NCBI RefSeq assembly: GCF_020034665.1
Contig: NZ_JAIQDI010000001.1
Location: forward strand, 1,984,001-2,048,000
Reading direction: 5' to 3'
Source of the DNA: Niabella beijingensis
GTDB taxonomy: Bacteria; Bacteroidota; Bacteroidia; Chitinophagales; Chitinophagaceae
DNA length: 64,000 nt
The notes under the pieces were generated by a model, which ran no database searches, was not told where the DNA came from, and was given only the letters and a program-made list of their open reading frames with translations. The translations under genes and the position numbers were made by a program. How positions within the stretch are numbered: the stretch's first letter is position 1; the number at the start of each line of letters is the position of its first letter. Positions 1 to 64,000 of the stretch are shown here, one piece after another.

Positions 1-40
1 GAGCGCTATATTTTAATGCCGTATCCAATAGATCATTCAT
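1..40 (-). CDS. Possible start of a protein running off the left edge
   Basis: An ATG at 38-40 on the minus strand opens a frame (MNDLLDTALKYSA...) that reaches the window edge without a stop. It begins 17 bases after the stop of the preceding minus-strand gene, as expected for the next gene of the same operon. Only 13 codons are visible, so no function can be given. Confidence 0.35.
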   Translation of the reverse strand, partial: MNDLLDTALKYSA

Positions 41-57
41 AAAAGCTGTTTTTGAAT

Positions 58-1194
58 TTATAGTTTATGACCTCTTTTCCCCTGCAGCTGAATGCTGCGT
101 TTGCCAGATTTCCTTTTTTGTTCAATTTTATCCCCTGCGGAGTTTTGTTTTTGAGATTTTTCTTCGGTAACACTTTTCTTTAAATCTTCCAATAATTCCA
201 AATATGCCGGTGTGGGAATAATCCGGCTATAATCCTTTTCAACCGGGTTGATCAATGTTGAATTCCTGAAGTAGTCAGCGAGCAGCATACAATTATCCTG
301 ACGGCCATAACCGGTAAATCCGGAAAGGTCAATCTTTGCCTCTTTTTCAAGCTCACTAACAGGGATGTACGATCTCAGATGAATTCCGGGTTGGGAAATG
401 ATTCCCTTTTCGCCGAATTTCTTAGCCGTAACTATTTCCGATATTTTTCCGTGATGGCGATAATTTAACCGGGCGGATGAAATCCAGTTCTTTGCGGAAC
501 GCTTCATTTCCAGATCCTTGTCCATTCTGTTGATATCTGAGTTTGCTAAAAGGAATCTAAAAGCCTCCGGTAAATTATAAAAATGATACCGTCGGATCTC
601 CTTTGTTGCGGGCGAGATCAGTGGGCTTTCGGTCATTTCAACTTCATACTTCCACCGATTGTCATAAAGCTCTTTGTGTTTTCTATTTTCCTCTAAACTA
701 TAGAGCCAGTCCTCCGTCATAAATTCCAGGTGAAGTCCAATACCATATCTTGAATCATTTACCGCCAGGGCTAATTCCAAGTATTGCGAACCGGGGTCAT
801 AATTATTTTGAAAATAGAAATCAAAATCCGTAAGATTTTCAAAGTCCCTAACAGTTTTCTTACCAAAATCCATGTAAATCCCCTCTAATATGGAACATTG
901 TTCGTAGACCTCAGTCCCCAGATACGGGAGTCGTGAAATTTGAAGAATCGTCTCTGAGTTATCAGGTGAAACAATGCTCCCGGAGTTATAATAATTACCC
1001 GTTTTAATTTTATGGTATACGCAATCAAATCTCCGGACATCTCTTAAAATCAGTTCTTCCACTGCCTCCTGAATCCCGCTATAAAAATTCCATTCTTTAA
1101 ACGGAACAGGAAAATTCTGCCCTGGAGTTCGTGCTAAAACGTCTGTATAATCATTTCCTGTGAGTTCCAGGATATATTTGAATTCATTTTCCAT
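58..1194 (-). CDS. Hypothetical protein of the transfer-region tail, paralogue of the next gene
   Basis: About 378 residues from the chosen ATG (MENEFKY). A start 24 bases upstream is possible, but the paralogue at 1242-2738 aligns from MENEFKY. The two share the opening, a WKYEVE/WKYKVE segment near the middle, a KNWIS/NGWIS motif, GIHL and an IDLS motif. No signal peptide or membrane segment is seen. The last 35 residues are Lys/Arg/Gln-rich and probably disordered. It lies in the operon downstream of traN. I do not recognise the family; a cargo or accessory protein of the conjugative element is an inference from position. Confidence 0.7.
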   Translation of the reverse strand: MENEFKYILELTGNDYTDVLARTPGQNFPVPFKEWNFYSGIQEAVEELILRDVRRFDCVYHKIKTGNYYNSGSIVSPDNSETILQISRLPYLGTEVYEQCSILEGIYMDFGKKTVRDFENLTDFDFYFQNNYDPGSQYLELALAVNDSRYGIGLHLEFMTEDWLYSLEENRKHKELYDNRWKYEVEMTESPLISPATKEIRRYHFYNLPEAFRFLLANSDINRMDKDLEMKRSAKNWISSARLNYRHHGKISEIVTAKKFGEKGIISQPGIHLRSYIPVSELEKEAKIDLSGFTGYGRQDNCMLLADYFRNSTLINPVEKDYSRIIPTPAYLELLEDLKKSVTEEKSQKQNSAGDKIEQKRKSGKRSIQLQGKRGHKL

Positions 1195-1241
1195 GTCGTT
1201 AGCATATGAGATAAACAAGAGTCTTCGCTTTCAGTTCTTCT

Positions 1242-2738
1242 TTATAGCCTGGGTCCTTGAGTGCCTGGTGGAGGGACGTTTCTTTCGGATCTGATTCGCT
1301 TTCGCTGAACTTCGTCAGTTTTCTCGGCCAAATCAGCTTTATTTTCTACTTGACGTTTCTTAAACGCTGAGTCCAGCATTATCAGCAGTTGAAGAGCACC
1401 CTGATTATTATCAAAGCTCATATACATTCCTTTGCCAGCTTCATTCACTTTCTGATACTTAGATAGCACCACGGCGTCTTTTAAATTATCGATAAGCTCC
1501 GCCTTTCTTAGATAAAAGGGATAGGGTAGTCCACTGGCAGTGTCCTGGTCAAACAGCCGCTCTTCCAGGCTGAGTAAGTTTTCAATTCCTTTTTCAACAT
1601 CATAGTGTGATTGCTCCTGAATGACTTCATCATTCAACAGATCCACTTTCGCTACAGCGTTTTGCACTTTTTCCCAGGTTAACCTTAGCGTGTATGACGA
1701 TTGGATCTGCTCCCCAATATTATGCTGTTGCTTCTGGTCCATATTTAGGAGTAGCGTCAGAAATCCATCATAAGGAATCAGGTCAGTATAATGGGAATAA
1801 TCATCGTTCCTGTAACCCGGTTCAACAAAATAATTAGCCAGCAATAAATGTTCATCGCTATCATTGTAATTTCCCAGGGAGGAAAGATCTATTTCCGCTT
1901 TCTGTTCTAATTGACCTACCGGCAAGTGACACTTCAGGTGGATACCCGGTTCTGGCACATTTTCTCCTGTATCCGGATTTTTTATTGCAAGAAGCTCGGC
2001 AATTGGTCTTTTATCCCTTCCGGACAGTTTAGCTCCAGAAATCCAGCCATTTTTTTTCGAAATGATTGCTAAATCCTTATCCAATCCGCTGATATTTGTT
2101 TTTAACAATTGCCGGAATGCCAGAGATAGTTTGTGAAAATGATAATTTTTTATATCCTGAAAAGTGTTTCCTTCAATTGTATCCTCTACAATCTCAACTT
2201 TATATTTCCAGTCATCATCAAAACCCCGTTCCTGTTCATAATAGTTTAACCTATGCTCCCAGTCAGTAATTGCCTCATCCACGTCAATATTGAATCCGGA
2301 ATTGGACTCGTATGAGTAAGATCCCAGAAGTAAAAATGGACTTTCAGGGTCATAGTCACGAAACCCTTCAAACTCAAATCTGGTTCTTTCCTCAAAATCC
2401 GCAATTGGCCAGTCCTCAAAACTGAAATAAATACCGGCGGTTGGGGAAGCGTCGGGGGAATCTTCAAATGAAATCCGGATGACCTGTAGAAGCAGCGCTT
2501 CAGTTTCCAATGAATGAATGGATGCTATTTCATGATATTTTTTGTGTTCAGAAGTTTCAAACATTTGTTCAAACGATCTGATATCTTTCAATATTAAAGC
2601 ATCCATTGCCTCATTTATGGACATAAAGAGATTGGTTTCTTTAAAGGGAACATGAGTGACGTATTCACCATTGTTTCCCTCGTTCTTACCATAATCTTTG
2701 CCTTCTACTTCAAGTTTATATTTGAACTCATTTTCCAT
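1242..2738 (-). CDS. Hypothetical protein of the transfer-region tail, larger paralogue
   Basis: About 498 residues from MENEFKYKLEVEG; the frame opens nine bases earlier. The first 290 residues match the 58-1194 protein in motif order (VPFKE, EAMDALILKDIRSF, WKYKVE, NGWIS, GIHL, AEIDLS). An extra helical segment of about 130 residues follows, then a basic tail rich in Arg and Pro. It is acidic overall and soluble, with no signal peptide. It starts 12 bases after the stop of its upstream neighbour and is probably co-transcribed with traK-N. Function unknown. Confidence 0.75.
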   Translation of the reverse strand: MENEFKYKLEVEGKDYGKNEGNNGEYVTHVPFKETNLFMSINEAMDALILKDIRSFEQMFETSEHKKYHEIASIHSLETEALLLQVIRISFEDSPDASPTAGIYFSFEDWPIADFEERTRFEFEGFRDYDPESPFLLLGSYSYESNSGFNIDVDEAITDWEHRLNYYEQERGFDDDWKYKVEIVEDTIEGNTFQDIKNYHFHKLSLAFRQLLKTNISGLDKDLAIISKKNGWISGAKLSGRDKRPIAELLAIKNPDTGENVPEPGIHLKCHLPVGQLEQKAEIDLSSLGNYNDSDEHLLLANYFVEPGYRNDDYSHYTDLIPYDGFLTLLLNMDQKQQHNIGEQIQSSYTLRLTWEKVQNAVAKVDLLNDEVIQEQSHYDVEKGIENLLSLEERLFDQDTASGLPYPFYLRKAELIDNLKDAVVLSKYQKVNEAGKGMYMSFDNNQGALQLLIMLDSAFKKRQVENKADLAEKTDEVQRKRIRSERNVPPPGTQGPRL

Positions 2739-2749
2739 TCTAAGCAATT

Positions 2750-3637
2750 TTAGATCGATTTACCCCTTTGTATTCCTGCTTCCTGTACAACTCGAGGACT
2801 CTTATTGGGCTTCAGGGTTTCTGAATCAGGGTTGGAATTTTTTTTTTGATTATCGGAATTTTCCAATGCGTTTGATTGTTCGTCAGCTGAAGGTTTGCTG
2901 CCATTGTCTTTTACAAAGCTGACGCTTGCCTGCCTCGTGTTCTTTTCCTGCTGGATGCGCTCACGGGCTTCCTGAGTCCGGAATTGATCATGGTAAAGCA
3001 GTTTCCCCTCTGCATCCATAAAAGTAAATGTCCCCCGTTCGGGATTTGCCCTGACGAATACCTGACTGTACTTTTCCTGGTTCACTGGGGTAAGTGTTAT
3101 TTCCCGTCCTTCAGACATGTAGGCTGCAGCAGAGATCTTTTGCCTTTCAGAAGAAAGCTCAACAAAATCAAAATCGCCTAATTTAGTAACCAGATCGAAA
3201 TCTCCATATCGTTTGGTAAGATGGTTCCCACTGTCCGTCTTTTGATTAAAATCCAGCTGAATCCAGGCTCCATATTTTTGACTTTGGTCATCAAAATACG
3301 TTTTGTGTACTGCTCTTGGTTGTTGCTGATCCACCATTAAGATATAGGCTTCATTAATGCTTACTCGGTCTGCAGCTTTAAACCATTGGCTTACGGTTGT
3401 TCCATCATCGTTATAAAAGGTCGCTTTAAAACCGTTATAGTAGGCCTTGTTATCCTTAATCTTGATTTCAGGCTCAAAATCCATCCGCTTATTTTCAATG
3501 ACTTCTGATGAAAATGGGCAGATTTCGGTTTTGCCTGCCGCAACAGCTTCATCAATTTCTTTATCAAAGCGATTGCCAAAACCGGCTTTATCGATTCTAT
3601 TTTTGACGCTTTCAATGTTTTCAATTATTGTTTCCAT
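2750..3637 (-). CDS. Hypothetical soluble protein with a basic disordered tail
   Basis: 295 residues. The N-terminal part (about 1-200) is mixed alpha/beta and rich in Asp, Lys and aromatic residues (for example KRYGDFDLVTKLGDFDFVEL). From about 215 it becomes a low-complexity, Ser/Asn/Lys/Gln-rich tail ending in a basic stretch. No signal peptide, membrane helix or known catalytic motif is visible. It sits 32 bases downstream of the 174-aa basic protein on the same strand. Large soluble proteins of this kind are common near transfer and mobilisation genes of Bacteroidota elements, but I cannot assign a family. Confidence 0.7.
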   Translation of the reverse strand: METIIENIESVKNRIDKAGFGNRFDKEIDEAVAAGKTEICPFSSEVIENKRMDFEPEIKIKDNKAYYNGFKATFYNDDGTTVSQWFKAADRVSINEAYILMVDQQQPRAVHKTYFDDQSQKYGAWIQLDFNQKTDSGNHLTKRYGDFDLVTKLGDFDFVELSSERQKISAAAYMSEGREITLTPVNQEKYSQVFVRANPERGTFTFMDAEGKLLYHDQFRTQEARERIQQEKNTRQASVSFVKDNGSKPSADEQSNALENSDNQKKNSNPDSETLKPNKSPRVVQEAGIQRGKSI

Positions 3638-3669
3638 ATTTTTAAGATTTTATAAAGTGAATAAATGAA

Positions 3670-4194
3670 TTATCGCCTAACGCCTCTTTTTTGATTAACT
3701 GCCATTTGACGGCGTGATCTTTGAGGTAGGCGACGTACTATTGCTTTGTTTTGTGACGGAGCAGCCTTTGCTTGTCCCGGACGGCTTTGTTGATTGTATT
3801 GGTGATTCACCGGTTTAAGATCTACATTCCGGTCTGGTGTGATTAACCATTTTGCTGCTGCGAAGCCGAATTTTCTTGTTGCATCCAGGACATTAGCGGC
3901 AAACATGAACGTGTTTCTCAAAAGTCGGATGTATGGGTTAGGATAGATCTGGCGTATCAGGTTGCGATGCTGACCCCGAATAATCCTGAGTTCTGCCTTT
4001 TTGTAAAGATTTAGACGCTTATTTTTATTCTTATTCAGGATATGTTTGTAGATATCTCGTTTTGCTTTCATGAAGCTTCGATCTTTTGTGATGTTACTAC
4101 CATATCGCTGTGCGAGTTTGTCCTCGATCCGTTTCCAGGATTCCAGGTCTTTGTCCATTCTGCTTTTTTGCGATTGTTCTTCCATGTTGATCAT
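3670..4194 (-). CDS. Small, strongly basic hypothetical protein
   Basis: 174 residues, very rich in Lys and Arg throughout, with a weakly hydrophobic stretch near 90-115 (RNTFMFAANVLDATRKFGFAAAK) and an Arg/Gln-rich C-terminus. A second ATG three codons in could be the true start. It begins 21 bases after the stop of traN and is likely in the same operon. The charge suggests nucleic-acid or acidic-partner binding, which is inference only. No family recognised. Confidence 0.65.
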   Translation of the reverse strand: MINMEEQSQKSRMDKDLESWKRIEDKLAQRYGSNITKDRSFMKAKRDIYKHILNKNKNKRLNLYKKAELRIIRGQHRNLIRQIYPNPYIRLLRNTFMFAANVLDATRKFGFAAAKWLITPDRNVDLKPVNHQYNQQSRPGQAKAAPSQNKAIVRRLPQRSRRQMAVNQKRGVRR

Positions 4195-4215
4195 TCTATA
4201 GGTTTTGTAATAATT

Positions 4216-5103
4216 TTAATTGGCCGCCATTTCCTGAGCAGTCGTCAATTGGGGTTCCCTCACCCTTAGTAGATGCTTTCCTTTGAGTTTGCAGGTTAGT
4301 ACCCGATCTCCATTTTTCTCGAAAACCTCAATTACAAAATATTTCCCATCGGCAATCGTGAACTGATCAAAGGCTAGGACCATATTAACAGGATGGTCGA
4401 GGGTAGATATTCCGTCGGAAGTCATTTTTTTATACAGTGGCTGAACCTCTTTTTCTGTTACTGAAGCGCGCTTTGTTTTCCGTTTATCCCGGATATAGGT
4501 TCTTGCAAAATCGATATGATATGGTAGTTCGGCGTTGTTGGTTACAGAAAGTTGAAAGAATAGCACTCCATCTTTGAGGTAGGTTCCGTGCAGTGACAGC
4601 CGGGATCCGCCTTTCTTTTGAGAATGAGGCCATTTGCGAATCGCCTTCATGCTTGCGATTCTTTCAGAATATTGTTTTATCTCACTGTCATTAAGCCGGT
4701 CTTTTACAAATTTTACAGGAGAAGAGTTTGCTGCACCATTAGTTCCATTTGTTAAATCAATGGTAAGGCGAGCAGGTTGTGGAGTATATTTTAATGCAAA
4801 AGCATAAACCTTTCCGTCCGCTGTAAAAACATGCAGATTGGTGGGACTGATATTTTCGAAAGCGGCTTTCAACTTCAGGACGTTGCTAACATCTTTTACC
4901 ACTTTTGTTAAAATGTCTTTGCTTCCCCGATCTATACTTTTGATTGCTTCCGGGAAAATGAGGACACTGGTTTCAATATTGGTGATGGATAGTTCCATGG
5001 GCGCGATCACGGTTGGTATGTATGACTGCTCTTGCGCATGAATCGCAATAGTTGTCGAAAAGCAGATGGCAAATAAAAATAGCTGTTTGAAATAGTGTAA
5101 CAT
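4216..5103 (-). CDS. traN: Conjugative transposon protein TraN
   Basis: 295 residues with a signal peptide ending in HAQ at about residue 24. The sequence resembles Bacteroidota TraN (DUF4138), a beta-rich periplasmic protein thought to play a VirB9-like role, linking the inner-membrane transfer complex to an outer-membrane pore. Typical features are the repeated beta-strand pattern after the signal and a statement-like core (LHVFTADGKVYAFAL). It follows traM by 26 bases in the same operon, matching the K-L-M-N order of CTnDOT. Length is normal for the family. Confidence 0.85.
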   Translation of the reverse strand: MLHYFKQLFLFAICFSTTIAIHAQEQSYIPTVIAPMELSITNIETSVLIFPEAIKSIDRGSKDILTKVVKDVSNVLKLKAAFENISPTNLHVFTADGKVYAFALKYTPQPARLTIDLTNGTNGAANSSPVKFVKDRLNDSEIKQYSERIASMKAIRKWPHSQKKGGSRLSLHGTYLKDGVLFFQLSVTNNAELPYHIDFARTYIRDKRKTKRASVTEKEVQPLYKKMTSDGISTLDHPVNMVLAFDQFTIADGKYFVIEVFEKNGDRVLTCKLKGKHLLRVREPQLTTAQEMAAN

Positions 5104-5129
5104 GGCTAATGAATATTTAATATGAAGAA

Positions 5130-6383
5130 TTATGAATTATTTTTATCCGGAGCAATCAGTAGCGGGTATCCAGCTTTTACCACAACTTTTACCAATTTCA
5201 CCTTTCGGGAAAGGAGGTTTTTAGCCGCTTCAATGCCTGCAGATGCTGCTTGTGCCCCGATTGAGGGGTCAAGGCTTCCAATACTTAAAGACTGAATGGC
5301 CCTTTCTGAACTTTCCTTTGATGCATCCCGGTTAATGCTGCCGGGGATACGGATACCAGGCAGACCATCCATATCATAGGCAATTAGTGAAACAGGATAT
5401 ATTGAATTGCCTTTTCTGATTGAGCTGAACGTGACCCCAAGTCGTTCTCCATTTAAAGTGCAGGTTCCAAAAACAAAGCTCCCTTTTGGAATTAATTGGC
5501 CCTGGATATAAGCATCCTGTTCCAGGCGAATTTTTATGGTGCCACCGGTAACAAGTGTTTGACTCTCATGCACAACAGCCTGGATTGCATTTTGATCATC
5601 CGAAAAGGAGGGATCTTCATCATAAAAGCCAGAGGAGACGACTGCAGATTTATTCAGATCATCATTAGTAAACACATCACTGATCTCCTTTTCCTGGTTA
5701 ACTGTTACGGGGAACACGTTTCCTTTATTCTCCAGCGATTGCTTCTTTAAACGCTGACTGACCCGATCAGGATGTTGTACGTCGAGTATTTTATCCAATA
5801 AATTACCGGCCTGCATTAATTCGGGGTTGGTTTCAGCAGGCTGAGAAAGAGACTGCATCATCGACTCCAGACGTGCTAATTCGGCTGTGTTTTCTTTGGC
5901 TGAGACGGGAACCTGTGAGTTGGGTTTCACAGGAATTTCATCTGGATATTCAAGCCTCTTTTGCAATTGTTGAATTTTTTCTTCCATTTGGGCTTCTCTC
6001 GATTTTTGAAGCTGTTCGTTTAACGGAGGAATAGAAGGATAAAGTGGTATATCGGGTGAGTAACTAAAAGCATTATTTCCTTGCGGAAATGCTGACCGGG
6101 CGGAATCTGGCTTCCAGGAGCCAAAAGGGTCAGAGATTCCGGGTTGACCGGAATCTCTGGGAGCCCGTTCGTACAAGCTTAACTTGTCCGTTTTCTGTTG
6201 ATCATTTACTAAAGGGTCAGGAAGTGTTGTGCTTAAGGCGCTGCTCTGTGAGTTTTCCGTCTGTTCATTTCCTTTGCCGCCGCCAAGGGCATAAAAGAGA
6301 AAAACGATAAAGGGAACCGTAAGGACAGGGATCATCAATAAGAACTTTCTCTTTCGTTCCTGGATGAGTAATGTGTCTTGCAT
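5130..6383 (-). CDS. traM: Conjugative transposon protein TraM
   Basis: 417 residues: a short cytoplasmic N-terminus, one membrane helix at about 13-32 (KFLLMIPVLTVPFIVFLFYALGG, split here), a long Pro/Gln/Ser-rich periplasmic region to about 260, and a conserved C-terminal beta domain. This is the layout of Bacteroidota TraM and of VirB10/TrbI-type proteins, which energise the channel by spanning the envelope. The segment QDAYIQGQLIPKGSFVFG resembles the VirB10 C-terminal domain. It ends 26 bases before traN and starts 2 bases after the TraL-like stop. Confidence 0.87.
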   Translation of the reverse strand: MQDTLLIQERKRKFLLMIPVLTVPFIVFLFYALGGGKGNEQTENSQSSALSTTLPDPLVNDQQKTDKLSLYERAPRDSGQPGISDPFGSWKPDSARSAFPQGNNAFSYSPDIPLYPSIPPLNEQLQKSREAQMEEKIQQLQKRLEYPDEIPVKPNSQVPVSAKENTAELARLESMMQSLSQPAETNPELMQAGNLLDKILDVQHPDRVSQRLKKQSLENKGNVFPVTVNQEKEISDVFTNDDLNKSAVVSSGFYDEDPSFSDDQNAIQAVVHESQTLVTGGTIKIRLEQDAYIQGQLIPKGSFVFGTCTLNGERLGVTFSSIRKGNSIYPVSLIAYDMDGLPGIRIPGSINRDASKESSERAIQSLSIGSLDPSIGAQAASAGIEAAKNLLSRKVKLVKVVVKAGYPLLIAPDKNNS

Positions 6384-6385
6384 TT

Positions 6386-6868
6386 TTATTTTTTTATTTG
6401 ATTAGGGAATGATTGTTTTGAGATTTTTTCGGCAAAGGCAAGGCTATCTAAGAACCCTGGCCGCTCTTTTAAAAACTGTTCATATTGCTTTCTGCCCTCT
6501 GGTGTTTCGAAGAGACTGTCAATGAACACCCGGAAGCGGGAGAAAACAGCGGTATCGGTGATCATTGGGAATGTAACAGGTTCTGACGGCCGGATCAGTC
6601 GAGGCAATGGCTGTTGCCTTATCTTATTTGAGGTAGAAATACTCTCCTGGCCCTCAAATAGTTCAACTATTCTGTAGGTGCTTGTGCCCCCAAGAACAAG
6701 GCAAAGAACAAATAAGAAAATTTTCTGCTGTTTTTTTTCCCAATGCCTCGTTTTCCGATGCATCCATTCCGCACAATCTCGCTGGCCTTTTGCACTTCTT
6801 TTACCGATTTGATGAAATAGGTCCGATTGTGTACCAAGCTTTTGTATTCTCCTTTTTATTTTGAACAT
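6386..6868 (-). CDS. traL: TraL-like conjugal transfer membrane protein
   Basis: 160 residues with a basic N-terminal half (about 1-48) and a single membrane helix at about 49-66 (IFLFVLCLVLGGTSTYRIV), followed by a short outer segment. Position between traK and traM, with 2-3 base gaps on both sides, is that of traL in CTnDOT-type operons. The assignment rests mainly on this synteny and on size and topology, since no catalytic motif exists. The tight spacing suggests translational coupling with its neighbours. Confidence 0.65.
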   Translation of the reverse strand: MFKIKRRIQKLGTQSDLFHQIGKRSAKGQRDCAEWMHRKTRHWEKKQQKIFLFVLCLVLGGTSTYRIVELFEGQESISTSNKIRQQPLPRLIRPSEPVTFPMITDTAVFSRFRVFIDSLFETPEGRKQYEQFLKERPGFLDSLAFAEKISKQSFPNQIKK

Positions 6869-6871
6869 GAT

Positions 6872-7492
6872 TTACCTTCTTGTAGTGGAAAGAATATTGT
6901 TGTCTATGGTGAACCATTTTTCTATAAGAAAAGCATGTGGATTATTATCGCTGCGTTGATTGAGTTCACGCAGATAGCCTTCTGTAATAAGGTTACGCGT
7001 AATGGTGGCACTCGAGCGAATGACTTGCTGTTTCCCATAAAAACGGAAATGATATGGATATTGATCCAGATTAAGAGAAATGCTATCATAAATAACCTGC
7101 TGACTGATGTTACCGCTTACAATGCTCGCATAAAATCCTTTTTCTTTCAACGCATCGTATTGTTGTTTTGCACTTTCATCTGCCAGGTATAGCGCCCTGC
7201 GAATACTCTCTTCAATAGCCTTATCATCAGGCGAGAAGGAAAAAAAGCAGTCATGAAAAGTCCGAATGTGGTCTCTTGCTTCTACAGCAAGGTTGTTTTT
7301 TCGACTGGACGCCGTTGCCTGAAGCGCTTTACCATTAGCAATAACATAAATAGAGCTTTGCGCCTCACTCACTTTTTTAATGCAGTAGTAAAAGCAGAAC
7401 CCGGCAAATAAGGTACTCGCAAGGATTAGTACAGCAGTAAACAATCGAATATGCTTAAAGGCGGTGTCAATATTTTTTAACTGTTTGATCAT
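6872..7492 (-). CDS. traK: Conjugative transposon protein TraK (VirB8-like)
   Basis: 206 residues: cytoplasmic N-terminus, one membrane helix at about 17-37, and a periplasmic domain. The helix is followed by segments typical of Bacteroidota TraK (VIANGKALQATASSRKNN, DHIRTFHDCFFSF), a VirB8-like component that nucleates the inner-membrane complex. It is the first gene of the left half of the transfer operon. Unusually, traJ, its normal upstream neighbour, is about 45 kb away at 52810-53997. A conserved repeat 47-89 bases upstream probably carries its own promoter or operator. Confidence 0.9.
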   Translation of the reverse strand: MIKQLKNIDTAFKHIRLFTAVLILASTLFAGFCFYYCIKKVSEAQSSIYVIANGKALQATASSRKNNLAVEARDHIRTFHDCFFSFSPDDKAIEESIRRALYLADESAKQQYDALKEKGFYASIVSGNISQQVIYDSISLNLDQYPYHFRFYGKQQVIRSSATITRNLITEGYLRELNQRSDNNPHAFLIEKWFTIDNNILSTTRR

Positions 7493-7538
7493 GTTCCCAT
7501 TATTGTTGTTGTAAACAGGAACAAAAGTGAGCTTACAA

Positions 7539-7581
7539 AAAGGCGGTTATTGTGAGATTTTGGTAGGTGGGAAAAATTTTT
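7539..7581 (-). repeat. Conserved ~40-bp repeat, copy A, upstream of traK
   Basis: On the plus strand this reads AAAGGCGGTTATTGTGAGA followed by TTTTGGTAGGTGGGAAAAA. It matches copies at 10818-10858 and 61649-61690, all in the same orientation. Copies A and C each lie roughly 50-100 bases upstream of the first gene of a transfer-gene block, so a promoter/operator role is the simplest reading. Confidence 0.7.
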
Positions 7582-7878
7582 AAAGAATTAACCGAGATAT
7601 TAAGTACAGGAAGGGTGGATATCAGAAGCCAATAAAATAATAAAAATATTTGTTGAATATTTGGACCTATGGTATCAGCACTAGATCTTAAATGCAAACA
7701 AACAGTTTAAATAGTATGATTGTCTTCAAGGCCAACATGTTGTATTTGAGGCGTCTCAAAACAATAAATACGCATGCAAATCAAACAGATTTCATCATGA
7801 TTACGCTAAAAATGTTCAGGAATGTACCCCCATAATAAAAATGGCTTTTTGATTAAAGGCTCTGTATCTGTCATTATT

Positions 7879-8019
7879 TTAGAAGTCCGGGTAGGTTTCT
7901 TTTAAGGCAGTTGTTTTGCAGCGATTACATTCAACTGTTAAACGGGAGGTTAAGCCCTGTTCTCTCTTGTTACGGTAAGCTAGGGTTACGTAAACCTCGG
8001 TGTTCCGGTTGAAAAGCAT
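7879..8019 (-). CDS. Possible small CxxC protein or gene remnant
   Basis: A 46-codon minus-strand frame starting at ATG 8017-8019 and ending at TAA 7879-7881. The product is basic, starts MLFNRNTEVYV and contains CNRC near residue 30. The composition looks coding rather than random, and the frame stays open upstream of the ATG to a TAG near 8060, so this may equally be the tail of a lost gene. No ribosome-binding site is convincing. It lies alone between the TonB receptor terminator and traK. Confidence 0.3.
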   Translation of the reverse strand: MLFNRNTEVYVTLAYRNKREQGLTSRLTVECNRCKTTALKETYPDF

Positions 8020-8042
8020 AGATACCCCATAAGAGCCTTGAT

Positions 8043-8071
8043 AAAAAAAGGCCCGGTACTAATCCGAGCCC
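8043..8071 (-). terminator. Rho-independent terminator after the TonB receptor gene
   Basis: On the minus strand the sequence GGCTCGG-ATTAGTA-CCGGGCC forms a 7-bp stem with one G-T pair, followed directly by seven T. It lies 38-65 bases after the stop of the receptor gene, so that transcript should stop before reaching traK. Confidence 0.75.
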
Positions 8072-8108
8072 GAGATGAAATCATTGAATGATTTTTTTAA
8101 ACCTGCCT

Positions 8109-10466
8109 TTAGAGTTTGAATGAGACACTGGCTATAAAATTGGAGGGTTTTTGCGGTGTTCCGTTATTATTCCAATACCGCTCATTCGAAAGATTGTTTC
8201 CTTTCAATGCAAACCGGTATCTTAAAACATCGTAAAATACCGAGGCGCTGAGCAAGGTATAACCGGGAACTTTAAAACTATTGGCGGCATCAAACCATGA
8301 GTCGTCTACATAATTCACACCGGCACCCAGTCCCAGTCCTTTGGCTTTACTTTCCTGGATGGAATAACTTACCCAGAGATTACCAATATTCTTCGGACTA
8401 AAAATTACATATTTACCTTGCAGGGAGGGTGCCGCATTGCGATACCTGTTCTCGTTAAAGCCATAGCCTGCTACTATATTCATCCCGGGAATAGGGTTGG
8501 CAATTACCTCCGCTTCCACACCGCGACTGCGCTGGGTACCATCCTGGAATGTGAAATTTTTTCCATCAATCAATTCTGTACGCGTTGAGTTAGTAACGCT
8601 GATATCATACAGGCTGATGCTTCCTGCCAGCCGTGTATTGAACAGGTCAAATTTCACACCTCCTTCTAATTGGTTTCCGTATTGAGGTTTCAATACAAGG
8701 ATCGTATTATCGGGCTGGGTTACCGGCGCCAGGTTCACAAATCCGTTCATATAGTTCCCGAACACTGATAATTGGTTAGCGATAACCTGATACACCATGC
8801 CAAACTTGGGCGATAAGGAAGTTTGCTCATAGGCACCGGTATATAAGCCGGTTAGTGCATTATAAGTGCCTTTGGTAGAAAAACGGTCCACTCTTAAGCT
8901 AAGCATTGCCAGTAAATGATCCGTAATATTTACCACATCAGAGGCGTAAACGCTTGCATTTTTGGCAACTGTTGAGGTAGTTGAAAAGCCCTGTTTTGCC
9001 GACATAGAATCCAGCGCAGGTATGCTCATGCCTTTTAAAGGTTGGCGTATATTGATCACATCGAAATTGACAGTAGCCCTGTACAGGTCATTATAATTAT
9101 GGTTATAGTCGATACCTGCTACCAGGCGATTACGAATAGACCCGATCTTAAAATCGCCGATGAAGTTTTGCTGTACTTCTATGTTGCCAAAGGTTTCAGG
9201 GGTCTGGTTTCTGACCACTCTCGAATACATCGAATCGTTGACCATATTAAGAGCAGTCCAGTATAGGCTTTTATAGTACCCTACCGAGTACAGGTAATTG
9301 GTTTGTAATTTCCATTTATCGGATATCTTATATTCCACCTGGGCCTGTATATTATTAATACCGTTGTTTACATCAACACTGTTATTGATATAAGATTTTT
9401 TATAATCCAGCGGCAGGTCTTTAAAATTCCTGGCGGTAATATTGGTCAGGTTGCCAAGGCCGAATGAAACAACGGTATAATTGCCACGAGTCATCTCCAT
9501 ATCCAGTATGAATTTTAAACGATCATTCACCTGGTAAGAAAAAGTAGGGGCGATCGTGTAGTTCTTATTAAATCCCTGGTCCTGGAAACTGCCTTCCGAT
9601 TGTGCAGCTGCATTGATACGAAATAAAGCTGTTTTATCTTTATTGATAGGTGTATTGATATCGGCCGATATACGGCCAAACTCATAACTGCCACCTGCAA
9701 CGCTGATTTCTCCGCCAAATTCTTCATAAGGGCGCTTGGTAACATAATTATAAACACCGCCAAAAGTTACGTTTCTGTTACTACCAAACAGAGTGCCGGA
9801 AGGACCTTTTATAGATTCAATGCGCTCCAATATGGCAGGATTCAGTGGTACAATGGCGCTGGTTGCCATACCGTTTCTCATACCGATGGTTGTAGAAAAG
9901 CCTCTCATGCTTAATCCCATAGAACCACCAGCCGAAAAGTTAGGAACAGAACCGGGGATATTACGGTAAAGATCGGTACGCTCTATAATAACCTGTTCCT
10001 GTATGAGAGCACGGCCTACTACATTATAAACCTGGGGATTTTCCAGGTTTTTCAAAGGCATACGTGCCACAAATTCACTGGATTTGTAAACAAATTTGTT
10101 TTTAGAATTAGTAACGATCACTTCCTGTAGCTGGCTATTGGAGATGGTTATCTGAAAATCGGCTGCCACCGTCCTGTTCGAAGCAACAGTTACCGATTTT
10201 TTTAAGGTTTCGTATCCGATAAAAGAAGCTTCCAGCTCATAATTTCCAATCGGGATCTTAGTAAGCGTGTAAAAACCGGCTTCATCGGTTATGGCGCTCC
10301 GGTTAGTGTTGACAACAGTAATAGTTACATAAGATGCGGGCTGATGATCGCTCGTAATTACCCTTCCTTTTATCGCTCCGGACTGCGCCAACAGGTCGCT
10401 GGCTACTAACATTAACACAAAAAATATCACTATTTGATGTTGATGTCTAAATTCCCTCATAAACAT
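8109..10466 (-). CDS. TonB-dependent siderophore-type receptor
   Basis: 785 residues: signal peptide ending LLAQ (about residue 28), a carboxypeptidase-regulatory-like beta domain (about 30-110), a TonB plug (about 120-235, with GFSTTIGMRNG and IESIKGPSGTLFGS) and a 22-strand barrel ending in a terminal aromatic-rich strand (NFIASVSFKL). Full length. Family members import ferric siderophores or other metal chelates across the outer membrane with energy from TonB. It is monocistronic here, with its own terminator downstream and 704 bases of non-coding DNA upstream. The ligand cannot be told from sequence. Confidence 0.88.
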   Translation of the reverse strand: MFMREFRHQHQIVIFFVLMLVASDLLAQSGAIKGRVITSDHQPASYVTITVVNTNRSAITDEAGFYTLTKIPIGNYELEASFIGYETLKKSVTVASNRTVAADFQITISNSQLQEVIVTNSKNKFVYKSSEFVARMPLKNLENPQVYNVVGRALIQEQVIIERTDLYRNIPGSVPNFSAGGSMGLSMRGFSTTIGMRNGMATSAIVPLNPAILERIESIKGPSGTLFGSNRNVTFGGVYNYVTKRPYEEFGGEISVAGGSYEFGRISADINTPINKDKTALFRINAAAQSEGSFQDQGFNKNYTIAPTFSYQVNDRLKFILDMEMTRGNYTVVSFGLGNLTNITARNFKDLPLDYKKSYINNSVDVNNGINNIQAQVEYKISDKWKLQTNYLYSVGYYKSLYWTALNMVNDSMYSRVVRNQTPETFGNIEVQQNFIGDFKIGSIRNRLVAGIDYNHNYNDLYRATVNFDVINIRQPLKGMSIPALDSMSAKQGFSTTSTVAKNASVYASDVVNITDHLLAMLSLRVDRFSTKGTYNALTGLYTGAYEQTSLSPKFGMVYQVIANQLSVFGNYMNGFVNLAPVTQPDNTILVLKPQYGNQLEGGVKFDLFNTRLAGSISLYDISVTNSTRTELIDGKNFTFQDGTQRSRGVEAEVIANPIPGMNIVAGYGFNENRYRNAAPSLQGKYVIFSPKNIGNLWVSYSIQESKAKGLGLGAGVNYVDDSWFDAANSFKVPGYTLLSASVFYDVLRYRFALKGNNLSNERYWNNNGTPQKPSNFIASVSFKL

Positions 10467-11170
10467 TAAAATATTATTTACTAGTTGTAACGATTCGAAA
10501 GTATTAAATCATGGGAATAACCATTTACGATAAGCGAAAAATTAACTCGCTTTAAATAGAGGTATATATAAATGCCACGCAGCAGAAAAGTCATATTGGT
10601 AAAACGCTCTAGCTATTTGTCCAGCAAATGAAGTTTGTTCCAAAATATCTACCATCGAATAATATCAATTTTTGAGTTAGGAGAAACTGTTGTTTTAATT
10701 GAATCAAAATATTCTCTTTGCTATTTGGGAAAAGCTTTTGCCTAGTAGTACTGACGAATTCAAGCACAAATCAAAATTTAAAGATCTGGTTAGTTTTCCT
10801 TCCTCTTGTACCTAATCAAGGGCGGTTATGGTGAGATATTAGTAGATGGGAAATATTTCGCCAAAATTTCTTAATCCTAGGCGAATTATTTTCTCTCTTT
10901 TTTGGAGATTATCGATTTTCATGCAGTATTTTCTAATTAAATATCATATCCAGTTAATTTGATTCGATAATGTAAAATAAGCCTAAGAATATAAAATTTT
11001 CTAGAACAGTGTCAGAATGGCTCCTACATTAGTTTCGCTTATGATAAGTCTATAAAGGTAAGGATCAATGCAATTCGTGGCGTTACGCCTATTTTAAGCG
11101 GCATTTTTTTTTACTAGAAATCTTTAAATACAGGGTAATACGCCCAAGCAAAGACCTAAAAAAAATATCT
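10467..11170. other. 704-bp region without a clear gene; contains repeat copy B
   Basis: AT-rich DNA between two minus-strand genes. It contains repeat copy B (10818-10858). Just before that lies a 38-codon plus-strand frame (10699-10815, TTG start, beginning LNQNILFAIWEKLL), which looks like a coding remnant but has no recognisable family. A short GGCG-TTA-CGCC inverted repeat near 11079-11089 is followed by T-rich DNA. The receptor promoter should lie near 10470-10520, but no convincing box was found. Confidence 0.4.
10818..10858 (-). repeat. Conserved ~40-bp repeat, copy B, inside the cargo
   Basis: Plus strand: AAGGGCGGTTATGGTGAGA followed by TATTAGTAGATGGGAAATA. Most positions match copy A, and the orientation is the same. 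It lies about 350 bases upstream of the TonB receptor start. Copies A and B thus form direct repeats around the receptor gene. Confidence 0.65.
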
Positions 11171-12754
11171 CTATTTTTTAGTGTACTGTTTAAAAATGTT
11201 CATGTTTTCATTATAAATGGGGCTTTGGATACTTAAAAAATTTAAAACACTATGAAATATATGATTTTGGGTCAGTTGTTTATTGGGTTTGAGTTGTTTT
11301 GAACTATCAGATAACCAGACGATAAATGGGATCTCGTATTGTTCCTTGGGAGCGATACTCAAAGGCACCCCGTGCATATATAGATTTTTTTCGCCTAAAG
11401 ATTCTCCATGATCCGACACAAAAATCATTGTGCTTTTATAGCCATTTAATTGTTTTAAATCTTCAATTACATTATGTAAGAGATAGTCAGTATAGACAAT
11501 AGTATTGTCATAGGCATTAATCAGTTCTTTTTGAGAACAATTTCCCAATTCAACGCTATTACAAACGGGCTTAAAGGTTTCAAATTGCGGAGGGTATTTC
11601 TTGCTGTACGTAGGACCATGGCTTGTACTTGTGTGCAGGACAACTAATATTTTATTTTTTTTGCTGATCAGGATTTGTTCTTTCAGGCCACTTAAAAGGA
11701 TTGCGTCGTAATTACAACTGTCGCCTTTGCAATTTTGCATTAACCCATCTTTATTTTGATAATTTTGAATATGAACAGGGGGTTCTCCCCAGTTGGTGGA
11801 TCTCCATATAACTTCTACATTATTTCTATATAAATAATTGGGTAAGATTTCATACAAATCGTTGGTAGGGGCGTGCTCCAAAATACATTTTACACCTGCG
11901 CTAGTATATGTAGCACAGGACGTGGCGTCAAAATGAAATAGGTTCGGAGTTTGGGAAAGTAGTGGATTCGTGTTTCTTGAGTAGCCGTACAAAGAAAAGT
12001 TTTCCCTTCTTGCAGATTCTCCTATGACTAAGACTACAACGGCTTTAGCGCTATCTTTTAATGTTGCATTTGGTAATAAAATTTCTTTTTTATTTTTTTC
12101 GTATTGATGAACATAATGAATACCGGTATTTACGAAATAGGACCAGGGCATCGCAAGCCCTCCTAATTGTTTTGAATTTTTATCAATCCATAGCCAATTA
12201 CTTGAATTAATAAATGCCAGCGTAATCATAAATAATAAAGTAAGCGAGGAGGTGATTAAAAACCGCTTTAACGAAACGCTTGTTATTTTTACTTTAATGA
12301 TGTAAATGGCAGGAATAACTCCCAATAGGATTATGTATATAATCAATTTAATAGAAAAAAAACTGCTGGCTTCTCCGTAATCGGTATTGAGCACATTGCC
12401 CATCATAATTCCATCTACAATAATATGGTAAGTATTGACAAAGTAAAGGGCAATTGCATTGAGAATAAATATTAAAACCAATAAAAATTTCCCAACAAAC
12501 CGCGAGAGGAAGAATATCAGGTAAAAAACAAAAGCGTTTGCAACCAACATGAGAATTATTAGGCTTGCAATTATAATAATACCGTTTAAACTTTTATAAT
12601 CAACGTTATTAAAAACAAAGGTGTAGAATGGAAAATGAAAGAACAGGAAATTCAAAAAACCCATTAATAAGGCAAACTGGATTAGCTTTAAATTAAAGAG
12701 CGGCTTTAGCTTTGTACTATAAAACTGCTTTAATTTCAAATTATTTTTTAGCAT
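11171..12754 (-). CDS. Lipid A phosphoethanolamine transferase, EptA/MCR-like
   Basis: About 528 residues from the chosen ATG at 12752-12754; a start 42 bases upstream would overlap the neighbour more. Five membrane helices fill roughly 20-200, followed by a periplasmic alkaline-phosphatase-fold domain. Visible are the metal site VIGESARREN (about 240), the nucleophile region SCATYTSAGVKC (about 278), and VSDHGESLGE (about 443) with a following His. Family members move phosphoethanolamine onto lipid A, lowering negative charge and susceptibility to cationic peptides. It overlaps the PAP2 gene by 14 bases, implying coupled expression and a shared lipid A modification role. Confidence 0.85.
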   Translation of the reverse strand: MLKNNLKLKQFYSTKLKPLFNLKLIQFALLMGFLNFLFFHFPFYTFVFNNVDYKSLNGIIIIASLIILMLVANAFVFYLIFFLSRFVGKFLLVLIFILNAIALYFVNTYHIIVDGIMMGNVLNTDYGEASSFFSIKLIIYIILLGVIPAIYIIKVKITSVSLKRFLITSSLTLLFMITLAFINSSNWLWIDKNSKQLGGLAMPWSYFVNTGIHYVHQYEKNKKEILLPNATLKDSAKAVVVLVIGESARRENFSLYGYSRNTNPLLSQTPNLFHFDATSCATYTSAGVKCILEHAPTNDLYEILPNYLYRNNVEVIWRSTNWGEPPVHIQNYQNKDGLMQNCKGDSCNYDAILLSGLKEQILISKKNKILVVLHTSTSHGPTYSKKYPPQFETFKPVCNSVELGNCSQKELINAYDNTIVYTDYLLHNVIEDLKQLNGYKSTMIFVSDHGESLGEKNLYMHGVPLSIAPKEQYEIPFIVWLSDSSKQLKPNKQLTQNHIFHSVLNFLSIQSPIYNENMNIFKQYTKK

Positions 12755-13625
12755 AAATAGTAATAATTTTATACAGTGAAACAACCAGGCTGGCAAGTGA
12801 CAAATAAAATATTATTAGATTTTCATTAATTATTTTGTTGATTAATATGACACAACCAATCAGGAATAACAGAATAAATATCGGATAGAATCTTTTATTG
12901 TTAACCCATGTGCAAAATTTGTATTTCCGGCTGATAAAAATACCTATAAGCCCCGAAATATACCCTATAATACCTCCTGTGATGACATCGAGCGGGTAAT
13001 GCGCTCCTACACCCACCCTCGTAAAGACAAGCACCAAACCTATGATGATTACGGAAAGAAAAAAAAGAATTTTATACTTCAGCTTTTGAGGTGTAAATGC
13101 AAACAATAACACGGTAAGAATCGTAAAAATGGTAATGGAGTGCCCCGAAGGTAAACTGTTAAACCCCGATAATTTTTTCCCGACGATAATAAAACTATTA
13201 CTATTGAATAGTGCTGCAGGTCTAGGTACCACAAATATCTTTTTTAGCGAACAGGAAAACAGCGCAGAAACCAGCAAGCCAGGTATTAAAGCCTCCCAGA
13301 TTTTTGGTGCATACACAATAAAAATACTCAAAAAAGATAAAAAAATGAGTGCATCGCCCAATTGGGTAAGGTTAAATTGAAGATTTGGATATTGTCCCAG
13401 ATTATAATTAATAAAAAAGAAGGTTTCCTCTTGAATTTGTATGTATCTGTCAACATTTAATGCATTTTGACTATACAGCAACAAGACCATTGAAGCCAGT
13501 AAAAAAGCGGGTAAAATAAACAAAAATACCTTGAGCCTTGAATAGTTATTAATGATATTGTTGCTCCGGATGGCGAATGCACCAATCCAACTATTAAAAA
13601 CTGTAAATTTTTTTTGCTTGTCCAT
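12741..13625 (-). CDS. PAP2-family membrane phosphatase, LpxE/LpxF-like
   Basis: 294 residues with six or more membrane helices. The three PAP2 motifs are present: KKIFVVPRP (about 128), SLPSGHS (about 158) and TRVGVGAHYPLD (about 202). The family removes phosphate from lipid pyrophosphates, phosphatidyl lipids or lipid A. Coupling with the phosphoethanolamine transferase suggests lipid A phosphate removal before or beside phosphoethanolamine addition, but undecaprenyl pyrophosphate phosphatase activity cannot be excluded. Confidence 0.85.
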   Translation of the reverse strand: MDKQKKFTVFNSWIGAFAIRSNNIINNYSRLKVFLFILPAFLLASMVLLLYSQNALNVDRYIQIQEETFFFINYNLGQYPNLQFNLTQLGDALIFLSFLSIFIVYAPKIWEALIPGLLVSALFSCSLKKIFVVPRPAALFNSNSFIIVGKKLSGFNSLPSGHSITIFTILTVLLFAFTPQKLKYKILFFLSVIIIGLVLVFTRVGVGAHYPLDVITGGIIGYISGLIGIFISRKYKFCTWVNNKRFYPIFILLFLIGCVILINKIINENLIIFYLSLASLVVSLYKIITIYAKK

Positions 13626-13770
13626 GTTTACTTGTAATAGTTATTACTACGACTTGATCTGCCATTGAAGGGAAAAATGTTCGTTAAGCTGTAATTATAG
13701 ATAGTTGATTAATTCGTTTCACTTCGGCTAATTATTTTGATGATAGGCATCCTAAGAACAGATGAACAAA

Positions 13771-15219
13771 CTATGGAATTGTATTAATATCTTTGCCCCA
13801 GTCTTTCTTAAAAAGAAAATACTGATATTCCTGTTGAAAAGGTACCAAGTAGTCAGGTGTGATATATTCGTCTACCAAATTATCCTTGCCAAATGTTATC
13901 AACATCAAAGGAACGGTTATAACAACCTTTGTATTAGGAAGTTCATATTGCAAAAGATGTCCGGCAGTAATCTTATTAAGAGGCCCTCCAATCGGCGAGC
14001 CAATTATTGAGCCTCGCTTATATACCTTAAACAACGCCGCAAAATATGCAGCAGCTGAAAAGGTACCCCCATCTACCAGCAGGTAGGTATCTCCGGAAAA
14101 AAAGTATGGATTGGGCTTCCTTTTATATATCACTATTCTATTTGCTTGACTCTGATTTTCGCTAAACCCGTCGTACAAACGATATAGCCGCTTTCGAAGT
14201 TCACTTTTTGATCCAATAAAATTATTGTCAATAGTTTTTAAGTACTTGAATGGTATATTTTTCATGGGTGGCATCTTTTCATAAAGCACTTCATTAAAGA
14301 CGGTATCCCTTAAGTAAGAGAATAATAAACCCGGTATCTCCATTTTACCACCAGGATTACCCCGAATATCCAAAATCAAAGTTTTTGCAGACTTTAGTCG
14401 AATATCCATAAACACCTTATTAAATAAACTCAGAAATTGCAGATAGGCGAGGGAGCTATCATTGCCCTCTGACAATCCAAAAGAATTCAGTTTCAGATAA
14501 TATGTCTTTGAGTTGTTATCAAATTGCGTTTGTATGTTTACTTGATTTTGAGCGTTATTGCGATTTAACGGGAAGATCGCACCACTATTCATTTTCAATG
14601 CTTCTGTTAAAGTTATTGCCTTACAAGTTTCGTTGTTTCTTTTTGTATTTTTTATATCATCTTTATAACTAATATCAAATTTGTCTGCAGCACCATAAGC
14701 GAGAAAAAATAAAAAAGAGAAGGATGTGTTCAACATGTATTTGCCAAAGCTACCTTGCTCATTACCTTTTGTTAGTTTACCTACGATTTCAGCTATTGGA
14801 AGACCATTGATACTTTCAATAATACTACCGTAAGGGACGGGACCATTTTCAATATTTACTAAAAGAGCGCTATCAATACTGTATAAAGGAAGGGGAAAGA
14901 AAGCTGCTGATGTTGGAAGGGCTTTCTCCCCCAAAATAATATTGGCGTGATCATCATAAAAGGTATTAATATTTTGAGATTTAAAGTATTTTATCATCTC
15001 AACACTACTTGCACTATCAGCAGGAAACATTCTTAGCGCCTGAGAGAGTTTTCCCTCTATACTATCTTTTTGCTCCTTCGTTAAGATAGGATTTGTCTCA
15101 ATTATAATGTCCTTCAATATTTTCAAATCCTCGATGATTTGTTGCTTTGCGTATTTGGGCTGAGCATTCGTGATAGGGATAAATGAATGCAAGATTACTA
15201 CAAAAAAAATACTACGCAT
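13771..15219 (-). CDS. S41-family peptidase (C-terminal processing protease type)
   Basis: About 482 residues with a signal peptide from MRSIFF (the frame opens 27 bases earlier). A short N-terminal helical region and a PDZ-like segment (about 110-160) precede the TSPc domain, with LILDIRGNPGGK (about 283) and the nucleophile region DGGTFSAAA (about 381). Secreted or periplasmic. It lies 15 bases downstream of a DUF2490 gene and upstream of the lipid A pair. Bacteroidota carry many such secreted S41 proteins of unknown substrate. The Ser is present; I could not confirm the catalytic Lys. Confidence 0.8.
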   Translation of the reverse strand: MRSIFFVVILHSFIPITNAQPKYAKQQIIEDLKILKDIIIETNPILTKEQKDSIEGKLSQALRMFPADSASSVEMIKYFKSQNINTFYDDHANIILGEKALPTSAAFFPLPLYSIDSALLVNIENGPVPYGSIIESINGLPIAEIVGKLTKGNEQGSFGKYMLNTSFSFLFFLAYGAADKFDISYKDDIKNTKRNNETCKAITLTEALKMNSGAIFPLNRNNAQNQVNIQTQFDNNSKTYYLKLNSFGLSEGNDSSLAYLQFLSLFNKVFMDIRLKSAKTLILDIRGNPGGKMEIPGLLFSYLRDTVFNEVLYEKMPPMKNIPFKYLKTIDNNFIGSKSELRKRLYRLYDGFSENQSQANRIVIYKRKPNPYFFSGDTYLLVDGGTFSAAAYFAALFKVYKRGSIIGSPIGGPLNKITAGHLLQYELPNTKVVITVPLMLITFGKDNLVDEYITPDYLVPFQQEYQYFLFKKDWGKDINTIP

Positions 15220-15260
15220 TTTATAATTTTTGAGATGAACGTACACCAGAAATACAATTT

Positions 15261-15971
15261 TTAGTTATCCTTATCACCCCAGCGATCTATAACAATATTT
15301 GCAGCCAGCTGGATAAAATGCAGGCTTCTGTTGCCAGATCGAGATAACTCCCGTTGCCATAAGTACCCTGTTGCTATTCCAATATTCCCATTAAACTGGT
15401 ACCCGATTCCTGAATACACGCGGTTTCTTTTAAATGCATTTTCTTTGGGACCCAAAAACAGTTCATCAAAAGTATTTACAAAAAATGTTTTTGCTATTAC
15501 CCTTTTCCTGTTGATAGGTATTGTCGCGCTTAAACGATACCGGTATCGCTGATCATTTGATCTTTGTTCTGTTTTCAGTTGATGAAAGAACCGCTGCTCC
15601 GCTCTTAACCTATGGTCAAAATCAATTCTTGAAATAGCATGACTAAACGTGTATTGCAGCCAAAGCCTTAATTCTTCCTGGGAGAGGCTTTTTTGTCCAT
15701 AGGTAGCATAGCGTCCAACCCCAATCAGCGCCTGGTTATAGGCATTGAAATTATAGCCCGTTCCTCCTTTCACTTCATAATAGTCTATGGTTTTGAATTG
15801 CTCAATGGATCGTGCCTGCAGCTCCATCCACGCGATCCATTTCGGGGCATAATTGTAGGTCACGGACGTAGCCATAAATCCCGAAAGATGCTCAGGGTTT
15901 GTTTCGCTTTGCGCCAGACATAAATTTGCTAACGCCGATGAAAATGCCTGAAATAAAAATCTTCGGATCAT
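15261..15971 (-). CDS. DUF2490 family outer-membrane beta-barrel-like protein
   Basis: About 236 residues from MIRRFLFQ; the frame opens 60 bases upstream. Signal peptide ending CLAQ, then alternating amphipathic strands and the pattern LRAEQRF / RYRYRLSATIPI typical of DUF2490, whose members are predicted outer-membrane barrels of unknown function. It lies upstream of the S41 peptidase on the same strand. Confidence 0.7.
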   Translation of the reverse strand: MIRRFLFQAFSSALANLCLAQSETNPEHLSGFMATSVTYNYAPKWIAWMELQARSIEQFKTIDYYEVKGGTGYNFNAYNQALIGVGRYATYGQKSLSQEELRLWLQYTFSHAISRIDFDHRLRAEQRFFHQLKTEQRSNDQRYRYRLSATIPINRKRVIAKTFFVNTFDELFLGPKENAFKRNRVYSGIGYQFNGNIGIATGYLWQRELSRSGNRSLHFIQLAANIVIDRWGDKDN

Positions 15972-16233
15972 GCAGTGTAAGTAATTTAAAAAGCATTTAT
16001 TTATTATATATTTTATTTTGAATTTCAACAAGTTGATTTTTAAATGCTTTGGCCCAACCTAAATCAATTTGAAAGTCGCATTGCTGAAGGGTTATTTCAG
16101 GGATCACCCTGATATACTGTATCTATTCTATTAATGACTTTATGTTCATTTGTGATCCGTATTACAGTCTCACCATTTCAAACCGTTTTGCAGCTTTTAC
16201 GTTCAACTGAACTCGCTTGTATATTGAGATCTG

Positions 16234-18753
16234 TCACTGATCATTTTTATAAGCAAGCAGCCGTAGCGCATTGAAGACAACAACTAGTGTAGAACCTTCA
16301 TGCGCGATAACAGCTGGTCCGATAGTAGCGATACCCAAAATTGTAAGGGGAATCAACATGGCCACAACTCCCAGACTTATCCAAAGATTTTGTTTGATAA
16401 TCCCCTTAGCCTTACGACTCAAACCAATTGCAAATGGGAGTAGGTTTAATTTATCTCCCATAAGAGCAATATCTGCTGTTTCCAGCGCAACATCTGAACC
16501 AGCGGCCCCCATTGCAATCCCAACGGTACTATTTGCCATAGCCGGAGCGTCATTTACGCCATCGCCTATCATTGCCAGCTTATTTTCTTCTCGGCGGATT
16601 TTTTTTATTACCTCAACCTTTTGTTCTGGAAGAAGTCCGCCTAGTACGTCGGTGATACCAATCTGGCTAGCTACAGCTTCGGCGACTTTCTGATTATCTC
16701 CAGTGAGCATTACCATTCTATGAATACCTACTTGCCTCAGTGCAACAAGCGTCTTTCTTGCTTCTCCACGAGGTGTATCCATGACAGCTATCATACCGAT
16801 ATAATCTTTTTCTTTTCTAACTATCATCGTGGTATTCCCATTTTCCTCCAATTGATGAACAGTTTTAAGAAAGTCTTTCGACGGCTTTACGTCATCAAGT
16901 GTTTCAAAGAGAGTAAGGTTTCCGATATAGATGGTAGCACCTTCTAAAATAGCCTTAATTCCTTTACCCATTATTGCTTCTACATCCGAAGCTTTAGGTA
17001 GCCGGACATTATTGTGACGTGCCTTTCCGTCTCTTGCAATAGCCTTAGCCAGAGGATGGTCACTTAAGCTTTCGACAGCAACAACGATTTTTAGTAACTC
17101 CTCTACACTAATACCGTTTTGGGGGACAACCTGAGTTAGCTTTGGCTTGCCTTCAGTCAAGGTACCCGTTTTGTCAAACGCTAACGCAGTCAAAGAACCT
17201 AAATCCTCCAACGGACGCCCGCCCTTTATTAACACGCCGGCGCGTGCAGCACGTGCTACACCGCTTAATACGGCGCTTGGAGTAGAGATTGCTAATGCAC
17301 AGGGGCTTGCTGCCACTAAGACAGCCATTGCGCGGTAAAAACTTTCATTAAAAGTTTCATTCCGAACGAGAAAGGCGAAACAAAGCAAAGCAACAAGAAT
17401 AAGCACAGAGGGAACAAAGTATTTTTCAAATTTATCGGTAAACTGTTGGGTGGGTGATTTTTGCGTCTGAGCCTCGTTTACCATTTTAATTACCCGGGAA
17501 ATTGTGGAATCACTTGCCTGTTTCATAACCTTTATTTCAAGAGACCCAGTTCCATTAATCGAGCCAGAGAAAACCCGATGCTCGGTATCTAACTTATTAG
17601 AATCTGAAATATTCTGATCAGAATTATCAATGGCAGACTTATCAACAGGGATGCTTTCTCCCGTAATAGGTGCCTGGTTAACACTGCTGTTTCCTGCCAA
17701 AACTATTCCATCTGCCGCAATTTTCGTATGTGGCCGCACCATGATTATATCATCCACTTTTAATTGCTCTATAGGTACTTCCCTAACGTTTTCGCCAACC
17801 TTGAGCAAGGCAGTTTTTGGAGCGAGATCGGTTAATGCCGCAATTGATTTACGAGCCTTTTCCATCGCAAAGTGTTCTAAGGCATGCCCCAGGCTAAACA
17901 AAAACAATAACAAAGCTCCCTCCGCCCATTGACCTAAGACACCTGCTCCAACAGCAGCAACGAGCATCAAAAAATCTATTTCAAATTCCCCCTTGGAAAT
18001 CGCCTCACAAGCCTCTTTTGTGACATAAAAGCCGCCAAAAAAGTAAGCTGCAAAATAAAATCCCCTTGGAATCCATTCAGATAGGCCTGTAATAAATGAT
18101 AGCCCGAAACCTATACCGAGTAGGGCTCCACATATAATACTAAAAACCAGTTCTGAATTTTTTCCAAAAATACCCTTGTGGTCATGCGTATGGTCATGAT
18201 CGTGGTTATAGTCATGCCCATGACTATCTTTGCCTGTACCATCTTCCTTATGTGTATGCTCCATATTTTCACCTTCATGCTTTCCAAAATGATCGTGTTG
18301 ATTTTTTACATCCAGGATTTTAAGGCCAAAACCATTTATAACTTTGAAAACCTCCTTTTCATTTGTTTGGTTTTTGTCGAACTCCAGGCTTATGACCCCG
18401 GTTCTGGAAACAGATACTTCTGTAAGCCCCTTTATCCTTTTTAAGCCGTTTTCTATGACTCTTGCATGACGGGGATGCCGTACATTTTCAAGTTGGACTA
18501 AAAGGTGCCCATACTTTTTTGTGAAATCTGCCCCCGCATCCGCAGCTAGCTTTTGGACACGGCTTAGGGAAATAATTGCAGGGTTGTAATGAAAGCAAAA
18601 TCGTGATTTTTCCTGACCTCCCTTTGTCTTTAAATGCACTTTTTCAATTCCTTGTCTTCCTTCTAACAAATCAATCATTCGCTTAACACAGCAGTCTCCT
18701 TCATCCGGAATATCCGGCAGAAGTCTATCCAAATCTATTTCTGTTTTTTTCAT
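16234..18753 (-). CDS. Heavy-metal P-type ATPase, P1B-4 (CoaT-like) signature
   Basis: 839 residues. Two ferredoxin-like metal-binding-type segments fill about 15-155; the first carries a GDCC motif and the second lacks CxxC. A His/Asp-rich run follows at about 160-195. The core has the SPC motif in helix 4 (about 479), DKTGTLTEGK (about 525), GDGVNDAPA (about 727) and HEGST in helix 6 (about 819). SPC plus HEG(G/S)T is the mark of P1B-4 pumps, reported to export Co, Fe or related divalent ions. The His-rich N-terminal extension is unusual for that subgroup, which often lacks one. It sits downstream of czcD in metal module 1. Confidence 0.88.
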   Translation of the reverse strand: MKKTEIDLDRLLPDIPDEGDCCVKRMIDLLEGRQGIEKVHLKTKGGQEKSRFCFHYNPAIISLSRVQKLAADAGADFTKKYGHLLVQLENVRHPRHARVIENGLKRIKGLTEVSVSRTGVISLEFDKNQTNEKEVFKVINGFGLKILDVKNQHDHFGKHEGENMEHTHKEDGTGKDSHGHDYNHDHDHTHDHKGIFGKNSELVFSIICGALLGIGFGLSFITGLSEWIPRGFYFAAYFFGGFYVTKEACEAISKGEFEIDFLMLVAAVGAGVLGQWAEGALLLFLFSLGHALEHFAMEKARKSIAALTDLAPKTALLKVGENVREVPIEQLKVDDIIMVRPHTKIAADGIVLAGNSSVNQAPITGESIPVDKSAIDNSDQNISDSNKLDTEHRVFSGSINGTGSLEIKVMKQASDSTISRVIKMVNEAQTQKSPTQQFTDKFEKYFVPSVLILVALLCFAFLVRNETFNESFYRAMAVLVAASPCALAISTPSAVLSGVARAARAGVLIKGGRPLEDLGSLTALAFDKTGTLTEGKPKLTQVVPQNGISVEELLKIVVAVESLSDHPLAKAIARDGKARHNNVRLPKASDVEAIMGKGIKAILEGATIYIGNLTLFETLDDVKPSKDFLKTVHQLEENGNTTMIVRKEKDYIGMIAVMDTPRGEARKTLVALRQVGIHRMVMLTGDNQKVAEAVASQIGITDVLGGLLPEQKVEVIKKIRREENKLAMIGDGVNDAPAMANSTVGIAMGAAGSDVALETADIALMGDKLNLLPFAIGLSRKAKGIIKQNLWISLGVVAMLIPLTILGIATIGPAVIAHEGSTLVVVFNALRLLAYKNDQ

Positions 18754-18824
18754 TTATATTTAATTAAGGGGCCGATTTTATTGCAAAATTGCACTTCCCA
18801 TTAATCCTCATTATAGCGGATATG

Positions 18825-19681
18825 CTAATTCACTTTCATCTTTCCATTCTTAAACCGTTCACTTGCTGTTTGATAATTTGAAATAGTCTCTAAAATCATC
18901 TGCTTGTTTTGATCTTTAACATCATTTAAAGACCTGTCTTTTTCAGAAACATTAAATTGCCTTATTCTCTTGCGGTCATCTAGCTGTGTAAATAGGTTCC
19001 CTTTCAGCATTCCCAATGTTCTGTAATTGCCAATGAATGCCCGATCCTCACCGTTTGGTATTTGGTTGATATCCAATCCATAGAGTTCTGTATTGTAACT
19101 CCAATTCAGATATCCAAATAATGTCGGCATCAGGTCAATCTGCGAGGTTAATCTATTGATGATTTTGGCTTGATCGGAAAGATTATAGATAATTGCAGGA
19201 ATATGATGCTTTGCAACATCTATTTCCCATTTACCGGTACTACTTGCGCAATGATCCGCTACAATAAGAAATACTGTATTATTAAACCAAGATTTCTTTT
19301 TTACAGCATCAATGAATTTTCCCAGTGCGTAATCTGTGTATTTGACAGCGGCATCGCGATTACCCTGGGACAGGTCAATCTTTCCTTTAGGAAAAGTATA
19401 TGGCTTATGGTTGGAAGTAGTCATTATAAATTGAAAAATGGCGTATTTTTCGCAGAACTTTTGTCTACATATTTAATCGCCTGTTTATATAAGTCTTCGT
19501 CACAAACACCCCAGGCGTTTTCAAAACTCACTTCACTGTCAGGTATATTATACCGCTTTACCGCAATCTGATCTGACAAAGGATTTCCTCTATTCCTATC
19601 TATAATATCAAATCCCTGACCTCCGAAGAAATCGTTCATATTATCGAAATAACCATCGCCGCCGTATATAAAATACGGGTG
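18825..19681 (-). pseudogene. Broken LTA-synthase-family sulfatase gene (C-terminal part)
   Basis: Two minus-strand frames join into one homologous protein. The upstream frame (19424 to about 19675) reads YFIYGGDGYFDNMNDFFGG and ends at PFFNL. The downstream frame (18825-19424) continues MTTSNHKPYTFP and has VADHCAS. One base appears to be lost in the T run at about 19427-19431, where an intact gene would read FFNFIMTTSNHKP. The N-terminal membrane half and the nucleophile region are missing; a TAG lies just upstream of YFIYGG. The family transfers phosphoglycerol-type groups or is phosphoethanolamine-transferase-like. It is truncated and frameshifted, so not functional. Confidence 0.85.
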
Positions 19682-19750
19682 CTAATATTATTACTCTGTT
19701 TTGCATTTGACGAACCATCTGCCGAATAGGAGCAGTCAAACAACTTCTAT

Positions 19751-20647
19751 TTACAAGTGAGTTTCTTGAACAGCGTATCCTTCAGTTTCTATCTGGAAAG
19801 TAGTATGGCTGATCTTAAAATCTGTTGTCACCTTTTCAATTAATACTTTTAGCAGAGCATTGTAATCTTCACAGTAACCAACAAGAACGTGAGCGCTCAT
19901 AGCATTCACTCCAGATGTAAGCGCCCAAACATGTATATCATGTACTCCTTTTACCCCAGATACTTGTTCCATCGATTTGCGTAAGTCAGCGATATTTACA
20001 TCCTTTGGTGTTCCTTCCAATAATACATTTATTGCCTCCATCAACAATCTCCATGTTCGCGGAAAAATCAATAAACCAATAGCTGCAGAAATGAGAGGGT
20101 CTGCATAATACCAACCAGTAGTAAGCATTATTATGCCGGCAATCATCACACCAATTGAGGTAAGCATATCTGAAAGAACTTCAAAGTAAGCACCTTTCAT
20201 ATTCAGACTCTTACCCGTGCTTTTTTTAAGAATCATCATTCCAACGATATTTACAATTAGCCCGATACCAGCAACGATCAACATTGACTTACTTTGAATC
20301 TCTGGCGGGTTTTTAAATCTTTGCCATGCTTCGTATAGTACATAAATGGAAATGCAAAGTAACACTACCGCATTGATCATCGCGGCCAGAATTTCTGAAC
20401 GATAATAACCAAATGTTTTCTGGTCATTGGCTCTCCTTTCGCCAATTTTAATGGCAATAAATGCTAAGAGTAGCCCAACAACATCGGTGAGCATGTGAGC
20501 TGCATCAGCAAGCAATGCCAGGCTTTTAGTGACAATACCACCTATTACTTCCGCGATCAGGTAGGTTCCGCTCAAAGAAACCACAACAAGAAGCGCCTTT
20601 TTGTGTTTACTTCCGGCCGAAACTGCTTGCTTATTTGTATCACTCAT
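19751..20647 (-). CDS. czcD: Cation diffusion facilitator, CzcD type
   Basis: 298 residues with six membrane helices and a cytoplasmic C-terminal domain. The first metal pair is HMLTD in helix 2. In helix 5 the sequence is EVLSD, with Glu where ZitB/YiiP proteins have His, which is seen in the CzcD branch. The C-terminal domain has HDIHVWALTSG. Family members exchange Zn2+, Co2+ or Cd2+ for protons across the inner membrane. It is 17 bases downstream of the bestrophin gene in metal module 1. Confidence 0.87.
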   Translation of the reverse strand: MSDTNKQAVSAGSKHKKALLVVVSLSGTYLIAEVIGGIVTKSLALLADAAHMLTDVVGLLLAFIAIKIGERRANDQKTFGYYRSEILAAMINAVVLLCISIYVLYEAWQRFKNPPEIQSKSMLIVAGIGLIVNIVGMMILKKSTGKSLNMKGAYFEVLSDMLTSIGVMIAGIIMLTTGWYYADPLISAAIGLLIFPRTWRLLMEAINVLLEGTPKDVNIADLRKSMEQVSGVKGVHDIHVWALTSGVNAMSAHVLVGYCEDYNALLKVLIEKVTTDFKISHTTFQIETEGYAVQETHL

Positions 20648-20663
20648 AATTTTTTAGTATTAA

Positions 20664-21545
20664 TTACATTTCGAAATATGAATCGCTTTCTGTCTTTGCT
20701 GGAATATTCTCATCTTGGGTCATTTGCCTGATGTTGATTTCAATTGTTTCTGCCAAAGAAGTCACGGGCAGATCAACTGGCGTATTTTCAAACGGATCCT
20801 GCATGAGGATAGCTGTTTTTTCAATCGCAATGAATAATACTGGAATTAGAATTGTTATTACCATCTCTACACCAAGTTGTGATTCTTCCAATCCGAAAGG
20901 AAGAATAGCAGCAAATACATAAATTAAAGTATGTACGAGAATACTGTAGGATCTTGGAAACACGGTATTTTTTATCCGTTCACTTTTATCCATGCTGTCA
21001 CAAAGTCTTGCCAAAGTTTCATTTAATTGTACCTGCTGTATATCAGATATCACCCCATTTCCGGCAAGCTGCTTTATTTCAGTCGAGTGGGCTTCCAACA
21101 GTGCGTTGGGAATATTGACTGAACTAATACGATAGATTTTAAGATAGGCCAAAACTCTGGGAGAAAAACCGCGTAGACGCAAGGCCTCGCCCAACGCATA
21201 AGCCCAAATAATCTGCCGGTCTGCAAAATCCTTAATAGTATCCCTGTCCCGGTTAGGTATACACTGAATCAACTGCCGGATGAAAGTGCGAGAGTCGTTG
21301 ACAATTGCACCCCAAACGGCCCGTGCTTCCCACCATCTTTCATAAGATTGTGCTGTCCGGAACGTAAGTATTATCACAACAGCCGTTCCCACAAGAGTAG
21401 GGACACTTAACGGGATCATGGTTTTCTGAAATACCGGTAGGCAATCCAGCAGTCCTATGATTAATGCAAATGCCGAAACGAGGACGATTTGTCCCTTAAT
21501 TTTGTTGATAAAATACCCAATCGATATTTTTCGATTCAATAGCAT
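20664..21545 (-). CDS. Bestrophin-family (UPF0187/YneE) membrane channel, copy 1
   Basis: 293 residues with hydrophobic segments at about 20-70 and 205-245 and the hallmark SYERWWEAR (about 68) and NDSRTFIRQ. Bacterial bestrophins form pentameric ion channels. A second copy at 42608-43489 is clearly homologous along its full length. Both stand inside heavy-metal efflux modules, so a role in ion balance during metal stress is plausible but not shown. It starts 138 bases after the SpoIIAA-like gene and precedes czcD. Confidence 0.83.
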   Translation of the reverse strand: MLLNRKISIGYFINKIKGQIVLVSAFALIIGLLDCLPVFQKTMIPLSVPTLVGTAVVIILTFRTAQSYERWWEARAVWGAIVNDSRTFIRQLIQCIPNRDRDTIKDFADRQIIWAYALGEALRLRGFSPRVLAYLKIYRISSVNIPNALLEAHSTEIKQLAGNGVISDIQQVQLNETLARLCDSMDKSERIKNTVFPRSYSILVHTLIYVFAAILPFGLEESQLGVEMVITILIPVLFIAIEKTAILMQDPFENTPVDLPVTSLAETIEINIRQMTQDENIPAKTESDSYFEM

Positions 21546-21683
21546 AAGTTATTCATGTATAGCGCTCATAATAATCATTATTGCTTATGTGAAATTTACT
21601 TATCATAAACTCTGAATTCAGATTGTCGCCCCCTTTAGTATTATGTCATATAAAAAATGAGTGGAGTATGGGCATCACATACT

Positions 21684-22034
21684 CTAGCTTTTTAACCAAT
21701 TGAACGCACTAACATTATCCCCCAAAGAAAAAAATCTAACTCCTGTTGTCTGAGTTACAAATGTCGATATCATATTCTGCCACTTCTCATCAACAGCCAT
21801 CGCAATCTTTACAAACTTCTCATTGTACTCAAACTCAGATCTTAGGCTATTGATGAACCGCTTTAATTCATCCTCCGTAAAACTTTCTATTTCGATATAC
21901 CACTTTATTTGTTTAAATGCGTTATGACGATTTACGATAATAGGAAGCAACGCCCGGTAATCTGTTTTAGCGAAATGTTCAACAACCTTTATCGCGATTA
22001 TGTTTCCCTGCGATTGACCAAGAATCTTTAACAT
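21684..22034 (-). CDS. SpoIIAA-like (STAS-type) protein
   Basis: 116 residues, soluble, alpha/beta. The pattern (GNIIAIKVVEHFAKTDYRAL near the start, KIAMAVDEKWQ in the second half, and a C-terminal ALDNV-like stretch seen here as GDNVSAFNWL) fits the SpoIIAA-like family, small STAS-fold proteins of unclear function often found beside transporters. It lies 74 bases downstream of the czcB gene in metal module 1. Confidence 0.75.
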   Translation of the reverse strand: MLKILGQSQGNIIAIKVVEHFAKTDYRALLPIIVNRHNAFKQIKWYIEIESFTEDELKRFINSLRSEFEYNEKFVKIAMAVDEKWQNMISTFVTQTTGVRFFSLGDNVSAFNWLKS

Positions 22035-22108
22035 CTCTTATTGATTAACTAAGTATGTACAGCTATGGCTGAACATACTTAGATGAAAAAATATTACCCT
22101 TTAAATAT

Positions 22109-23338
22109 CTATTCTTCCTCTTCGCTATTCTTCATTTTGGACAATAGATCATAGGCCCCCTTCAAAACAACTTTTCCTGTAACGTCCAAGCCTTCCTGGG
22201 TCCTGATTTCAATGAAACCGGCATCAGAGATACCCACTTCCACGGGAACCATCTGGAATCGATGTACCTGCTCTTGGTTAGGGCTTTTTTTGTTTACTGT
22301 ATCTGACCTCTCTGGTGTGTTTCCTGAACTATCAGCATTGATAAAAATATATTGCTTGCCCTCAAAATCAACAACAGCCTCTTCTGGCAGTGATAACACT
22401 TCCGTACTACCTGTTTCAATAAACGCTTTTACATAAGTGCCAGGAATAAAGTGACCACTTGTGCCATCTGCTATCGTATGAACGGTAATTGTCTTATCTG
22501 GATTAATCTCCTTGCCAACCAGTTGTACCTTTGCTGTTCGATCAGTTGTGTCGTTTGTTAAAGTAAAATGTACCTTCTGGCCTGGCTTTATCTTGCTTGC
22601 GTCTTTTTCAAAAACATTAAGCTCCACATGCAGGTTAGAAGCGTTTACAATCTCAAACATTACATCATTCGGGTTAACAAACTTGCCAGAATTCACATTT
22701 ACCTTTGTTACGTAACCAGTAATTGGCGAATATATTTCAATCCTGCTTCGAATAGTTGCTGCGGATAGTTTCTCGGTGTTTATATTGATAAGCTGGAGCT
22801 TTTCTTTAAGTGCGCTCACCTGTACTAATCGACTTTGATAGTTCGTCTTTGCCTGTTGCAATATTTTCGCCGAATTTACATTCTGTTCTGCCAATGCCTG
22901 CTGACGTTTAAATTCTGAATCGGCCAACTCCAATTGATTCTTGCTCTCCAGGTAATCCTGCTGCATTTGAACATATTCCTGATTTTCCAAAACCGCGATG
23001 ACTTGTCCTTTTCTCACCTGACTTCCCTGGAGCAGCGGTGTAGACTTAACAATTCCTCCCATTTGAGTCGTTATACTAACAAGATTCTGAGGTGGAACAT
23101 CTATATATCCATTTACCTTCAGAATTCCGCTCAATGGTCTTTTCTGAGGAGATCCTAAAATAATCCCTGCTGTCTGATACTGTCCCTGGTTGAGCTCTAC
23201 GATACTTTCATCGTGCGTTTCTGTCTTTTTTTGATCGCTTGCGTTTTCTGAAGATTTTTTATTTCCGCATGAGCTAATCCACAAGGCAGTAAAAACTATA
23301 CAAGTCAACCACCATTTTAGTTTGATATTTCTTTTCAT
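22109..23338 (-). CDS. czcB: RND efflux periplasmic adaptor, CzcB-like lipoprotein, copy 1
   Basis: About 409 residues from MKRNIKLKWW; the frame opens 27 bases earlier. The signal ends in a lipobox with ISSCG, so it is probably lipid-anchored. It has a lipoyl-like half (PLLQGSQVRKGQVIAVLENQEY), a coiled hairpin (about 130-190), a second lipoyl half (IYSPITGYVTKVNVNSG) and a beta barrel. Adaptors bridge the inner-membrane pump and the outer-membrane channel. It starts 17 bases after the CzcA-CzcC fusion stop. The His-rich tail segment of copy 2 is absent here. Confidence 0.88.
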   Translation of the reverse strand: MKRNIKLKWWLTCIVFTALWISSCGNKKSSENASDQKKTETHDESIVELNQGQYQTAGIILGSPQKRPLSGILKVNGYIDVPPQNLVSITTQMGGIVKSTPLLQGSQVRKGQVIAVLENQEYVQMQQDYLESKNQLELADSEFKRQQALAEQNVNSAKILQQAKTNYQSRLVQVSALKEKLQLININTEKLSAATIRSRIEIYSPITGYVTKVNVNSGKFVNPNDVMFEIVNASNLHVELNVFEKDASKIKPGQKVHFTLTNDTTDRTAKVQLVGKEINPDKTITVHTIADGTSGHFIPGTYVKAFIETGSTEVLSLPEEAVVDFEGKQYIFINADSSGNTPERSDTVNKKSPNQEQVHRFQMVPVEVGISDAGFIEIRTQEGLDVTGKVVLKGAYDLLSKMKNSEEEE

Positions 23339-23354
23339 TCTGAAATAATTAATA

Positions 23355-26300
23355 TTATTGACCAATTAGATATTGTAATTTGAATATGGACTGATTATAC
23401 TGATTTACAGTGCCAAGATAGTTGAAGCGGATATCCGTGTAAGTGCGCAACGCTTGCAGAAATTCTACATAGGCAATTTCTCCATTTTGAAAGGCAATTT
23501 GTGCTTGTTTCAAAATAAGATCGACATTAGGAAGAGCGCTCTTTTCGTAATACTCGAGACTTCGGTTGTCTCTGATCATATCCTGATACGCCTGACTAAA
23601 CTGCTTAGACAAATTGGTTTCATAGAGATTGTATTCCGATTCTGCAACCATTCGTTCTATCTTCGCAGCTTTTATACGCGATCCGTATGGTTTAAAAAAT
23701 AACGGTATCGAAATGCCGGCCTGTAATCCCTGAAATCGTTTACTTCCTCCAAAGTATTGATTTTGTCCACCTACGGTGTAATTCCCTTTAATGGACTGAT
23801 TAAAATAACCAACATTGAAATCTGGCCCAGCCTTTGCGCGTTCAACTCCAATGGCTTTGTCCGCAATTTCAATTTGCTGCTTTTGATAAGCCAGAATAGG
23901 ATTAGATGCCACGGTCTTGTCAAACTTTTCTAAATCAAAAAACAACTTTCTGAATTCAGTCGTAGATATTTTAGCGCTGTCTTTATTGTTTAACAAACGC
24001 TGCAGCTCAGCAGTAAAAATTGCTATTTCCGCCTCATTCTTTGCCATCTGATTGAGAATTTCATTATACTGCGTTTTAGCGGTTGTTTCTTCCAAAAGAT
24101 TTGTTTCACCAGACTGATACCTCAATGAAGCAGCCTTCTGAAAGTTGCGATAGATTGTATCTTGATTTTGATACAATTCTCTCAACCCAAGCAAGTAGGC
24201 TAACTGTGTGTAAGTGTTTCTTACCTGATACACTAGCTCATTTCTGGTTACTTCCAGGTTAACCTTTGCTCCTTCGATTTTTGCCTGACTAAGCCTCTTC
24301 TGACTGCTGAACAGTCCAGGATAGGGTATACTCTGCTGCACATTTATGTTGTTATCATTTATAAAACCCGTATTGAACTGACCATATTGAAATCCAAAAT
24401 TAGTTTTACCGAGATCTGTCGAAGTTCCTTTCAGGGCTTGCTGTTGCTGAATGAGCAATTGAGAAGATTTGACAGCTTGGTTATTTTGGAGTGCGATTGA
24501 AATCGCATCTTGCATTGTTAGCGGCTTACCTGTGACTTCTTGTGCCTTAACTGTAGGAGAAATTAAGAGCAAGCCCAAAATAATTGCTGTGGCAACTGGC
24601 CCTGTTTTCTTGATCTTGCCTTTAAAGGTCTCAAAATACGTATACAAAACAGGCAATACAATAAGTGTAAGTATAGTTGATGTAACTAACCCGCCTATCA
24701 CCACAGTGGCCAGTGGCTTTTGAACTTCCGCCCCAGCTGCAGTAGAAATAGCCATCGGGAAAAAACCGAGTGACGCAACAGCAGCGGTCATCAATACGGG
24801 TCTTAACCGGATCGCCGTGCCTTTAAGGACTATATCCTTTAATTCATACATATTTTCCTTTTTAAGTCGGTTAAATTCAGTAATCAGTACGATTCCATTT
24901 AACACAGCTACCCCAAAAAGGGCGATAAATCCAACTCCAGCAGAAATACTAAAAGGCATACCACGAATTAACAAAGCAAATACACCTCCAATAGCCGCCA
25001 TGGGAATCGCACTAAAGATTAAAAGCGACTGTTTTACAGATCCAAAAGAAAAATACAAGAGCAAAAGGATAAGTAATAAAGCCACCGGGACTGCAATAGA
25101 AAGCCTTTGCTTGGCCTCCTGCAGATTTTCAAATTGACCTCCATAGGTGATATAATATCCCGCGGGAAGCTTTATGCTTTTATTTATCTTTTGAGTAATC
25201 TCTTCCACAACACTTGCTATGTCGCGTCCCCGAACATTAAGGCCGACAATGATTCTTCTTTTTGTATCCTCCCGTTGGATCTGATTAGGACCCACCTGAA
25301 ATTGAACAGAGGCCAACTGATCTAACGGAACCTGGTCCCCGTTGGGAGAAGTGATGTATATATTCTTTACATCCTTGATATCTTGGCGATTTTCTTTAGA
25401 TAACCGGACAACCAAATCGTACCGGCGTTCACCTTCATAAACTAATCCAGCGCTTTGTCCGGCAAACGCGGCACTAACTGCCTGGTTTACCGTTTCTATA
25501 CTCAAGCCGTAACGCGCTATCGCATCCCTATCTATTTTAACCACGATCTGCGGCAGACCAGTGGCTTGTTCCAGATAAAGGTCTTTTGCCCCATTAACAG
25601 TACTAACTATTTTACCTATTTTTTGCGAAATATCAGTGAGTACCTGTAAATCGTCACCAAATATCTTTATACCAATATCCTGACGAACACCAGAAATGAG
25701 TTCATTCGAGCGAAGCTGGATAGGTTGGGAAACCCCAAAGGTTACACCGGGTATATTTTCCAACGCTTTTGTCATTTTCTCTGCCAGTTCCTCTCTATTT
25801 TTCGCACTTACCCACTCCTTCTTATCCTTGAGAATAACTGTAAGATCGGTTGCTTCCATTGGCATCGGGTCCGTTGGTATCTCAGCTGCACCGACTTTTC
25901 CAACAACCTCTGTGATTTCAGGAAACTTATCCACCAGAATCTTGGACGCCTGGTTGACCTTGTCAATGGACTGAGAAAGCGAACTACCTGTCAGAAGTCG
26001 TGTCTCTATGGCAAAATCTCCTTCTTCAAGAGTTGGAATAAATTCTCCTCCCATCCTCATAAATACGAAAACACTTATCACTAATAGCGCTACCGCGGAA
26101 ATTACCACCAATAAACGCTTGCGTAATGCAGCATGGATCATTGGTGAATAAACACGCTGGAAAAAATCCATCATGCGATCCGAAAAGTTCTTTTTGTGAG
26201 ATACTTTCTTACTTAATAGTAACGAAGACACCATAGGAACATACGTCAACGAAAGAATAAAAGCTCCTAAAATCGCGAATGATACTGTCTGGGCCATCGG

Positions 26301-27734
26301 ACGGAACATTTTTCCCTCGATTCCTACCAATGCGAGAATGGGCAGATATACGATCAAAATGATAATTTGTCCGAAAGCTGCTGCACTCATCATTCGCACA
26401 GCCGACTTTTCCACCTTCTCATCCATTTCCTTTTGGGAGTATACTTTTATGATTCCTCGTGCAGCTAGCGTATGCATGGTCGCTTCCACAATAATTACGG
26501 CGCCATCTACAATTAGGCCAAAATCTATCGCCCCAAGGCTCATTAGATTTCCTGAAACCCCAAAGACTTGCATCAAAGCAATGGCGAACAGCATTGACAA
26601 AGGAATCACAGACGCAACCACCAAACCCGCTCTCAAATTGCCAAGAAAAAGAACCAGAACAAATATCACTATTAGCGCCCCTTCAATTAGATTCTTGGCT
26701 ACCGTCCCAATGGCCCGGTCAACCAGCGCGCTTCTGTCTAAGTATGATTCAACTATAACCCCCTCGGGTAAGGTCTTGTTAATGCGATCAATTTTTTCTT
26801 GAACTAGTTTTACTACCTGGTTCGCATTTGCGCCCTTCAGCATCATAACTATTCCTCCTACTGCTTCTCCCTGGCCTTCCTTAGTAGCCCTTGTTAAAGC
26901 CCCATAACGAATGGCCGCTCCAATCTGTACAGTGGCGATATCTCGGATCAATACCGGAATGCCATTTGCTGTGTTCTTCACAACAATCCGATCAATATCC
27001 TTTAAATTTTCAACAAGCCCTTCACTTCGGATAAAATAAGCGTTCGGCTTCTTATCAATATATGCACCTCCAGTATTCTGGTTATTTTTCTCCAACGCAG
27101 CAAAAACATCACTGATACTTAGATTAAAACTTCTAAGTTTATCCGGATCCAACGCTATTTCGTATTGCTTTAGTAAGCCGCCGAAGCTGTTTACTTCAGC
27201 GATACCGGGAGTTCCTAATAGTTGTCTTCGGACAATCCAGTCCTGAATGCTCCGTAATTCTCTTGCATTGTATTTTTCTTCAAAGCCCTTTTTTGCATGA
27301 ACAACATATTGATAAATTTCTCCCAGTCCAGTAGAGATCGGAGCAATTTCCGGATTACCCAAGCCTGGAGGTATATTGTTTTTGGCTTCAGCGAGTTTCT
27401 CATTAACCTGTTGGCGAGCCCAATAAATATCAACGTCATCATGAAAAACAATGGTAACAACAGACAGACCGAAACGCGATATGGACCGCACTTGTTCGAT
27501 CTCCGGAATTGTCGCCATTGTTTGCTCCACCGGAAAAGAAATGAGTCGCTCGACTTCTTGGGTTGCAAGTGCAGGACTCAATGTAATTACTTGAACCTGA
27601 TTATTGGTTATATCTGGTACAGCATCGATCGGAAGTTTTTTTAGGGAATATATTCCCCAGGCAATCAGGCCGAGCGTAAACAACCCAATGACCAATTTAT
27701 TTCTAATCGAAAACTCAATGATTTTTTTTAACAT
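23355..27734 (-). CDS. czcA: CzcA-type RND metal pump fused to a TolC/CzcC-type outer-membrane factor, copy 1
   Basis: 1459 residues. The first ~1040 form a complete RND pump of the heavy-metal group, with proton-relay motif DFGLIVDGAVIIVEA in helix 4 (about 396), close to the Zn/Co/Cd consensus and unlike CusA. Residues ~1060-1459 are an outer-membrane efflux protein with two helical repeats and a final YNQSIFKLQYLIGQ. Between them lies a hydrophobic stretch ending TVKAQE, which looks like a former signal peptide; it has no Met in this copy. Such fusions are known in Bacteroidota. It starts 4 bases after the small membrane protein stop. Confidence 0.92.
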   Translation of the reverse strand: MLKKIIEFSIRNKLVIGLFTLGLIAWGIYSLKKLPIDAVPDITNNQVQVITLSPALATQEVERLISFPVEQTMATIPEIEQVRSISRFGLSVVTIVFHDDVDIYWARQQVNEKLAEAKNNIPPGLGNPEIAPISTGLGEIYQYVVHAKKGFEEKYNARELRSIQDWIVRRQLLGTPGIAEVNSFGGLLKQYEIALDPDKLRSFNLSISDVFAALEKNNQNTGGAYIDKKPNAYFIRSEGLVENLKDIDRIVVKNTANGIPVLIRDIATVQIGAAIRYGALTRATKEGQGEAVGGIVMMLKGANANQVVKLVQEKIDRINKTLPEGVIVESYLDRSALVDRAIGTVAKNLIEGALIVIFVLVLFLGNLRAGLVVASVIPLSMLFAIALMQVFGVSGNLMSLGAIDFGLIVDGAVIIVEATMHTLAARGIIKVYSQKEMDEKVEKSAVRMMSAAAFGQIIILIVYLPILALVGIEGKMFRPMAQTVSFAILGAFILSLTYVPMVSSLLLSKKVSHKKNFSDRMMDFFQRVYSPMIHAALRKRLLVVISAVALLVISVFVFMRMGGEFIPTLEEGDFAIETRLLTGSSLSQSIDKVNQASKILVDKFPEITEVVGKVGAAEIPTDPMPMEATDLTVILKDKKEWVSAKNREELAEKMTKALENIPGVTFGVSQPIQLRSNELISGVRQDIGIKIFGDDLQVLTDISQKIGKIVSTVNGAKDLYLEQATGLPQIVVKIDRDAIARYGLSIETVNQAVSAAFAGQSAGLVYEGERRYDLVVRLSKENRQDIKDVKNIYITSPNGDQVPLDQLASVQFQVGPNQIQREDTKRRIIVGLNVRGRDIASVVEEITQKINKSIKLPAGYYITYGGQFENLQEAKQRLSIAVPVALLLILLLLYFSFGSVKQSLLIFSAIPMAAIGGVFALLIRGMPFSISAGVGFIALFGVAVLNGIVLITEFNRLKKENMYELKDIVLKGTAIRLRPVLMTAAVASLGFFPMAISTAAGAEVQKPLATVVIGGLVTSTILTLIVLPVLYTYFETFKGKIKKTGPVATAIILGLLLISPTVKAQEVTGKPLTMQDAISIALQNNQAVKSSQLLIQQQQALKGTSTDLGKTNFGFQYGQFNTGFINDNNINVQQSIPYPGLFSSQKRLSQAKIEGAKVNLEVTRNELVYQVRNTYTQLAYLLGLRELYQNQDTIYRNFQKAASLRYQSGETNLLEETTAKTQYNEILNQMAKNEAEIAIFTAELQRLLNNKDSAKISTTEFRKLFFDLEKFDKTVASNPILAYQKQQIEIADKAIGVERAKAGPDFNVGYFNQSIKGNYTVGGQNQYFGGSKRFQGLQAGISIPLFFKPYGSRIKAAKIERMVAESEYNLYETNLSKQFSQAYQDMIRDNRSLEYYEKSALPNVDLILKQAQIAFQNGEIAYVEFLQALRTYTDIRFNYLGTVNQYNQSIFKLQYLIGQ

Positions 27735-27737
27735 ACT

Positions 27738-27926
27738 TTATTTAAGTTGTTTAATATGAGATATATAATGGATGATTCTTTCGATGGTAGCCAGTATTAG
27801 AATAGCACAACCAACGACTATAAAAAAGTATTTTATAATTCGTAACCAAAGCGGCGTTTTGACCTTTTTACGGGTCTTCTTTCTTTTGATATTGCCGCCA
27901 TCGAATGATCTGGATTTTTTAGCCAT
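27738..27926 (-). CDS. Small basic single-helix membrane protein, copy 1
   Basis: 62 residues: a Lys/Arg-rich N-terminal 25 residues, then one membrane helix (FFIVVGCAILILATIERI) and a short tail with HYISH. A related protein at 36592-36819 shares the CAILILA-x-I core and the HY-x-x-H end. It lies 4 bases upstream of the RND pump and is surely co-translated with it. No family is recognised; a small RND- or ATPase-associated peptide is an inference. Confidence 0.7.
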   Translation of the reverse strand: MAKKSRSFDGGNIKRKKTRKKVKTPLWLRIIKYFFIVVGCAILILATIERIIHYISHIKQLK

Positions 27927-27962
27927 ATCATTTGATAGAAATTAAAATGAAGGGAAATTAAA

Positions 27963-27977
27963 TGCCTAGATTAGGCA
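27963..27977. repeat. Perfect 6-bp inverted repeat TGCCTA-GAT-TAGGCA
   Basis: Short palindrome between the DUF6660-like gene and the small membrane protein gene of metal module 1. It could be a regulator site or a weak hairpin within the operon transcript. No T run follows, so a terminator is unlikely. Confidence 0.4.
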
Positions 27978-27996
27978 CAGAAATACAACAAACGGC

Positions 27997-28317
27997 TTAA
28001 GCAACTAATTGAGGAGGGCGCCAAATAGGAAGGGAAATATCGATATAGTTCTCTCTATAATGATCAACATAAGTCGGTGAAAAAACCGAAATATTAAGTG
28101 CAATTTTTAAAGAAGGTTGGGGGATCACCTGCGCGGCACAGCAAGAACAGGTACAAAAAGGAGTGCAACGATCTGACTTATGATTCTCGCTGGCACTTTT
28201 CTTTACTGTCTCAAGCCTGATAGAACCGGCCCCCCGTACTGAAGATACTTTATCAGAGCAAGGCATAAACTGCATCGCCATCAAAACGATCATCAATATG
28301 TAGGAAAAAGTCCTCAT
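27997..28317 (-). CDS. DUF6660-like secreted Cys-rich small protein, copy 1
   Basis: About 106 residues from MRTFSYILM; a TTG three codons upstream also keeps the frame. Signal peptide ending near MPCSD, then a hydrophilic region with the Cys cluster CTPFCTCSCC (about 55-64) and the C-terminus WRPPQLVA. The homologue at 50538-50867 has CTPFCQCTCC and ends WQPPRFNA. Both head metal-efflux modules. The Cys cluster suggests metal binding in the envelope. The family is uncharacterised as far as I know. Confidence 0.72.
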   Translation of the reverse strand: MRTFSYILMIVLMAMQFMPCSDKVSSVRGAGSIRLETVKKSASENHKSDRCTPFCTCSCCAAQVIPQPSLKIALNISVFSPTYVDHYRENYIDISLPIWRPPQLVA

Positions 28318-28791
28318 TTTACACAAAAATAAAGAAACTTTGGTTTATCAAAACTTTTTTATGAGTATTTGCAATACCAGTGCATTTTTTATATCATTTC
28401 CAGAAGCTAATTAGCCGAAGTTTAAGTTTTTTTGTTTTTGCGATGGGCATCACTAGCCTGTTTAGGCCTTATCATAAAAATCCAGCAATCATATTTCGAT
28501 ATTAATAGACATGCAGTACAGGAGTTGCTATAAAAAGCGGGGTTTACGAAAGATCATTTTCAACTTCTCGATATCCAACAAGAAAGAGTTTTCCACGGTA
28601 TTTGCTTCGCTTCAAACTGCAATTTCAAGCCTTGCTTTGCCAGTCCGTGTGTCAGTTCAAATCAGTAATGCCTGTTCCATCCAATCCTGTCAAGCAGTCT
28701 TTCAGAGGGAATTTGCACAGCGATTAAAGCTTTGGGAAGCTCTTTGATTGTCCACTAATCTGATTCCTGAAATTCGTGTGTTTTTGGATTG
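28318..28791. other. 474-bp region without a recognised gene
   Basis: A plus-strand frame of 78 codons occurs at 28511-28747, but its translation resembles no family and has no ribosome-binding site, so it is not called. The promoter of metal module 1 should lie at about 28320-28380 on the minus strand; a TATTTTTG box is present near 28326-28333 but is too close to the start codon to be convincing. Confidence 0.4.
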
Positions 28792-29283
28792 TCAGGAATG
28801 GTATAAGTCTTTTATATCTTCATCATAGTAGATTGCTATATCCGAAAACGCAATACCTTTTGAAAGGAAATCATCTTTAGGTCTAAGTTTATCCATTCGT
28901 ATACCCACAAAGAAAGTATGTCTCGTAATATCCATCATTGGCAGCATTCCTTTGTTTACACGCATATCATAGGCTTTCTGGTCAACTATATTGTATTCCG
29001 GCCTTATTTCTGCCCGTTTTTGGCGTGTCTCAACTACACAGCCAATATAGCCGGTTGTACCATCTATGTTGTGCTATACTGACTTTCTGCGCCGGACAGC
29101 TTTCTATCATCAAGACCAATGATAAAGCCCATGCCATGGTTGGGGACCTCATCTGAACAATAAACAACGATGAGATTATTAATGTCTTTGCCAACAACAT
29201 TATTCTTGTGGCTTGCTATGCCATCAAAAGACAATAGGATTTGGCATAATGAAATTAATAGCCAGAAATTTAATTTGTATTTT
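28792..29283 (-). pseudogene. Decayed gene for a secreted protein of unknown family
   Basis: Reading two minus-strand frames together gives a continuous protein of about 160 residues: an N-terminal signal-like stretch (KYKLNFWLLISLCQILLS), then FDGIASHKNNVVGKD, VYCSDEVPNHGMGFIIGLDD, and after a frame change near 29070 TGYIGCVVETRQKRAEIR to a TGA at 28792-28794. No start codon remains at the 5' end, where a TAA directly precedes the signal stretch. I do not recognise the family. The loss of start and frame marks it as a remnant. Confidence 0.6.
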
Positions 29284-29375
29284 TACAAAACTTCTTTGAT
29301 TTAGAAGTAATACAAGATATGTATATGTACAATTACAGATTGGCGGTCAATGTGCCAAACCCACCAGAGAAAGCG

Positions 29376-30110
29376 ATGGAGTACAAAAAAATAAAACCTC
29401 ACAAAGAATTAGAGCCCTTTATTCATTTTTATTGGGAACTAAAAGGAAACGAACTCGAAAGACAATGGGAACGGGTTTTCCCAGATGGTTGTACTGGTAT
29501 AGTAATGAATTTAGGAAATACTTGTTTGACAGACAACGGTTCGGTTTCAATGGAGTTTGGGAAAACTTATGTAGTAGGCGCAATGACTTCATTCAAAGAC
29601 AGCTTAATTGATAGCGATACATATTTATTAGGCGTGTGCCTAAAACCTGCGACTTTTGCTAATTTTTATACCTATGCCTCGCAAAATGAATTGGTTAACG
29701 ATACTGTTGAGTTTGAAAAATCCAAAGCATTCAATAGTGATAAAATACTTGACAGCCCATTCAATTATCTTGACGATTTTTTTTACGGCAGAATAAAAAG
29801 CAGAAACAACCAATTGCAATTAGTGATCAATGATATACATTCAACAAACGGGCAAATCAGTATTCACGAACTATCAAAACGAAATTTCACGACTGTAAGA
29901 CAACTAGAGAGAAATTTTAAAAAACTCATTGGAATATCCCCGAAAGAATATTCAAATATTATCCGTTTTCAATATGCTTTGAGCTTAATCAAAAATTCAG
30001 ATAAAAATCGAAGTTTATTAGAGATTGCTTTTAAATGCGGCTATTATGACCATTCGCACCTTACCAATGCATTCAAACGCAACACAGGGCTTTCGCCATC
30101 GCAACTTTAA
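29376..30110 (+). CDS. AraC-family transcriptional regulator
   Basis: About 244 residues from MEYKKIKPHKEL; the frame opens 57 bases earlier. The N-terminal part (about 1-140) resembles the DUF6597-type ligand domain common in Bacteroidota AraC regulators (FIHFYWELKG, FPDGCTGIVMNLG). The C-terminal ~95 residues hold two helix-turn-helix motifs (ISIHELSKRNFTTVRQLERNF and LLEIAFKCGYYDHSHLTNAFK, shown apart). It stands 73 bases before the reductase-like gene on the same strand and may control it. Confidence 0.85.
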   Translation: MEYKKIKPHKELEPFIHFYWELKGNELERQWERVFPDGCTGIVMNLGNTCLTDNGSVSMEFGKTYVVGAMTSFKDSLIDSDTYLLGVCLKPATFANFYTYASQNELVNDTVEFEKSKAFNSDKILDSPFNYLDDFFYGRIKSRNNQLQLVINDIHSTNGQISIHELSKRNFTTVRQLERNFKKLIGISPKEYSNIIRFQYALSLIKNSDKNRSLLEIAFKCGYYDHSHLTNAFKRNTGLSPSQL

Positions 30111-30183
30111 TTTTGTCGCATTTTTCCAAAGTGCTGATTGTTTTCTGTAATTAATTTTGCAGAAACATTAAAAATTTAGGAAA

Positions 30184-30714
30184 ATGCGAAAATTATCACT
30201 ATTTATAGCAACAAGTTTAGACGGCTATATTGCAAAACCCAATGACGACCTTAGTTTTCTGAAATTAGTAGAAAAAGAGGGCGAAGATTACGGCTATAAA
30301 GAATTTATCGAAACCATTGACACCTTAATTATTGGGCGAAGAACCTACGATTATGTCGTTAAAGAAATTGGTGCTTCTCACTACGATAATGGAGAAAGAA
30401 ATGTGTATGTTATCACAAGAACAGAAAGACCAAATATTGGCAAAACAACATTCTATACAGGAAACTTAACCGAGTTAGTGCAGCAACTGAAATCGGAAAA
30501 CGGTAAAAATATTTATTGTGACGGTGGTGCAGAAGTGATAAATGATCTATTAAAACACGATTTAATAGATGAGTTTATAATTTCGGTTATACCTGTTTTA
30601 CTAGGTAATGGAACAAGGCTTTTTAAAGATGGAAGACCAGAACAAATACTTGAATTTGTGAAGGCAAAGACGTTTGAAACAGGCTTAATTCAACTAAATT
30701 ACAAACCGAAATAA
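30184..30714 (+). CDS. Dihydrofolate reductase-family (RibD C-terminal type) protein
   Basis: 176 residues. It opens with LSLFIATSLDGYIAKPNDD and has LIIGRRTYDYVV and the glycine-rich YCDGGAEVINDLL, the pattern of the RibD C-terminal / YyaP-YwjB group, NADPH-binding reductases of varied substrate. Full length for that group. It forms a probable two-gene unit with the upstream AraC regulator. True folate reduction is doubtful for this subgroup. Confidence 0.85.
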   Translation: MRKLSLFIATSLDGYIAKPNDDLSFLKLVEKEGEDYGYKEFIETIDTLIIGRRTYDYVVKEIGASHYDNGERNVYVITRTERPNIGKTTFYTGNLTELVQQLKSENGKNIYCDGGAEVINDLLKHDLIDEFIISVIPVLLGNGTRLFKDGRPEQILEFVKAKTFETGLIQLNYKPK

Positions 30715-30831
30715 TAAACAACAACGAACCGCTAATACGAATTTGGTTTTGAAAACTCGGATTTGCATGTTGGAGCAACAAAAATCTCCGATAATTCGGG
30801 AGGTTCATGGCTTGTTCAGGATTTGAAGCAT

Positions 30832-31099
30832 CTAGTCGACCTCAATATCCATTCTCGAAAAGACCAACCATTTTTTACCCAAGTCTTTGAATGATGCCCC
30901 TAGGTGATAGAGTTTTGCATTGTTAATAATCAAAAAACGGTCGTGGGCATCGAAAAAAAACTCAATATCTACCGGAGGATATTGGCTATTGCAGCGTTGT
31001 AAGTCTAACCGTAGCTGATTGCTTACGCTTTTGGTAAAGATTGTAACTTTCACATTGTTTTTACATTTTACGCTTGCCCTTATTAGAGAATTGTATTTG
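30832..31099 (-). pseudogene. C-terminal fragment of an ORF6N/RhuM-type protein
   Basis: About 88 codons on the minus strand, open from a TAA near 31100 to the stop at 30832. The translation has VKVTIFTKSVSNQLRLDLQ, NSQYPPVDIEFF, DAHDRFLIINN and LGASFKDLGKKW, a segment I associate with the C-terminal phospholipase-D-like part of phage-related ORF6N proteins. The N-terminal DNA-binding part is missing and the end stops early. It is a remnant of another mobile element. Confidence 0.6.
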
Positions 31100-31129
31100 A
31101 GTTAAGGGATCCTATAAGAGTAATTAAAA

Positions 31130-31393
31130 TTAATCGAAATCGAATAGATTGCCAAGAAAGCCACCCTTTCTTTTCTTGCGATGCCAATCCCGTTTTTCAT
31201 ACTCTCTATTACTATGCTTTTCATCATTAAAAGAAGGACCCTCTGAATTCTCGTTGTATTGCAGCGATCGTTCTGTAATCTTATCCAGTTCCCCTTTATC
31301 AAGCCAAACTCCTCGGCATTTTGGACAATAGTCAATTTCTATTCCGGACCTGTCAGTCATCATTAATGTTTCACCACAATTTGGACATTTCAT
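31130..31393 (-). CDS. TFIIB-type zinc-ribbon small protein
   Basis: 87 residues. The first 45 hold a zinc ribbon with CPNC (residue 3) and CPKCRGVWLDKGEL, matching the zf-TFIIB family. The rest is a charged linker and a basic end (KKRKGGFLGNLFDFD). Such proteins are common in Bacteroidota with unknown role. It stands alone in a debris-rich region. Confidence 0.83.
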   Translation of the reverse strand: MKCPNCGETLMMTDRSGIEIDYCPKCRGVWLDKGELDKITERSLQYNENSEGPSFNDEKHSNREYEKRDWHRKKRKGGFLGNLFDFD

Positions 31394-31665
31394 ATTGAAC
31401 CAATTTTAGTAATAAATTTACCGTTTATAGCCTGCAAAACACAAGAACATATTGGTTATATAACCAAACAATAGGTGCTTTTGTTTAATTTGCGGCCACC
31501 CAGGCTGTTTTATCTATTTAAAAGCGACTAAACTCCAGTCTTTTTATTATGGTTTGGAGGAACTAGACTATATTTTCGTTGATGCTCAAAGTTCACTTTA
31601 ACAACATAATAGTTTCGAGCTAATATTTTTTGAACGTATTCTTTAAAAGCAGAATGAATTACTTT

Positions 31666-32109
31666 TTAAAGTGACCACCGCCCGGTTTTCTCTATTAAAT
31701 GAACTCGGAACACGATCCCTTTAGTTCCAGGAGCAGCAAAGGGCCAATATGGTGATGTCTTTAGTTGGCTGCTATCTACTACTGCCGAAATGCGGCTCTG
31801 CAAAACAAGTATTGCGTTATTACGCACATCATCATTCTTAAGCTCCTCAAACTTCCCCCAGCCGATTACACTTTGCCATTGAATCATATTTTTTATACTC
31901 TCAACCTGGAAACAAACCTCCGGATTTTTTCTGATAATATTGATTTTCATACCTTCATATGTCCGTCCGTAAATATAAGTCCCATCGTAAGCATAACAAA
32001 TTGGTATTACATAAGTAACTCCCTCTGCGTGACAACCCAAATGCCCTAAAACCTGGCTGTAGAAAACAGCATCAATTTGCTCCTTATCAAGATTCTGAAC
32101 CATTTGCAA
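31666..32109 (-). CDS. Pyridoxamine 5'-phosphate oxidase-family flavin-binding protein
   Basis: 147 residues with a split-barrel pattern: HLGCHAEGVTYVIPICYAYDG near the start, KINIIRKNPEVCFQVE in the middle, and WQSVIGWGKFEEL. It matches the NimA/PNPOx-like group that binds FMN or F420 and often acts in detoxification. Single gene on the minus strand. The substrate cannot be inferred. Confidence 0.8.
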   Translation of the reverse strand: MQMVQNLDKEQIDAVFYSQVLGHLGCHAEGVTYVIPICYAYDGTYIYGRTYEGMKINIIRKNPEVCFQVESIKNMIQWQSVIGWGKFEELKNDDVRNNAILVLQSRISAVVDSSQLKTSPYWPFAAPGTKGIVFRVHLIEKTGRWSL

Positions 32110-32302
32110 AGAAATTAAGTCAACAAATATAGCAATCTAAATATACGACATTTGTGCTTTCTTTTTTAAGAACGGACGCCGGCATTTAAATACTCCTTTC
32201 TCATTTTCGTAAGTGGAAACTGCCCCAAAAACCCATTTATATTTTTTTAAGTACCCACTAAAAGATAGTTATTATCATTCCATTTTATTGGGAAAAGTAA
32301 CA

Positions 32303-32333
32303 TACCTTTGTTCAGTCAGTTTATATGACTGAA
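32303..32333 (+). promoter_or_regulatory. Likely promoter and palindromic operator of the copper operon
   Basis: A Bacteroidota-style -7 box TACCTTTG (32303-32310) is followed at once by a perfect 8-bp inverted repeat, TTCAGTCA-GTTTATA-TGACTGAA (32311-32333), which ends two bases before the TTG start of the next gene. The repeat would overlap the transcription start, so repressor binding or a 5' hairpin is likely. The upstream TTG at 32288-32290 is spaced closer than usual for a -33 box. Confidence 0.5.
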
Positions 32334-32335
32334 TC

Positions 32336-32716
32336 TTGAGGAAAATTTCAAAAATAGTAACCCCGTTTTTAGTTTTCATAATGCTTTTCGGAATTATGAG
32401 GAACAGTCTATTATATGTTCTTTATAAATTTGATGCGGAGCTTTTTATTAGTATGTTCTGCGAAAACAAGAACAGACCTCAACTTCATTGTAATGGAAAG
32501 TGCAAGCTCGCCAAGATGTTGAAGGAGGAAAAGAATGAAGAGGCCACCAAAGTATTAAAACAACTGCAATCCGATGTAGTATTTTGTTTCCCTCAAAAAT
32601 GGATTGGCTTTTCCAGACAAGAAAGCACTGTTAGTAATGAGAAGCATTTGACAGGCTATCAAAATCTCTATACATTTCTTTTCATGGCCAGAAACTACAG
32701 GCCTCCACAGGTATGA
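32336..32716 (+). CDS. Small Cys-motif membrane/secreted protein heading the copper operon
   Basis: 126 residues from a TTG start; an in-frame TGA lies two codons upstream, and the next Met is at residue 16, inside the hydrophobic segment, so TTG is preferred. A signal/membrane segment (about 8-35) precedes the motif CNGKCKLAKML (about 53). The C-terminus is NYRPPQV. Proteins with C(H/N)GKC and a PPQ end are found beside metal-related TonB receptors in Bacteroidota. Role unknown; metal binding is likely. It begins a three-gene plus-strand unit. Confidence 0.7.
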   Translation: MRKISKIVTPFLVFIMLFGIMRNSLLYVLYKFDAELFISMFCENKNRPQLHCNGKCKLAKMLKEEKNEEATKVLKQLQSDVVFCFPQKWIGFSRQESTVSNEKHLTGYQNLYTFLFMARNYRPPQV

Positions 32717-32978
32717 GTATATAATCCCTTTTCTTGATTTTACTGTGTGTATTTCAATTACAGCACTTTTTAGTGTCTGTACTTATCAGTGTAACCCTAG
32801 AAGTTACCATTAGTTTAGAAATCGCAGTAACCGTTTAATGATTAATTATGCCATATAAGGATTTCTCGTAAGGTAAATCCTTGTGGCCAATTTATGTTGT
32901 CAGATAGAGCCGCATATATTTTTACATTGAATCCCTAAGTATTCAATCGATGCTGGTATATATTTAAAAATTTTAAAG

Positions 32979-33824
32979 ATGAAAATTACAGAAATACTAA
33001 GATACACTCTCGCTATTTTTGCTACCTGCTTTTTTATTTCCTGCTCAAAAAAAGATGGTCCAATTATCAATGATGAGCTAAAAGGCTTACAATTGGTAAC
33101 AACCATTTCAAATGCTACGCACAAAATAGAATTCTACACTGTTAATGGAAGATTTCAAACAGGCTACAATAAAGTATATTTCCAGATAAGAAACATGAAT
33201 GGTACGCTTATGGATAATGCTACGGCTTCATGGATTCCGGAAATGAACATGACAGGCATGAAACATTCTTGCCCGTATTCATCAGTAAGCAAAAAAGAAA
33301 ATTCAAAGTCCACTTATACCGGTTTTATAGTTTTCCAGATGGCCGGAAATGATAGTGAATATTGGGACCTGATCTTGAATTATTCCATTAACGGTACTAA
33401 TTACAGCGTGAAGAATAAAATACCGGTATCGTCTGCACCTAGGCGTGTTGTGGAATCCTTTCAGGGAAGTGACGGTAAGAGTTATATATTGGCAATGGTT
33501 GAACCCTCCAATCCTCGCGTGGCGACAAATGATATGACAGCAGTTCTGTATCGTATGGAAACAATGATGAGTTTTCCTGTTGTAGAAAATTATAAAATAA
33601 AGATAGACCCCAGAATGCCAGGTATGGGAAATCATAGTTCTCCAAACAATACAGACCTCATACAGGGAGGCGACAAAATGTATCAGGGCAAACTTAGTCT
33701 TACAATGACAGGTTACTGGAAAATCAACCTTATGTTACAGAATGATGCGGGAGCTGTGATAAAGGGAGAAGCAGTAACAGATACCAACAAAAGCAGCAGT
33801 ATCTATTTTGAATTGGAATTCTAA
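32979..33824 (+). CDS. Met/His-rich envelope lipoprotein, probable copper binder
   Basis: 281 residues. The signal peptide ends in the lipobox ISCSKK (Cys at about 22). Two domains follow with FixH/YtkA-like beta patterns, each with a Met/His patch: MNMTGMKHSC (about 88) and RMPGMGNHSS (about 212). Such motifs bind Cu(I) in envelope proteins. It lies between the small Cys protein and an OprC-like copper receptor, so a copper-handling role is a well-supported inference. About 95 bases separate it from the receptor gene. Confidence 0.75.
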   Translation: MKITEILRYTLAIFATCFFISCSKKDGPIINDELKGLQLVTTISNATHKIEFYTVNGRFQTGYNKVYFQIRNMNGTLMDNATASWIPEMNMTGMKHSCPYSSVSKKENSKSTYTGFIVFQMAGNDSEYWDLILNYSINGTNYSVKNKIPVSSAPRRVVESFQGSDGKSYILAMVEPSNPRVATNDMTAVLYRMETMMSFPVVENYKIKIDPRMPGMGNHSSPNNTDLIQGGDKMYQGKLSLTMTGYWKINLMLQNDAGAVIKGEAVTDTNKSSSIYFELEF

Positions 33825-33918
33825 GACTCGGTATGAATAATCTGTACTTGTTCCGGTCAAACCCATTGTTTTTGGATCGGACTGCAAGCAGTTAGTAACA
33901 TACCGCAAATCTTTAACC

Positions 33919-35922
33919 ATGTTTCGATCAATTATATTTAGCATACTCTGTATGTTATGCTCAGTGGTGATTTATGCCCAATCACGTACGGGACAAAATC
34001 AGGACTCTAGTAAATCTAAGCAACTGGAGGAGGTTATCGTAATAGGACAGCGCAACCGGACAGACAAGACAGCAAAACCATTGGCAACATTGGACAACTA
34101 TATTGAAAAATCCAGTGCAATCAATATGATAAAGCGCGGCGCCTATGCATGGGAACCCTACCTGAACGGTATGGCTTCAGAACGTAGCGTTATTACCATA
34201 GATGGGATGAGGATCTACGCAGCCTGCACAGACAAAATGGATCCCATAACTTCTTATGTAGAGGTGACCAATCTTTCAAAAGCAAACATCCACAGCGGGT
34301 CGTCCGGGTCTACGGCAGGATCTACCATCGCCGGAACTCTGGACCTTGTCAGGAAAAAGGGCTCGTTCGGTGAGCGGTCTATGAACGGAATGGCTTTTAC
34401 CGGATTTGAGACCAATAATACGCAGAAAGTCGTTGGTGCGGCGTTGAACTATTCGCTACCCAGATTCTTCGCCGATGTTGATTTTTCCTTTCGGGATGCG
34501 GATAATTACAGGGCGGGCGGAAGTAAGGAAATACTGCATTCACAGTATACTAAATATAACGCATCGGCGACCATCGGTTACAAATTAAATGAGCACCAGC
34601 AGTTGGAGGCTTCATTGATCTATGACCGGGCTATTGATGTAGGTTATCCGGCCTTGCCAATGGATGTGTCCCTTGCCAAGGCTCTTATCGGTTCAGTTTC
34701 CTACACCCGTCATCATATATCACGGCAGATAAAACAATGGCAGACCAAGTTTTACTACAACGATGTCACCCATATCATGGATGATTCCAAACGTCCAGTC
34801 GTTCCAATCCGCATGGATATGCCCGGATGGACCAAAACCGCAGGCTTCTATTCCATGTTAGAGGGAGGCACAGGTAAACATAACTGGAAGACCAATGTCA
34901 GTGGTCACTATAATAAGTCACTGGCAGAAATGACTATGTTTTCCAATACAGCGGGTGAAAAGGATATGTTCATGCTTACCTGGCCGGGAATAAATACCTA
35001 TTACGGGGACTTTTTCGGTGAGGACATCTATTCTCTTTCAAAACATTGGAGTGCTATAGTGAGTGCCGGACTAGCGATCCATAAGAATTTGGTAAGTAAC
35101 CAATTTGGGTTGGAGAGTCTTCGGATTTTCTATCCAGGAATGTCCAAAAGCAAGACACGATTGCTCAAGAGGCTATCAGCAATGTTCGAGTTTGAAAGGA
35201 ACAATTGGTCTTACAATTTGGGAGTCGCTTACGGAGAACGTGCACCAAGTGTTTCCGAAGGGTATGGATTCTATCTTTTTAACAGTTTTGACCGTTTTGA
35301 TTATATAGGCAATCCTGATATGAGAAATGAAAAATCAGCAAGTGTCAATATGAGTATTTCGTATCAGAATACAGGGTTCTCTGCAAAGCTAACCAGTTCT
35401 TACTTTCATATTATGAATTATATCCTAGGCAGGCCAAAGACTGGTTTAAATGTAATGACTATTGGGGCTACAGGCGTGAAAGTTTACGAACAGCTAAACT
35501 ATGCAGGCATTCTAAATACCTCTCTTGATATGAGTTATCAAATTATAGATGGCTTTTCATGGGCCGGACAGATAGGGTACCGCAGGGGAAGGGGTGAAAA
35601 TGGTTTATTGTTACCATTAATCCAACCACTGTCCTACAGCTCTGCATTTACTTTCTCAGCAAAATCGTTTTCAGCTGATGTGTCTCTTAGCGGCTCATCC
35701 CGATATAACAAGTACAATCCAGAATTTGGGGAGTCAGAGTTGCCGGCCTATACTATTTTTAACCTTTCTATGGCCAATCGATTTAAGTTTGGCACAAAGA
35801 TATTTATTCTAAAGACCGGCGTAGAAAATATTTTCGATAAGAATTATACAACATTTGCGGATTGGAACCGAATACCCAGAATGGGCAGGAATGTTTTTGT
35901 GAATGTGGTTTGGAAGTTTTAA
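33919..35922 (+). CDS. TonB-dependent copper receptor, OprC/NosA-like
   Basis: 667 residues. Signal peptide ending VIYAQ (about 21), a TonB-box-like LEEVIVIGQ (about 36), a plug to about 170, then a barrel ending FVNVVWKF. The plug has DGMRIYAACTDKMDPITSYVE (as two parts), matching the OprC/NosA site where Cys and Met bind copper. No carboxypeptidase-like domain is present, unlike the receptor at 8109. It imports copper across the outer membrane in known relatives. Last gene of the plus-strand copper unit. Confidence 0.85.
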   Translation: MFRSIIFSILCMLCSVVIYAQSRTGQNQDSSKSKQLEEVIVIGQRNRTDKTAKPLATLDNYIEKSSAINMIKRGAYAWEPYLNGMASERSVITIDGMRIYAACTDKMDPITSYVEVTNLSKANIHSGSSGSTAGSTIAGTLDLVRKKGSFGERSMNGMAFTGFETNNTQKVVGAALNYSLPRFFADVDFSFRDADNYRAGGSKEILHSQYTKYNASATIGYKLNEHQQLEASLIYDRAIDVGYPALPMDVSLAKALIGSVSYTRHHISRQIKQWQTKFYYNDVTHIMDDSKRPVVPIRMDMPGWTKTAGFYSMLEGGTGKHNWKTNVSGHYNKSLAEMTMFSNTAGEKDMFMLTWPGINTYYGDFFGEDIYSLSKHWSAIVSAGLAIHKNLVSNQFGLESLRIFYPGMSKSKTRLLKRLSAMFEFERNNWSYNLGVAYGERAPSVSEGYGFYLFNSFDRFDYIGNPDMRNEKSASVNMSISYQNTGFSAKLTSSYFHIMNYILGRPKTGLNVMTIGATGVKVYEQLNYAGILNTSLDMSYQIIDGFSWAGQIGYRRGRGENGLLLPLIQPLSYSSAFTFSAKSFSADVSLSGSSRYNKYNPEFGESELPAYTIFNLSMANRFKFGTKIFILKTGVENIFDKNYTTFADWNRIPRMGRNVFVNVVWKF

Positions 35923-36075
35923 TTTTTCAGATCCGGAGAATATAAAATAACGCACTATGATCACTCGACCGATACGGAACATTCGGAAGCAAGTTTTTTT
36001 TGTTTTTAGTAGACTCTTTGTCTGCACAAAATTGATTAATAATCAACATCATTCTGAACTTTTTAGAATCTTTTC

Positions 36076-36107
36076 TTGACCGTGGACTACACTCCACGGT
36101 TTATCTT
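36076..36107 (+). promoter_or_regulatory. MerR-type promoter-operator
   Basis: TTGACC (36076-36081) overlaps a perfect inverted repeat ACCGTGGA-CTACAC-TCCACGGT (36079-36100), followed by TATCTTTA (36102-36109). The 19-20 base spacer carrying a GTGGA/TCCAC dyad is the hallmark of MerR-family metal-responsive promoters. No merR gene is in the window. Downstream, a 50-codon frame (36135-36287) with a signal-like start overlaps the 36263 gene in another frame and may be a remnant. Confidence 0.75.
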
Positions 36108-36262
36108 TACAAAGGTAAACACAAAATCAGTCAGATGACAAGCAGAGATACTTACATCGTCACAGTGATCACCTTCACATTTTCGTTACTGCCTTTAAAC
36201 AGTTATTCGCAAATTCTATCAAAAATGAACGGGAAAAACAAATACAGAATAGTGCAGGGTAC

Positions 36263-36577
36263 ATGGCTAACAACAAAGAAGCGCAAGTAGCTTGCAAATT
36301 GACAAGTCCCGAACTGCGAATAAGAAAAGAAACGACTATTGCGAGTTTGAGGCACCAAATACTGGATAAAAAAGAGTTGACCAATGGATATGCCTATAAG
36401 TTTTATGGGACGAATGATGTTTTGGATGTTCTAAATGAGTTTATTAAAACAGAGAGGTTATGCTGTAGTTTTTTCATATTTACTATTTCAGCTAGTGGTG
36501 ATAAAAGCGAAGCTTGGCTTTCCCTGACCGGGCCAAAAGGAGCAAAGGAATTTATGACAAACGAACTTGGACTTTAG
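36263..36577 (+). CDS. Small conserved protein with a CC motif, under a MerR-type promoter
   Basis: 104 residues, soluble. It has ACKLTSPELRIRKET near the start, GYAYKFYG in the middle and IKTERLCCSFFIFTIS, then WLSLTGPKGAKEF. I recall homologues with ER-x-CCPF in this place near metal resistance genes, but cannot name a function. The paired Cys and the MerR-type operator 160 bases upstream suggest a metal or metalloid link. Confidence 0.65.
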   Translation: MANNKEAQVACKLTSPELRIRKETTIASLRHQILDKKELTNGYAYKFYGTNDVLDVLNEFIKTERLCCSFFIFTISASGDKSEAWLSLTGPKGAKEFMTNELGL

Positions 36578-36591
36578 TTAAAAGTTAAAGC

Positions 36592-36819
36592 CTATTTTTG
36601 CTCTTCGAATTTTGCTTTGTGCGCTTCACTGTTCAGATGAAGGTAATAATGCCTTAATTGAGCAATAATTGCCAGAATTAGAATCGCACACGCCACAACA
36701 AATAGTATAGTCTTGATAACAGAATATTTCCTATTTGACCGATGCTTAAGTGATTTATTTTGAACCTTCTGGCCGTGTGTCGGGGATTTTCTTCTGTGAC
36801 GTATTTTTGTCTTTTTCAA
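36592..36819 (-). CDS. Small basic single-helix membrane protein, copy 2
   Basis: 75 residues: about 33 basic residues at the N-terminus, one membrane helix (TILFVVACAILILAIIAQL) and a polar tail with RHYYLH. It is related to the 62-aa protein at 27738-27926 through the CAILILA core and the HY-x-x-H end. It is the last gene of metal module 2, 11 bases after the PAP2 gene. Function unknown. Confidence 0.65.
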   Translation of the reverse strand: MKKTKIRHRRKSPTHGQKVQNKSLKHRSNRKYSVIKTILFVVACAILILAIIAQLRHYYLHLNSEAHKAKFEEQK

Positions 36820-36830
36820 TTTTTATACTA

Positions 36831-37610
36831 TTATAACAACATCTGGTAGGAAAGACCAAACTTTTGCGATTGGTAGTAGGGTACAATCATACAGTGTTTA
36901 TTTTTTTTCTTTTTGTTGCGCAAAAGGGAATTGAACTTAGGATATAGCCAATAGGCAAGTTCGGTTGAAAGGATTCCCACACCAGCTCCTGCCACTACGT
37001 CCGTCATCCAATGTTTATTATTCAAGACCCGGTAAACGCCCGTAAAGGCAGCAAAAGGATAGCCTGTCAGGCTCAGCAGTAGATTTTTATCCCTGTATTC
37101 TTTGTACATAAAATGTGCAGTAGAGAAGGCAGTAGCCGCATGCCCCGACGGAAATGATTTTCTATTGGAACCATCGGGTCTTTCCTCTGCGATCATATTT
37201 TTTGCTGGAGTAACGATAGCCGCCGATATCAACTGGGAAATTGTAAAGATCATTGTTCGATCTCTAAAACTGTGTTTTCCTTTTATTCCAGCCAGGTTCA
37301 GACCATACACCATCACAGCCGGGAAATACTGGGTATAGTTGTCTAATGTGGTTCTCCCCAGTCTGTTATGGGAAATCTCCATCTTAGTTGAAACATCCAG
37401 TTTTTTCATCGCCGGAATGGCAAAACTAATTGCCCCCACCGTGATGAGGGACGCGGGAAGGATGAGTTTCCTGTACCCCAACCGATAATCATTTTGGCTA
37501 TTTACTATCGAATCAGTCTGATCGGAAGTCCTCAGAACAGACTGAACTTGCGCAAAGGATCGTTCATGGACTGCTGTTAAAAAAATTATTAAAATTATTC
37601 TTGAAATCAC
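36831..37610 (-). CDS. Secreted PAP2-family phosphatase
   Basis: 259 residues with a signal peptide and PAP2 motifs KNMIAEERP (about 137), SFPSGHA (about 151) and RVLNNKHWMTDV (about 193). The second copy of the family in the window, but only distantly like 12741-13625: fewer membrane helices and a basic C-terminus. It may act on periplasmic lipid phosphates. It follows the AAA NTPase gene by 20 bases. Confidence 0.82.
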   Translation of the reverse strand: MISRIILIIFLTAVHERSFAQVQSVLRTSDQTDSIVNSQNDYRLGYRKLILPASLITVGAISFAIPAMKKLDVSTKMEISHNRLGRTTLDNYTQYFPAVMVYGLNLAGIKGKHSFRDRTMIFTISQLISAAIVTPAKNMIAEERPDGSNRKSFPSGHAATAFSTAHFMYKEYRDKNLLLSLTGYPFAAFTGVYRVLNNKHWMTDVVAGAGVGILSTELAYWLYPKFNSLLRNKKKKNKHCMIVPYYQSQKFGLSYQMLL

Positions 37611-37630
37611 TGATATGGGATATAAATATT

Positions 37631-38179
37631 TTATAGGTTCTGTAGAATAAAATCTACCCGTTCATTCGGTGGCAATACAGGAACATGGACTACCGGGCAT
37701 GGAAAACGGCTATAAACCTCAATGATCAATTTATGTATGCGGATCTGCTCATCTTCATCTTCCAGTCTTGCATAATCGTTGATCAACGGAAGACGGTCAA
37801 GGACAAATACTTTCTGGTAACAGAATTTCTTGCACATTGCGACAAGTCTGTTGTCATATTTCAGCCCAAGAAACTCATAATAAGCCATCGCATCCGGTAG
37901 CGCTCTATCCAGAAAAGCGATCTTGTTTACATCAAGTGTCGATTCCTGCCCGATCTGTAGATTCAATATATCCAACTGAAATTGTTCTCGGTTACTCCTG
38001 ATATCTTCAACTGTGCGACCCTTTATTTTTTGTGTGTCGATATAATGCCTTGCCTGTTCTGCAATAGTCACATATCCCAGTTTTGCCAGCAGCTCCACTA
38101 TGGTGGTTTTCCCCGTACATGGTCCTCCTGTAATTACGTACCAGTTTGTCTTAATTTCCTTATGGTTGATAGTATCCAT
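37631..38179 (-). CDS. AAA-type NTPase/kinase-like protein (AAA_28)
   Basis: About 182 residues from MDTINHKEIKTN; the frame opens 48 bases upstream, overlapping the preceding gene. Walker A is ITGGPCTGKTT (about 18) and a following EQARHYID is typical of the AAA_28 group, small nucleoside-kinase-like ATPases. FLDRALPDA (about 87) could be a Walker-B-like site. It lies directly downstream of an ATP-cone nuclease gene and may work with it. Confidence 0.8.
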   Translation of the reverse strand: MDTINHKEIKTNWYVITGGPCTGKTTIVELLAKLGYVTIAEQARHYIDTQKIKGRTVEDIRSNREQFQLDILNLQIGQESTLDVNKIAFLDRALPDAMAYYEFLGLKYDNRLVAMCKKFCYQKVFVLDRLPLINDYARLEDEDEQIRIHKLIIEVYSRFPCPVVHVPVLPPNERVDFILQNL

Positions 38180-38201
38180 TCTTTTCCTAGTTCCATTTTG
38201 G

Positions 38202-39047
38202 TTATTTGCAAAGTATACGGCACTCATTGATCACATCGCTTATCTTCTTCGGCATCAGTCCCATTTGGGTTAATATTTCCTGGCGTTGAAGCAAAGATTT
38301 ACAGACAATTATATCATTAGCTATCAGGATTTTTTTATCCTTTTCGGTTAAGGATGTCAGGCAGGTCACAGGATAAAGACCGGAGCGGTCAATAAGATCT
38401 TTTAGACCTTTATCCCTCGGATAATCCCACCCTAGCAAAGACATTCCCATGCACGTGCCGAATTGTATCGCATCGTCAGAAAAGCGGCCGTTTGTCACTA
38501 TCCAGCTTTGATGAAACTGGCGCGCATGACAGCCGCTATCCTGCCATTGTTTCTCCACATCAAGAAACCTTGACCGGATGTACAGGGGAATTTTGACATC
38601 GCTTACAAATCCTTGCCGGTTATGGAACTTGCATTCAACCATGATATGGTGCCCCTCTTTTGTAGCGATAACATCTATTTCATGCTTTACACAATGGCCA
38701 GGAACAATCACTCCCGTTTGGGTATTATACCCCAATGATTCCAATATCGCCGCAATAAGCTTCTCAAAAGGGAAACCGGTAGGGCCAAGCGACATGATTG
38801 CTTTTTTGAGATTGTACCGAGCAGAAGCAGGCTTTGACATTTTTTTCAGCCATTTGAAAGCAGTCCTGTAAATATCACGGGTGCCCATTCCGTCTTTAAG
38901 GATATCCTGCACCTTTTGCAGAACAACCTCTACCTGCTGGAGAGTCGCTCCCGATCGGGACAGTGATCGTTTTAATTTGTTACTATCAAAAGCCACACGC
39001 TTCCCGGATGCTTTGGTAATGTATATTTCGCCCGTACTACTTTGCAT
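38202..39047 (-). CDS. ATP-cone domain fused to an Mrr-like restriction endonuclease domain
   Basis: 281 residues. Residues ~5-90 form an ATP-cone (ITKASGKRVAFDSNKLKRSL), normally a nucleotide-sensing lobe of ribonucleotide reductases and NrdR. Residues ~93-190 hold a PD-(D/E)xK-like nuclease core: GYNTQTG, HEIDVIA and MVECKFHN. The C-terminal ~80 residues resemble nothing I can name. It lies between a metal P-type ATPase and an AAA NTPase. A nucleotide-gated nuclease is the natural reading, but its target is unknown. Confidence 0.8.
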   Translation of the reverse strand: MQSSTGEIYITKASGKRVAFDSNKLKRSLSRSGATLQQVEVVLQKVQDILKDGMGTRDIYRTAFKWLKKMSKPASARYNLKKAIMSLGPTGFPFEKLIAAILESLGYNTQTGVIVPGHCVKHEIDVIATKEGHHIMVECKFHNRQGFVSDVKIPLYIRSRFLDVEKQWQDSGCHARQFHQSWIVTNGRFSDDAIQFGTCMGMSLLGWDYPRDKGLKDLIDRSGLYPVTCLTSLTEKDKKILIANDIIVCKSLLQRQEILTQMGLMPKKISDVINECRILCK

Positions 39048-39107
39048 AACTCCTTCCTTTTGACCGAAAAAGATGTTTTAATTCTGAAGACTATCGTTAA
39101 GCTGACA

Positions 39108-41144
39108 CTAAAATTTCATTCGTTGTATCCTGATGGCGTTCAATATGGCAATCAGAGATACCCCAACATCAGCAAAAACGGCTTCCCACATCGTAGCCAG
39201 GCCTCCTGCTCCCAATACCAGCACAATGCCTTTTACCACGAAAGCAAGGGTAATATTCTGCCATACGATCTTTTTTGTTTTCTTGCCGATATTGATTGCA
39301 ATTGGGATCTTGGAAGGTTTGTCATCCTGAATGACCACATCCGCTGTTTCTATTGTCGCGTCGCTTCCGAGTCCGCCCATTGCGATGCCTACATCGCTCA
39401 GGGCCACTACGGGGGCATCGTTTACACCGTCACCCACAAAGGCTACCGTTTCGTTCTTCCCTTTGATTTCTTTTACTCTGTTGACCTTGTCTTCCGGTAA
39501 CAGATCCCCGAACGCATTGTCGATTCCCAGTTTATCGGCCACAAATTTCACGACCGTGGTTTTATCGCCACTTAACATGGTCACCTTCACATTTAGTTTA
39601 TGCAGCAGTTCAATAGTCTGTTGGGCATCTTCCTTGATACTGTCCGCAATAGTAATATATCCCACGAACTTACCTTCACTGGCCACCGCGATAGTGGTAT
39701 ACACAATGGACGAGGGATCAACATCATAACTGATGCCGAATTTATCCATCAGTTTGAAGTTCCCGACCAATAGTTCCTTACCGTTTATAGTTGCCTTTAA
39801 ACCATGTCCTGCGATCTCTTCCGTGTTTTCGAGCTTTATCGAACTATCGACTTCTCCTACATACTCGTGTATGGCCGTTGCCACAGGGTGCGTACTTAGG
39901 CTCTCTATCGCATTGACGAGCTTCAATATCTCCATTTTATCAAATTCAGGATTGAACACTACTTCCTGTACCTTAAAGACCCCTTCGGTCATTGTACCAG
40001 TTTTGTCCATTACGACATTCTGTATCGCAGCCATTGCATCCAGGAAGTTGCTGCCCTTAAATAGAATACCATTGCGACTGGCAGCGCCGATACCACCGAA
40101 ATAACCAAGGGGAATGGAAATTACCAAGGCACATGGACAGGAAATCACAAGGAATACCAAAGCCCTGTACAGCCAGTCGTTGAATACATAATTATCTACG
40201 AAGAAATAAGGAACAAGGCAGATGCCTATTGCCAGTAAGACTACGATAGGCGTGTATACCTTCGCAAACTTCCTGATGAAAAGTTCGGTGGGAGCTTTCT
40301 GGGAAGTAGCGTTCTGTACCAGCTCCAGTATTTTGCTTAGTTTACTGTCCGTATAAGCGGTAGTCACCTTAACCTGGGCCACGGTGTTTAGATTGATCAT
40401 ACCTGCCAATACAGCTTCCCCCTTGTTCTTGGTATCGGGTTTACTTTCTCCGGTAAGCGCAGCGGTATTGAAGGATGCATTATCTGTTAGCAACTCACTA
40501 TCCAGTCCCAGTTTTTCTCCGGGCTTTAGCAGAATAATATCACCAATCTTGGCATCTTCTGCTTTGATGGTATTGGCCTTATCATCAACGATCACGGTAA
40601 CCTCGTCGGGTCGCTGGTCAAGTAATGCCTTGATGTTGCTCTGTGCCCTTGAAACAGCAAGGGTCTGGAAGACTTCACCTACCGCATAGAACAGCATAAC
40701 CGCGACGCCTTCTGGATATTCCCCGATAAAAAACGCTCCAATGGTAGCGATACTCATTAAAAGGAACTCAGAGAATATCTCACCCTTGGCAATGCTCTTG
40801 ACAGCGTCCCTGATAACCGGAAAACCCACGATCCCATAGGCTACCAGATACCAGACAAATCTCACTGTCACTTTAAACCATTCCTGTGGAAGCCAATTGT
40901 CGAAAGCTATGGCTATGAGCAAAAGTACCAGGGAAAGAATGGAGGGAAGGAACATTTTAAATGTATTGCCATCTGCATTACTGTGATCATGTCCATCCTC
41001 GTCGCTATGCCCATGATCATGTCCGTCATTTTTATCATGTTTCTCTTCTATTAGCTCTTTTGCGCCAGCCTTGGTATAAACCTTTTCAGTTTGCGTACAG
41101 CACATCTGTCTGCCCTGCGCGTCGTATTGATGCTTGTGTTCCAT
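39108..41144 (-). CDS. zntA: Zn/Cd/Pb P-type ATPase, P1B-2 (ZntA/CadA-like)
   Basis: 678 residues. The N-terminus lacks a normal heavy-metal domain but has a CC pair (about 15) and a His/Asp-rich run (about 40-58). The core shows SCPCALVIS (about 338), DKTGTMTEG (about 379), GDGVNDAPV (about 571), a Lys in helix 7 (AFVVKG) and ADVGVSLIAILNAIR in the last helix, the P1B-2 signature. It exports divalent soft metals from the cytoplasm. It begins 5 bases after the CHAD-like gene stop. Confidence 0.9.
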   Translation of the reverse strand: MEHKHQYDAQGRQMCCTQTEKVYTKAGAKELIEEKHDKNDGHDHGHSDEDGHDHSNADGNTFKMFLPSILSLVLLLIAIAFDNWLPQEWFKVTVRFVWYLVAYGIVGFPVIRDAVKSIAKGEIFSEFLLMSIATIGAFFIGEYPEGVAVMLFYAVGEVFQTLAVSRAQSNIKALLDQRPDEVTVIVDDKANTIKAEDAKIGDIILLKPGEKLGLDSELLTDNASFNTAALTGESKPDTKNKGEAVLAGMINLNTVAQVKVTTAYTDSKLSKILELVQNATSQKAPTELFIRKFAKVYTPIVVLLAIGICLVPYFFVDNYVFNDWLYRALVFLVISCPCALVISIPLGYFGGIGAASRNGILFKGSNFLDAMAAIQNVVMDKTGTMTEGVFKVQEVVFNPEFDKMEILKLVNAIESLSTHPVATAIHEYVGEVDSSIKLENTEEIAGHGLKATINGKELLVGNFKLMDKFGISYDVDPSSIVYTTIAVASEGKFVGYITIADSIKEDAQQTIELLHKLNVKVTMLSGDKTTVVKFVADKLGIDNAFGDLLPEDKVNRVKEIKGKNETVAFVGDGVNDAPVVALSDVGIAMGGLGSDATIETADVVIQDDKPSKIPIAINIGKKTKKIVWQNITLAFVVKGIVLVLGAGGLATMWEAVFADVGVSLIAILNAIRIQRMKF

Positions 41145-41149
41145 ATTTT

Positions 41150-42124
41150 CTATTTTAGAAGGGTTTTCAATATTTTATCTTTGAAGAACTGTTTTGTGAT
41201 ACTATTTGCCTCATCAATAACAGCATCTAATGAAGGGGCTTTGTTGCCCAGATACTTCTTAGCCTGGACTACCCCTTTGCTATTTTTTGCTCCTTCAGTT
41301 TCCTTCACAGCTTCTGCCAGAGCAAGTAACCCAAGTCCCCGGTCTTTCAGCATTCCCAATTGCTCAATTATCCAGCTCAAAGCGAAAAAGCCATATTTGG
41401 AAAGTACCAGGGGATGCATTATTTTATCTTCTACTGGCGGTAGCGTGTTATATGAAGAGTTCAATACGGAATCGGTAAGGTAGCTCTTTAGGTCCAGCCT
41501 TTCCTGTTCAATATCGACTAGTTTTATACAGCCTTGTAGTGCCTGTGCGTATATACTCAACCAGCGTAATTTCCTGCGGAACTCGTGGATACCCGATTCT
41601 ACATCAGTAAAAGTAACCTTACCTTTCTTTGCAAAATTCATTATCTCTTCAATTTCTGCCCTGTAGAATTTAAGAAGCCGCTTGTGTTGCTCGCCTTTAC
41701 TTTTCCAATCCGTTTTTTCCAGAGAGCTGTTAATCCTTTTCAATTGCTTCCCATTTAGCCAGCCCTTACTATTGAGCAATTTATTAAGCTTGCTTATAGT
41801 TTCCGCCTCCTTATCGAAAAAATAGAACTTCACGTTTTCAGGTATCCTCTTATCCTTTGAAAACTCTTTACCGAAAGCGTTAAAGTAGTCTATACTACCC
41901 AGCACATCTTCCAATGCCTTAAATTTTTCCTGTATTTTTCTGAATTTCTTTTTGTCGGGACCGGTGGAAGTATAAATCCTGGCCAGTGCCTCGAGTTGGA
42001 ACAACGGAGCTCTCAAACCGTTTTGAAAAAGGTAAAAGGCAGGGTTTTGATCTTTTTGAGCCGCTTTTAATAAAGTGGATACTTTTTGCATATGCAAATT
42101 GAATTGAATATTACTTTGTTTCAT
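41150..42124 (-). CDS. CHAD-like helical protein
   Basis: 324 residues, almost fully helical and Lys-rich. A start 33 bases further in is possible. The segment SGIHEFRRKLRWLSIY (about 182) matches the His/Arg-rich repeat of CHAD domains, which bind polyphosphate; a weaker first repeat is at FQNGLRAPLFQLEAL (about 33). The conserved His is present in only one repeat. It overlaps mgtC by 14 bases, so expression is coupled. Confidence 0.6.
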   Translation of the reverse strand: MKQSNIQFNLHMQKVSTLLKAAQKDQNPAFYLFQNGLRAPLFQLEALARIYTSTGPDKKKFRKIQEKFKALEDVLGSIDYFNAFGKEFSKDKRIPENVKFYFFDKEAETISKLNKLLNSKGWLNGKQLKRINSSLEKTDWKSKGEQHKRLLKFYRAEIEEIMNFAKKGKVTFTDVESGIHEFRRKLRWLSIYAQALQGCIKLVDIEQERLDLKSYLTDSVLNSSYNTLPPVEDKIMHPLVLSKYGFFALSWIIEQLGMLKDRGLGLLALAEAVKETEGAKNSKGVVQAKKYLGNKAPSLDAVIDEANSITKQFFKDKILKTLLK

Positions 42125-42575
42125 GGTCGTCTTTCTTGCTGTTGAATAATTTTTTTACAAATCCTCTGTACCAAGCAAATTTATTAATGGAGAATATCAG
42201 CAGGGTAATAGCTGTCGCTGAAACGGCTAAAGCAAACATATTAAGCGCGATGGCTATTCCAATGGCTGCAATAGTCCATAGGCCTGCGGCTGTCGTCAAA
42301 CCTTTTGGCATATTCTTATCATCCCGGAAACCTATACCAGCACCTATGAAGCCCAAACCGGTAGCAATTGCTGCCAACATTCTCGCAGTTGCAGATTTAT
42401 CTTCCGATAGATGAGCAGCCACAGATACAAATAGGCATGAGGCTACGCAAATACAGGCAAAAGTCCTGATACCTATATTTTGTTGTTCTATTTCCCGTTC
42501 TATACCAACAATACCTCCCAACAGGAGCGCCAGTAACAATTTAGCCGAGAGTAAAAGTTCAAACTGGATATCCAT
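42111..42575 (-). CDS. MgtC/SapB-family membrane protein
   Basis: 154 residues with four membrane helices. LLGGIVGIERE near the start, ATGLGFIGAGIGFRD (about 92) and GLTTAAGLWTIAAIGIAI are typical of MgtC/SapB. The family modulates membrane ATPase activity and low-Mg2+ survival in some pathogens. Only the membrane part is present, without the C-terminal ACT-like domain. It lies 32 bases after bestrophin copy 2. Confidence 0.87.
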   Translation of the reverse strand: MDIQFELLLSAKLLLALLLGGIVGIEREIEQQNIGIRTFACICVASCLFVSVAAHLSEDKSATARMLAAIATGLGFIGAGIGFRDDKNMPKGLTTAAGLWTIAAIGIAIALNMFALAVSATAITLLIFSINKFAWYRGFVKKLFNSKKDDHETK

Positions 42576-42607
42576 AACGTTTACGGTTTACATTATTAAC
42601 AAATAGG

Positions 42608-43489
42608 TTACATTTCAAAATAAGAGTCGTTTTTAGGTTTTAACGGAATGTCTTTTTCTCCGATCATTTCCAATATATTTATTTCAATTGTTTGTGCCAG
42701 CGAAGTCATTGGAGTATCAACAGGAGTATTCTCAAAAGGATCCTGCATAATGATGGCCGTTTTTTCAATAACAATAAAAAGCGTAGGTATAAGAATGGTC
42801 ATCACTATCTCAACTGTAAGCTGCGAATCCTCCAGCCCAAAGGGTAGAATGGCAGCAAAAACATAGATCAACATATGGACTAACAGGCTGTAAGATCTAG
42901 GGAAAACAGTATTCTTTATACGTTCACATTTACCCATACTATCACAAAGCCTTGCAAGCGTTTCATTTAACTGCACCTGCTTGATATCTGTAATTACTCC
43001 TTCAGAGGCCAGCTGCTTAATAGTCTCAGAATGTTTATCCAGCAAAGCATTCGGTATGTTTACGGCCATAATCTGGTAAATGTTCAGATATGCTAAAACA
43101 GAAGGCGAAAATTCTTGCCTTCGCAGCGATTCTCCCAAAGCATAGGTCCAGACAATCTGCCTATCGGCAAACTCTTTAATTTGGTATAAGCGGCTTTCGG
43201 GTACAAACTGGATGAACTGTCTAAGCAAAGTTCTTGAATCATTGACGATAGCGCCCCAAACAGTCCTGGCCTCCCACCACCGTTCATAGGATTGTGCTGT
43301 TCTAAAAGCAAGCAATATGGAAACTGCGGTTCCAACCAAAGCAGGAACACTTAGGGGTAAGGATACTTTTTTGAATGTCGGCTGCATATCCAGCAATCCG
43401 ATAGATACTGCAAAAACACAGATCAAAATGAGCTGTGATTTGATTTCATTGACAAAGTACCAAATGGATATTTTTCGGTTCAATAACAT
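42608..43489 (-). CDS. Bestrophin-family membrane channel, copy 2
   Basis: 293 residues, the same length as copy 1 at 20664 and similar along its full length (MLLNRKISI start, SYERWWEAR, DRQI(V/I)W, DPFENTPVD, SYFEM end). It has hydrophobic segments at both ends. The retained full frame in both copies, beside a decayed neighbour, suggests selection. It lies between the broken methyltransferase and mgtC in metal module 2. Confidence 0.83.
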   Translation of the reverse strand: MLLNRKISIWYFVNEIKSQLILICVFAVSIGLLDMQPTFKKVSLPLSVPALVGTAVSILLAFRTAQSYERWWEARTVWGAIVNDSRTLLRQFIQFVPESRLYQIKEFADRQIVWTYALGESLRRQEFSPSVLAYLNIYQIMAVNIPNALLDKHSETIKQLASEGVITDIKQVQLNETLARLCDSMGKCERIKNTVFPRSYSLLVHMLIYVFAAILPFGLEDSQLTVEIVMTILIPTLFIVIEKTAIIMQDPFENTPVDTPMTSLAQTIEINILEMIGEKDIPLKPKNDSYFEM

Positions 43490-43521
43490 AAAGAATATTG
43501 GTATTTTATATTTTCATTTTT

Positions 43522-44065
43522 TTATACTGCTGGTGTCATTTCCAACACCCGGATTTTTTCGATGATGATAAACGCCCCGTTTTCGATAAGCCCATTGAAT
43601 ATCTTTTGACAACCTCGAGTCTATTAATGGGTCGCGCAAATTGAAGAACCAGTACCATTGTGACAACAGAGACTTGCTGTACAGGCACATCCTTAGTAAT
43701 ATCAACCATATTGAGTTCGATTTCTATACCAAGGGTTAAACTATCTAATTTTTCCCTGCATTTAACAATCATTTCTTCGGAATCATCTATTCCTACAAGG
43801 CTTACATTTTCAGGCATCAGTTTAGACATTTGTTTTAAGGTGGTTCCCGTGGGGCAGCCTATATCATATGCTTTTGTCTGTGGCTGCACATGGTTTTTAC
43901 TAATTCACTAACCATCTGTTGGATCTCCGCATAGAAGGGTACAGACCTACTAACCATGTCATCAAATACCAATGTGACTTTTCTGTCAAATGCGAAATCA
44001 AGAGTATTATCAACCTTTTTTTTAATTACATCATCCGATGAGTTGTTAATATTCTCGTGTTTCAT
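43522..44065 (-). pseudogene. Frameshifted, truncated SAM-methyltransferase gene, CmoA-like
   Basis: Three minus-strand frames combine into one protein. The first (MKHENINNSSDD, FAFDRKVTLVFDDMVSRSVPFY) runs to about 43890. The second (QPQTKAYDIGCPTGTTL, GIDDSEEMIVKCR, LVLQFARPINRLEVVK) runs to about 43605. The third (FNGLIENGAFIIIEKIRVLE) ends at TAA 43522. Each junction fits a single-base loss. The YDIGC and GIDDS motifs and the opening resemble CmoA-type enzymes, but the last ~80 residues are missing. Not functional as read. Confidence 0.8.
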
Positions 44066-44068
44066 TGT

Positions 44069-44674
44069 TTACCTATTTTTCTTATACATCAATTCGATAT
44101 TAACGTCCTTAAATCTGCTAAGCACCGACTTCCCATAATCGGTACAATAGCTGTGTGCCGTAAGTAAAGAGGTATTTACTTTATGCCATTCTTCCTCCGA
44201 ATATATTTTATCCAGAAATACTTCAAACTCTTTCCTGATAGCTTTTGCGTATCGAGGATAGGATGGTCTGGTAAAATGGTACAGGTCCGCATCACATAAA
44301 ACTTTTTCTATCATAGATATTGGGTGCTGCGGAAACTTTGTCGCCTCAATACAAGCCAATACTGAATTAATAAATTCAGTATTGGCATTATATTCCTCTA
44401 AATAATGTTGAGCCATCTTCTTGCTTTCTTCCTCGTGTCCAATGTATGCATTTACATATCCGCAGTCGTGAAACCAGGCGGCAACGATCAGTATATCCAT
44501 TTCGGATGTAGCCAAATCGCTGCCTTGCCCGATCTCCCAAGCTGCCTGAACAACCTCATAGGTATGGTTAAGGTTATGAAACACAAAGTTTGGTGCCAGG
44601 TTTTTTTTAAGAAAAACTGGAACATCTTTTTCTACAGACTTTATCAACGGACTCATAACTTCTCTCTTTTCCAA
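44069..44674 (-). CDS. HD-domain phosphohydrolase-like protein
   Basis: 201 residues, helical. The metal-binding set is visible: HNLNHTYEV (about 33), AAWFHDCGY (HD at about 69), HEEES (about 81) and CDADLYH (about 126). HD proteins hydrolyse nucleotides or signalling nucleotides. The substrate is unknown. It begins 2 bases after the czcB copy 2 stop and ends 3 bases before the broken methyltransferase gene, in metal module 2. Confidence 0.82.
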   Translation of the reverse strand: MEKREVMSPLIKSVEKDVPVFLKKNLAPNFVFHNLNHTYEVVQAAWEIGQGSDLATSEMDILIVAAWFHDCGYVNAYIGHEEESKKMAQHYLEEYNANTEFINSVLACIEATKFPQHPISMIEKVLCDADLYHFTRPSYPRYAKAIRKEFEVFLDKIYSEEEWHKVNTSLLTAHSYCTDYGKSVLSRFKDVNIELMYKKNR

Positions 44675-44676
44675 GA

Positions 44677-46017
44677 TTAATGTTCATGACCACCTGTGTT
44701 ACTAAGTTTGGCATTGATAAAGAATGCACCCTTAGTAACTATTTTTGCGTCTTTCGGGATTTCGGTCACAGGGGTGATCACGGTATATCCCAATTCAGAA
44801 ACTCCTTTGGCTACTTCTATCTTTTCAAAGTTCATGTTAGGCTCACTTTGTTTATTCTCAACGGCATGATCATGCTTTTCGCCCGGCTTATGAGCGTGAT
44901 CTTCTTCAGCCTTCTGGTCGTGGCTTTCTCCCTCTTTGTGCTCTTGACCTCCTTTTTCGTGACCAGCTTCCGGTTCTTTGTCCGTATGAACAAAGACATA
45001 GAACTTCCCATCGGCTTCTATAATAGCCTCATTTGGCACTGTGGACGCCATAACATTTTCTACACTCACCATCCCCGTAATGTTCATACCATCAATTAAT
45101 CCGGTCTTATTGCCTACTACTGTGCAGTGTACAGCAACCGTTTTGCTTTCGTTCTCAAAGGAGGATCCTATATTGAATACTTTAGCAGTATATGTTACCC
45201 GGGGATTATTGGTAATGGTAAAATTCACAATTTGTCCTACCTTCATGTAGGGCAGATCACGCTCGAACACCTGGAGATCAAGGTGGAGTAAGCTGTTGTC
45301 CACGATTTCAACTACAGGAGATGATACATCCACGTAACTACCAATCTTGGCAAGTTCATTGCTGATCGTGCCACTAACAGGACTTGTAACTACCAATGCA
45401 GCTCTTAGATTTTCTCGGCTTATACTCGATGGATTGATGCCCATTAGTTGTATCTGCTTTTTCAATGAAGACTTACGCGCCAATAAGGTGTTAAGATCCG
45501 CTGTAGCGGATTGGAGATTCCTCAAAGCCCCGGCGCTTCCCTGGTTAAGCTCTTGTTGGCGATTTAGTTCCTGCTGTGCCAGTGTGATCTTACTGTCAAT
45601 GGTGATATACTCTTCCTGCAACTGGACAAATTGTGGGTTTTCAATAGTAGCAATCATCTGACCTTTACGGACGTAATCGCCCAACTGTACGCGAAGACTT
45701 TTAACAACGCCGCCGTAAAGTGAAGTTGCATTTGCTTTCTTGTTGTTAGGCACCCTTAGCGCCCCGTTTGCCTTAACTGTAGCCGTAAGATTTTTGTTTT
45801 CGATGTTTCCGAGGGTTATTCCAACCGCTTTGATCTGTTCTTGAGTAAGTGACGCAATAGTGGATGACTCTTCCTCTCCATGCCCTTCTTCACCTTTGGC
45901 TTCGACCGTCTTTGTTTCCGCTGAAGCGTTAGCGCCTTCTCCTTTTGCCTCTTCACCACAGCTATATAAAGATGATACGAGGATAGCTGCAACTAATATT
46001 TTCCCTATAATTTTCAT
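44677..46017 (-). CDS. czcB: RND efflux periplasmic adaptor, CzcB-like lipoprotein, copy 2
   Basis: 446 residues. Lipobox LYSCGEE (Cys at about 20), a His/Glu-rich stretch after it, two lipoyl halves (RVQLGDYVRKGQMIATIENPQF and VTSPVSGTISNELAKIGSYV, split), a coiled hairpin (about 135-185) and a beta barrel. A distinctive His/Glu/Asp-rich insert at about 350-385 (HEKGGQEHKEGESHDQ) and HEH at the end suggest metal capture. Copy 1 lacks this insert. It lies 6 bases after the pump gene. Confidence 0.9.
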   Translation of the reverse strand: MKIIGKILVAAILVSSLYSCGEEAKGEGANASAETKTVEAKGEEGHGEEESSTIASLTQEQIKAVGITLGNIENKNLTATVKANGALRVPNNKKANATSLYGGVVKSLRVQLGDYVRKGQMIATIENPQFVQLQEEYITIDSKITLAQQELNRQQELNQGSAGALRNLQSATADLNTLLARKSSLKKQIQLMGINPSSISRENLRAALVVTSPVSGTISNELAKIGSYVDVSSPVVEIVDNSLLHLDLQVFERDLPYMKVGQIVNFTITNNPRVTYTAKVFNIGSSFENESKTVAVHCTVVGNKTGLIDGMNITGMVSVENVMASTVPNEAIIEADGKFYVFVHTDKEPEAGHEKGGQEHKEGESHDQKAEEDHAHKPGEKHDHAVENKQSEPNMNFEKIEVAKGVSELGYTVITPVTEIPKDAKIVTKGAFFINAKLSNTGGHEH

Positions 46018-46023
46018 TTTATC

Positions 46024-49000
46024 TTATTTGTTATTGAAGTAATTAAATTGAATTGCTGATTGATTGTACTGGTTCAATACATCCAGGTAGTTTTGACGGA
46101 TGCTAATAGCCTGGTTAAGAAACTGTCCCAGATCCGCAAAACTTATCTCTCCCGTTCTATAACTCAGGCTAGCCGCGCTGATAATTTCCTCTGACTGTTT
46201 TAATCCTGAAGTTTCATAGAAATTCAGCAGGGAATAGTTTTTTTCTATTTCAGCAATTGCGGATGCTCTTTGGGTCTGGAACAACTGTGTCTGGTAGGAA
46301 AGTGCCTTCCCCTGAACCTCTTTCTCAGCAACTGCAACCTTAACTTTATTCCTGTAGGCACCAGTCCCGAACAATGGAAACGATGCCATTACAGAAAATC
46401 CGGTAAAAGGGTCTTTAGCGCCCCATAAACGTTGACTGAAAAACCGTCCTGAAAACTCAGGTTTATTGGTGTTTTTTTGTACTTTAATATTGGAAGATGC
46501 AATATTTACATTCTGTTCCTGCAAAGCTAGCACCGGATGAGCCATGTTGCTTTCCAGCAATTCTACTGCTATTTTTTTAAGCGGTTCAGCGACAGGAAGC
46601 AGCCACTCATTTTGATTTAAAAGCATCATTAACTGTCGTTGCTGTACGGTCGCTTCCTTCTTGTTCTGTTCAAGGAAAGCCTGGAGCTCCTTAAGTTTTG
46701 CCTCTGCCGCTACCTGATCCAGCTTTGCTACATCTCCAGTCTTTACCCGAACTTCTGTAGTTTTGAACAGCATCGTGTAAATACTATCAAGACGTTGAAA
46801 GAGTGCTTGTTTATCCTGCAAATACCAAAGCTGATAATAGGCCGTGCGCACATCTCTTTTAATAACGGCGTTCAAAACATCCGTATTGAGTTCTGCGTAT
46901 TTCAGCTGTTCTTCGAAATAATTCTTCCGGGCCGAGTACAATCCCGGCCAGGCTATACCTTGTGAAACTCCAACTTTTAAAATACCGACTTTATCCGATG
47001 GGCGGAAATCCTCGTTTTCTGCGAATACGCCCGTTTTAGGAATGTCATTAGCCGTCTTTACATTTAGCGAAGCACTTTTGATTTGAGCTGTATTCACACC
47101 AAATTGTTGATTATTCGCTAACGCGGTCGCTAAAGCTTTGTCGATCGAAATTCGCTGTTGTTGCTGTGCATTAACAGATGAAAAACTTCCCAGGAAGAGT
47201 AAGATCACTACTGCCGTTGTTTTCATATTACCTTTTCCTTTGATTTTTAATTTTGAGTTGAAGATGATATACAGTAGCGGCAATACAAACAGTGTAAGAA
47301 ACGTCGCTGTGATCAATCCGCCAATCACAACTGTTGCCAGAGGCTTTTGAACTTCCGCGCCGGCACTGGTACTGATCGCCATTGGTAAAAAGCCTAAAGA
47401 TGCCACTGTTGCTGTCATCAATACGGGACGCAAACGGGTCATCGTACCTTCCTTGACTCGCTGAAAAACATCACCCATACCTTCTTTTTGTAACTGGTTA
47501 AACGTACCTATCAATACAATACCATTTAATACTGCCACACCAAACAGGGCGATAAATCCGATACCAGCACTGATACTGAAAGGCATTCCACGAAGCATCA
47601 ATGCGAAAACTCCGCCGATTGCACTCATAGGAATAGCCGTAAATATTAAAGTCGCCTGTTTGAAAGAATGGAAGGTAAAATACAGTAACATAAAAATGAG
47701 CAGCAAGGATACGGGAACCGCTATCATCAAACGGTCGCTGGCCTTCTTAAGATTTTCAAACTGCCCTCCGTAAGTGAAATAATATCCAGATGGAAGTTTT
47801 ATTTTTGCTGCCAACTGCTGCTGTATATCTTCCACAACACTTTGTACATCCCTGCCGGCAACATTAAATCCGATTACAATCCTACGTTTTCCCGCTTCAC
47901 GGCTTATTTGTGCAGGCCCCAATTTGTATTCAACATTTGCAATCTGTGATAAAGGTATCTGCACACCTGTATTGGTCGGGACCATCAGGTTGTTTACGTC
48001 ATCTATGCTACTTCTGTGTGCGCTGTCCAAACGAACTACCAAATCAAAACGCCTCTCATTTTCATACACTTGTCCGGAACTCTTACCGGCAAAAGCGGTA
48101 CTCACAACGTCATTTACGTCCTGTATTGTTAATCCATAATTGGCAATCCTGGTGCGGTCATATTCGACATTGATCTGTGGAAGCCCGCTAACCCGTTCAA
48201 CTTGAGGAGAGGTTGCTCCGGACACACTTTGAATAACTTCACTCACTTCCTTGGCGTATGAAGCGAGCGTATCAATATTCTCTCCGAAGATTTTTACCGC
48301 TACATCTTGTCTGATCCCGGTCATCAACTCATTAAAACGCATCTGGATGGGCTGGTTTTTTTCAAAGAATACGCCGGGTATAACTTCGAGTTTTTCCATG
48401 ATTGCATCTGCGAGTTCTGTGTAACTTCTTTTAGATTTCCATTCATCCTGTGGTTTAAGTACCACCATCAGGTCGGTAGCCTCGGGTGGCATTGGATCCG
48501 TAGGAACTTCGGCAGCCCCCGTTTTACCCACCACCATCTTGACTTCGTCAAATTGTTTGATAATTCGCGATGCTTGCATGGAGGTTTCAATACTTTGATT
48601 CAGCGAACTACCTTGTGGCAGGATACAGTGAAAAGCGTAGTCCCCCTCCTGTAATTGGGGTATGAACTCGCCGCCCATTCTGCTGAAGAAAAATACTGCA
48701 ATTGCAAAAATGCCAACAGTGACGCCTACTATAACATATTTAATTCTGATGGCCTTTTGTAACAAAGGTTGGTACCAACCCTGAAGCTTACTCATCATTT
48801 TATCACTGAATGTCCTTTTGTGGCTTGGTTTTTTTGATAAAAGCAGGGCACACATCATCGGAATGTACGTAAGGGATAATACCAAAGCCCCGAATATTGC
48901 GAAACCAACCGTCTGGGCCATAGGACGGAACATTTTTCCCTCAACACCAACCAAAGTAAGAATAGGAATATATACGATCAGGATGATAATTTCTCCAAAG

Positions 49001-50346
49001 GCGGCACTGGTACGTATTTTAGAGGCCGAAGTAAATACTTCTTTGTCCATTTCAGTCTGAGTGAGCCTGGCTGTCGACTTTCGCAGGCCAAGATGGTGCA
49101 TGGTTGCTTCAACAACAATAACTGCTCCATCGACGATAAGTCCAAAGTCAATAGCTCCTAAGCTCATCAAGTTAGCGCTCACGCCGAATACGTTCATCAT
49201 TCCCAGGGCAAACAGCATAGCAAGCGGAATGGCAGAAGCTACGATCAGTCCGGCGCGAAAATTTCCAAGGAACAATACCAGAACGAAAATTACTATCAAT
49301 GCCCCTTCTATTAGATTCTTTTCCACGGTGCTGATAGCACGACCAACAAGATCAGTCCGATCCAGATAAGGTTCGATAGTAACATCTTCAGGCAGCGACT
49401 TTTCGATAGTAGGCAGCTTTTCTTTAATACGCTTCACTACCTCATTACTATTTTCCCCTTTCAACATCATCACTACCCCACCTACAGCATCTACTTCACC
49501 GTTATACGTTAAGGCACCATACCTGACCGCACTACCAAATCTCACATTAGCCACATCACTTATATATATTGGTACAGCACCGGAATTTTTTACGACAATT
49601 CTCTTAACATCATCTAACGATGTTACCAAACCAATACCCCTGATAAAATAGGCATTTGGTTTTTTGTCGATGTATGCACCACCGGTATTCTGATTGTTCT
49701 TTTCAAGAGCGGTAAAGATATCTGGGATACTTACGCCCATTGCTCTCAATCTATCGGGATTTACGGCAACTTCGTACTGTTTCAATTGGCCACCAAAGCT
49801 GTTTACTTCAGCAATACCGGGTGTGCCGTATAGCTGTCTGGCTACAATCCAATCCTGCATAGTACGCAGATCCTTTGCATTGTATTTGTTTTCGCTTCCC
49901 TTTTTAGGGTGAATGATGTATTGGTAGACCTCACCCAGACCTGTACTTACAGGCGCCATCTCTGGGGTACCAATACCTTGGGGGATTTTATCGACAGCCT
50001 CTTTGAGTCGTTCATTAATGAGCTGTCTGGCAAAATATATATCGACACCCTCTTCAAAAACAACAGTTATCACGGAGAGACCAAAACGGGATATACTGCG
50101 GATTTCTTCAATTTTTGGAACATTCGCTATACTTTGCTCTATAGGGAACGTTACGAGTTGTTCTACTTCCTGGCCCGCTAATGTTGGGCAGGTGGTAAAT
50201 ATTTGTACCTGATTGTTGGTTATATCAGGAACGGCATCTATGGGTAATTTGGTGGCGCTCCACGCCCCCCATATAATAAGTACCAAAGTCATTAATCCAA
50301 TAATGATTTTGTTCTTTATACTGAATTTAATAATACGATCTAACAC
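46024..50346 (-). CDS. czcA: CzcA-type RND metal pump fused to a TolC/CzcC-type outer-membrane factor, copy 2
   Basis: 1440 residues. The RND part (~1-1030) has DFGLIVDGAVIVVEA (about 400), close to the Zn/Co/Cd group. At residue 1041 a Met begins a perfect signal-peptide-like stretch, MKTTAVVILLFLGS to NAQ, and the nucleotide sequence just upstream is AAAGGAAAAGG, a good ribosome-binding site. The outer-membrane factor follows to residue 1440. The outer-membrane part could therefore also be made alone by internal initiation, or be cut out by signal peptidase. It is similar to copy 1 along the RND part, weaker in the channel part. Confidence 0.92.
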   Translation of the reverse strand: MLDRIIKFSIKNKIIIGLMTLVLIIWGAWSATKLPIDAVPDITNNQVQIFTTCPTLAGQEVEQLVTFPIEQSIANVPKIEEIRSISRFGLSVITVVFEEGVDIYFARQLINERLKEAVDKIPQGIGTPEMAPVSTGLGEVYQYIIHPKKGSENKYNAKDLRTMQDWIVARQLYGTPGIAEVNSFGGQLKQYEVAVNPDRLRAMGVSIPDIFTALEKNNQNTGGAYIDKKPNAYFIRGIGLVTSLDDVKRIVVKNSGAVPIYISDVANVRFGSAVRYGALTYNGEVDAVGGVVMMLKGENSNEVVKRIKEKLPTIEKSLPEDVTIEPYLDRTDLVGRAISTVEKNLIEGALIVIFVLVLFLGNFRAGLIVASAIPLAMLFALGMMNVFGVSANLMSLGAIDFGLIVDGAVIVVEATMHHLGLRKSTARLTQTEMDKEVFTSASKIRTSAAFGEIIILIVYIPILTLVGVEGKMFRPMAQTVGFAIFGALVLSLTYIPMMCALLLSKKPSHKRTFSDKMMSKLQGWYQPLLQKAIRIKYVIVGVTVGIFAIAVFFFSRMGGEFIPQLQEGDYAFHCILPQGSSLNQSIETSMQASRIIKQFDEVKMVVGKTGAAEVPTDPMPPEATDLMVVLKPQDEWKSKRSYTELADAIMEKLEVIPGVFFEKNQPIQMRFNELMTGIRQDVAVKIFGENIDTLASYAKEVSEVIQSVSGATSPQVERVSGLPQINVEYDRTRIANYGLTIQDVNDVVSTAFAGKSSGQVYENERRFDLVVRLDSAHRSSIDDVNNLMVPTNTGVQIPLSQIANVEYKLGPAQISREAGKRRIVIGFNVAGRDVQSVVEDIQQQLAAKIKLPSGYYFTYGGQFENLKKASDRLMIAVPVSLLLIFMLLYFTFHSFKQATLIFTAIPMSAIGGVFALMLRGMPFSISAGIGFIALFGVAVLNGIVLIGTFNQLQKEGMGDVFQRVKEGTMTRLRPVLMTATVASLGFLPMAISTSAGAEVQKPLATVVIGGLITATFLTLFVLPLLYIIFNSKLKIKGKGNMKTTAVVILLFLGSFSSVNAQQQQRISIDKALATALANNQQFGVNTAQIKSASLNVKTANDIPKTGVFAENEDFRPSDKVGILKVGVSQGIAWPGLYSARKNYFEEQLKYAELNTDVLNAVIKRDVRTAYYQLWYLQDKQALFQRLDSIYTMLFKTTEVRVKTGDVAKLDQVAAEAKLKELQAFLEQNKKEATVQQRQLMMLLNQNEWLLPVAEPLKKIAVELLESNMAHPVLALQEQNVNIASSNIKVQKNTNKPEFSGRFFSQRLWGAKDPFTGFSVMASFPLFGTGAYRNKVKVAVAEKEVQGKALSYQTQLFQTQRASAIAEIEKNYSLLNFYETSGLKQSEEIISAASLSYRTGEISFADLGQFLNQAISIRQNYLDVLNQYNQSAIQFNYFNNK

Positions 50347-50480
50347 AATGTATCTGATTATTTAACGCTTAATAAAATATGTAATCTTCTTCTGGGGATA
50401 GAAAAAGCAGGAAATAGATGCGTGCTATGGAATATCATACGTATATTGTACGACACCTAATCAGCGCTAAAAAGCACTTT

Positions 50481-50523
50481 TGTCTCGTATGAAGTACACG
50501 AGGGTGTTTCATACGATGAGACA
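50481..50523. promoter_or_regulatory. Long hairpin between DUF6660-like gene and RND pump
   Basis: TGTCTCGTATGAA at 50481-50493 pairs with TTCATAC...GAGACA at 50508-50523 (three-base bulge), with a further ACAC/GTGT pair inside and a GAGG loop. It lies in the 191-base gap of metal module 2. It could be an operator, a processing site or an attenuator. Related CATACG words recur at about 50436-50452. Confidence 0.55.
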
Positions 50524-50537
50524 CGATCTAAAGAAAA

Positions 50538-50867
50538 TTAAGCGTTAAATCTCGGCGGCTGCCAGATATTGCCGAAGTAATTGGAAACAAACAAAAATTC
50601 TCCGATTACAATTTTTTTGGTTGTAAAGTCTTGTGAAGGGATACTAAATTCTGGTGAGAGAGCACTAAATGAGGTTATTGAAACGCTACAACAAGTACAT
50701 TGACAAAAGGGTGTACAATTGTCATCCTTGTCGTCATTATGACTATATTTCATTATTTGAGATACAGATTTTGCCTGTTCACAACTATTATCGATATCAC
50801 TACACGATACGCCAAAAAGCGTTGCGAGGTAAAATCCTAATGTTGCTATTGCTATTATCCATCTCAT
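50538..50867 (-). CDS. DUF6660-like secreted Cys-rich small protein, copy 2
   Basis: 109 residues: a signal peptide/lipobox-like region (GVSCSD, about 20), a polar stretch with CTPFCQCTCC (about 50), and a C-terminus of IWQPPRFNA. It matches the copy at 27997 in layout and motif, though the rest has diverged. It heads metal module 2. Cys-based metal binding in the envelope is inferred. Confidence 0.72.
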   Translation of the reverse strand: MRWIIAIATLGFYLATLFGVSCSDIDNSCEQAKSVSQIMKYSHNDDKDDNCTPFCQCTCCSVSITSFSALSPEFSIPSQDFTTKKIVIGEFLFVSNYFGNIWQPPRFNA

Positions 50868-51140
50868 CGGAACTGCAAAATTACGGATTAATTTTATACA
50901 AGAATTAAAATTATATATTTAATAGCAATGACTAGAGAATATAACGAACCCTGTGAAATTTTAATGCTTTCTTTGTAACAGAAAACAATCCCAAGCGTTA
51001 GGTATATTTTAATGTATAACATGCAATAGCTAGTATTTAGCCTTACTGGCAGTGTTAGACAAGTTTAAACTGATTGTACAGTTGTATACTCTCTTTAACT
51101 AATGTATATGATAGTCAATGCTTTTTTAACCACCCTCAGA

Positions 51141-52448
51141 TTATTCCACTTCTATAAACATCTCTTTGAAATTAATAGTAAATGATTTAAACCCTTGAAG
51201 AAGATCGATGCCTAAATTGCCATAGTAATTCTCGCTTTCACCAAGGGGCGTCGTTCTGACATTGATTTCAGGTAACATTACTTTATGACCAGCAACATCA
51301 ATCCTGAAATTTTTGAGCTTGTAAGCAGCAGCGGTGCTTACCATGCCCCCCACGCCGGCTGATTTCAGCTCATAAGGCGTTCCCTCCTTGACAATCATAT
51401 TTTTATACCTGGTAAAGAAAGGCTGGTACAACACCGAAGAAGAGGTACCGGTGTCGAAGCGAAAGGGGAGACGATCTTGTCCGACTGTAAAATTGACGAT
51501 GGGCATCGGGCCATCAAAAGCCAGATTGTACTCCTTATTTTTTACGGGATCGTTCATGATTTCAATAGTTCCACTTTGACGGATAATAATTTGCTCTAGC
51601 TGTGAAATGATGGGCTGACCTATAATTCCCTGTTGCTGGTAATCCTGCTGTTTAAAATACAGCATATCATCCGGTAATAATAGAAATACTGCATTGGTGA
51701 TCAATATTTTTCCTAAGAATAGGGTATCGGACACTGCAAGCGATGACTGAATTACCTGCCCGGAAATACCACTGGCCACATCAATGTTCACCGGGTAGAT
51801 TTCCATATGCATTTTCCGCGCGTTGCTTTCTGTAATCACAGATATATTCGCGCCAGTATCAAATATTAGATTACAGGTATCCTGTTCTCGTGTCATTGGT
51901 ACTTCAATGAGGCCGATTTTATCTTTTTGAAAAGGAACGATAGCCGGGTAGTTGATAGAAATTTGCTGAGCCGGCACACTGGCTATTGCTGTCCACAACG
52001 CTTTGGATCCCTCTAAATCCTCCCTTATGGCGCTATCTTTGAGTGCTGGATAGGAGTGAATCAAACTGTCGTAACAATTTGCCGCTTGTTGGTATTGATA
52101 CAGCTTACTATAATTATCGGCCTGAAGAAGGAGCAAGGCTCTTCGCACCGAATCCGTTGCGGCGGGGAAACGTTTATTGAACTGCTCAATCATTTCATTA
52201 GATGTCTCACAACGATTGAAAACATTGTCAATTACCGCCTGATAAAACAATTTTTTGTCGTCGGGTAAGCCGGATTTTACTCTATTAAACTGAGAACGCA
52301 GTTTAAAAAGATCCCTTTTGTGATATAATTGTTCAAGGTTCTGTTCAGCTTGTATATATTTGGGAAGTACAGTCTGTGCAGAACCAAGCAGATAGCAAAA
52401 TAAGATACACGAGGCAACGCATCGTTTGAATAAATAGGCTATCATCAC
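51141..52448 (-). CDS. Retropepsin-like aspartic protease, secreted
   Basis: 435 residues with a signal peptide ending GSAQ (about 24). A helical TPR-like region (about 30-150) precedes two aspartyl-protease-like halves: FDTGANIS (about 190) and FDTGTSSS (about 330), each followed by a hydrophobic-hydrophobic-Gly pattern (GIIGQPI, GNLGIDLL). Full set for a two-domain clan AA protease. It lies alone between metal module 2 and traJ, with no obvious partner; its place at the cargo edge is notable. Confidence 0.82.
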   Translation of the reverse strand: MMIAYLFKRCVASCILFCYLLGSAQTVLPKYIQAEQNLEQLYHKRDLFKLRSQFNRVKSGLPDDKKLFYQAVIDNVFNRCETSNEMIEQFNKRFPAATDSVRRALLLLQADNYSKLYQYQQAANCYDSLIHSYPALKDSAIREDLEGSKALWTAIASVPAQQISINYPAIVPFQKDKIGLIEVPMTREQDTCNLIFDTGANISVITESNARKMHMEIYPVNIDVASGISGQVIQSSLAVSDTLFLGKILITNAVFLLLPDDMLYFKQQDYQQQGIIGQPIISQLEQIIIRQSGTIEIMNDPVKNKEYNLAFDGPMPIVNFTVGQDRLPFRFDTGTSSSVLYQPFFTRYKNMIVKEGTPYELKSAGVGGMVSTAAAYKLKNFRIDVAGHKVMLPEINVRTTPLGESENYYGNLGIDLLQGFKSFTINFKEMFIEVE

Positions 52449-52809
52449 TATAGGCTTTACAGTTTATAAACAGATTAAAGGTATACAATTTTTTAACCTT
52501 ACCTCTTTTGAAAATTTAGAAACTCATCCTTTATTGACAGATCAAATAGTAATGTTTACATATAACAGCTATGATTTAATTGATCCAACATCTTTAGACT
52601 ATAGGGTATTAATTTAATACATTAATTATAGAAGACATAGGCGAAAAGCGGTTTCCGTAATACTAGAAACTAAAGGACGAGATATTGCTAATATTAAAAC
52701 TATTCATGAATTAGAACCTCTTTCATTGATATACTTCAAGGCTTATGAATCCCCCAAATAAAATCGCCCCATTCAAATAAGAAAACAGAATCTTTTCTCA
52801 TATTTCGCT
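52449..52809. other. 361-bp cargo/transfer junction without a called gene
   Basis: A plus-strand frame at 52618-52761 (47 codons, no start codon) reads RRHRRKAVSVILETKGRD and ends FKAYESPK. It looks coding and may be the 3' end of a lost gene. No inverted repeat, transposase or tRNA is seen at this border. No strong terminator after traJ was found. Confidence 0.4.
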
Positions 52810-53997
52810 TCATTTTTTGTCATCCACTTTGTCTCGGAAATAACCACTATTCGTCCCGGATTTACTCATTCCCTGGCTCATCATTAGATTAGCGTTTCCC
52901 ATGGCATCTGCGACCATTCCGACACCACCACCTGTGACAGCGGCTGTGGCTGCCACTGTTCCCGTTGCTATTCCCCCGAATAAGCTAGTAGTCTTTGCAG
53001 TAATTGGATTACCCCCGCCAGCATTAACTACCATATTTGCTATACTCGGAATTGTAAAATAACAAACAATACCAATAATCATAAATACTATGTAACCAAT
53101 ATCTGCAGTACTAAAAAACGAATCGCCAGTTTGTTGTATTTGTGCTGTATCTAATCTGATCATTTCTTCCTGTATTTTACCGAGTAGGGATCCCAGGATA
53201 TTCGCTATTGGCAGCCACAGATATATATTTATGTAACGCCCCAAATATACAGGGAGTGTGTGCTGAAAACCGTCGAATACAGCGAGCCCAAGCACAATAG
53301 GCCCTAAAATTGCCAAAACCAATAGCTTAAAGGTGCGGATAGTGTTGATGCAAAGAGCAGCAGCCTCGTAAAGTAGTTGAAGAAGGAAGGAAATAAAGTC
53401 CTTAAACATGCTTTTAAAGTTATAATATGCTTTGGACACAGCAAATTCAATATCGTATCCCACGCTTCCAAGTATGCCTTCATTATTAACTTTGTCGCTG
53501 TGGGTATACTGCATCCAAATATCGCGATCCCCAGCTCCATCATTAACTCCGTACATTTTGTACGCCATCGATTCTTTTCGCTCCTTCTCACGCTGTTCCA
53601 TAAGTTTCTCTATAGATCTATTGGTATTATTCAGCATAGAACTCGTTCCCTGAACTGTAGGACTGAGAACGCCATTCATAATTCCAATAACAGATTGAAA
53701 GTTCAGGATACAAAATCCCAATACAAAAGGTCGAAATAGTGGAAAAAAATCTATCGGCTCTGCAGCAGCAATATGTCGCCAGACCCTCACGCCAATATAA
53801 AATAATGCCGCAAAACCCGCCAGCGCCTGACCCACACCGATCAGATTCCCGCACATTGGCAGCATCTCATTATACAGATTTTCAAGGATTTTGTGCAGTC
53901 CCCTGATTTGTTCCGGCATACCCTGGGCAAATAATATTCCCGGAAAACTTATCAGTAGCAATAACAGCAATGTTCTATTTATGTTTTTAAAAGTCAT
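52810..53997 (-). CDS. traJ: Conjugative transposon protein TraJ
   Basis: 395 residues: signal peptide ending LFAQG (about 26), then about six membrane helices (45-75, 85-105, 200-260, 290-320), and a Gly-rich end. It has the TraJ/VirB6-like look, with QALAGFAALFYIGVRVWRHI (about 58) and PIDFFPLFRPF. VirB6-type proteins form the inner-membrane channel. It is the last gene of the right-hand transfer block; traK, which should follow it, is 45 kb away. Confidence 0.9.
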   Translation of the reverse strand: MTFKNINRTLLLLLLISFPGILFAQGMPEQIRGLHKILENLYNEMLPMCGNLIGVGQALAGFAALFYIGVRVWRHIAAAEPIDFFPLFRPFVLGFCILNFQSVIGIMNGVLSPTVQGTSSMLNNTNRSIEKLMEQREKERKESMAYKMYGVNDGAGDRDIWMQYTHSDKVNNEGILGSVGYDIEFAVSKAYYNFKSMFKDFISFLLQLLYEAAALCINTIRTFKLLVLAILGPIVLGLAVFDGFQHTLPVYLGRYINIYLWLPIANILGSLLGKIQEEMIRLDTAQIQQTGDSFFSTADIGYIVFMIIGIVCYFTIPSIANMVVNAGGGNPITAKTTSLFGGIATGTVAATAAVTGGGVGMVADAMGNANLMMSQGMSKSGTNSGYFRDKVDDKK

Positions 53998-54024
53998 AGG
54001 TTAAATATTTTATTGTGTGATGTT

Positions 54025-54663
54025 CTATTTAATTCCGTGGAATGATTCCAGTGTTTGATTTTCGCTTTTATCCCTGAGTTTTTCTACTGCTATCATTTTT
54101 TGCCTGTTGTTAAAACTTCGCAGAAAAAGCAATTTCTTTTGAACATCCTGATATATCCGATCAATGCCTTTTAGCCGCTCGTTGTCACTCATACGCAACT
54201 GGCCGGCAGTAATAATCATCAATAATTCATCTAAATTCTTCATACTGTCATCGATCAGCCTATCGTATACTTTGTCGACATACTCGATTTGCCCATTTGT
54301 AAATACGTTGAACGAGGTAAGGTCTTTTAATGCCGCTTTACTTTCCTTTAATATTGCGGCCTGATCACGAATGATATCAGCAACCCGGCGATATTTTTTT
54401 ACGGCAGGACTTACTTTATACAACCCATCTAAAAACAGTTCGTGTATTTTATAATTTCCAGAGGTGACTCCCTTTACTTTATTGTACCCTTCGCTAATGA
54501 TCTTGTACCCGTCATACAATTGCTGCAAGATCTTGCGCAGCTGGTTCAACTTTTCCAGGTTAAGTACAAGTTGGGCTATCTCTTGCTCCTGTGCAATCGT
54601 ATTTAACGGTAGCGATGTAAATGAGATAACAAATAGGGTTGTGGTTATGAATATCTTTTTCAT
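54025..54663 (-). CDS. TraI-like secreted conjugation protein, paralogue 1
   Basis: 212 residues: signal peptide ending IAQE (about 25), then a long helical coiled region. The end (SDNERLKGIDRIYQDVQ to TLESFHGIK) matches the ends of 55553-56197 and 56671-57357. In Bacteroidota elements, proteins in this place are called TraI or, misleadingly, TerB-like. VirB5/TrbJ-like helical structure suggests a periplasmic or pilus-tip role. It precedes traJ by 27 bases. Confidence 0.7.
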   Translation of the reverse strand: MKKIFITTTLFVISFTSLPLNTIAQEQEIAQLVLNLEKLNQLRKILQQLYDGYKIISEGYNKVKGVTSGNYKIHELFLDGLYKVSPAVKKYRRVADIIRDQAAILKESKAALKDLTSFNVFTNGQIEYVDKVYDRLIDDSMKNLDELLMIITAGQLRMSDNERLKGIDRIYQDVQKKLLFLRSFNNRQKMIAVEKLRDKSENQTLESFHGIK

Positions 54664-54691
54664 GTACTAGGTGTTTATCAATTGGAAATGG

Positions 54692-55519
54692 TCAAATCGT
54701 GTTGATATTGGAGATGGTTTCTCTGCGTTGCTGTTTCTTTTCCTCACATCCAATACACATAAACATTTTCATCTGCCCCTGCGGATTATGCTTATAGTAC
54801 TTTGTCGGTGATGACGCCCACCCCCAGGGTTTGCCATTTTGGATGGCGATCTTGTGCAACCGTTCGATTTCGAGAGCGGCTTCAGGAAATGAGTGCCTTA
54901 TTTCAGCCCACTCCTCGTTCCCCGCAAACGCCCCACATAAACATTCGCCGCTTATACAAATCTTATCTTTAACAGGGTTTCTTAGGAGTTCGTTTTGCCT
55001 CATATAGATTTCAGAGTCTGATTCCGTCCAGTAAAAGATTGGTGAAAGCCAAACTGCGCTTCCCTCCTTTTTTATAAAATCTCTGTAGCCCATTCGTATT
55101 CTACTCTCTGATTTGCGTATACCCGTAATCAGAAGGATGTTTTCTCTTGCGTAGGGGGATGATTTACAGAAATGGGTAATATATTTTTTTAATGGCCGCT
55201 CTTTAAGCGTTATATACATGAATTTGTGTGATTGAGGACCTGGGAAGCCATATTTTGACACTAGTTTTTCATATGCATCGCCGGCGTACCCTTCATAAAG
55301 TTTCCAATCTTGCTCCATGCAGGTCCTGCGCACATAATCCCTGGACTGCCTGATTCCAATTCCCGTATTCCCATGATATACCGTAAAATCCAGTCCTAAA
55401 GATTTAAGAAAGGTTGCTGAATAATGTGTGCTACAAAGAGAATCATGCCCACCAGAAAAAAGCAGCAATATTCTTTTGGGACTGTACTCCCTTATAGCAT
55501 TTGTTATTATTTCACTCAT
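54692..55519 (-). CDS. PAPS-reductase-like PP-loop protein with a Cys cluster
   Basis: 275 residues. The PP-loop LLFSGGHDSL lies at about 19-28, typical of PAPS reductase and N-type ATP pyrophosphatases. ICISGECLCGAF (about 187) and MCIGCEEK (about 254) give five Cys in a CX4-CxC ... CxxC pattern that could hold an Fe-S cluster, as in DndC and ThiI/TtcA relatives. It is inside the transfer operon between two TraI-like genes (28-33 base gaps). A DNA or tRNA thiolation-like or sulfate-related role is possible; none is shown. Confidence 0.75.
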   Translation of the reverse strand: MSEIITNAIREYSPKRILLLFSGGHDSLCSTHYSATFLKSLGLDFTVYHGNTGIGIRQSRDYVRRTCMEQDWKLYEGYAGDAYEKLVSKYGFPGPQSHKFMYITLKERPLKKYITHFCKSSPYARENILLITGIRKSESRIRMGYRDFIKKEGSAVWLSPIFYWTESDSEIYMRQNELLRNPVKDKICISGECLCGAFAGNEEWAEIRHSFPEAALEIERLHKIAIQNGKPWGWASSPTKYYKHNPQGQMKMFMCIGCEEKKQQRRETISNINTI

Positions 55520-55552
55520 CCTTTGATGTTATCGGTATTAGCAAAAATGTTG

Positions 55553-56197
55553 TTACAGACCATGTAGCTCTTTCAGGGTTCGGTCATCCAGTTGTTCCTG
55601 CCGAATAGACCTGATCATCGTGATTGTTTCTGATGAAAATTTTTGAGCAAATACAAATTGGCCCTTGCTCTGTTCATATAAAGCACCTAACCGGGCCAAC
55701 CTTGCATTGTCGGTCATTTTAACCGAATTGTCTGTCGTGATATCAACAAGATCTTTTCTGACAAATTCAACACCGTCCAAAAGCCGATCGATAAAGTCGT
55801 TAACATAAGTTTTCAGTGAATGTGATAAATTGTTATCCGTTCTCACCAGCATCCTCATTTCTTCACAGATTTTGAGGATATAAATTTGGTGCCTGATAAT
55901 CTCCTTTGACTGGGGAGCGTTTCGAATCCGCGGATTTACAAGATTCAGAGATTTATAATAAAGATCATGGAGCTTAAACTCACCGTTTTTGATATCATTT
56001 ATCGTATTCAGTCCTCCAGAAACAATTTTATATCCCTTTTTTACATACCCGAGGTAAATCTGCAGTTCAGCAATTTGCTTAGCGAGATATTTAATCTGTG
56101 TTTTCTTTTGATTAAACCACTCATTCAATTGCTGAGAGTAAGCCGGAGCAGACATTAAGCAAAAGATGAATGATAATAGAAGGTAGGCGCTTTTCAT
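55553..56197 (-). CDS. TraI-like secreted conjugation protein, paralogue 2
   Basis: 214 residues: signal peptide ending AYSQQ (about 22), helical throughout. GYVKKGYKIVSGGLNTINDIKNGEF (about 50-75, in parts) and the end TLKELHGL align with paralogues 1 and 3. It lies between the PAPS-reductase-like gene and a 148-aa protein. The three paralogues are diverged (perhaps a quarter identical by eye), so duplication is old. Confidence 0.7.
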   Translation of the reverse strand: MKSAYLLLSFIFCLMSAPAYSQQLNEWFNQKKTQIKYLAKQIAELQIYLGYVKKGYKIVSGGLNTINDIKNGEFKLHDLYYKSLNLVNPRIRNAPQSKEIIRHQIYILKICEEMRMLVRTDNNLSHSLKTYVNDFIDRLLDGVEFVRKDLVDITTDNSVKMTDNARLARLGALYEQSKGQFVFAQKFSSETITMIRSIRQEQLDDRTLKELHGL

Positions 56198-56205
56198 AAT
56201 ATTAT

Positions 56206-56652
56206 TTATCGTTTTCGCCGGATCTTAAAATCTCCTTTTAATTGACGATCCCAGGGCTTTGGTCTCCTGAATCTACTTATAACAGCATTTTTACCTGGAA
56301 TCTCATGATTGTTGCGCAGCTTTAATTGCTGTGTTTCATTTGGATAGCGTGATTCTATAAAAATACGCTCAATAACAAAGCCCTTTTCAATATCAAAATT
56401 TCCCAGGAGCTGACATTCTTTATAATCGTCCGGGTTGCGATATTCTGCATAAGTTTTAAGAGAAATATTAGCAGCACGAAGATTCTGTCTCTCCATGTGT
56501 GCCAAAAACTGATGTAGTGTTTCGCGTAGAGTTCCATAATGATGGAAGTCAGCCGCTTTTGAGATTATTTCAAAACGGTCATTATACCCTTTTGAGCGGA
56601 GCAAGGACTCAAACGGGCGGTGATGCCTGGTGTATTCATCTGTGGTATTCAT
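56206..56652 (-). CDS. Hypothetical soluble protein in the transfer operon
   Basis: 148 residues, basic, soluble. It begins MNTTDEYTRHHRPFESLL and has LHQFLAHMERQNLRAANISLK and a basic end (RRPKPWDRQLKGDFKIRRKR). It stands 8 bases upstream of paralogue 2 and 18 bases downstream of paralogue 3, so it belongs to the operon. No family recognised. Confidence 0.65.
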   Translation of the reverse strand: MNTTDEYTRHHRPFESLLRSKGYNDRFEIISKAADFHHYGTLRETLHQFLAHMERQNLRAANISLKTYAEYRNPDDYKECQLLGNFDIEKGFVIERIFIESRYPNETQQLKLRNNHEIPGKNAVISRFRRPKPWDRQLKGDFKIRRKR

Positions 56653-56670
56653 AGGTATTTTTATTTTTAA

Positions 56671-57357
56671 TTATTTCAGACCATAATAAGATTTAATAGT
56701 CTGTTGTTCCTGCCCGTCTTTGGAACGTTCAATACTCAGCATTATGTTTTGATTGGTGAACCGACGAAGATGTGATAGGTTCTTGCTGACTGCGTCATCC
56801 GTCTTCGCGATCAGCTCAAGTCTTGAAGCGTCAGACATTTGGGTGGAAAAGGACTGTACCACAAGCATTAACTCATCAATGTTTTTTGCGCTTTCGTCCA
56901 GAATGCCGGTGTAAACATCAAATATGTAAAGCAGTTCTTTGGGATTAAAGTTTTTATCGTTGCTAACAAGGGCATAGGCTCTTTTGTATTCCTTAATTAA
57001 CTGTAGCTGATTTTCAATAATGCTCCTTATCCTTTTATAATACGCAATAGTTCTCTTTACCTTCCAAAGCTCATCATAATATGTTTTAAACAGCTTCCGT
57101 TGTTTTTCTCCCCATTCGGCAATCTCCTTCAGTTTTAACTTCGCCATCGCATTTTCGATTTGCTTTTGAATATGCTGTAAACGAATTGTCTGGTTTTGAA
57201 CCCGCTGAACCGCCAAGTCAATGGCCTTTATGACTTTAACAATAGCTTCTTTTATGATTTGCCAAATGCCTATAGCATTGGCCTGTTGAATTGGAGCACT
57301 GCCAAGCAAAAGCAGGACCGTAAGCAATCCGGCAAATAGTGTTTTTCTATAGGTCAT
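56671..57357 (-). CDS. TraI-like secreted conjugation protein, paralogue 3
   Basis: About 228 residues from MTYRKTLFAG; a start 18 bases upstream overlaps the lipoprotein stop by four bases and is possible. Signal peptide ending QQANA (about 28), then coiled helices and the end TIKSYYGLK. It has the most complete N-terminal helix, VIKAIDLAVQRVQNQTIRLQ. It is the first of the three paralogues after traG and the lipoprotein. Confidence 0.7.
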   Translation of the reverse strand: MTYRKTLFAGLLTVLLLLGSAPIQQANAIGIWQIIKEAIVKVIKAIDLAVQRVQNQTIRLQHIQKQIENAMAKLKLKEIAEWGEKQRKLFKTYYDELWKVKRTIAYYKRIRSIIENQLQLIKEYKRAYALVSNDKNFNPKELLYIFDVYTGILDESAKNIDELMLVVQSFSTQMSDASRLELIAKTDDAVSKNLSHLRRFTNQNIMLSIERSKDGQEQQTIKSYYGLK

Positions 57358-57371
57358 GTAATAATTTTTAA

Positions 57372-57749
57372 TCAATTAATTTTCCGATACTCAATACCAT
57401 TTACGACCACGGAACCTCCCTTGCCGTCAAAAGAATACAGAATGCCTGGATCACCAGTATGCATGATATTCTTTTCCGCATCGAAGGTGCCTGTCATCGA
57501 ATGATTCGCTCTTTTATTAAATTTTTGTTCTACCTCTTTCTTAAAAAGGGTTTGTGACCGTTGATTGATCCGGTACACATCGCTTCCTTTCTTGCCAACA
57601 GGAGAGAAACTGACAGTATCATGTAGTGTATAAATATCGCTTTCAACAGTGCGGACATAAGTACCAGCTACCGAGGCCTTATTACTTTTAGAATAATTGC
57701 AGGCAAACGGAAAGATCAAAATGAGCAGGCCAATAGATGCAGTTTTCAT
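57372..57749 (-). CDS. Small lipoprotein in the transfer operon
   Basis: 125 residues. Signal with lipobox FPFACN (Cys at about 17), then a beta-rich domain (SVAGTYVRTVESDIYTLHDTV). Small lipoproteins in this place are common in Bacteroidota transfer operons and may protect the pore or exclude incoming elements, by analogy only. It starts 14 bases after traG and reaches the next gene. Confidence 0.7.
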   Translation of the reverse strand: MKTASIGLLILIFPFACNYSKSNKASVAGTYVRTVESDIYTLHDTVSFSPVGKKGSDVYRINQRSQTLFKKEVEQKFNKRANHSMTGTFDAEKNIMHTGDPGILYSFDGKGGSVVVNGIEYRKIN

Positions 57750-57763
57750 GTTTACTTTATTTT

Positions 57764-60295
57764 TTAGTTTAATAAATGCTTTTCTTTCTTAATATCCTCA
57801 AGGAGCTTGCCAATCGCGAGTTCCATGTCGCCACCAAACCGTTCCGCATACTCTAGTACTCTCACGCGTTCTTTACCGTCGGTTGTATATGCAAAATATT
57901 CTTCGGGGCAGAGCTCATTTTTAAAAACTTTTGACATCTGGCCACCCAGATCTATGAAAATCTCATGGTTATCCTTGTTAACAGAAAGGAGGATTGTTTT
58001 GGCCTTATCTGACAAGCCAAGAACGTCCTGTAGCTTGTCGAATTTGAACATGAACTTGCGCATGTCCATCAGGATCTTAATGTCTGCGTTGTTGATGATA
58101 GCGTCCTTAATAATTGGTGAACTGACAAGGTCATCCAGCTCCTGGGTGACTACTCCGGGTATACCGTTAAACTTCCGAATGGTCTTGAATGCATATTTCA
58201 GAAAATCTGCCATTCCGCTTCGGGCGATTGCCTTCCATGCCTCATCAATAATCAATACTTTGCGGGTTCCCGCCAATTTTCGCATCTTTGAAACGAACAT
58301 CTCTGTAACCAACAATGTTACAACGCTGAAGAGAACGGGATGATCCTTCAAATTATCAAGTTCTATGACTATAAAGCGCTGATCAAGAAGGTTTAAATTC
58401 TCTGTAGCATTCAATAGATAGTCAAATTCACCATTCTTGTAATAGGGTCTTAAGACATATAAAAAGTTATCCAAATCGAAGTCTTTATCCTTAACCCGGT
58501 GTTCTTTGAGTAATTCAGCATATGTTGTCTGTAAATACTCATAAAATGTGTTAAAACAAGGAAAAACCGATTCATCATTTTCCAAAAGTTGATAATATCC
58601 CTGCAAAGCATTGGACAGTGCGACATACTCAGAACGGTTATAGGGATCGTTTTCCTGTTTCCATAGTGCAATTAATAGGGATTTAAGGCTCTCTTTTTTT
58701 TCCGTATCCAGTGATAATCCTTCTGGAAGCCAGAAAGGATTGAATTTAATGGGATTTTTTTCTTCGTAAGTAAAGTAATACCCTTTCACTAATTCACACA
58801 GCCCCTTGTAAGAGCCTCCTATATCGATAATAACACAATGCGCGTCCTGATCATAGAGGGATCGAAGAATATGATTTAGTGTCATCGATTTACCGCCCCC
58901 CGAGCTACCGCAGCAAAGCAGGCCCATATTGGAAGTCCATCCATATTCAGTTCGTGGCAAATCGAACAGGTCTTCGTATACAGGCCTACCAAAGCGATCA
59001 GTAAAGCGGATTCCCTGTTCAGGCTTTACAGTCCGGTAATTGGTTTCCTGGGCAAGAAAACAAGTTGCTTGCTCAGCGAAACTGTCGAAAGTTTCATTGA
59101 TTGGAAGATCTGCAGCGTTTCCTGGGAGCGAAGCCCAGAACAGCTGAGGCGCCCCTTTAATTTCCTGCCTCGGCGAAGCATCCATTTGCGCAATAGCAGA
59201 TGAAGCTTTATTGCGGAGATCTTTTAATTCCTCCGGATTATCTGTCCAGGTAATAATATTGAAATGTGCTTTTACCGGCTGACGCTGCTGGCTGATCATT
59301 TCACTAAGAAATGCATTTGTGGCATCACAACTAATGGCATTTTCGCGAGAATAGGCAGAAAGTGACTGAAGCCTTCTGCGTCGGGTTTCCAGTCGCTTAG
59401 CAGTTTTTGTAGTGTTCTGAACAATAAGGAATTGGTTATAAATGTGATTGGTACGCAAAAGCAAACCAACAGAGGCCGCAAAACCTACTGAAAATTTACT
59501 GACGTCAGTCGAATATTTATCATAGGTGATCCGGCTACCGCAAATAGCAGGCAGGTCCTCCGGATCGGCTAGGCTAAACATCTGGACATGCTTTTCCCCA
59601 ATTTGCCATTCCGGTTTGAAAATAATGTCACGGCGAATGGGTCGTTCTTCTGGTGAAAGCAGGAAACAATATCGTTCAAGTAAACCAGCTTTCTTTTCAT
59701 CGCCAGCGATTTCATCAGCAGTTAGTTGCCTTGAGCGTATATGACTTCCCTCCGATAGCAACTTCATCACCTGGCTCGTTTTATCCAGAAAATCTTGCAG
59801 TACCTGTGGTTGAAGTGACACAGAGGGTACCAGAGTTGGTCGCAACAAATTTGAAAACACAGAATTTGATAATTTCCGGTTATCTGCCTTCCGAGTGATC
59901 ATCAGATAGCTGTGATGCTTTAAGAATTGACGGTTTTCAAAGTAAGATTCACTTTTTCTTTTGAGGAAAGACTGGTCTTGCGAATTGTCTGCCTTGTAGA
60001 AGTCCTCTGTATACCAATCCTGTTTATGTAAAATAGTGCCTGCCGGCAGGAGCTTAATTGCACGCAGCAAAATGTGGTGCAATTGCTCGTAATCTTCCGC
60101 TGATAGTGTGAAGACCTCCGGCAGGCTAATTTCATAGACTATTGTAATATCCCCTTGTTTAGAAATAATACAATCTTGCTCAATTTTATATATAGGCAAC
60201 AGTTTATCAAGGTCTTTTGCGTCTTTTTTGGGTTCGCCCAATTGTAAAAGCAAGCCAGAAAAAATGACAAGGCATAAAAGGAGAAAAACAATCAT
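57764..60295 (-). CDS. traG: TraG-family conjugation ATPase (VirB4-like)
   Basis: 843 residues. One N-terminal helix (about 2-17), then a VirB4-type N-domain (KIEQDCIISKQGDITIVYEI). Walker A is CCGSSGGGKSMT (about 458-469) and Walker B KVLIIDEAWKAIA (about 680). The conserved end motifs of TraG/VirB4 (RKFNGIPGVVTQELDD) are present. It powers assembly or substrate transfer. Length is near the family norm. It overlaps traF by four bases. Confidence 0.93.
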   Translation of the reverse strand: MIVFLLLCLVIFSGLLLQLGEPKKDAKDLDKLLPIYKIEQDCIISKQGDITIVYEISLPEVFTLSAEDYEQLHHILLRAIKLLPAGTILHKQDWYTEDFYKADNSQDQSFLKRKSESYFENRQFLKHHSYLMITRKADNRKLSNSVFSNLLRPTLVPSVSLQPQVLQDFLDKTSQVMKLLSEGSHIRSRQLTADEIAGDEKKAGLLERYCFLLSPEERPIRRDIIFKPEWQIGEKHVQMFSLADPEDLPAICGSRITYDKYSTDVSKFSVGFAASVGLLLRTNHIYNQFLIVQNTTKTAKRLETRRRRLQSLSAYSRENAISCDATNAFLSEMISQQRQPVKAHFNIITWTDNPEELKDLRNKASSAIAQMDASPRQEIKGAPQLFWASLPGNAADLPINETFDSFAEQATCFLAQETNYRTVKPEQGIRFTDRFGRPVYEDLFDLPRTEYGWTSNMGLLCCGSSGGGKSMTLNHILRSLYDQDAHCVIIDIGGSYKGLCELVKGYYFTYEEKNPIKFNPFWLPEGLSLDTEKKESLKSLLIALWKQENDPYNRSEYVALSNALQGYYQLLENDESVFPCFNTFYEYLQTTYAELLKEHRVKDKDFDLDNFLYVLRPYYKNGEFDYLLNATENLNLLDQRFIVIELDNLKDHPVLFSVVTLLVTEMFVSKMRKLAGTRKVLIIDEAWKAIARSGMADFLKYAFKTIRKFNGIPGVVTQELDDLVSSPIIKDAIINNADIKILMDMRKFMFKFDKLQDVLGLSDKAKTILLSVNKDNHEIFIDLGGQMSKVFKNELCPEEYFAYTTDGKERVRVLEYAERFGGDMELAIGKLLEDIKKEKHLLN

Positions 60296-60624
60296 TTGGC
60301 ACCCCCTTTCTCATTCAGATGAAGCAATGGTTTGCGGCTTTTGCATACAATTGCAGCAGGAATACCACGGTAAGCAGAAACCTTCATTAATCCATACTCT
60401 CCATATTTATGGCTCATCTTATAGATCCAGCTGATCATAAAAAAGCCGCCGCCGCCAATACCTGCGACTAATACATATGGATAAATACCAACCAGATAAC
60501 CGATCGCAAAAAGCAACAATAGCAAAACCAGGCCGATTGCTAGGTAAGTAACATACTGGGCGCGAAACCCTTTAAACTCAATGGGACGATTAATTCCCTT
60601 GTTGATTTCATAAACGCTTGCCAT
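60292..60624 (-). CDS. traF: Conjugative transposon protein TraF (DUF4133)
   Basis: 110 residues with two membrane helices (about 27-48 and 50-70) and IEFKGFRAQYVTYLAIG near the start, a typical DUF4133 pattern. VirB3-like small membrane partner of the TraG ATPase. Its ATG..TGA end overlaps the traG start by four bases, showing translational coupling. Confidence 0.88.
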   Translation of the reverse strand: MASVYEINKGINRPIEFKGFRAQYVTYLAIGLVLLLLLFAIGYLVGIYPYVLVAGIGGGGFFMISWIYKMSHKYGEYGLMKVSAYRGIPAAIVCKSRKPLLHLNEKGGAK

Positions 60625-60647
60625 AAAATTTTTTTTTTTTTAAAGGT

Positions 60648-60992
60648 TTAAACTCCAAAGAAGCCTTTCAACACCGTCGCAACGACAACCAAAAAAATAC
60701 AGCTCCCAAACCAACTGGCCGCCACTTTCCCTGTGTCGTTATCGCCCGAATTCCATTTATTGTAGACTTTTATGGCCCCTACAAGGCCGGTTATAGCACC
60801 AATTGCATACATTAATGTAGTGCCAACCTGGAAGTAACTTTTTACTTCAGTGGTTGCTGCCTGAATTCCACCAGATCCGCTTTGTGCGGATAATTCAGTG
60901 GAGCCAAGCAATACAATAGTTGATAAAAGTTGAAACTTTAAAAAAGATTCAATCCATTTTTGATTCTTATAAAATGTGAATGGGTTTTTCAT
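60648..60992 (-). CDS. traE: Conjugative transposon protein TraE (DUF4134)
   Basis: 114 residues: signal-like helix (about 15-35), SAQSG cleavage area, then two helices (SYFQVGTTLMYAIGAITGLVGAIKVY, in parts, and GSCIFLVVVATVLKGFFG). It matches the VirB2-like pilin candidate of Bacteroidota elements. First canonical tra gene of the operon. Confidence 0.88.
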   Translation of the reverse strand: MKNPFTFYKNQKWIESFLKFQLLSTIVLLGSTELSAQSGSGGIQAATTEVKSYFQVGTTLMYAIGAITGLVGAIKVYNKWNSGDNDTGKVAASWFGSCIFLVVVATVLKGFFGV

Positions 60993-61086
60993 ATATACTT
61001 TTAGGTTTTAAAAACTGGGGTTCATAGTAATAAGGGAGGGCGGCTCCATGAAAAGCATTTCCTGCCTCATTTCACCGCCATTTCCC

Positions 61087-61590
61087 CTATTTTTGGCTGG
61101 CATAGGGTAGCAGCGGCCAGCACTGATTAGCTTCTTCTTCAGTGATCTCAAACCCTGATTCTTCCTTTGTAACTTTGATTATCAGGCTATTGATCGCGCG
61201 TCTAAATGCAGGTTTATTTAGCTGTGTATATATGGAAATTTCTTTTGCCATTTGCTCTATCAGATCCTCTTTGCTTCCAGGACCTGAAGCACACTGAGTG
61301 ATGATCACCTGGAGCTCATCGGCGAGCTGCTCCAGTAATGAGAATTCCGATTCGGGATCTTCATCCTGGTTTTCAACTATAGCCTGAGACGGTTCCTCTT
61401 TTACCTGGTTGTCTCTAATGGGGCTATCTGCAGGTGTTGTGAACTTGTCATTTGTATAAACAGTAGAATCTGTTACTGCTTTTTTACGGTTTATATTTAA
61501 TTTCCCCGCGACAACAAGAATTCCATAATATGCGGCTGTTGCCCCGCCGATAGCCACAAGAAATTCTTTCCAGCTAATTTGTTCCAGCAT
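61087..61590 (-). CDS. Single-helix membrane protein upstream of traE
   Basis: 167 residues: one helix at about 11-29 (FLVAIGGATAAYYGILVVAG), a Glu/Asp-rich linker, and a C-terminal soluble domain (LADELQVIITQCAS, EITEEEANQCWPLLPY). Proteins of this layout often sit before traE in Bacteroidota elements. First gene after the repeat C promoter region. I cannot name it with confidence. Confidence 0.65.
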   Translation of the reverse strand: MLEQISWKEFLVAIGGATAAYYGILVVAGKLNINRKKAVTDSTVYTNDKFTTPADSPIRDNQVKEEPSQAIVENQDEDPESEFSLLEQLADELQVIITQCASGPGSKEDLIEQMAKEISIYTQLNKPAFRRAINSLIIKVTKEESGFEITEEEANQCWPLLPYASQK

Positions 61591-61648
61591 AATTCAAGAT
61601 TTTGTGTGATTAATAATTTTTAAATACACAGCAAATTTGAACTACCTG

Positions 61649-61690
61649 AAAGGCGGTTACTGTTAGAAACTGTTAGATAGTAAAAAATCT
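61649..61690 (-). repeat. Conserved ~40-bp repeat, copy C, upstream of the traE operon
   Basis: Plus strand: AAAGGCGGTTACTGTTAGA followed by AACTGTTAGATAGTAAAAA. It lies 59-100 bases upstream of the first gene of the right transfer block, in the same orientation and at a distance like copy A before traK. A shared promoter/operator for the two halves of the split operon is the best guess. Confidence 0.7.
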
Positions 61691-61693
61691 TTT

Positions 61694-62527
61694 TTACATG
61701 GCATTTTCGTTGTCGCGGTCAATGCGTCGTTCAAGGCAAGATTTCAGAGCATCCAGAAAAGGAGTATTGTTCTTTTTACGAAGCCGGATATCTTCGTATG
61801 TTTTATAGATATTACTGAACCGGACATTAAATACCGTTGAGAAATATTCAGCTACTTTCTTTATATCCAGTTGCCCGTTGTTGAATGCACGGTATTCATG
61901 CAGCGCATAAATAAGTTCGATCAGTTCTGACTTAGATGAAGTCCAGGAAAGAGTTAATACCTTACCTTTTGTTTGAGAAGTGGGCAAAGCGGGGGCAGTA
62001 GTCAACCTCGAGTAATGATCTTTTAAAAGTTCATAGGCATGAAATCTTGCAACGACTGCACTCATTGGAGTGTTAGACTTACTGTCATAATGAATTTGCT
62101 GTTCATCCAGGAAAAGCGGTTCCTCGCCTCCCTTTCTAGTAAAATAATGTTCGTCAAGATCAGATAGTCCCATCTTATAATACTGCCAAAATGAATATTG
62201 GCTCTGATAAAACACTTCAGCATGTTGTAATTCCTTTTCATAAGATAAAGAACGATCAGAAGAAAAGGATTTTGTTTGCATCCGGAGTTGCATCAGGTAA
62301 AAAATAAGCCTGCCATCAAACTGGGGTTTTAACTTTTTGAAGAAGCGAATTTCTGCTGTTATTGAATCAAAATCAGATTTTGTTAGCATGGACTTTAGCT
62401 GGGCAATCGATTCAGAAGTAATTAGAATTGCCTGTTGAATACTAAATAAATCATCTTCAGCAAGACCTGAAAGTGCAGACAATTTGTTATTCATTTCTTC
62501 CAGGAGTTTGAGGGTTTCTATTATCAT
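61694..62527 (-). CDS. rteC: RteC-family regulator of excision/transfer
   Basis: 277 residues, helical. LTLSWTSSKSELIELIYALHEYRAFN and FNVRFSNIYKTYEDIRLRKKNNTPFLD (in parts) are the RteC C-terminal pattern; the N-terminal ~150 residues are the less conserved half. In CTnDOT, RteC turns on excision genes after RteA/B signalling. Here no rteA/rteB pair is in view. Length near 220-290 is normal. Upstream are two 22-bp-spaced repeats. Confidence 0.88.
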   Translation of the reverse strand: MIIETLKLLEEMNNKLSALSGLAEDDLFSIQQAILITSESIAQLKSMLTKSDFDSITAEIRFFKKLKPQFDGRLIFYLMQLRMQTKSFSSDRSLSYEKELQHAEVFYQSQYSFWQYYKMGLSDLDEHYFTRKGGEEPLFLDEQQIHYDSKSNTPMSAVVARFHAYELLKDHYSRLTTAPALPTSQTKGKVLTLSWTSSKSELIELIYALHEYRAFNNGQLDIKKVAEYFSTVFNVRFSNIYKTYEDIRLRKKNNTPFLDALKSCLERRIDRDNENAM

Positions 62528-62591
62528 GTTTGTTGGTTTGAGGTGGACAAATGTTTTACAACATCTGTAGCCCCAAAGACTAAGCCTACCA

Positions 62592-62637
62592 TGCTACGTA
62601 AAAACCACTATTTTGCTACGCAAAAATGACTAATTTT
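62592..62637 (-). promoter_or_regulatory. Direct repeats upstream of rteC
   Basis: TGCTACGTAAAAACCACTA at 62592 and TGCTACGCAAAAATGACTA at 62614, exactly 22 bases apart (about two helical turns), on the same DNA face. They lie about 65-110 bases upstream of the rteC start. An activator site for rteC is the likely meaning. Confidence 0.5.
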
Positions 62638-62661
62638 CTTACCGGTCATTAAATACGTAGG

Positions 62662-63639
62662 TCACAAACCTAATTTTTGGCAGAGTTCAACACGGTTTGA
62701 TACCCTTATTTTATAGAAAATGTTTTGGAGATGCTTTGCCACAGTCCGCTCCGCTATAGATAATCTCCCCGCGACCCCTTTGTATGTTTCCCCCATAAAC
62801 ACCAAAAATGCAATTTCCTTTTCTCTGCTGGTAAGCTGATACTGGGAACAGTTAAGCCTGAATTTTTCTTCCCTGTTTAACTGTTCAATTTCCCGTGTCC
62901 GCTTTTCAACTTCCTGCTGTAGGATCAGGTTCCACTTCTTTAGGTATAGCTCGGATTCAAGTAGGCGTTTATGTTCCTGTCTCAATTGAACTATGTTGCG
63001 TTTTAAGTGAAGGGCAAGCAACAATAAAAATCCGGTATTAGTGGCAGTCGCTTCTATCGCTTGGCCCAAATCGAAGTAAGTAATTAAAGGGAGCATAAGC
63101 CAGGGACTTAAGCAGAACGCCAGAACAATTAGCTCTTCCCTCGCTTCCCTGGATTTGATCTGATTGTTATATTTAAGACGTATTGCCCGGTGTACCGAAT
63201 ACAAAACCCATATAGAATATAAAGTTGGTACAATAAGAATATTTTTGGCAACACCTATATCTCCTGTTAGGCCAAAAACAATTACAAAAACAAGATAGGA
63301 GGTCGCAAGGAAAACGAAAACCCCAACTTTCGCATGAAATTTCATTAGTTTTAGGTCGAACCCTTTATATACGTAGTACGGGAAATAACAAGGGGTGAAA
63401 AAGCCTGTTGCATATGCAATACATTCCTGAAGAAAAAAACCTCCGGGGAGTTTTGCATCTGGCAGCAGCCCGCCGGAAACGTTATACGCCAAAAGGAACA
63501 GACATAGGTACAGGTCAAGAATAATCGTTTTGTCGTCTTTCCTTGCCAGGCGATATATGCATAGGTAAGACAGGATAACGAATTCGATACAAACAAAACA
63601 GAATGTAATCAAATGCATTTCTGTGCCTGGAATAAGCAT
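62662..63639 (-). CDS. Membrane-bound LuxR-type transcription regulator
   Basis: 325 residues: seven hydrophobic helices in about 1-230, a coiled linker (LRQEHKRLLESELYLKKW), then a LuxR-type helix-turn-helix (QLTSREKEIAFLVFMGETYK and SIAERTVAKHLQNIFYKI, about 262-325). A seven-helix sensor joined straight to a DNA-binding domain is a known Bacteroidota layout. It lies directly upstream of rteC and may read an envelope signal for transfer. Confidence 0.83.
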   Translation of the reverse strand: MLIPGTEMHLITFCFVCIEFVILSYLCIYRLARKDDKTIILDLYLCLFLLAYNVSGGLLPDAKLPGGFFLQECIAYATGFFTPCYFPYYVYKGFDLKLMKFHAKVGVFVFLATSYLVFVIVFGLTGDIGVAKNILIVPTLYSIWVLYSVHRAIRLKYNNQIKSREAREELIVLAFCLSPWLMLPLITYFDLGQAIEATATNTGFLLLLALHLKRNIVQLRQEHKRLLESELYLKKWNLILQQEVEKRTREIEQLNREEKFRLNCSQYQLTSREKEIAFLVFMGETYKGVAGRLSIAERTVAKHLQNIFYKIRVSNRVELCQKLGL

Positions 63640-63649
63640 AACCCAACTT

Positions 63650-64000
63650 TTATCGCTGATGCTTCAAAAAATATAATGGATACCCCAAATCAATAGTTTT
63701 ATATGTTGCAAATCCATTTTCTTTATACCACGGCAGATTTATTTCGGTGGAAGTCTCAAGGCAGATTGTCCTTCCTAATGCCTGACCCCGCTGGATAAGT
63801 TCGCTGAGTAATACAGTGCCGATGCCATTTCCTTGCGCCAATGGATCTACTCCTATATACCACAGGTAGTATAATTTCGAGTTAGGATGATGTCTTTTTA
63901 TTATTGATTCACGTTTTATTGCTTTCGAAAGGTTTTTCAAACCGATGCACGTAAAAACCAGGCGGAGGTCCTGAAATATGCTTAAAAGGGTTGTCCTCTT
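63650..64000 (-). CDS. GNAT acetyltransferase, 5' end beyond the window
   Basis: The frame is open to the right edge, giving at least 116 residues; the first visible are KRTTLLSIFQDLRLVF. LWYIGVDPLAQGNGIGTVLL holds the acetyl-CoA-binding Q-x-x-G-x-G, here QGNGIG, and LETSTEINLPWYKENGF is the usual end. Substrate unknown. It reads toward the LuxR-type gene, 10 bases away. Confidence 0.85.
   Translation of the reverse strand, partial: KRTTLLSIFQDLRLVFTCIGLKNLSKAIKRESIIKRHHPNSKLYYLWYIGVDPLAQGNGIGTVLLSELIQRGQALGRTICLETSTEINLPWYKENGFATYKTIDLGYPLYFLKHQR

Follow-up and report, generated by a model that had tools for sequence, protein, structure and literature searches.

Results

The tra genes are split between traJ and traK

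CTnDOT-like elements dominate in the Bacteroidota, and the window (the whole stretch of 64,000 nucleotides that was analysed) contains, on the best reading of its genes, the greater part of such an integrative element (CTnDOT-like, MPF_B) from a Niabella, a soil bacterium. Its transfer genes lie on the minus strand in two halves. The upstream half comprises traG (57764-60295), DUF4133 and DUF4134 ORFs (traF- and traE-like) and other tra ORFs within 54025-60992, and is closed by traJ at 52810-53997 (TIGR03782, 360 bits with a cut-off of 290). A PAPS-reductase-like ORF (54692-55519) sits within this half and is absent at that place in Niabella pedocola. The downstream half is opened by traK at 6872-7492 (TIGR03781, 218 bits with a cut-off of 152), which is followed by a traL-like ORF (6386-6868; without a family match, 52% identical to the syntenic ORF of N. 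pedocola), traM (5130-6383) and traN (4216-5103), and it continues past the left edge of the window. Two more genes on the same strand stand at the other side, an RteC-like regulator (61694-62527; PF09357, E 2e-53) and a possible regulator with a C-terminal helix-turn-helix of the LuxR/NarL type (62662-63639), recognized by partial matches to LuxR-type regulators.

From the traJ stop to the traK start 45,317 bp were counted. The initial annotation had claimed that cargo splits the tra genes at this junction and that both halves are intact and on one strand. This was confirmed: the five NCBIfam matches (TraG, TraJ, TraK, TraM and TraN) exceed their curated cut-offs, all are on the minus strand and the reading frames are intact. 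The 6.59-Mb genome contains four traJ and four traK matches, which pair off, so that no second traK stands beside the traJ of the window; in the other three pairs 53, 54 and 213 bp lie between the model matches.

Synteny with N. pedocola begins some 1.75 kb to the left of the window and reaches as far as window coordinate 93,941. Right of the window follow a relaxase (PF03432, L015:150-1664), a coupling-protein ORF that is 83% identical to its N. pedocola homologue, itself named by Pfam, a two-component pair and a serine recombinase (PF00239 and PF07508, L015:8283-9941). A tRNA-Arg gene and the end of the serine-recombinase ORF overlap on the right side of the element, where mfd comes next; no convincing left-side repeat was found to pair with this right end. 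The element thus has what identifies a CTnDOT-like MPF_B element, namely the five Tra proteins, a relaxase with a coupling protein and an RteC-like regulator. The adjacent tyrosine integrase of IntDOT-type elements was not found next to it, the nearest PF00589 match on the contig being about 0.5 Mb away. It could be argued from the large traJ-traK distance that the tra halves are what remains of two elements, or of a chromosome that was rearranged, that the 45 kb are host DNA and that transfer is dead. This is highly improbable, because a single compact element of N. pedocola is syntenic with both halves and is their best match (TraJ 83%, TraK 80%, TraG 84%), the mob genes and the serine recombinase follow in order and the reading frames are intact.

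Content and edges of the cargo

In Pfam scans the DNA between traJ and traK (7493-52809) appeared as a mosaic of metal and envelope genes. The G+C content of its segments varies from 0.31 to 0.42, against 0.40 for the non-cargo part of the window. Nearest to traK lie, on the minus strand, a TonB-dependent receptor of the siderophore type (8109-10466) and an EptA-like phosphoethanolamine transferase with a PAP2 phosphatase (11171-13625). These are followed by two metal modules on the minus strand. Module A (16234-27734) encodes a P-type ATPase, a cation-efflux protein, a bestrophin-like protein, a CusB-like adaptor and an RND pump; module B (36831-50346) encodes a PAP2 protein, AAA and Mrr-like ORFs, a P-type ATPase, MgtC, a bestrophin-like protein, a CusB-like adaptor and an RND pump. 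The modules are partly paralogous (bestrophins 73%, RND pumps 52% identical), and in each of them the RND pump is fused to an outer-membrane efflux domain. Regulators are also found among the cargo genes. A search for leftover tra fragments within the cargo gave nothing convincing (best E 0.006, 154 residues at 21%).

The cargo holds 52 ORFs of at least 100 amino acids. By Pfam no transposase or integrase was detected in the 33 that were scanned; the other 19 overlap these in other frames. Comparison of the edges 7493-8110 and 52449-52812 revealed no common 10-mer, direct or inverted, and four common direct 9-mers where 2.1 were expected, so that a terminal repeat or target duplication of at least 10 nt was rejected. 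The scan and the comparison agree with the earlier observation that no insertion machinery is visible at the cargo edges.

Close relatives hold other cargo at the same junction

When species genomes were scanned with the TraJ of the window, 12 loci were obtained. The three closest relatives among them (TraJ 68-83%), N. pedocola and the MAGs BAC13 and BAC11, each hold different cargo between traJ and traK. In N. pedocola the junction measures 4.2 kb and contains the gene for a SIR2-domain protein of 1271 amino acids with a partial match to Dsr2. That of BAC13 is 2.0 kb long with a polysaccharide-deacetylase gene, and that of BAC11 is 1.2 kb long with two small ORFs without a PADLOC match. With the window these elements are referred to as lineage 1. 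The idea of a single unusual insertion into an otherwise adjoining operon, which the initial annotation had put forward, has to be abandoned, since all three closest relatives have the same gap filled with unrelated cargo.

A search for an empty site had been proposed. In a fourth relative, Chitinophaga sp. S165 (TraJ 62%), traJ and traK are 44 bp apart without cargo. The sister element in the same genome (C1:474k) gave one short blastn match and is too diverged at the DNA level. Together with S165, the lineage-1 sisters G296 and G453 have junctions of 39-69 bp. In a plasmid search all traJ relatives remained below 60%. What stands out in the window is the size of the cargo, 45 kb as compared with 1.2-8.2 kb in the ten other distinct cargo junctions among the matches listed.

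A promoter-like block precedes traK

The downstream border of the cargo is formed by a putative traK promoter on the minus strand (7522-7576). It consists of a box, TTTTTCCCACCTACCAAAATCTCAC, at 7552-7576, a spacer of 22 nt and CACTTTTG at 7522-7529. The box is conserved in the three closest relatives although all DNA upstream of the block differs, and it was not matched in 100 shuffles of the window when up to 3 mismatches were allowed. The design of the block in lineage 1 is a box near TTTCCCRNCTACCAATATCTCAC, 22 nt and then a -7-like YANNTTTG, similar to the -7 consensus of the Bacteroidota, TANNTTTG. In all four lineage-1 elements the 22-nt spacing between box and YANNTTTG recurs both at traK and ahead of the first tra genes, and the window element and N. 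pedocola also have it ahead of their mob genes. Ahead of the first gene of the upstream half in the window a diverged box (61662-61684, 5 mismatches) is followed at the same spacing of 22 by CAAATTTG (about 61632-61639), on the minus strand; it matches the location of a box with 2 mismatches in N. pedocola and is too degenerate to stand alone. When box, spacer and motif were scanned for with up to 7 mismatches in 224 kb around the window, five matches were obtained, three of them with at most 2 mismatches; 30 shuffles gave 1.1 on average and 3 at most, so that weak single box matches mean little. We infer that the block ahead of traK is an active promoter.

Inside the cargo a degenerate second box was seen at 10831-10855 on the minus strand, with 3 mismatches and no YANNTTTG at the spacing. 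It belongs to a direct repeat of 41 bp (7539-7579 and 10818-10858, 85% identical, E 1e-5) that flanks the TonB-receptor gene. This fossil box suggests that at least the TonB-receptor segment was inserted or exchanged beside the promoter. As to the limits of the variable DNA, on the traK side it stops close to the box in every junction examined, and on the traJ side it appears, in a comparison by eye only, to stop close to the stop codon. The box might be an attachment or recombination site for cargo modules, instead of or besides a promoter element. Both the repeat with its degenerate copy and the fact that the cargo ends beside the box in every case speak for this. Such a role is nevertheless very unlikely, for the box also precedes tra and mob genes where there is no cargo edge, always with the -7-like motif at the fixed spacing, the scanned cargo ORFs include no recombinase gene and the traJ-side cargo edge of the window carries no copy of the box.

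Association of the box with cargo

Searching an order and a genus sample (298 and 17 genomes) gave 70 traJ-traK pairs, a list that omits the fragmentary second rows of split hits and the traK matches below cut-off in G003. The median junction was 181 bp, and 6 of the 70 pairs were more than 1 kb apart. In a family sample of 394 genomes this held for 4 of 93 further pairs among the matches listed, which also included 15 traK and 12 traJ rows without a partner; 19 of the 93 pairs, all at most 70 bp apart, were not fetched.

A first set of 69 junctions was composed of 60 of the 70 pairs and nine named loci, the ten pairs omitted being two of the CTnDOT type in G000, seven in G003 and one in G311; L047, which has no traK, and L048 were omitted as well. 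A box was scored if it lay within 160 nt of traK. It was present in all eight junctions longer than 1 kb and in 2 of the 61 others (G071 and G249a; Fisher 5e-9 with kinship ignored). As the cargo-bearing junctions of this set had supplied the box patterns, the result is descriptive, and the test lies in the second set. For a second set the prediction was written down beforehand. Among the matches listed, the box was found by pattern in 4/4 junctions of more than 1 kb and in 0/70 others; one of the four (G569:C23) repeats the BAC11 contig, which leaves three new cases, all of lineage 2 (see below). In the 11 distinct cargo junctions among the matches listed, the distance from the box to the start of traK is always 72-99 nt.

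Boxed junctions without cargo were recognized by pattern in G071 (106 bp) and G249a (412 bp) and by eye in G280 and G425 (87 bp each, the box of G425 being diverged). G424 has two junctions, of 403 and 153 bp, both without a box. A partial traK and a short traJ match produced spurious automated gaps in G117 (195) and G002 (292), where the genes are adjacent by eye.

A second lineage

Seven more distinct cargo junctions among the matches listed (G135, G120, G262, G286, G447, G526 and G457:C34) belong to lineage 2. Their box, near GTTAGCCCTACCTCACTTACC, differs from that of lineage 1 and lies 87-99 nt ahead of traK. Boxes of this type also precede the first tra genes in G135, G120, G262, G280, G071, G447, G526 and G457 and, in some of them, also lie further upstream. 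In 7/7 of these cargo junctions an AbiEi-/AbiEii-like pair adjoins traJ and is encoded on the opposite strand. PADLOC named the pair in G135; in the others, one of them short, it was recognized by an identity of 76-99%. Mokosh-like genes come next in G135 and G447, and a PD-T7-1-like gene is found in G262 and G526. The cargo of G120 includes signalling, outer-membrane and thioredoxin-like genes and that of G286 an aminotransferase; a DndA/SspA label for the latter was dropped, as Pfam assigns it to class V aminotransferases. From these mixed contents it follows that the cargo is often but not always defence. In all four lineage-1 and seven lineage-2 elements different DNA occupies one intergenic site, with the core genes intact.

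A single regulator for both lineages was considered and is no more than tentative. Homologues of the LuxR-type ORF of the window (56-61% identical) occur in four lineage-2 elements, yet none was found in the fetched stretches of BAC11, BAC13, G262, G286, G447 and G526. BAC11 has an RteC and a LytTR pair, and BAC13 an RteC protein.

A tree of TraJ and TraK was built from 134 rows, with duplicates and short rows removed. The 11 cargo rows fell into two clades, lineage 1 (4/4 rows) and a lineage-2 group of 10 rows that has seven with cargo and three that are boxed without cargo. A single clade for the 14 box rows was rejected (190 log-likelihood units worse, p-AU 8e-55). This test used 40 chosen rows of the 134 and a group named after the first tree, with G280 and G425 counted by eye; G249a, a pattern match that is placed elsewhere in the larger clade, was omitted. 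The simple reading is that the cargo slot arose twice, and a transfer of the promoter block between the lineages is unlikely because the boxes differ.

An alternative is that cargo was inserted by chance into a continuous operon and that a traK promoter evolved later as a repair, so that the slot did not pre-exist. In lineage 1 no boxed junction without cargo was seen: the four boxed elements all carry cargo and the sisters S165, G296 and G453 (39-69 bp) are unboxed, which means that the box might be a consequence of the cargo there. In lineage 2, by contrast, cargo-free boxed junctions do exist, and G425 and G071 branch outside most of the cargo rows. G280, however, sits among the cargo rows and may have lost its cargo. 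A later repair is judged unlikely.

Discussion

The reading that we prefer, with a probability of roughly 0.77, is that the traJ-traK junction is a cargo slot like the hotspots of SXT, situated between two separately promoted and probably co-regulated transfer units of a CTnDOT-like element. It is drawn from the anatomy of the locus, the conserved box at its fixed spacing and the joint occurrence of box and cargo in two clades, all of which were directly observed. The tra genes would be transcribed as two units, of which one ends with traJ and the other begins with traK, and the traK unit would have a promoter block to itself, designed like those at the first tra genes and the mob genes. Because this design is common to them, one regulator of the element could switch on all units; RteC, the two-component pair and the LuxR-type protein are candidates for this control. 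DNA inserted after the stop of traJ and before the promoter of traK would break no gene and, owing to that promoter, would leave traK-traN transcribed, which would make the junction a tolerated and repeatedly used slot. Entry of cargo may proceed by ordinary recombination without a dedicated integrase. The slot would have been filled with different cargo in the relatives and, in the window, have expanded to 45 kb of mixed metal and envelope genes. The units are presumably co-regulated and transfer presumably works.

A more far-reaching version is that the two lineages independently split the tra operon by copying the regulated promoter of the element to traK, creating a protected cargo bay, and that in lineage 1 cargo modules may also be exchanged by recombination at the promoter repeats, as the fossil box at 10831-10855 hints. 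This version is possible but tentative. If the split-promoter design is true, it explains how tens of kilobases can reside inside transfer genes without silencing them, and it shows where in these elements defence and resistance cargo should be sought. The rule would be that a promoter block ahead of traK makes cargo possible.

Among known elements, the Mucilaginibacter CTnDOT-like ICEs are described, in the available part of the account, as having MPF_B, an RteC-like protein, large metal-resistance clusters near the transfer genes and IntDOT-like tyrosine recombinases (PMC6316836). They have the MPF_B genes, the RteC-like protein and the large metal cargo in common with the window element, which differs in its serine recombinase and in the position of the cargo inside the transfer region; traJ is not mentioned in that part (PMC6316836). 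The Riemerella anatipestifer ICEs, of the CTnDOT/ERL family, likewise share RteC, tra genes (TraD-TraQ) and cargo that includes a TonB-dependent receptor, which the portion of the account that was seen does not place between traJ and traK (PMC6491836). No report of a cargo slot within CTnDOT-like transfer genes was found in a literature search that was thin on subscription journals.

The closest parallel in kind is offered by the SXT/R391 ICEs. According to the parts of two accounts that were consulted, their hotspots HS1-HS5 hold cargo in intergenic sites of the transfer backbone without interrupting core functions, HS1 lying between the traJ and traL of that system, and their transfer genes form several units under one activator, the motif of which overlaps the -35 region (PMC2791158, PMC4542580). 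The transfer system itself is unrelated, not being MPF_B, SetCD and its motif are not involved here, and the name that SXT traJ shares with the traJ of the window does not imply homology. The proposed likeness lies in cargo between transfer genes that would be organized in several units. The slot between traJ and traK is real, ordinary in kind and, as far as the literature searched shows, undescribed, and the load that it carries in the window is unusually large.

The upstream tra unit (traJ together with window 54025-60992) contains a PAPS-reductase-like ORF at window 54692-55519, which is absent from the corresponding place in the element of Niabella pedocola, the closest related one. This ORF is a second, small insertion, located within the upstream tra unit. 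In the cargo between traJ and traK, two paralogous copies of an RND pump of about 1450 aa were found (window 23355-27734 and 46024-50346), each with an outer-membrane efflux domain fused to its C-terminus. At the traJ-side edge of the cargo, inspection by eye revealed a run of some 45 codons free of stops on the plus strand (window 52600-52770), which finishes just short of traJ and is oriented toward it, like the cargo genes in several relatives. It is possibly a remnant of earlier cargo. Numerous broken traJ and traK matches were present on a single contig of another Niabella genome (G003, 72% complete); these probably represent assembly errors or decayed elements.

To the right of the window, a serine-recombinase ORF (L015:8283-9975) shares its end with part of a tRNA-Arg(CCT) gene that lies on the opposite strand, and mfd adjoins. 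On the right, the element probably terminates here. Its left side carries two D12-class DNA adenine methyltransferase genes (L012:14621-15457 and L012:18248-19060), the second of which has kept a counterpart (81%) in N. pedocola.
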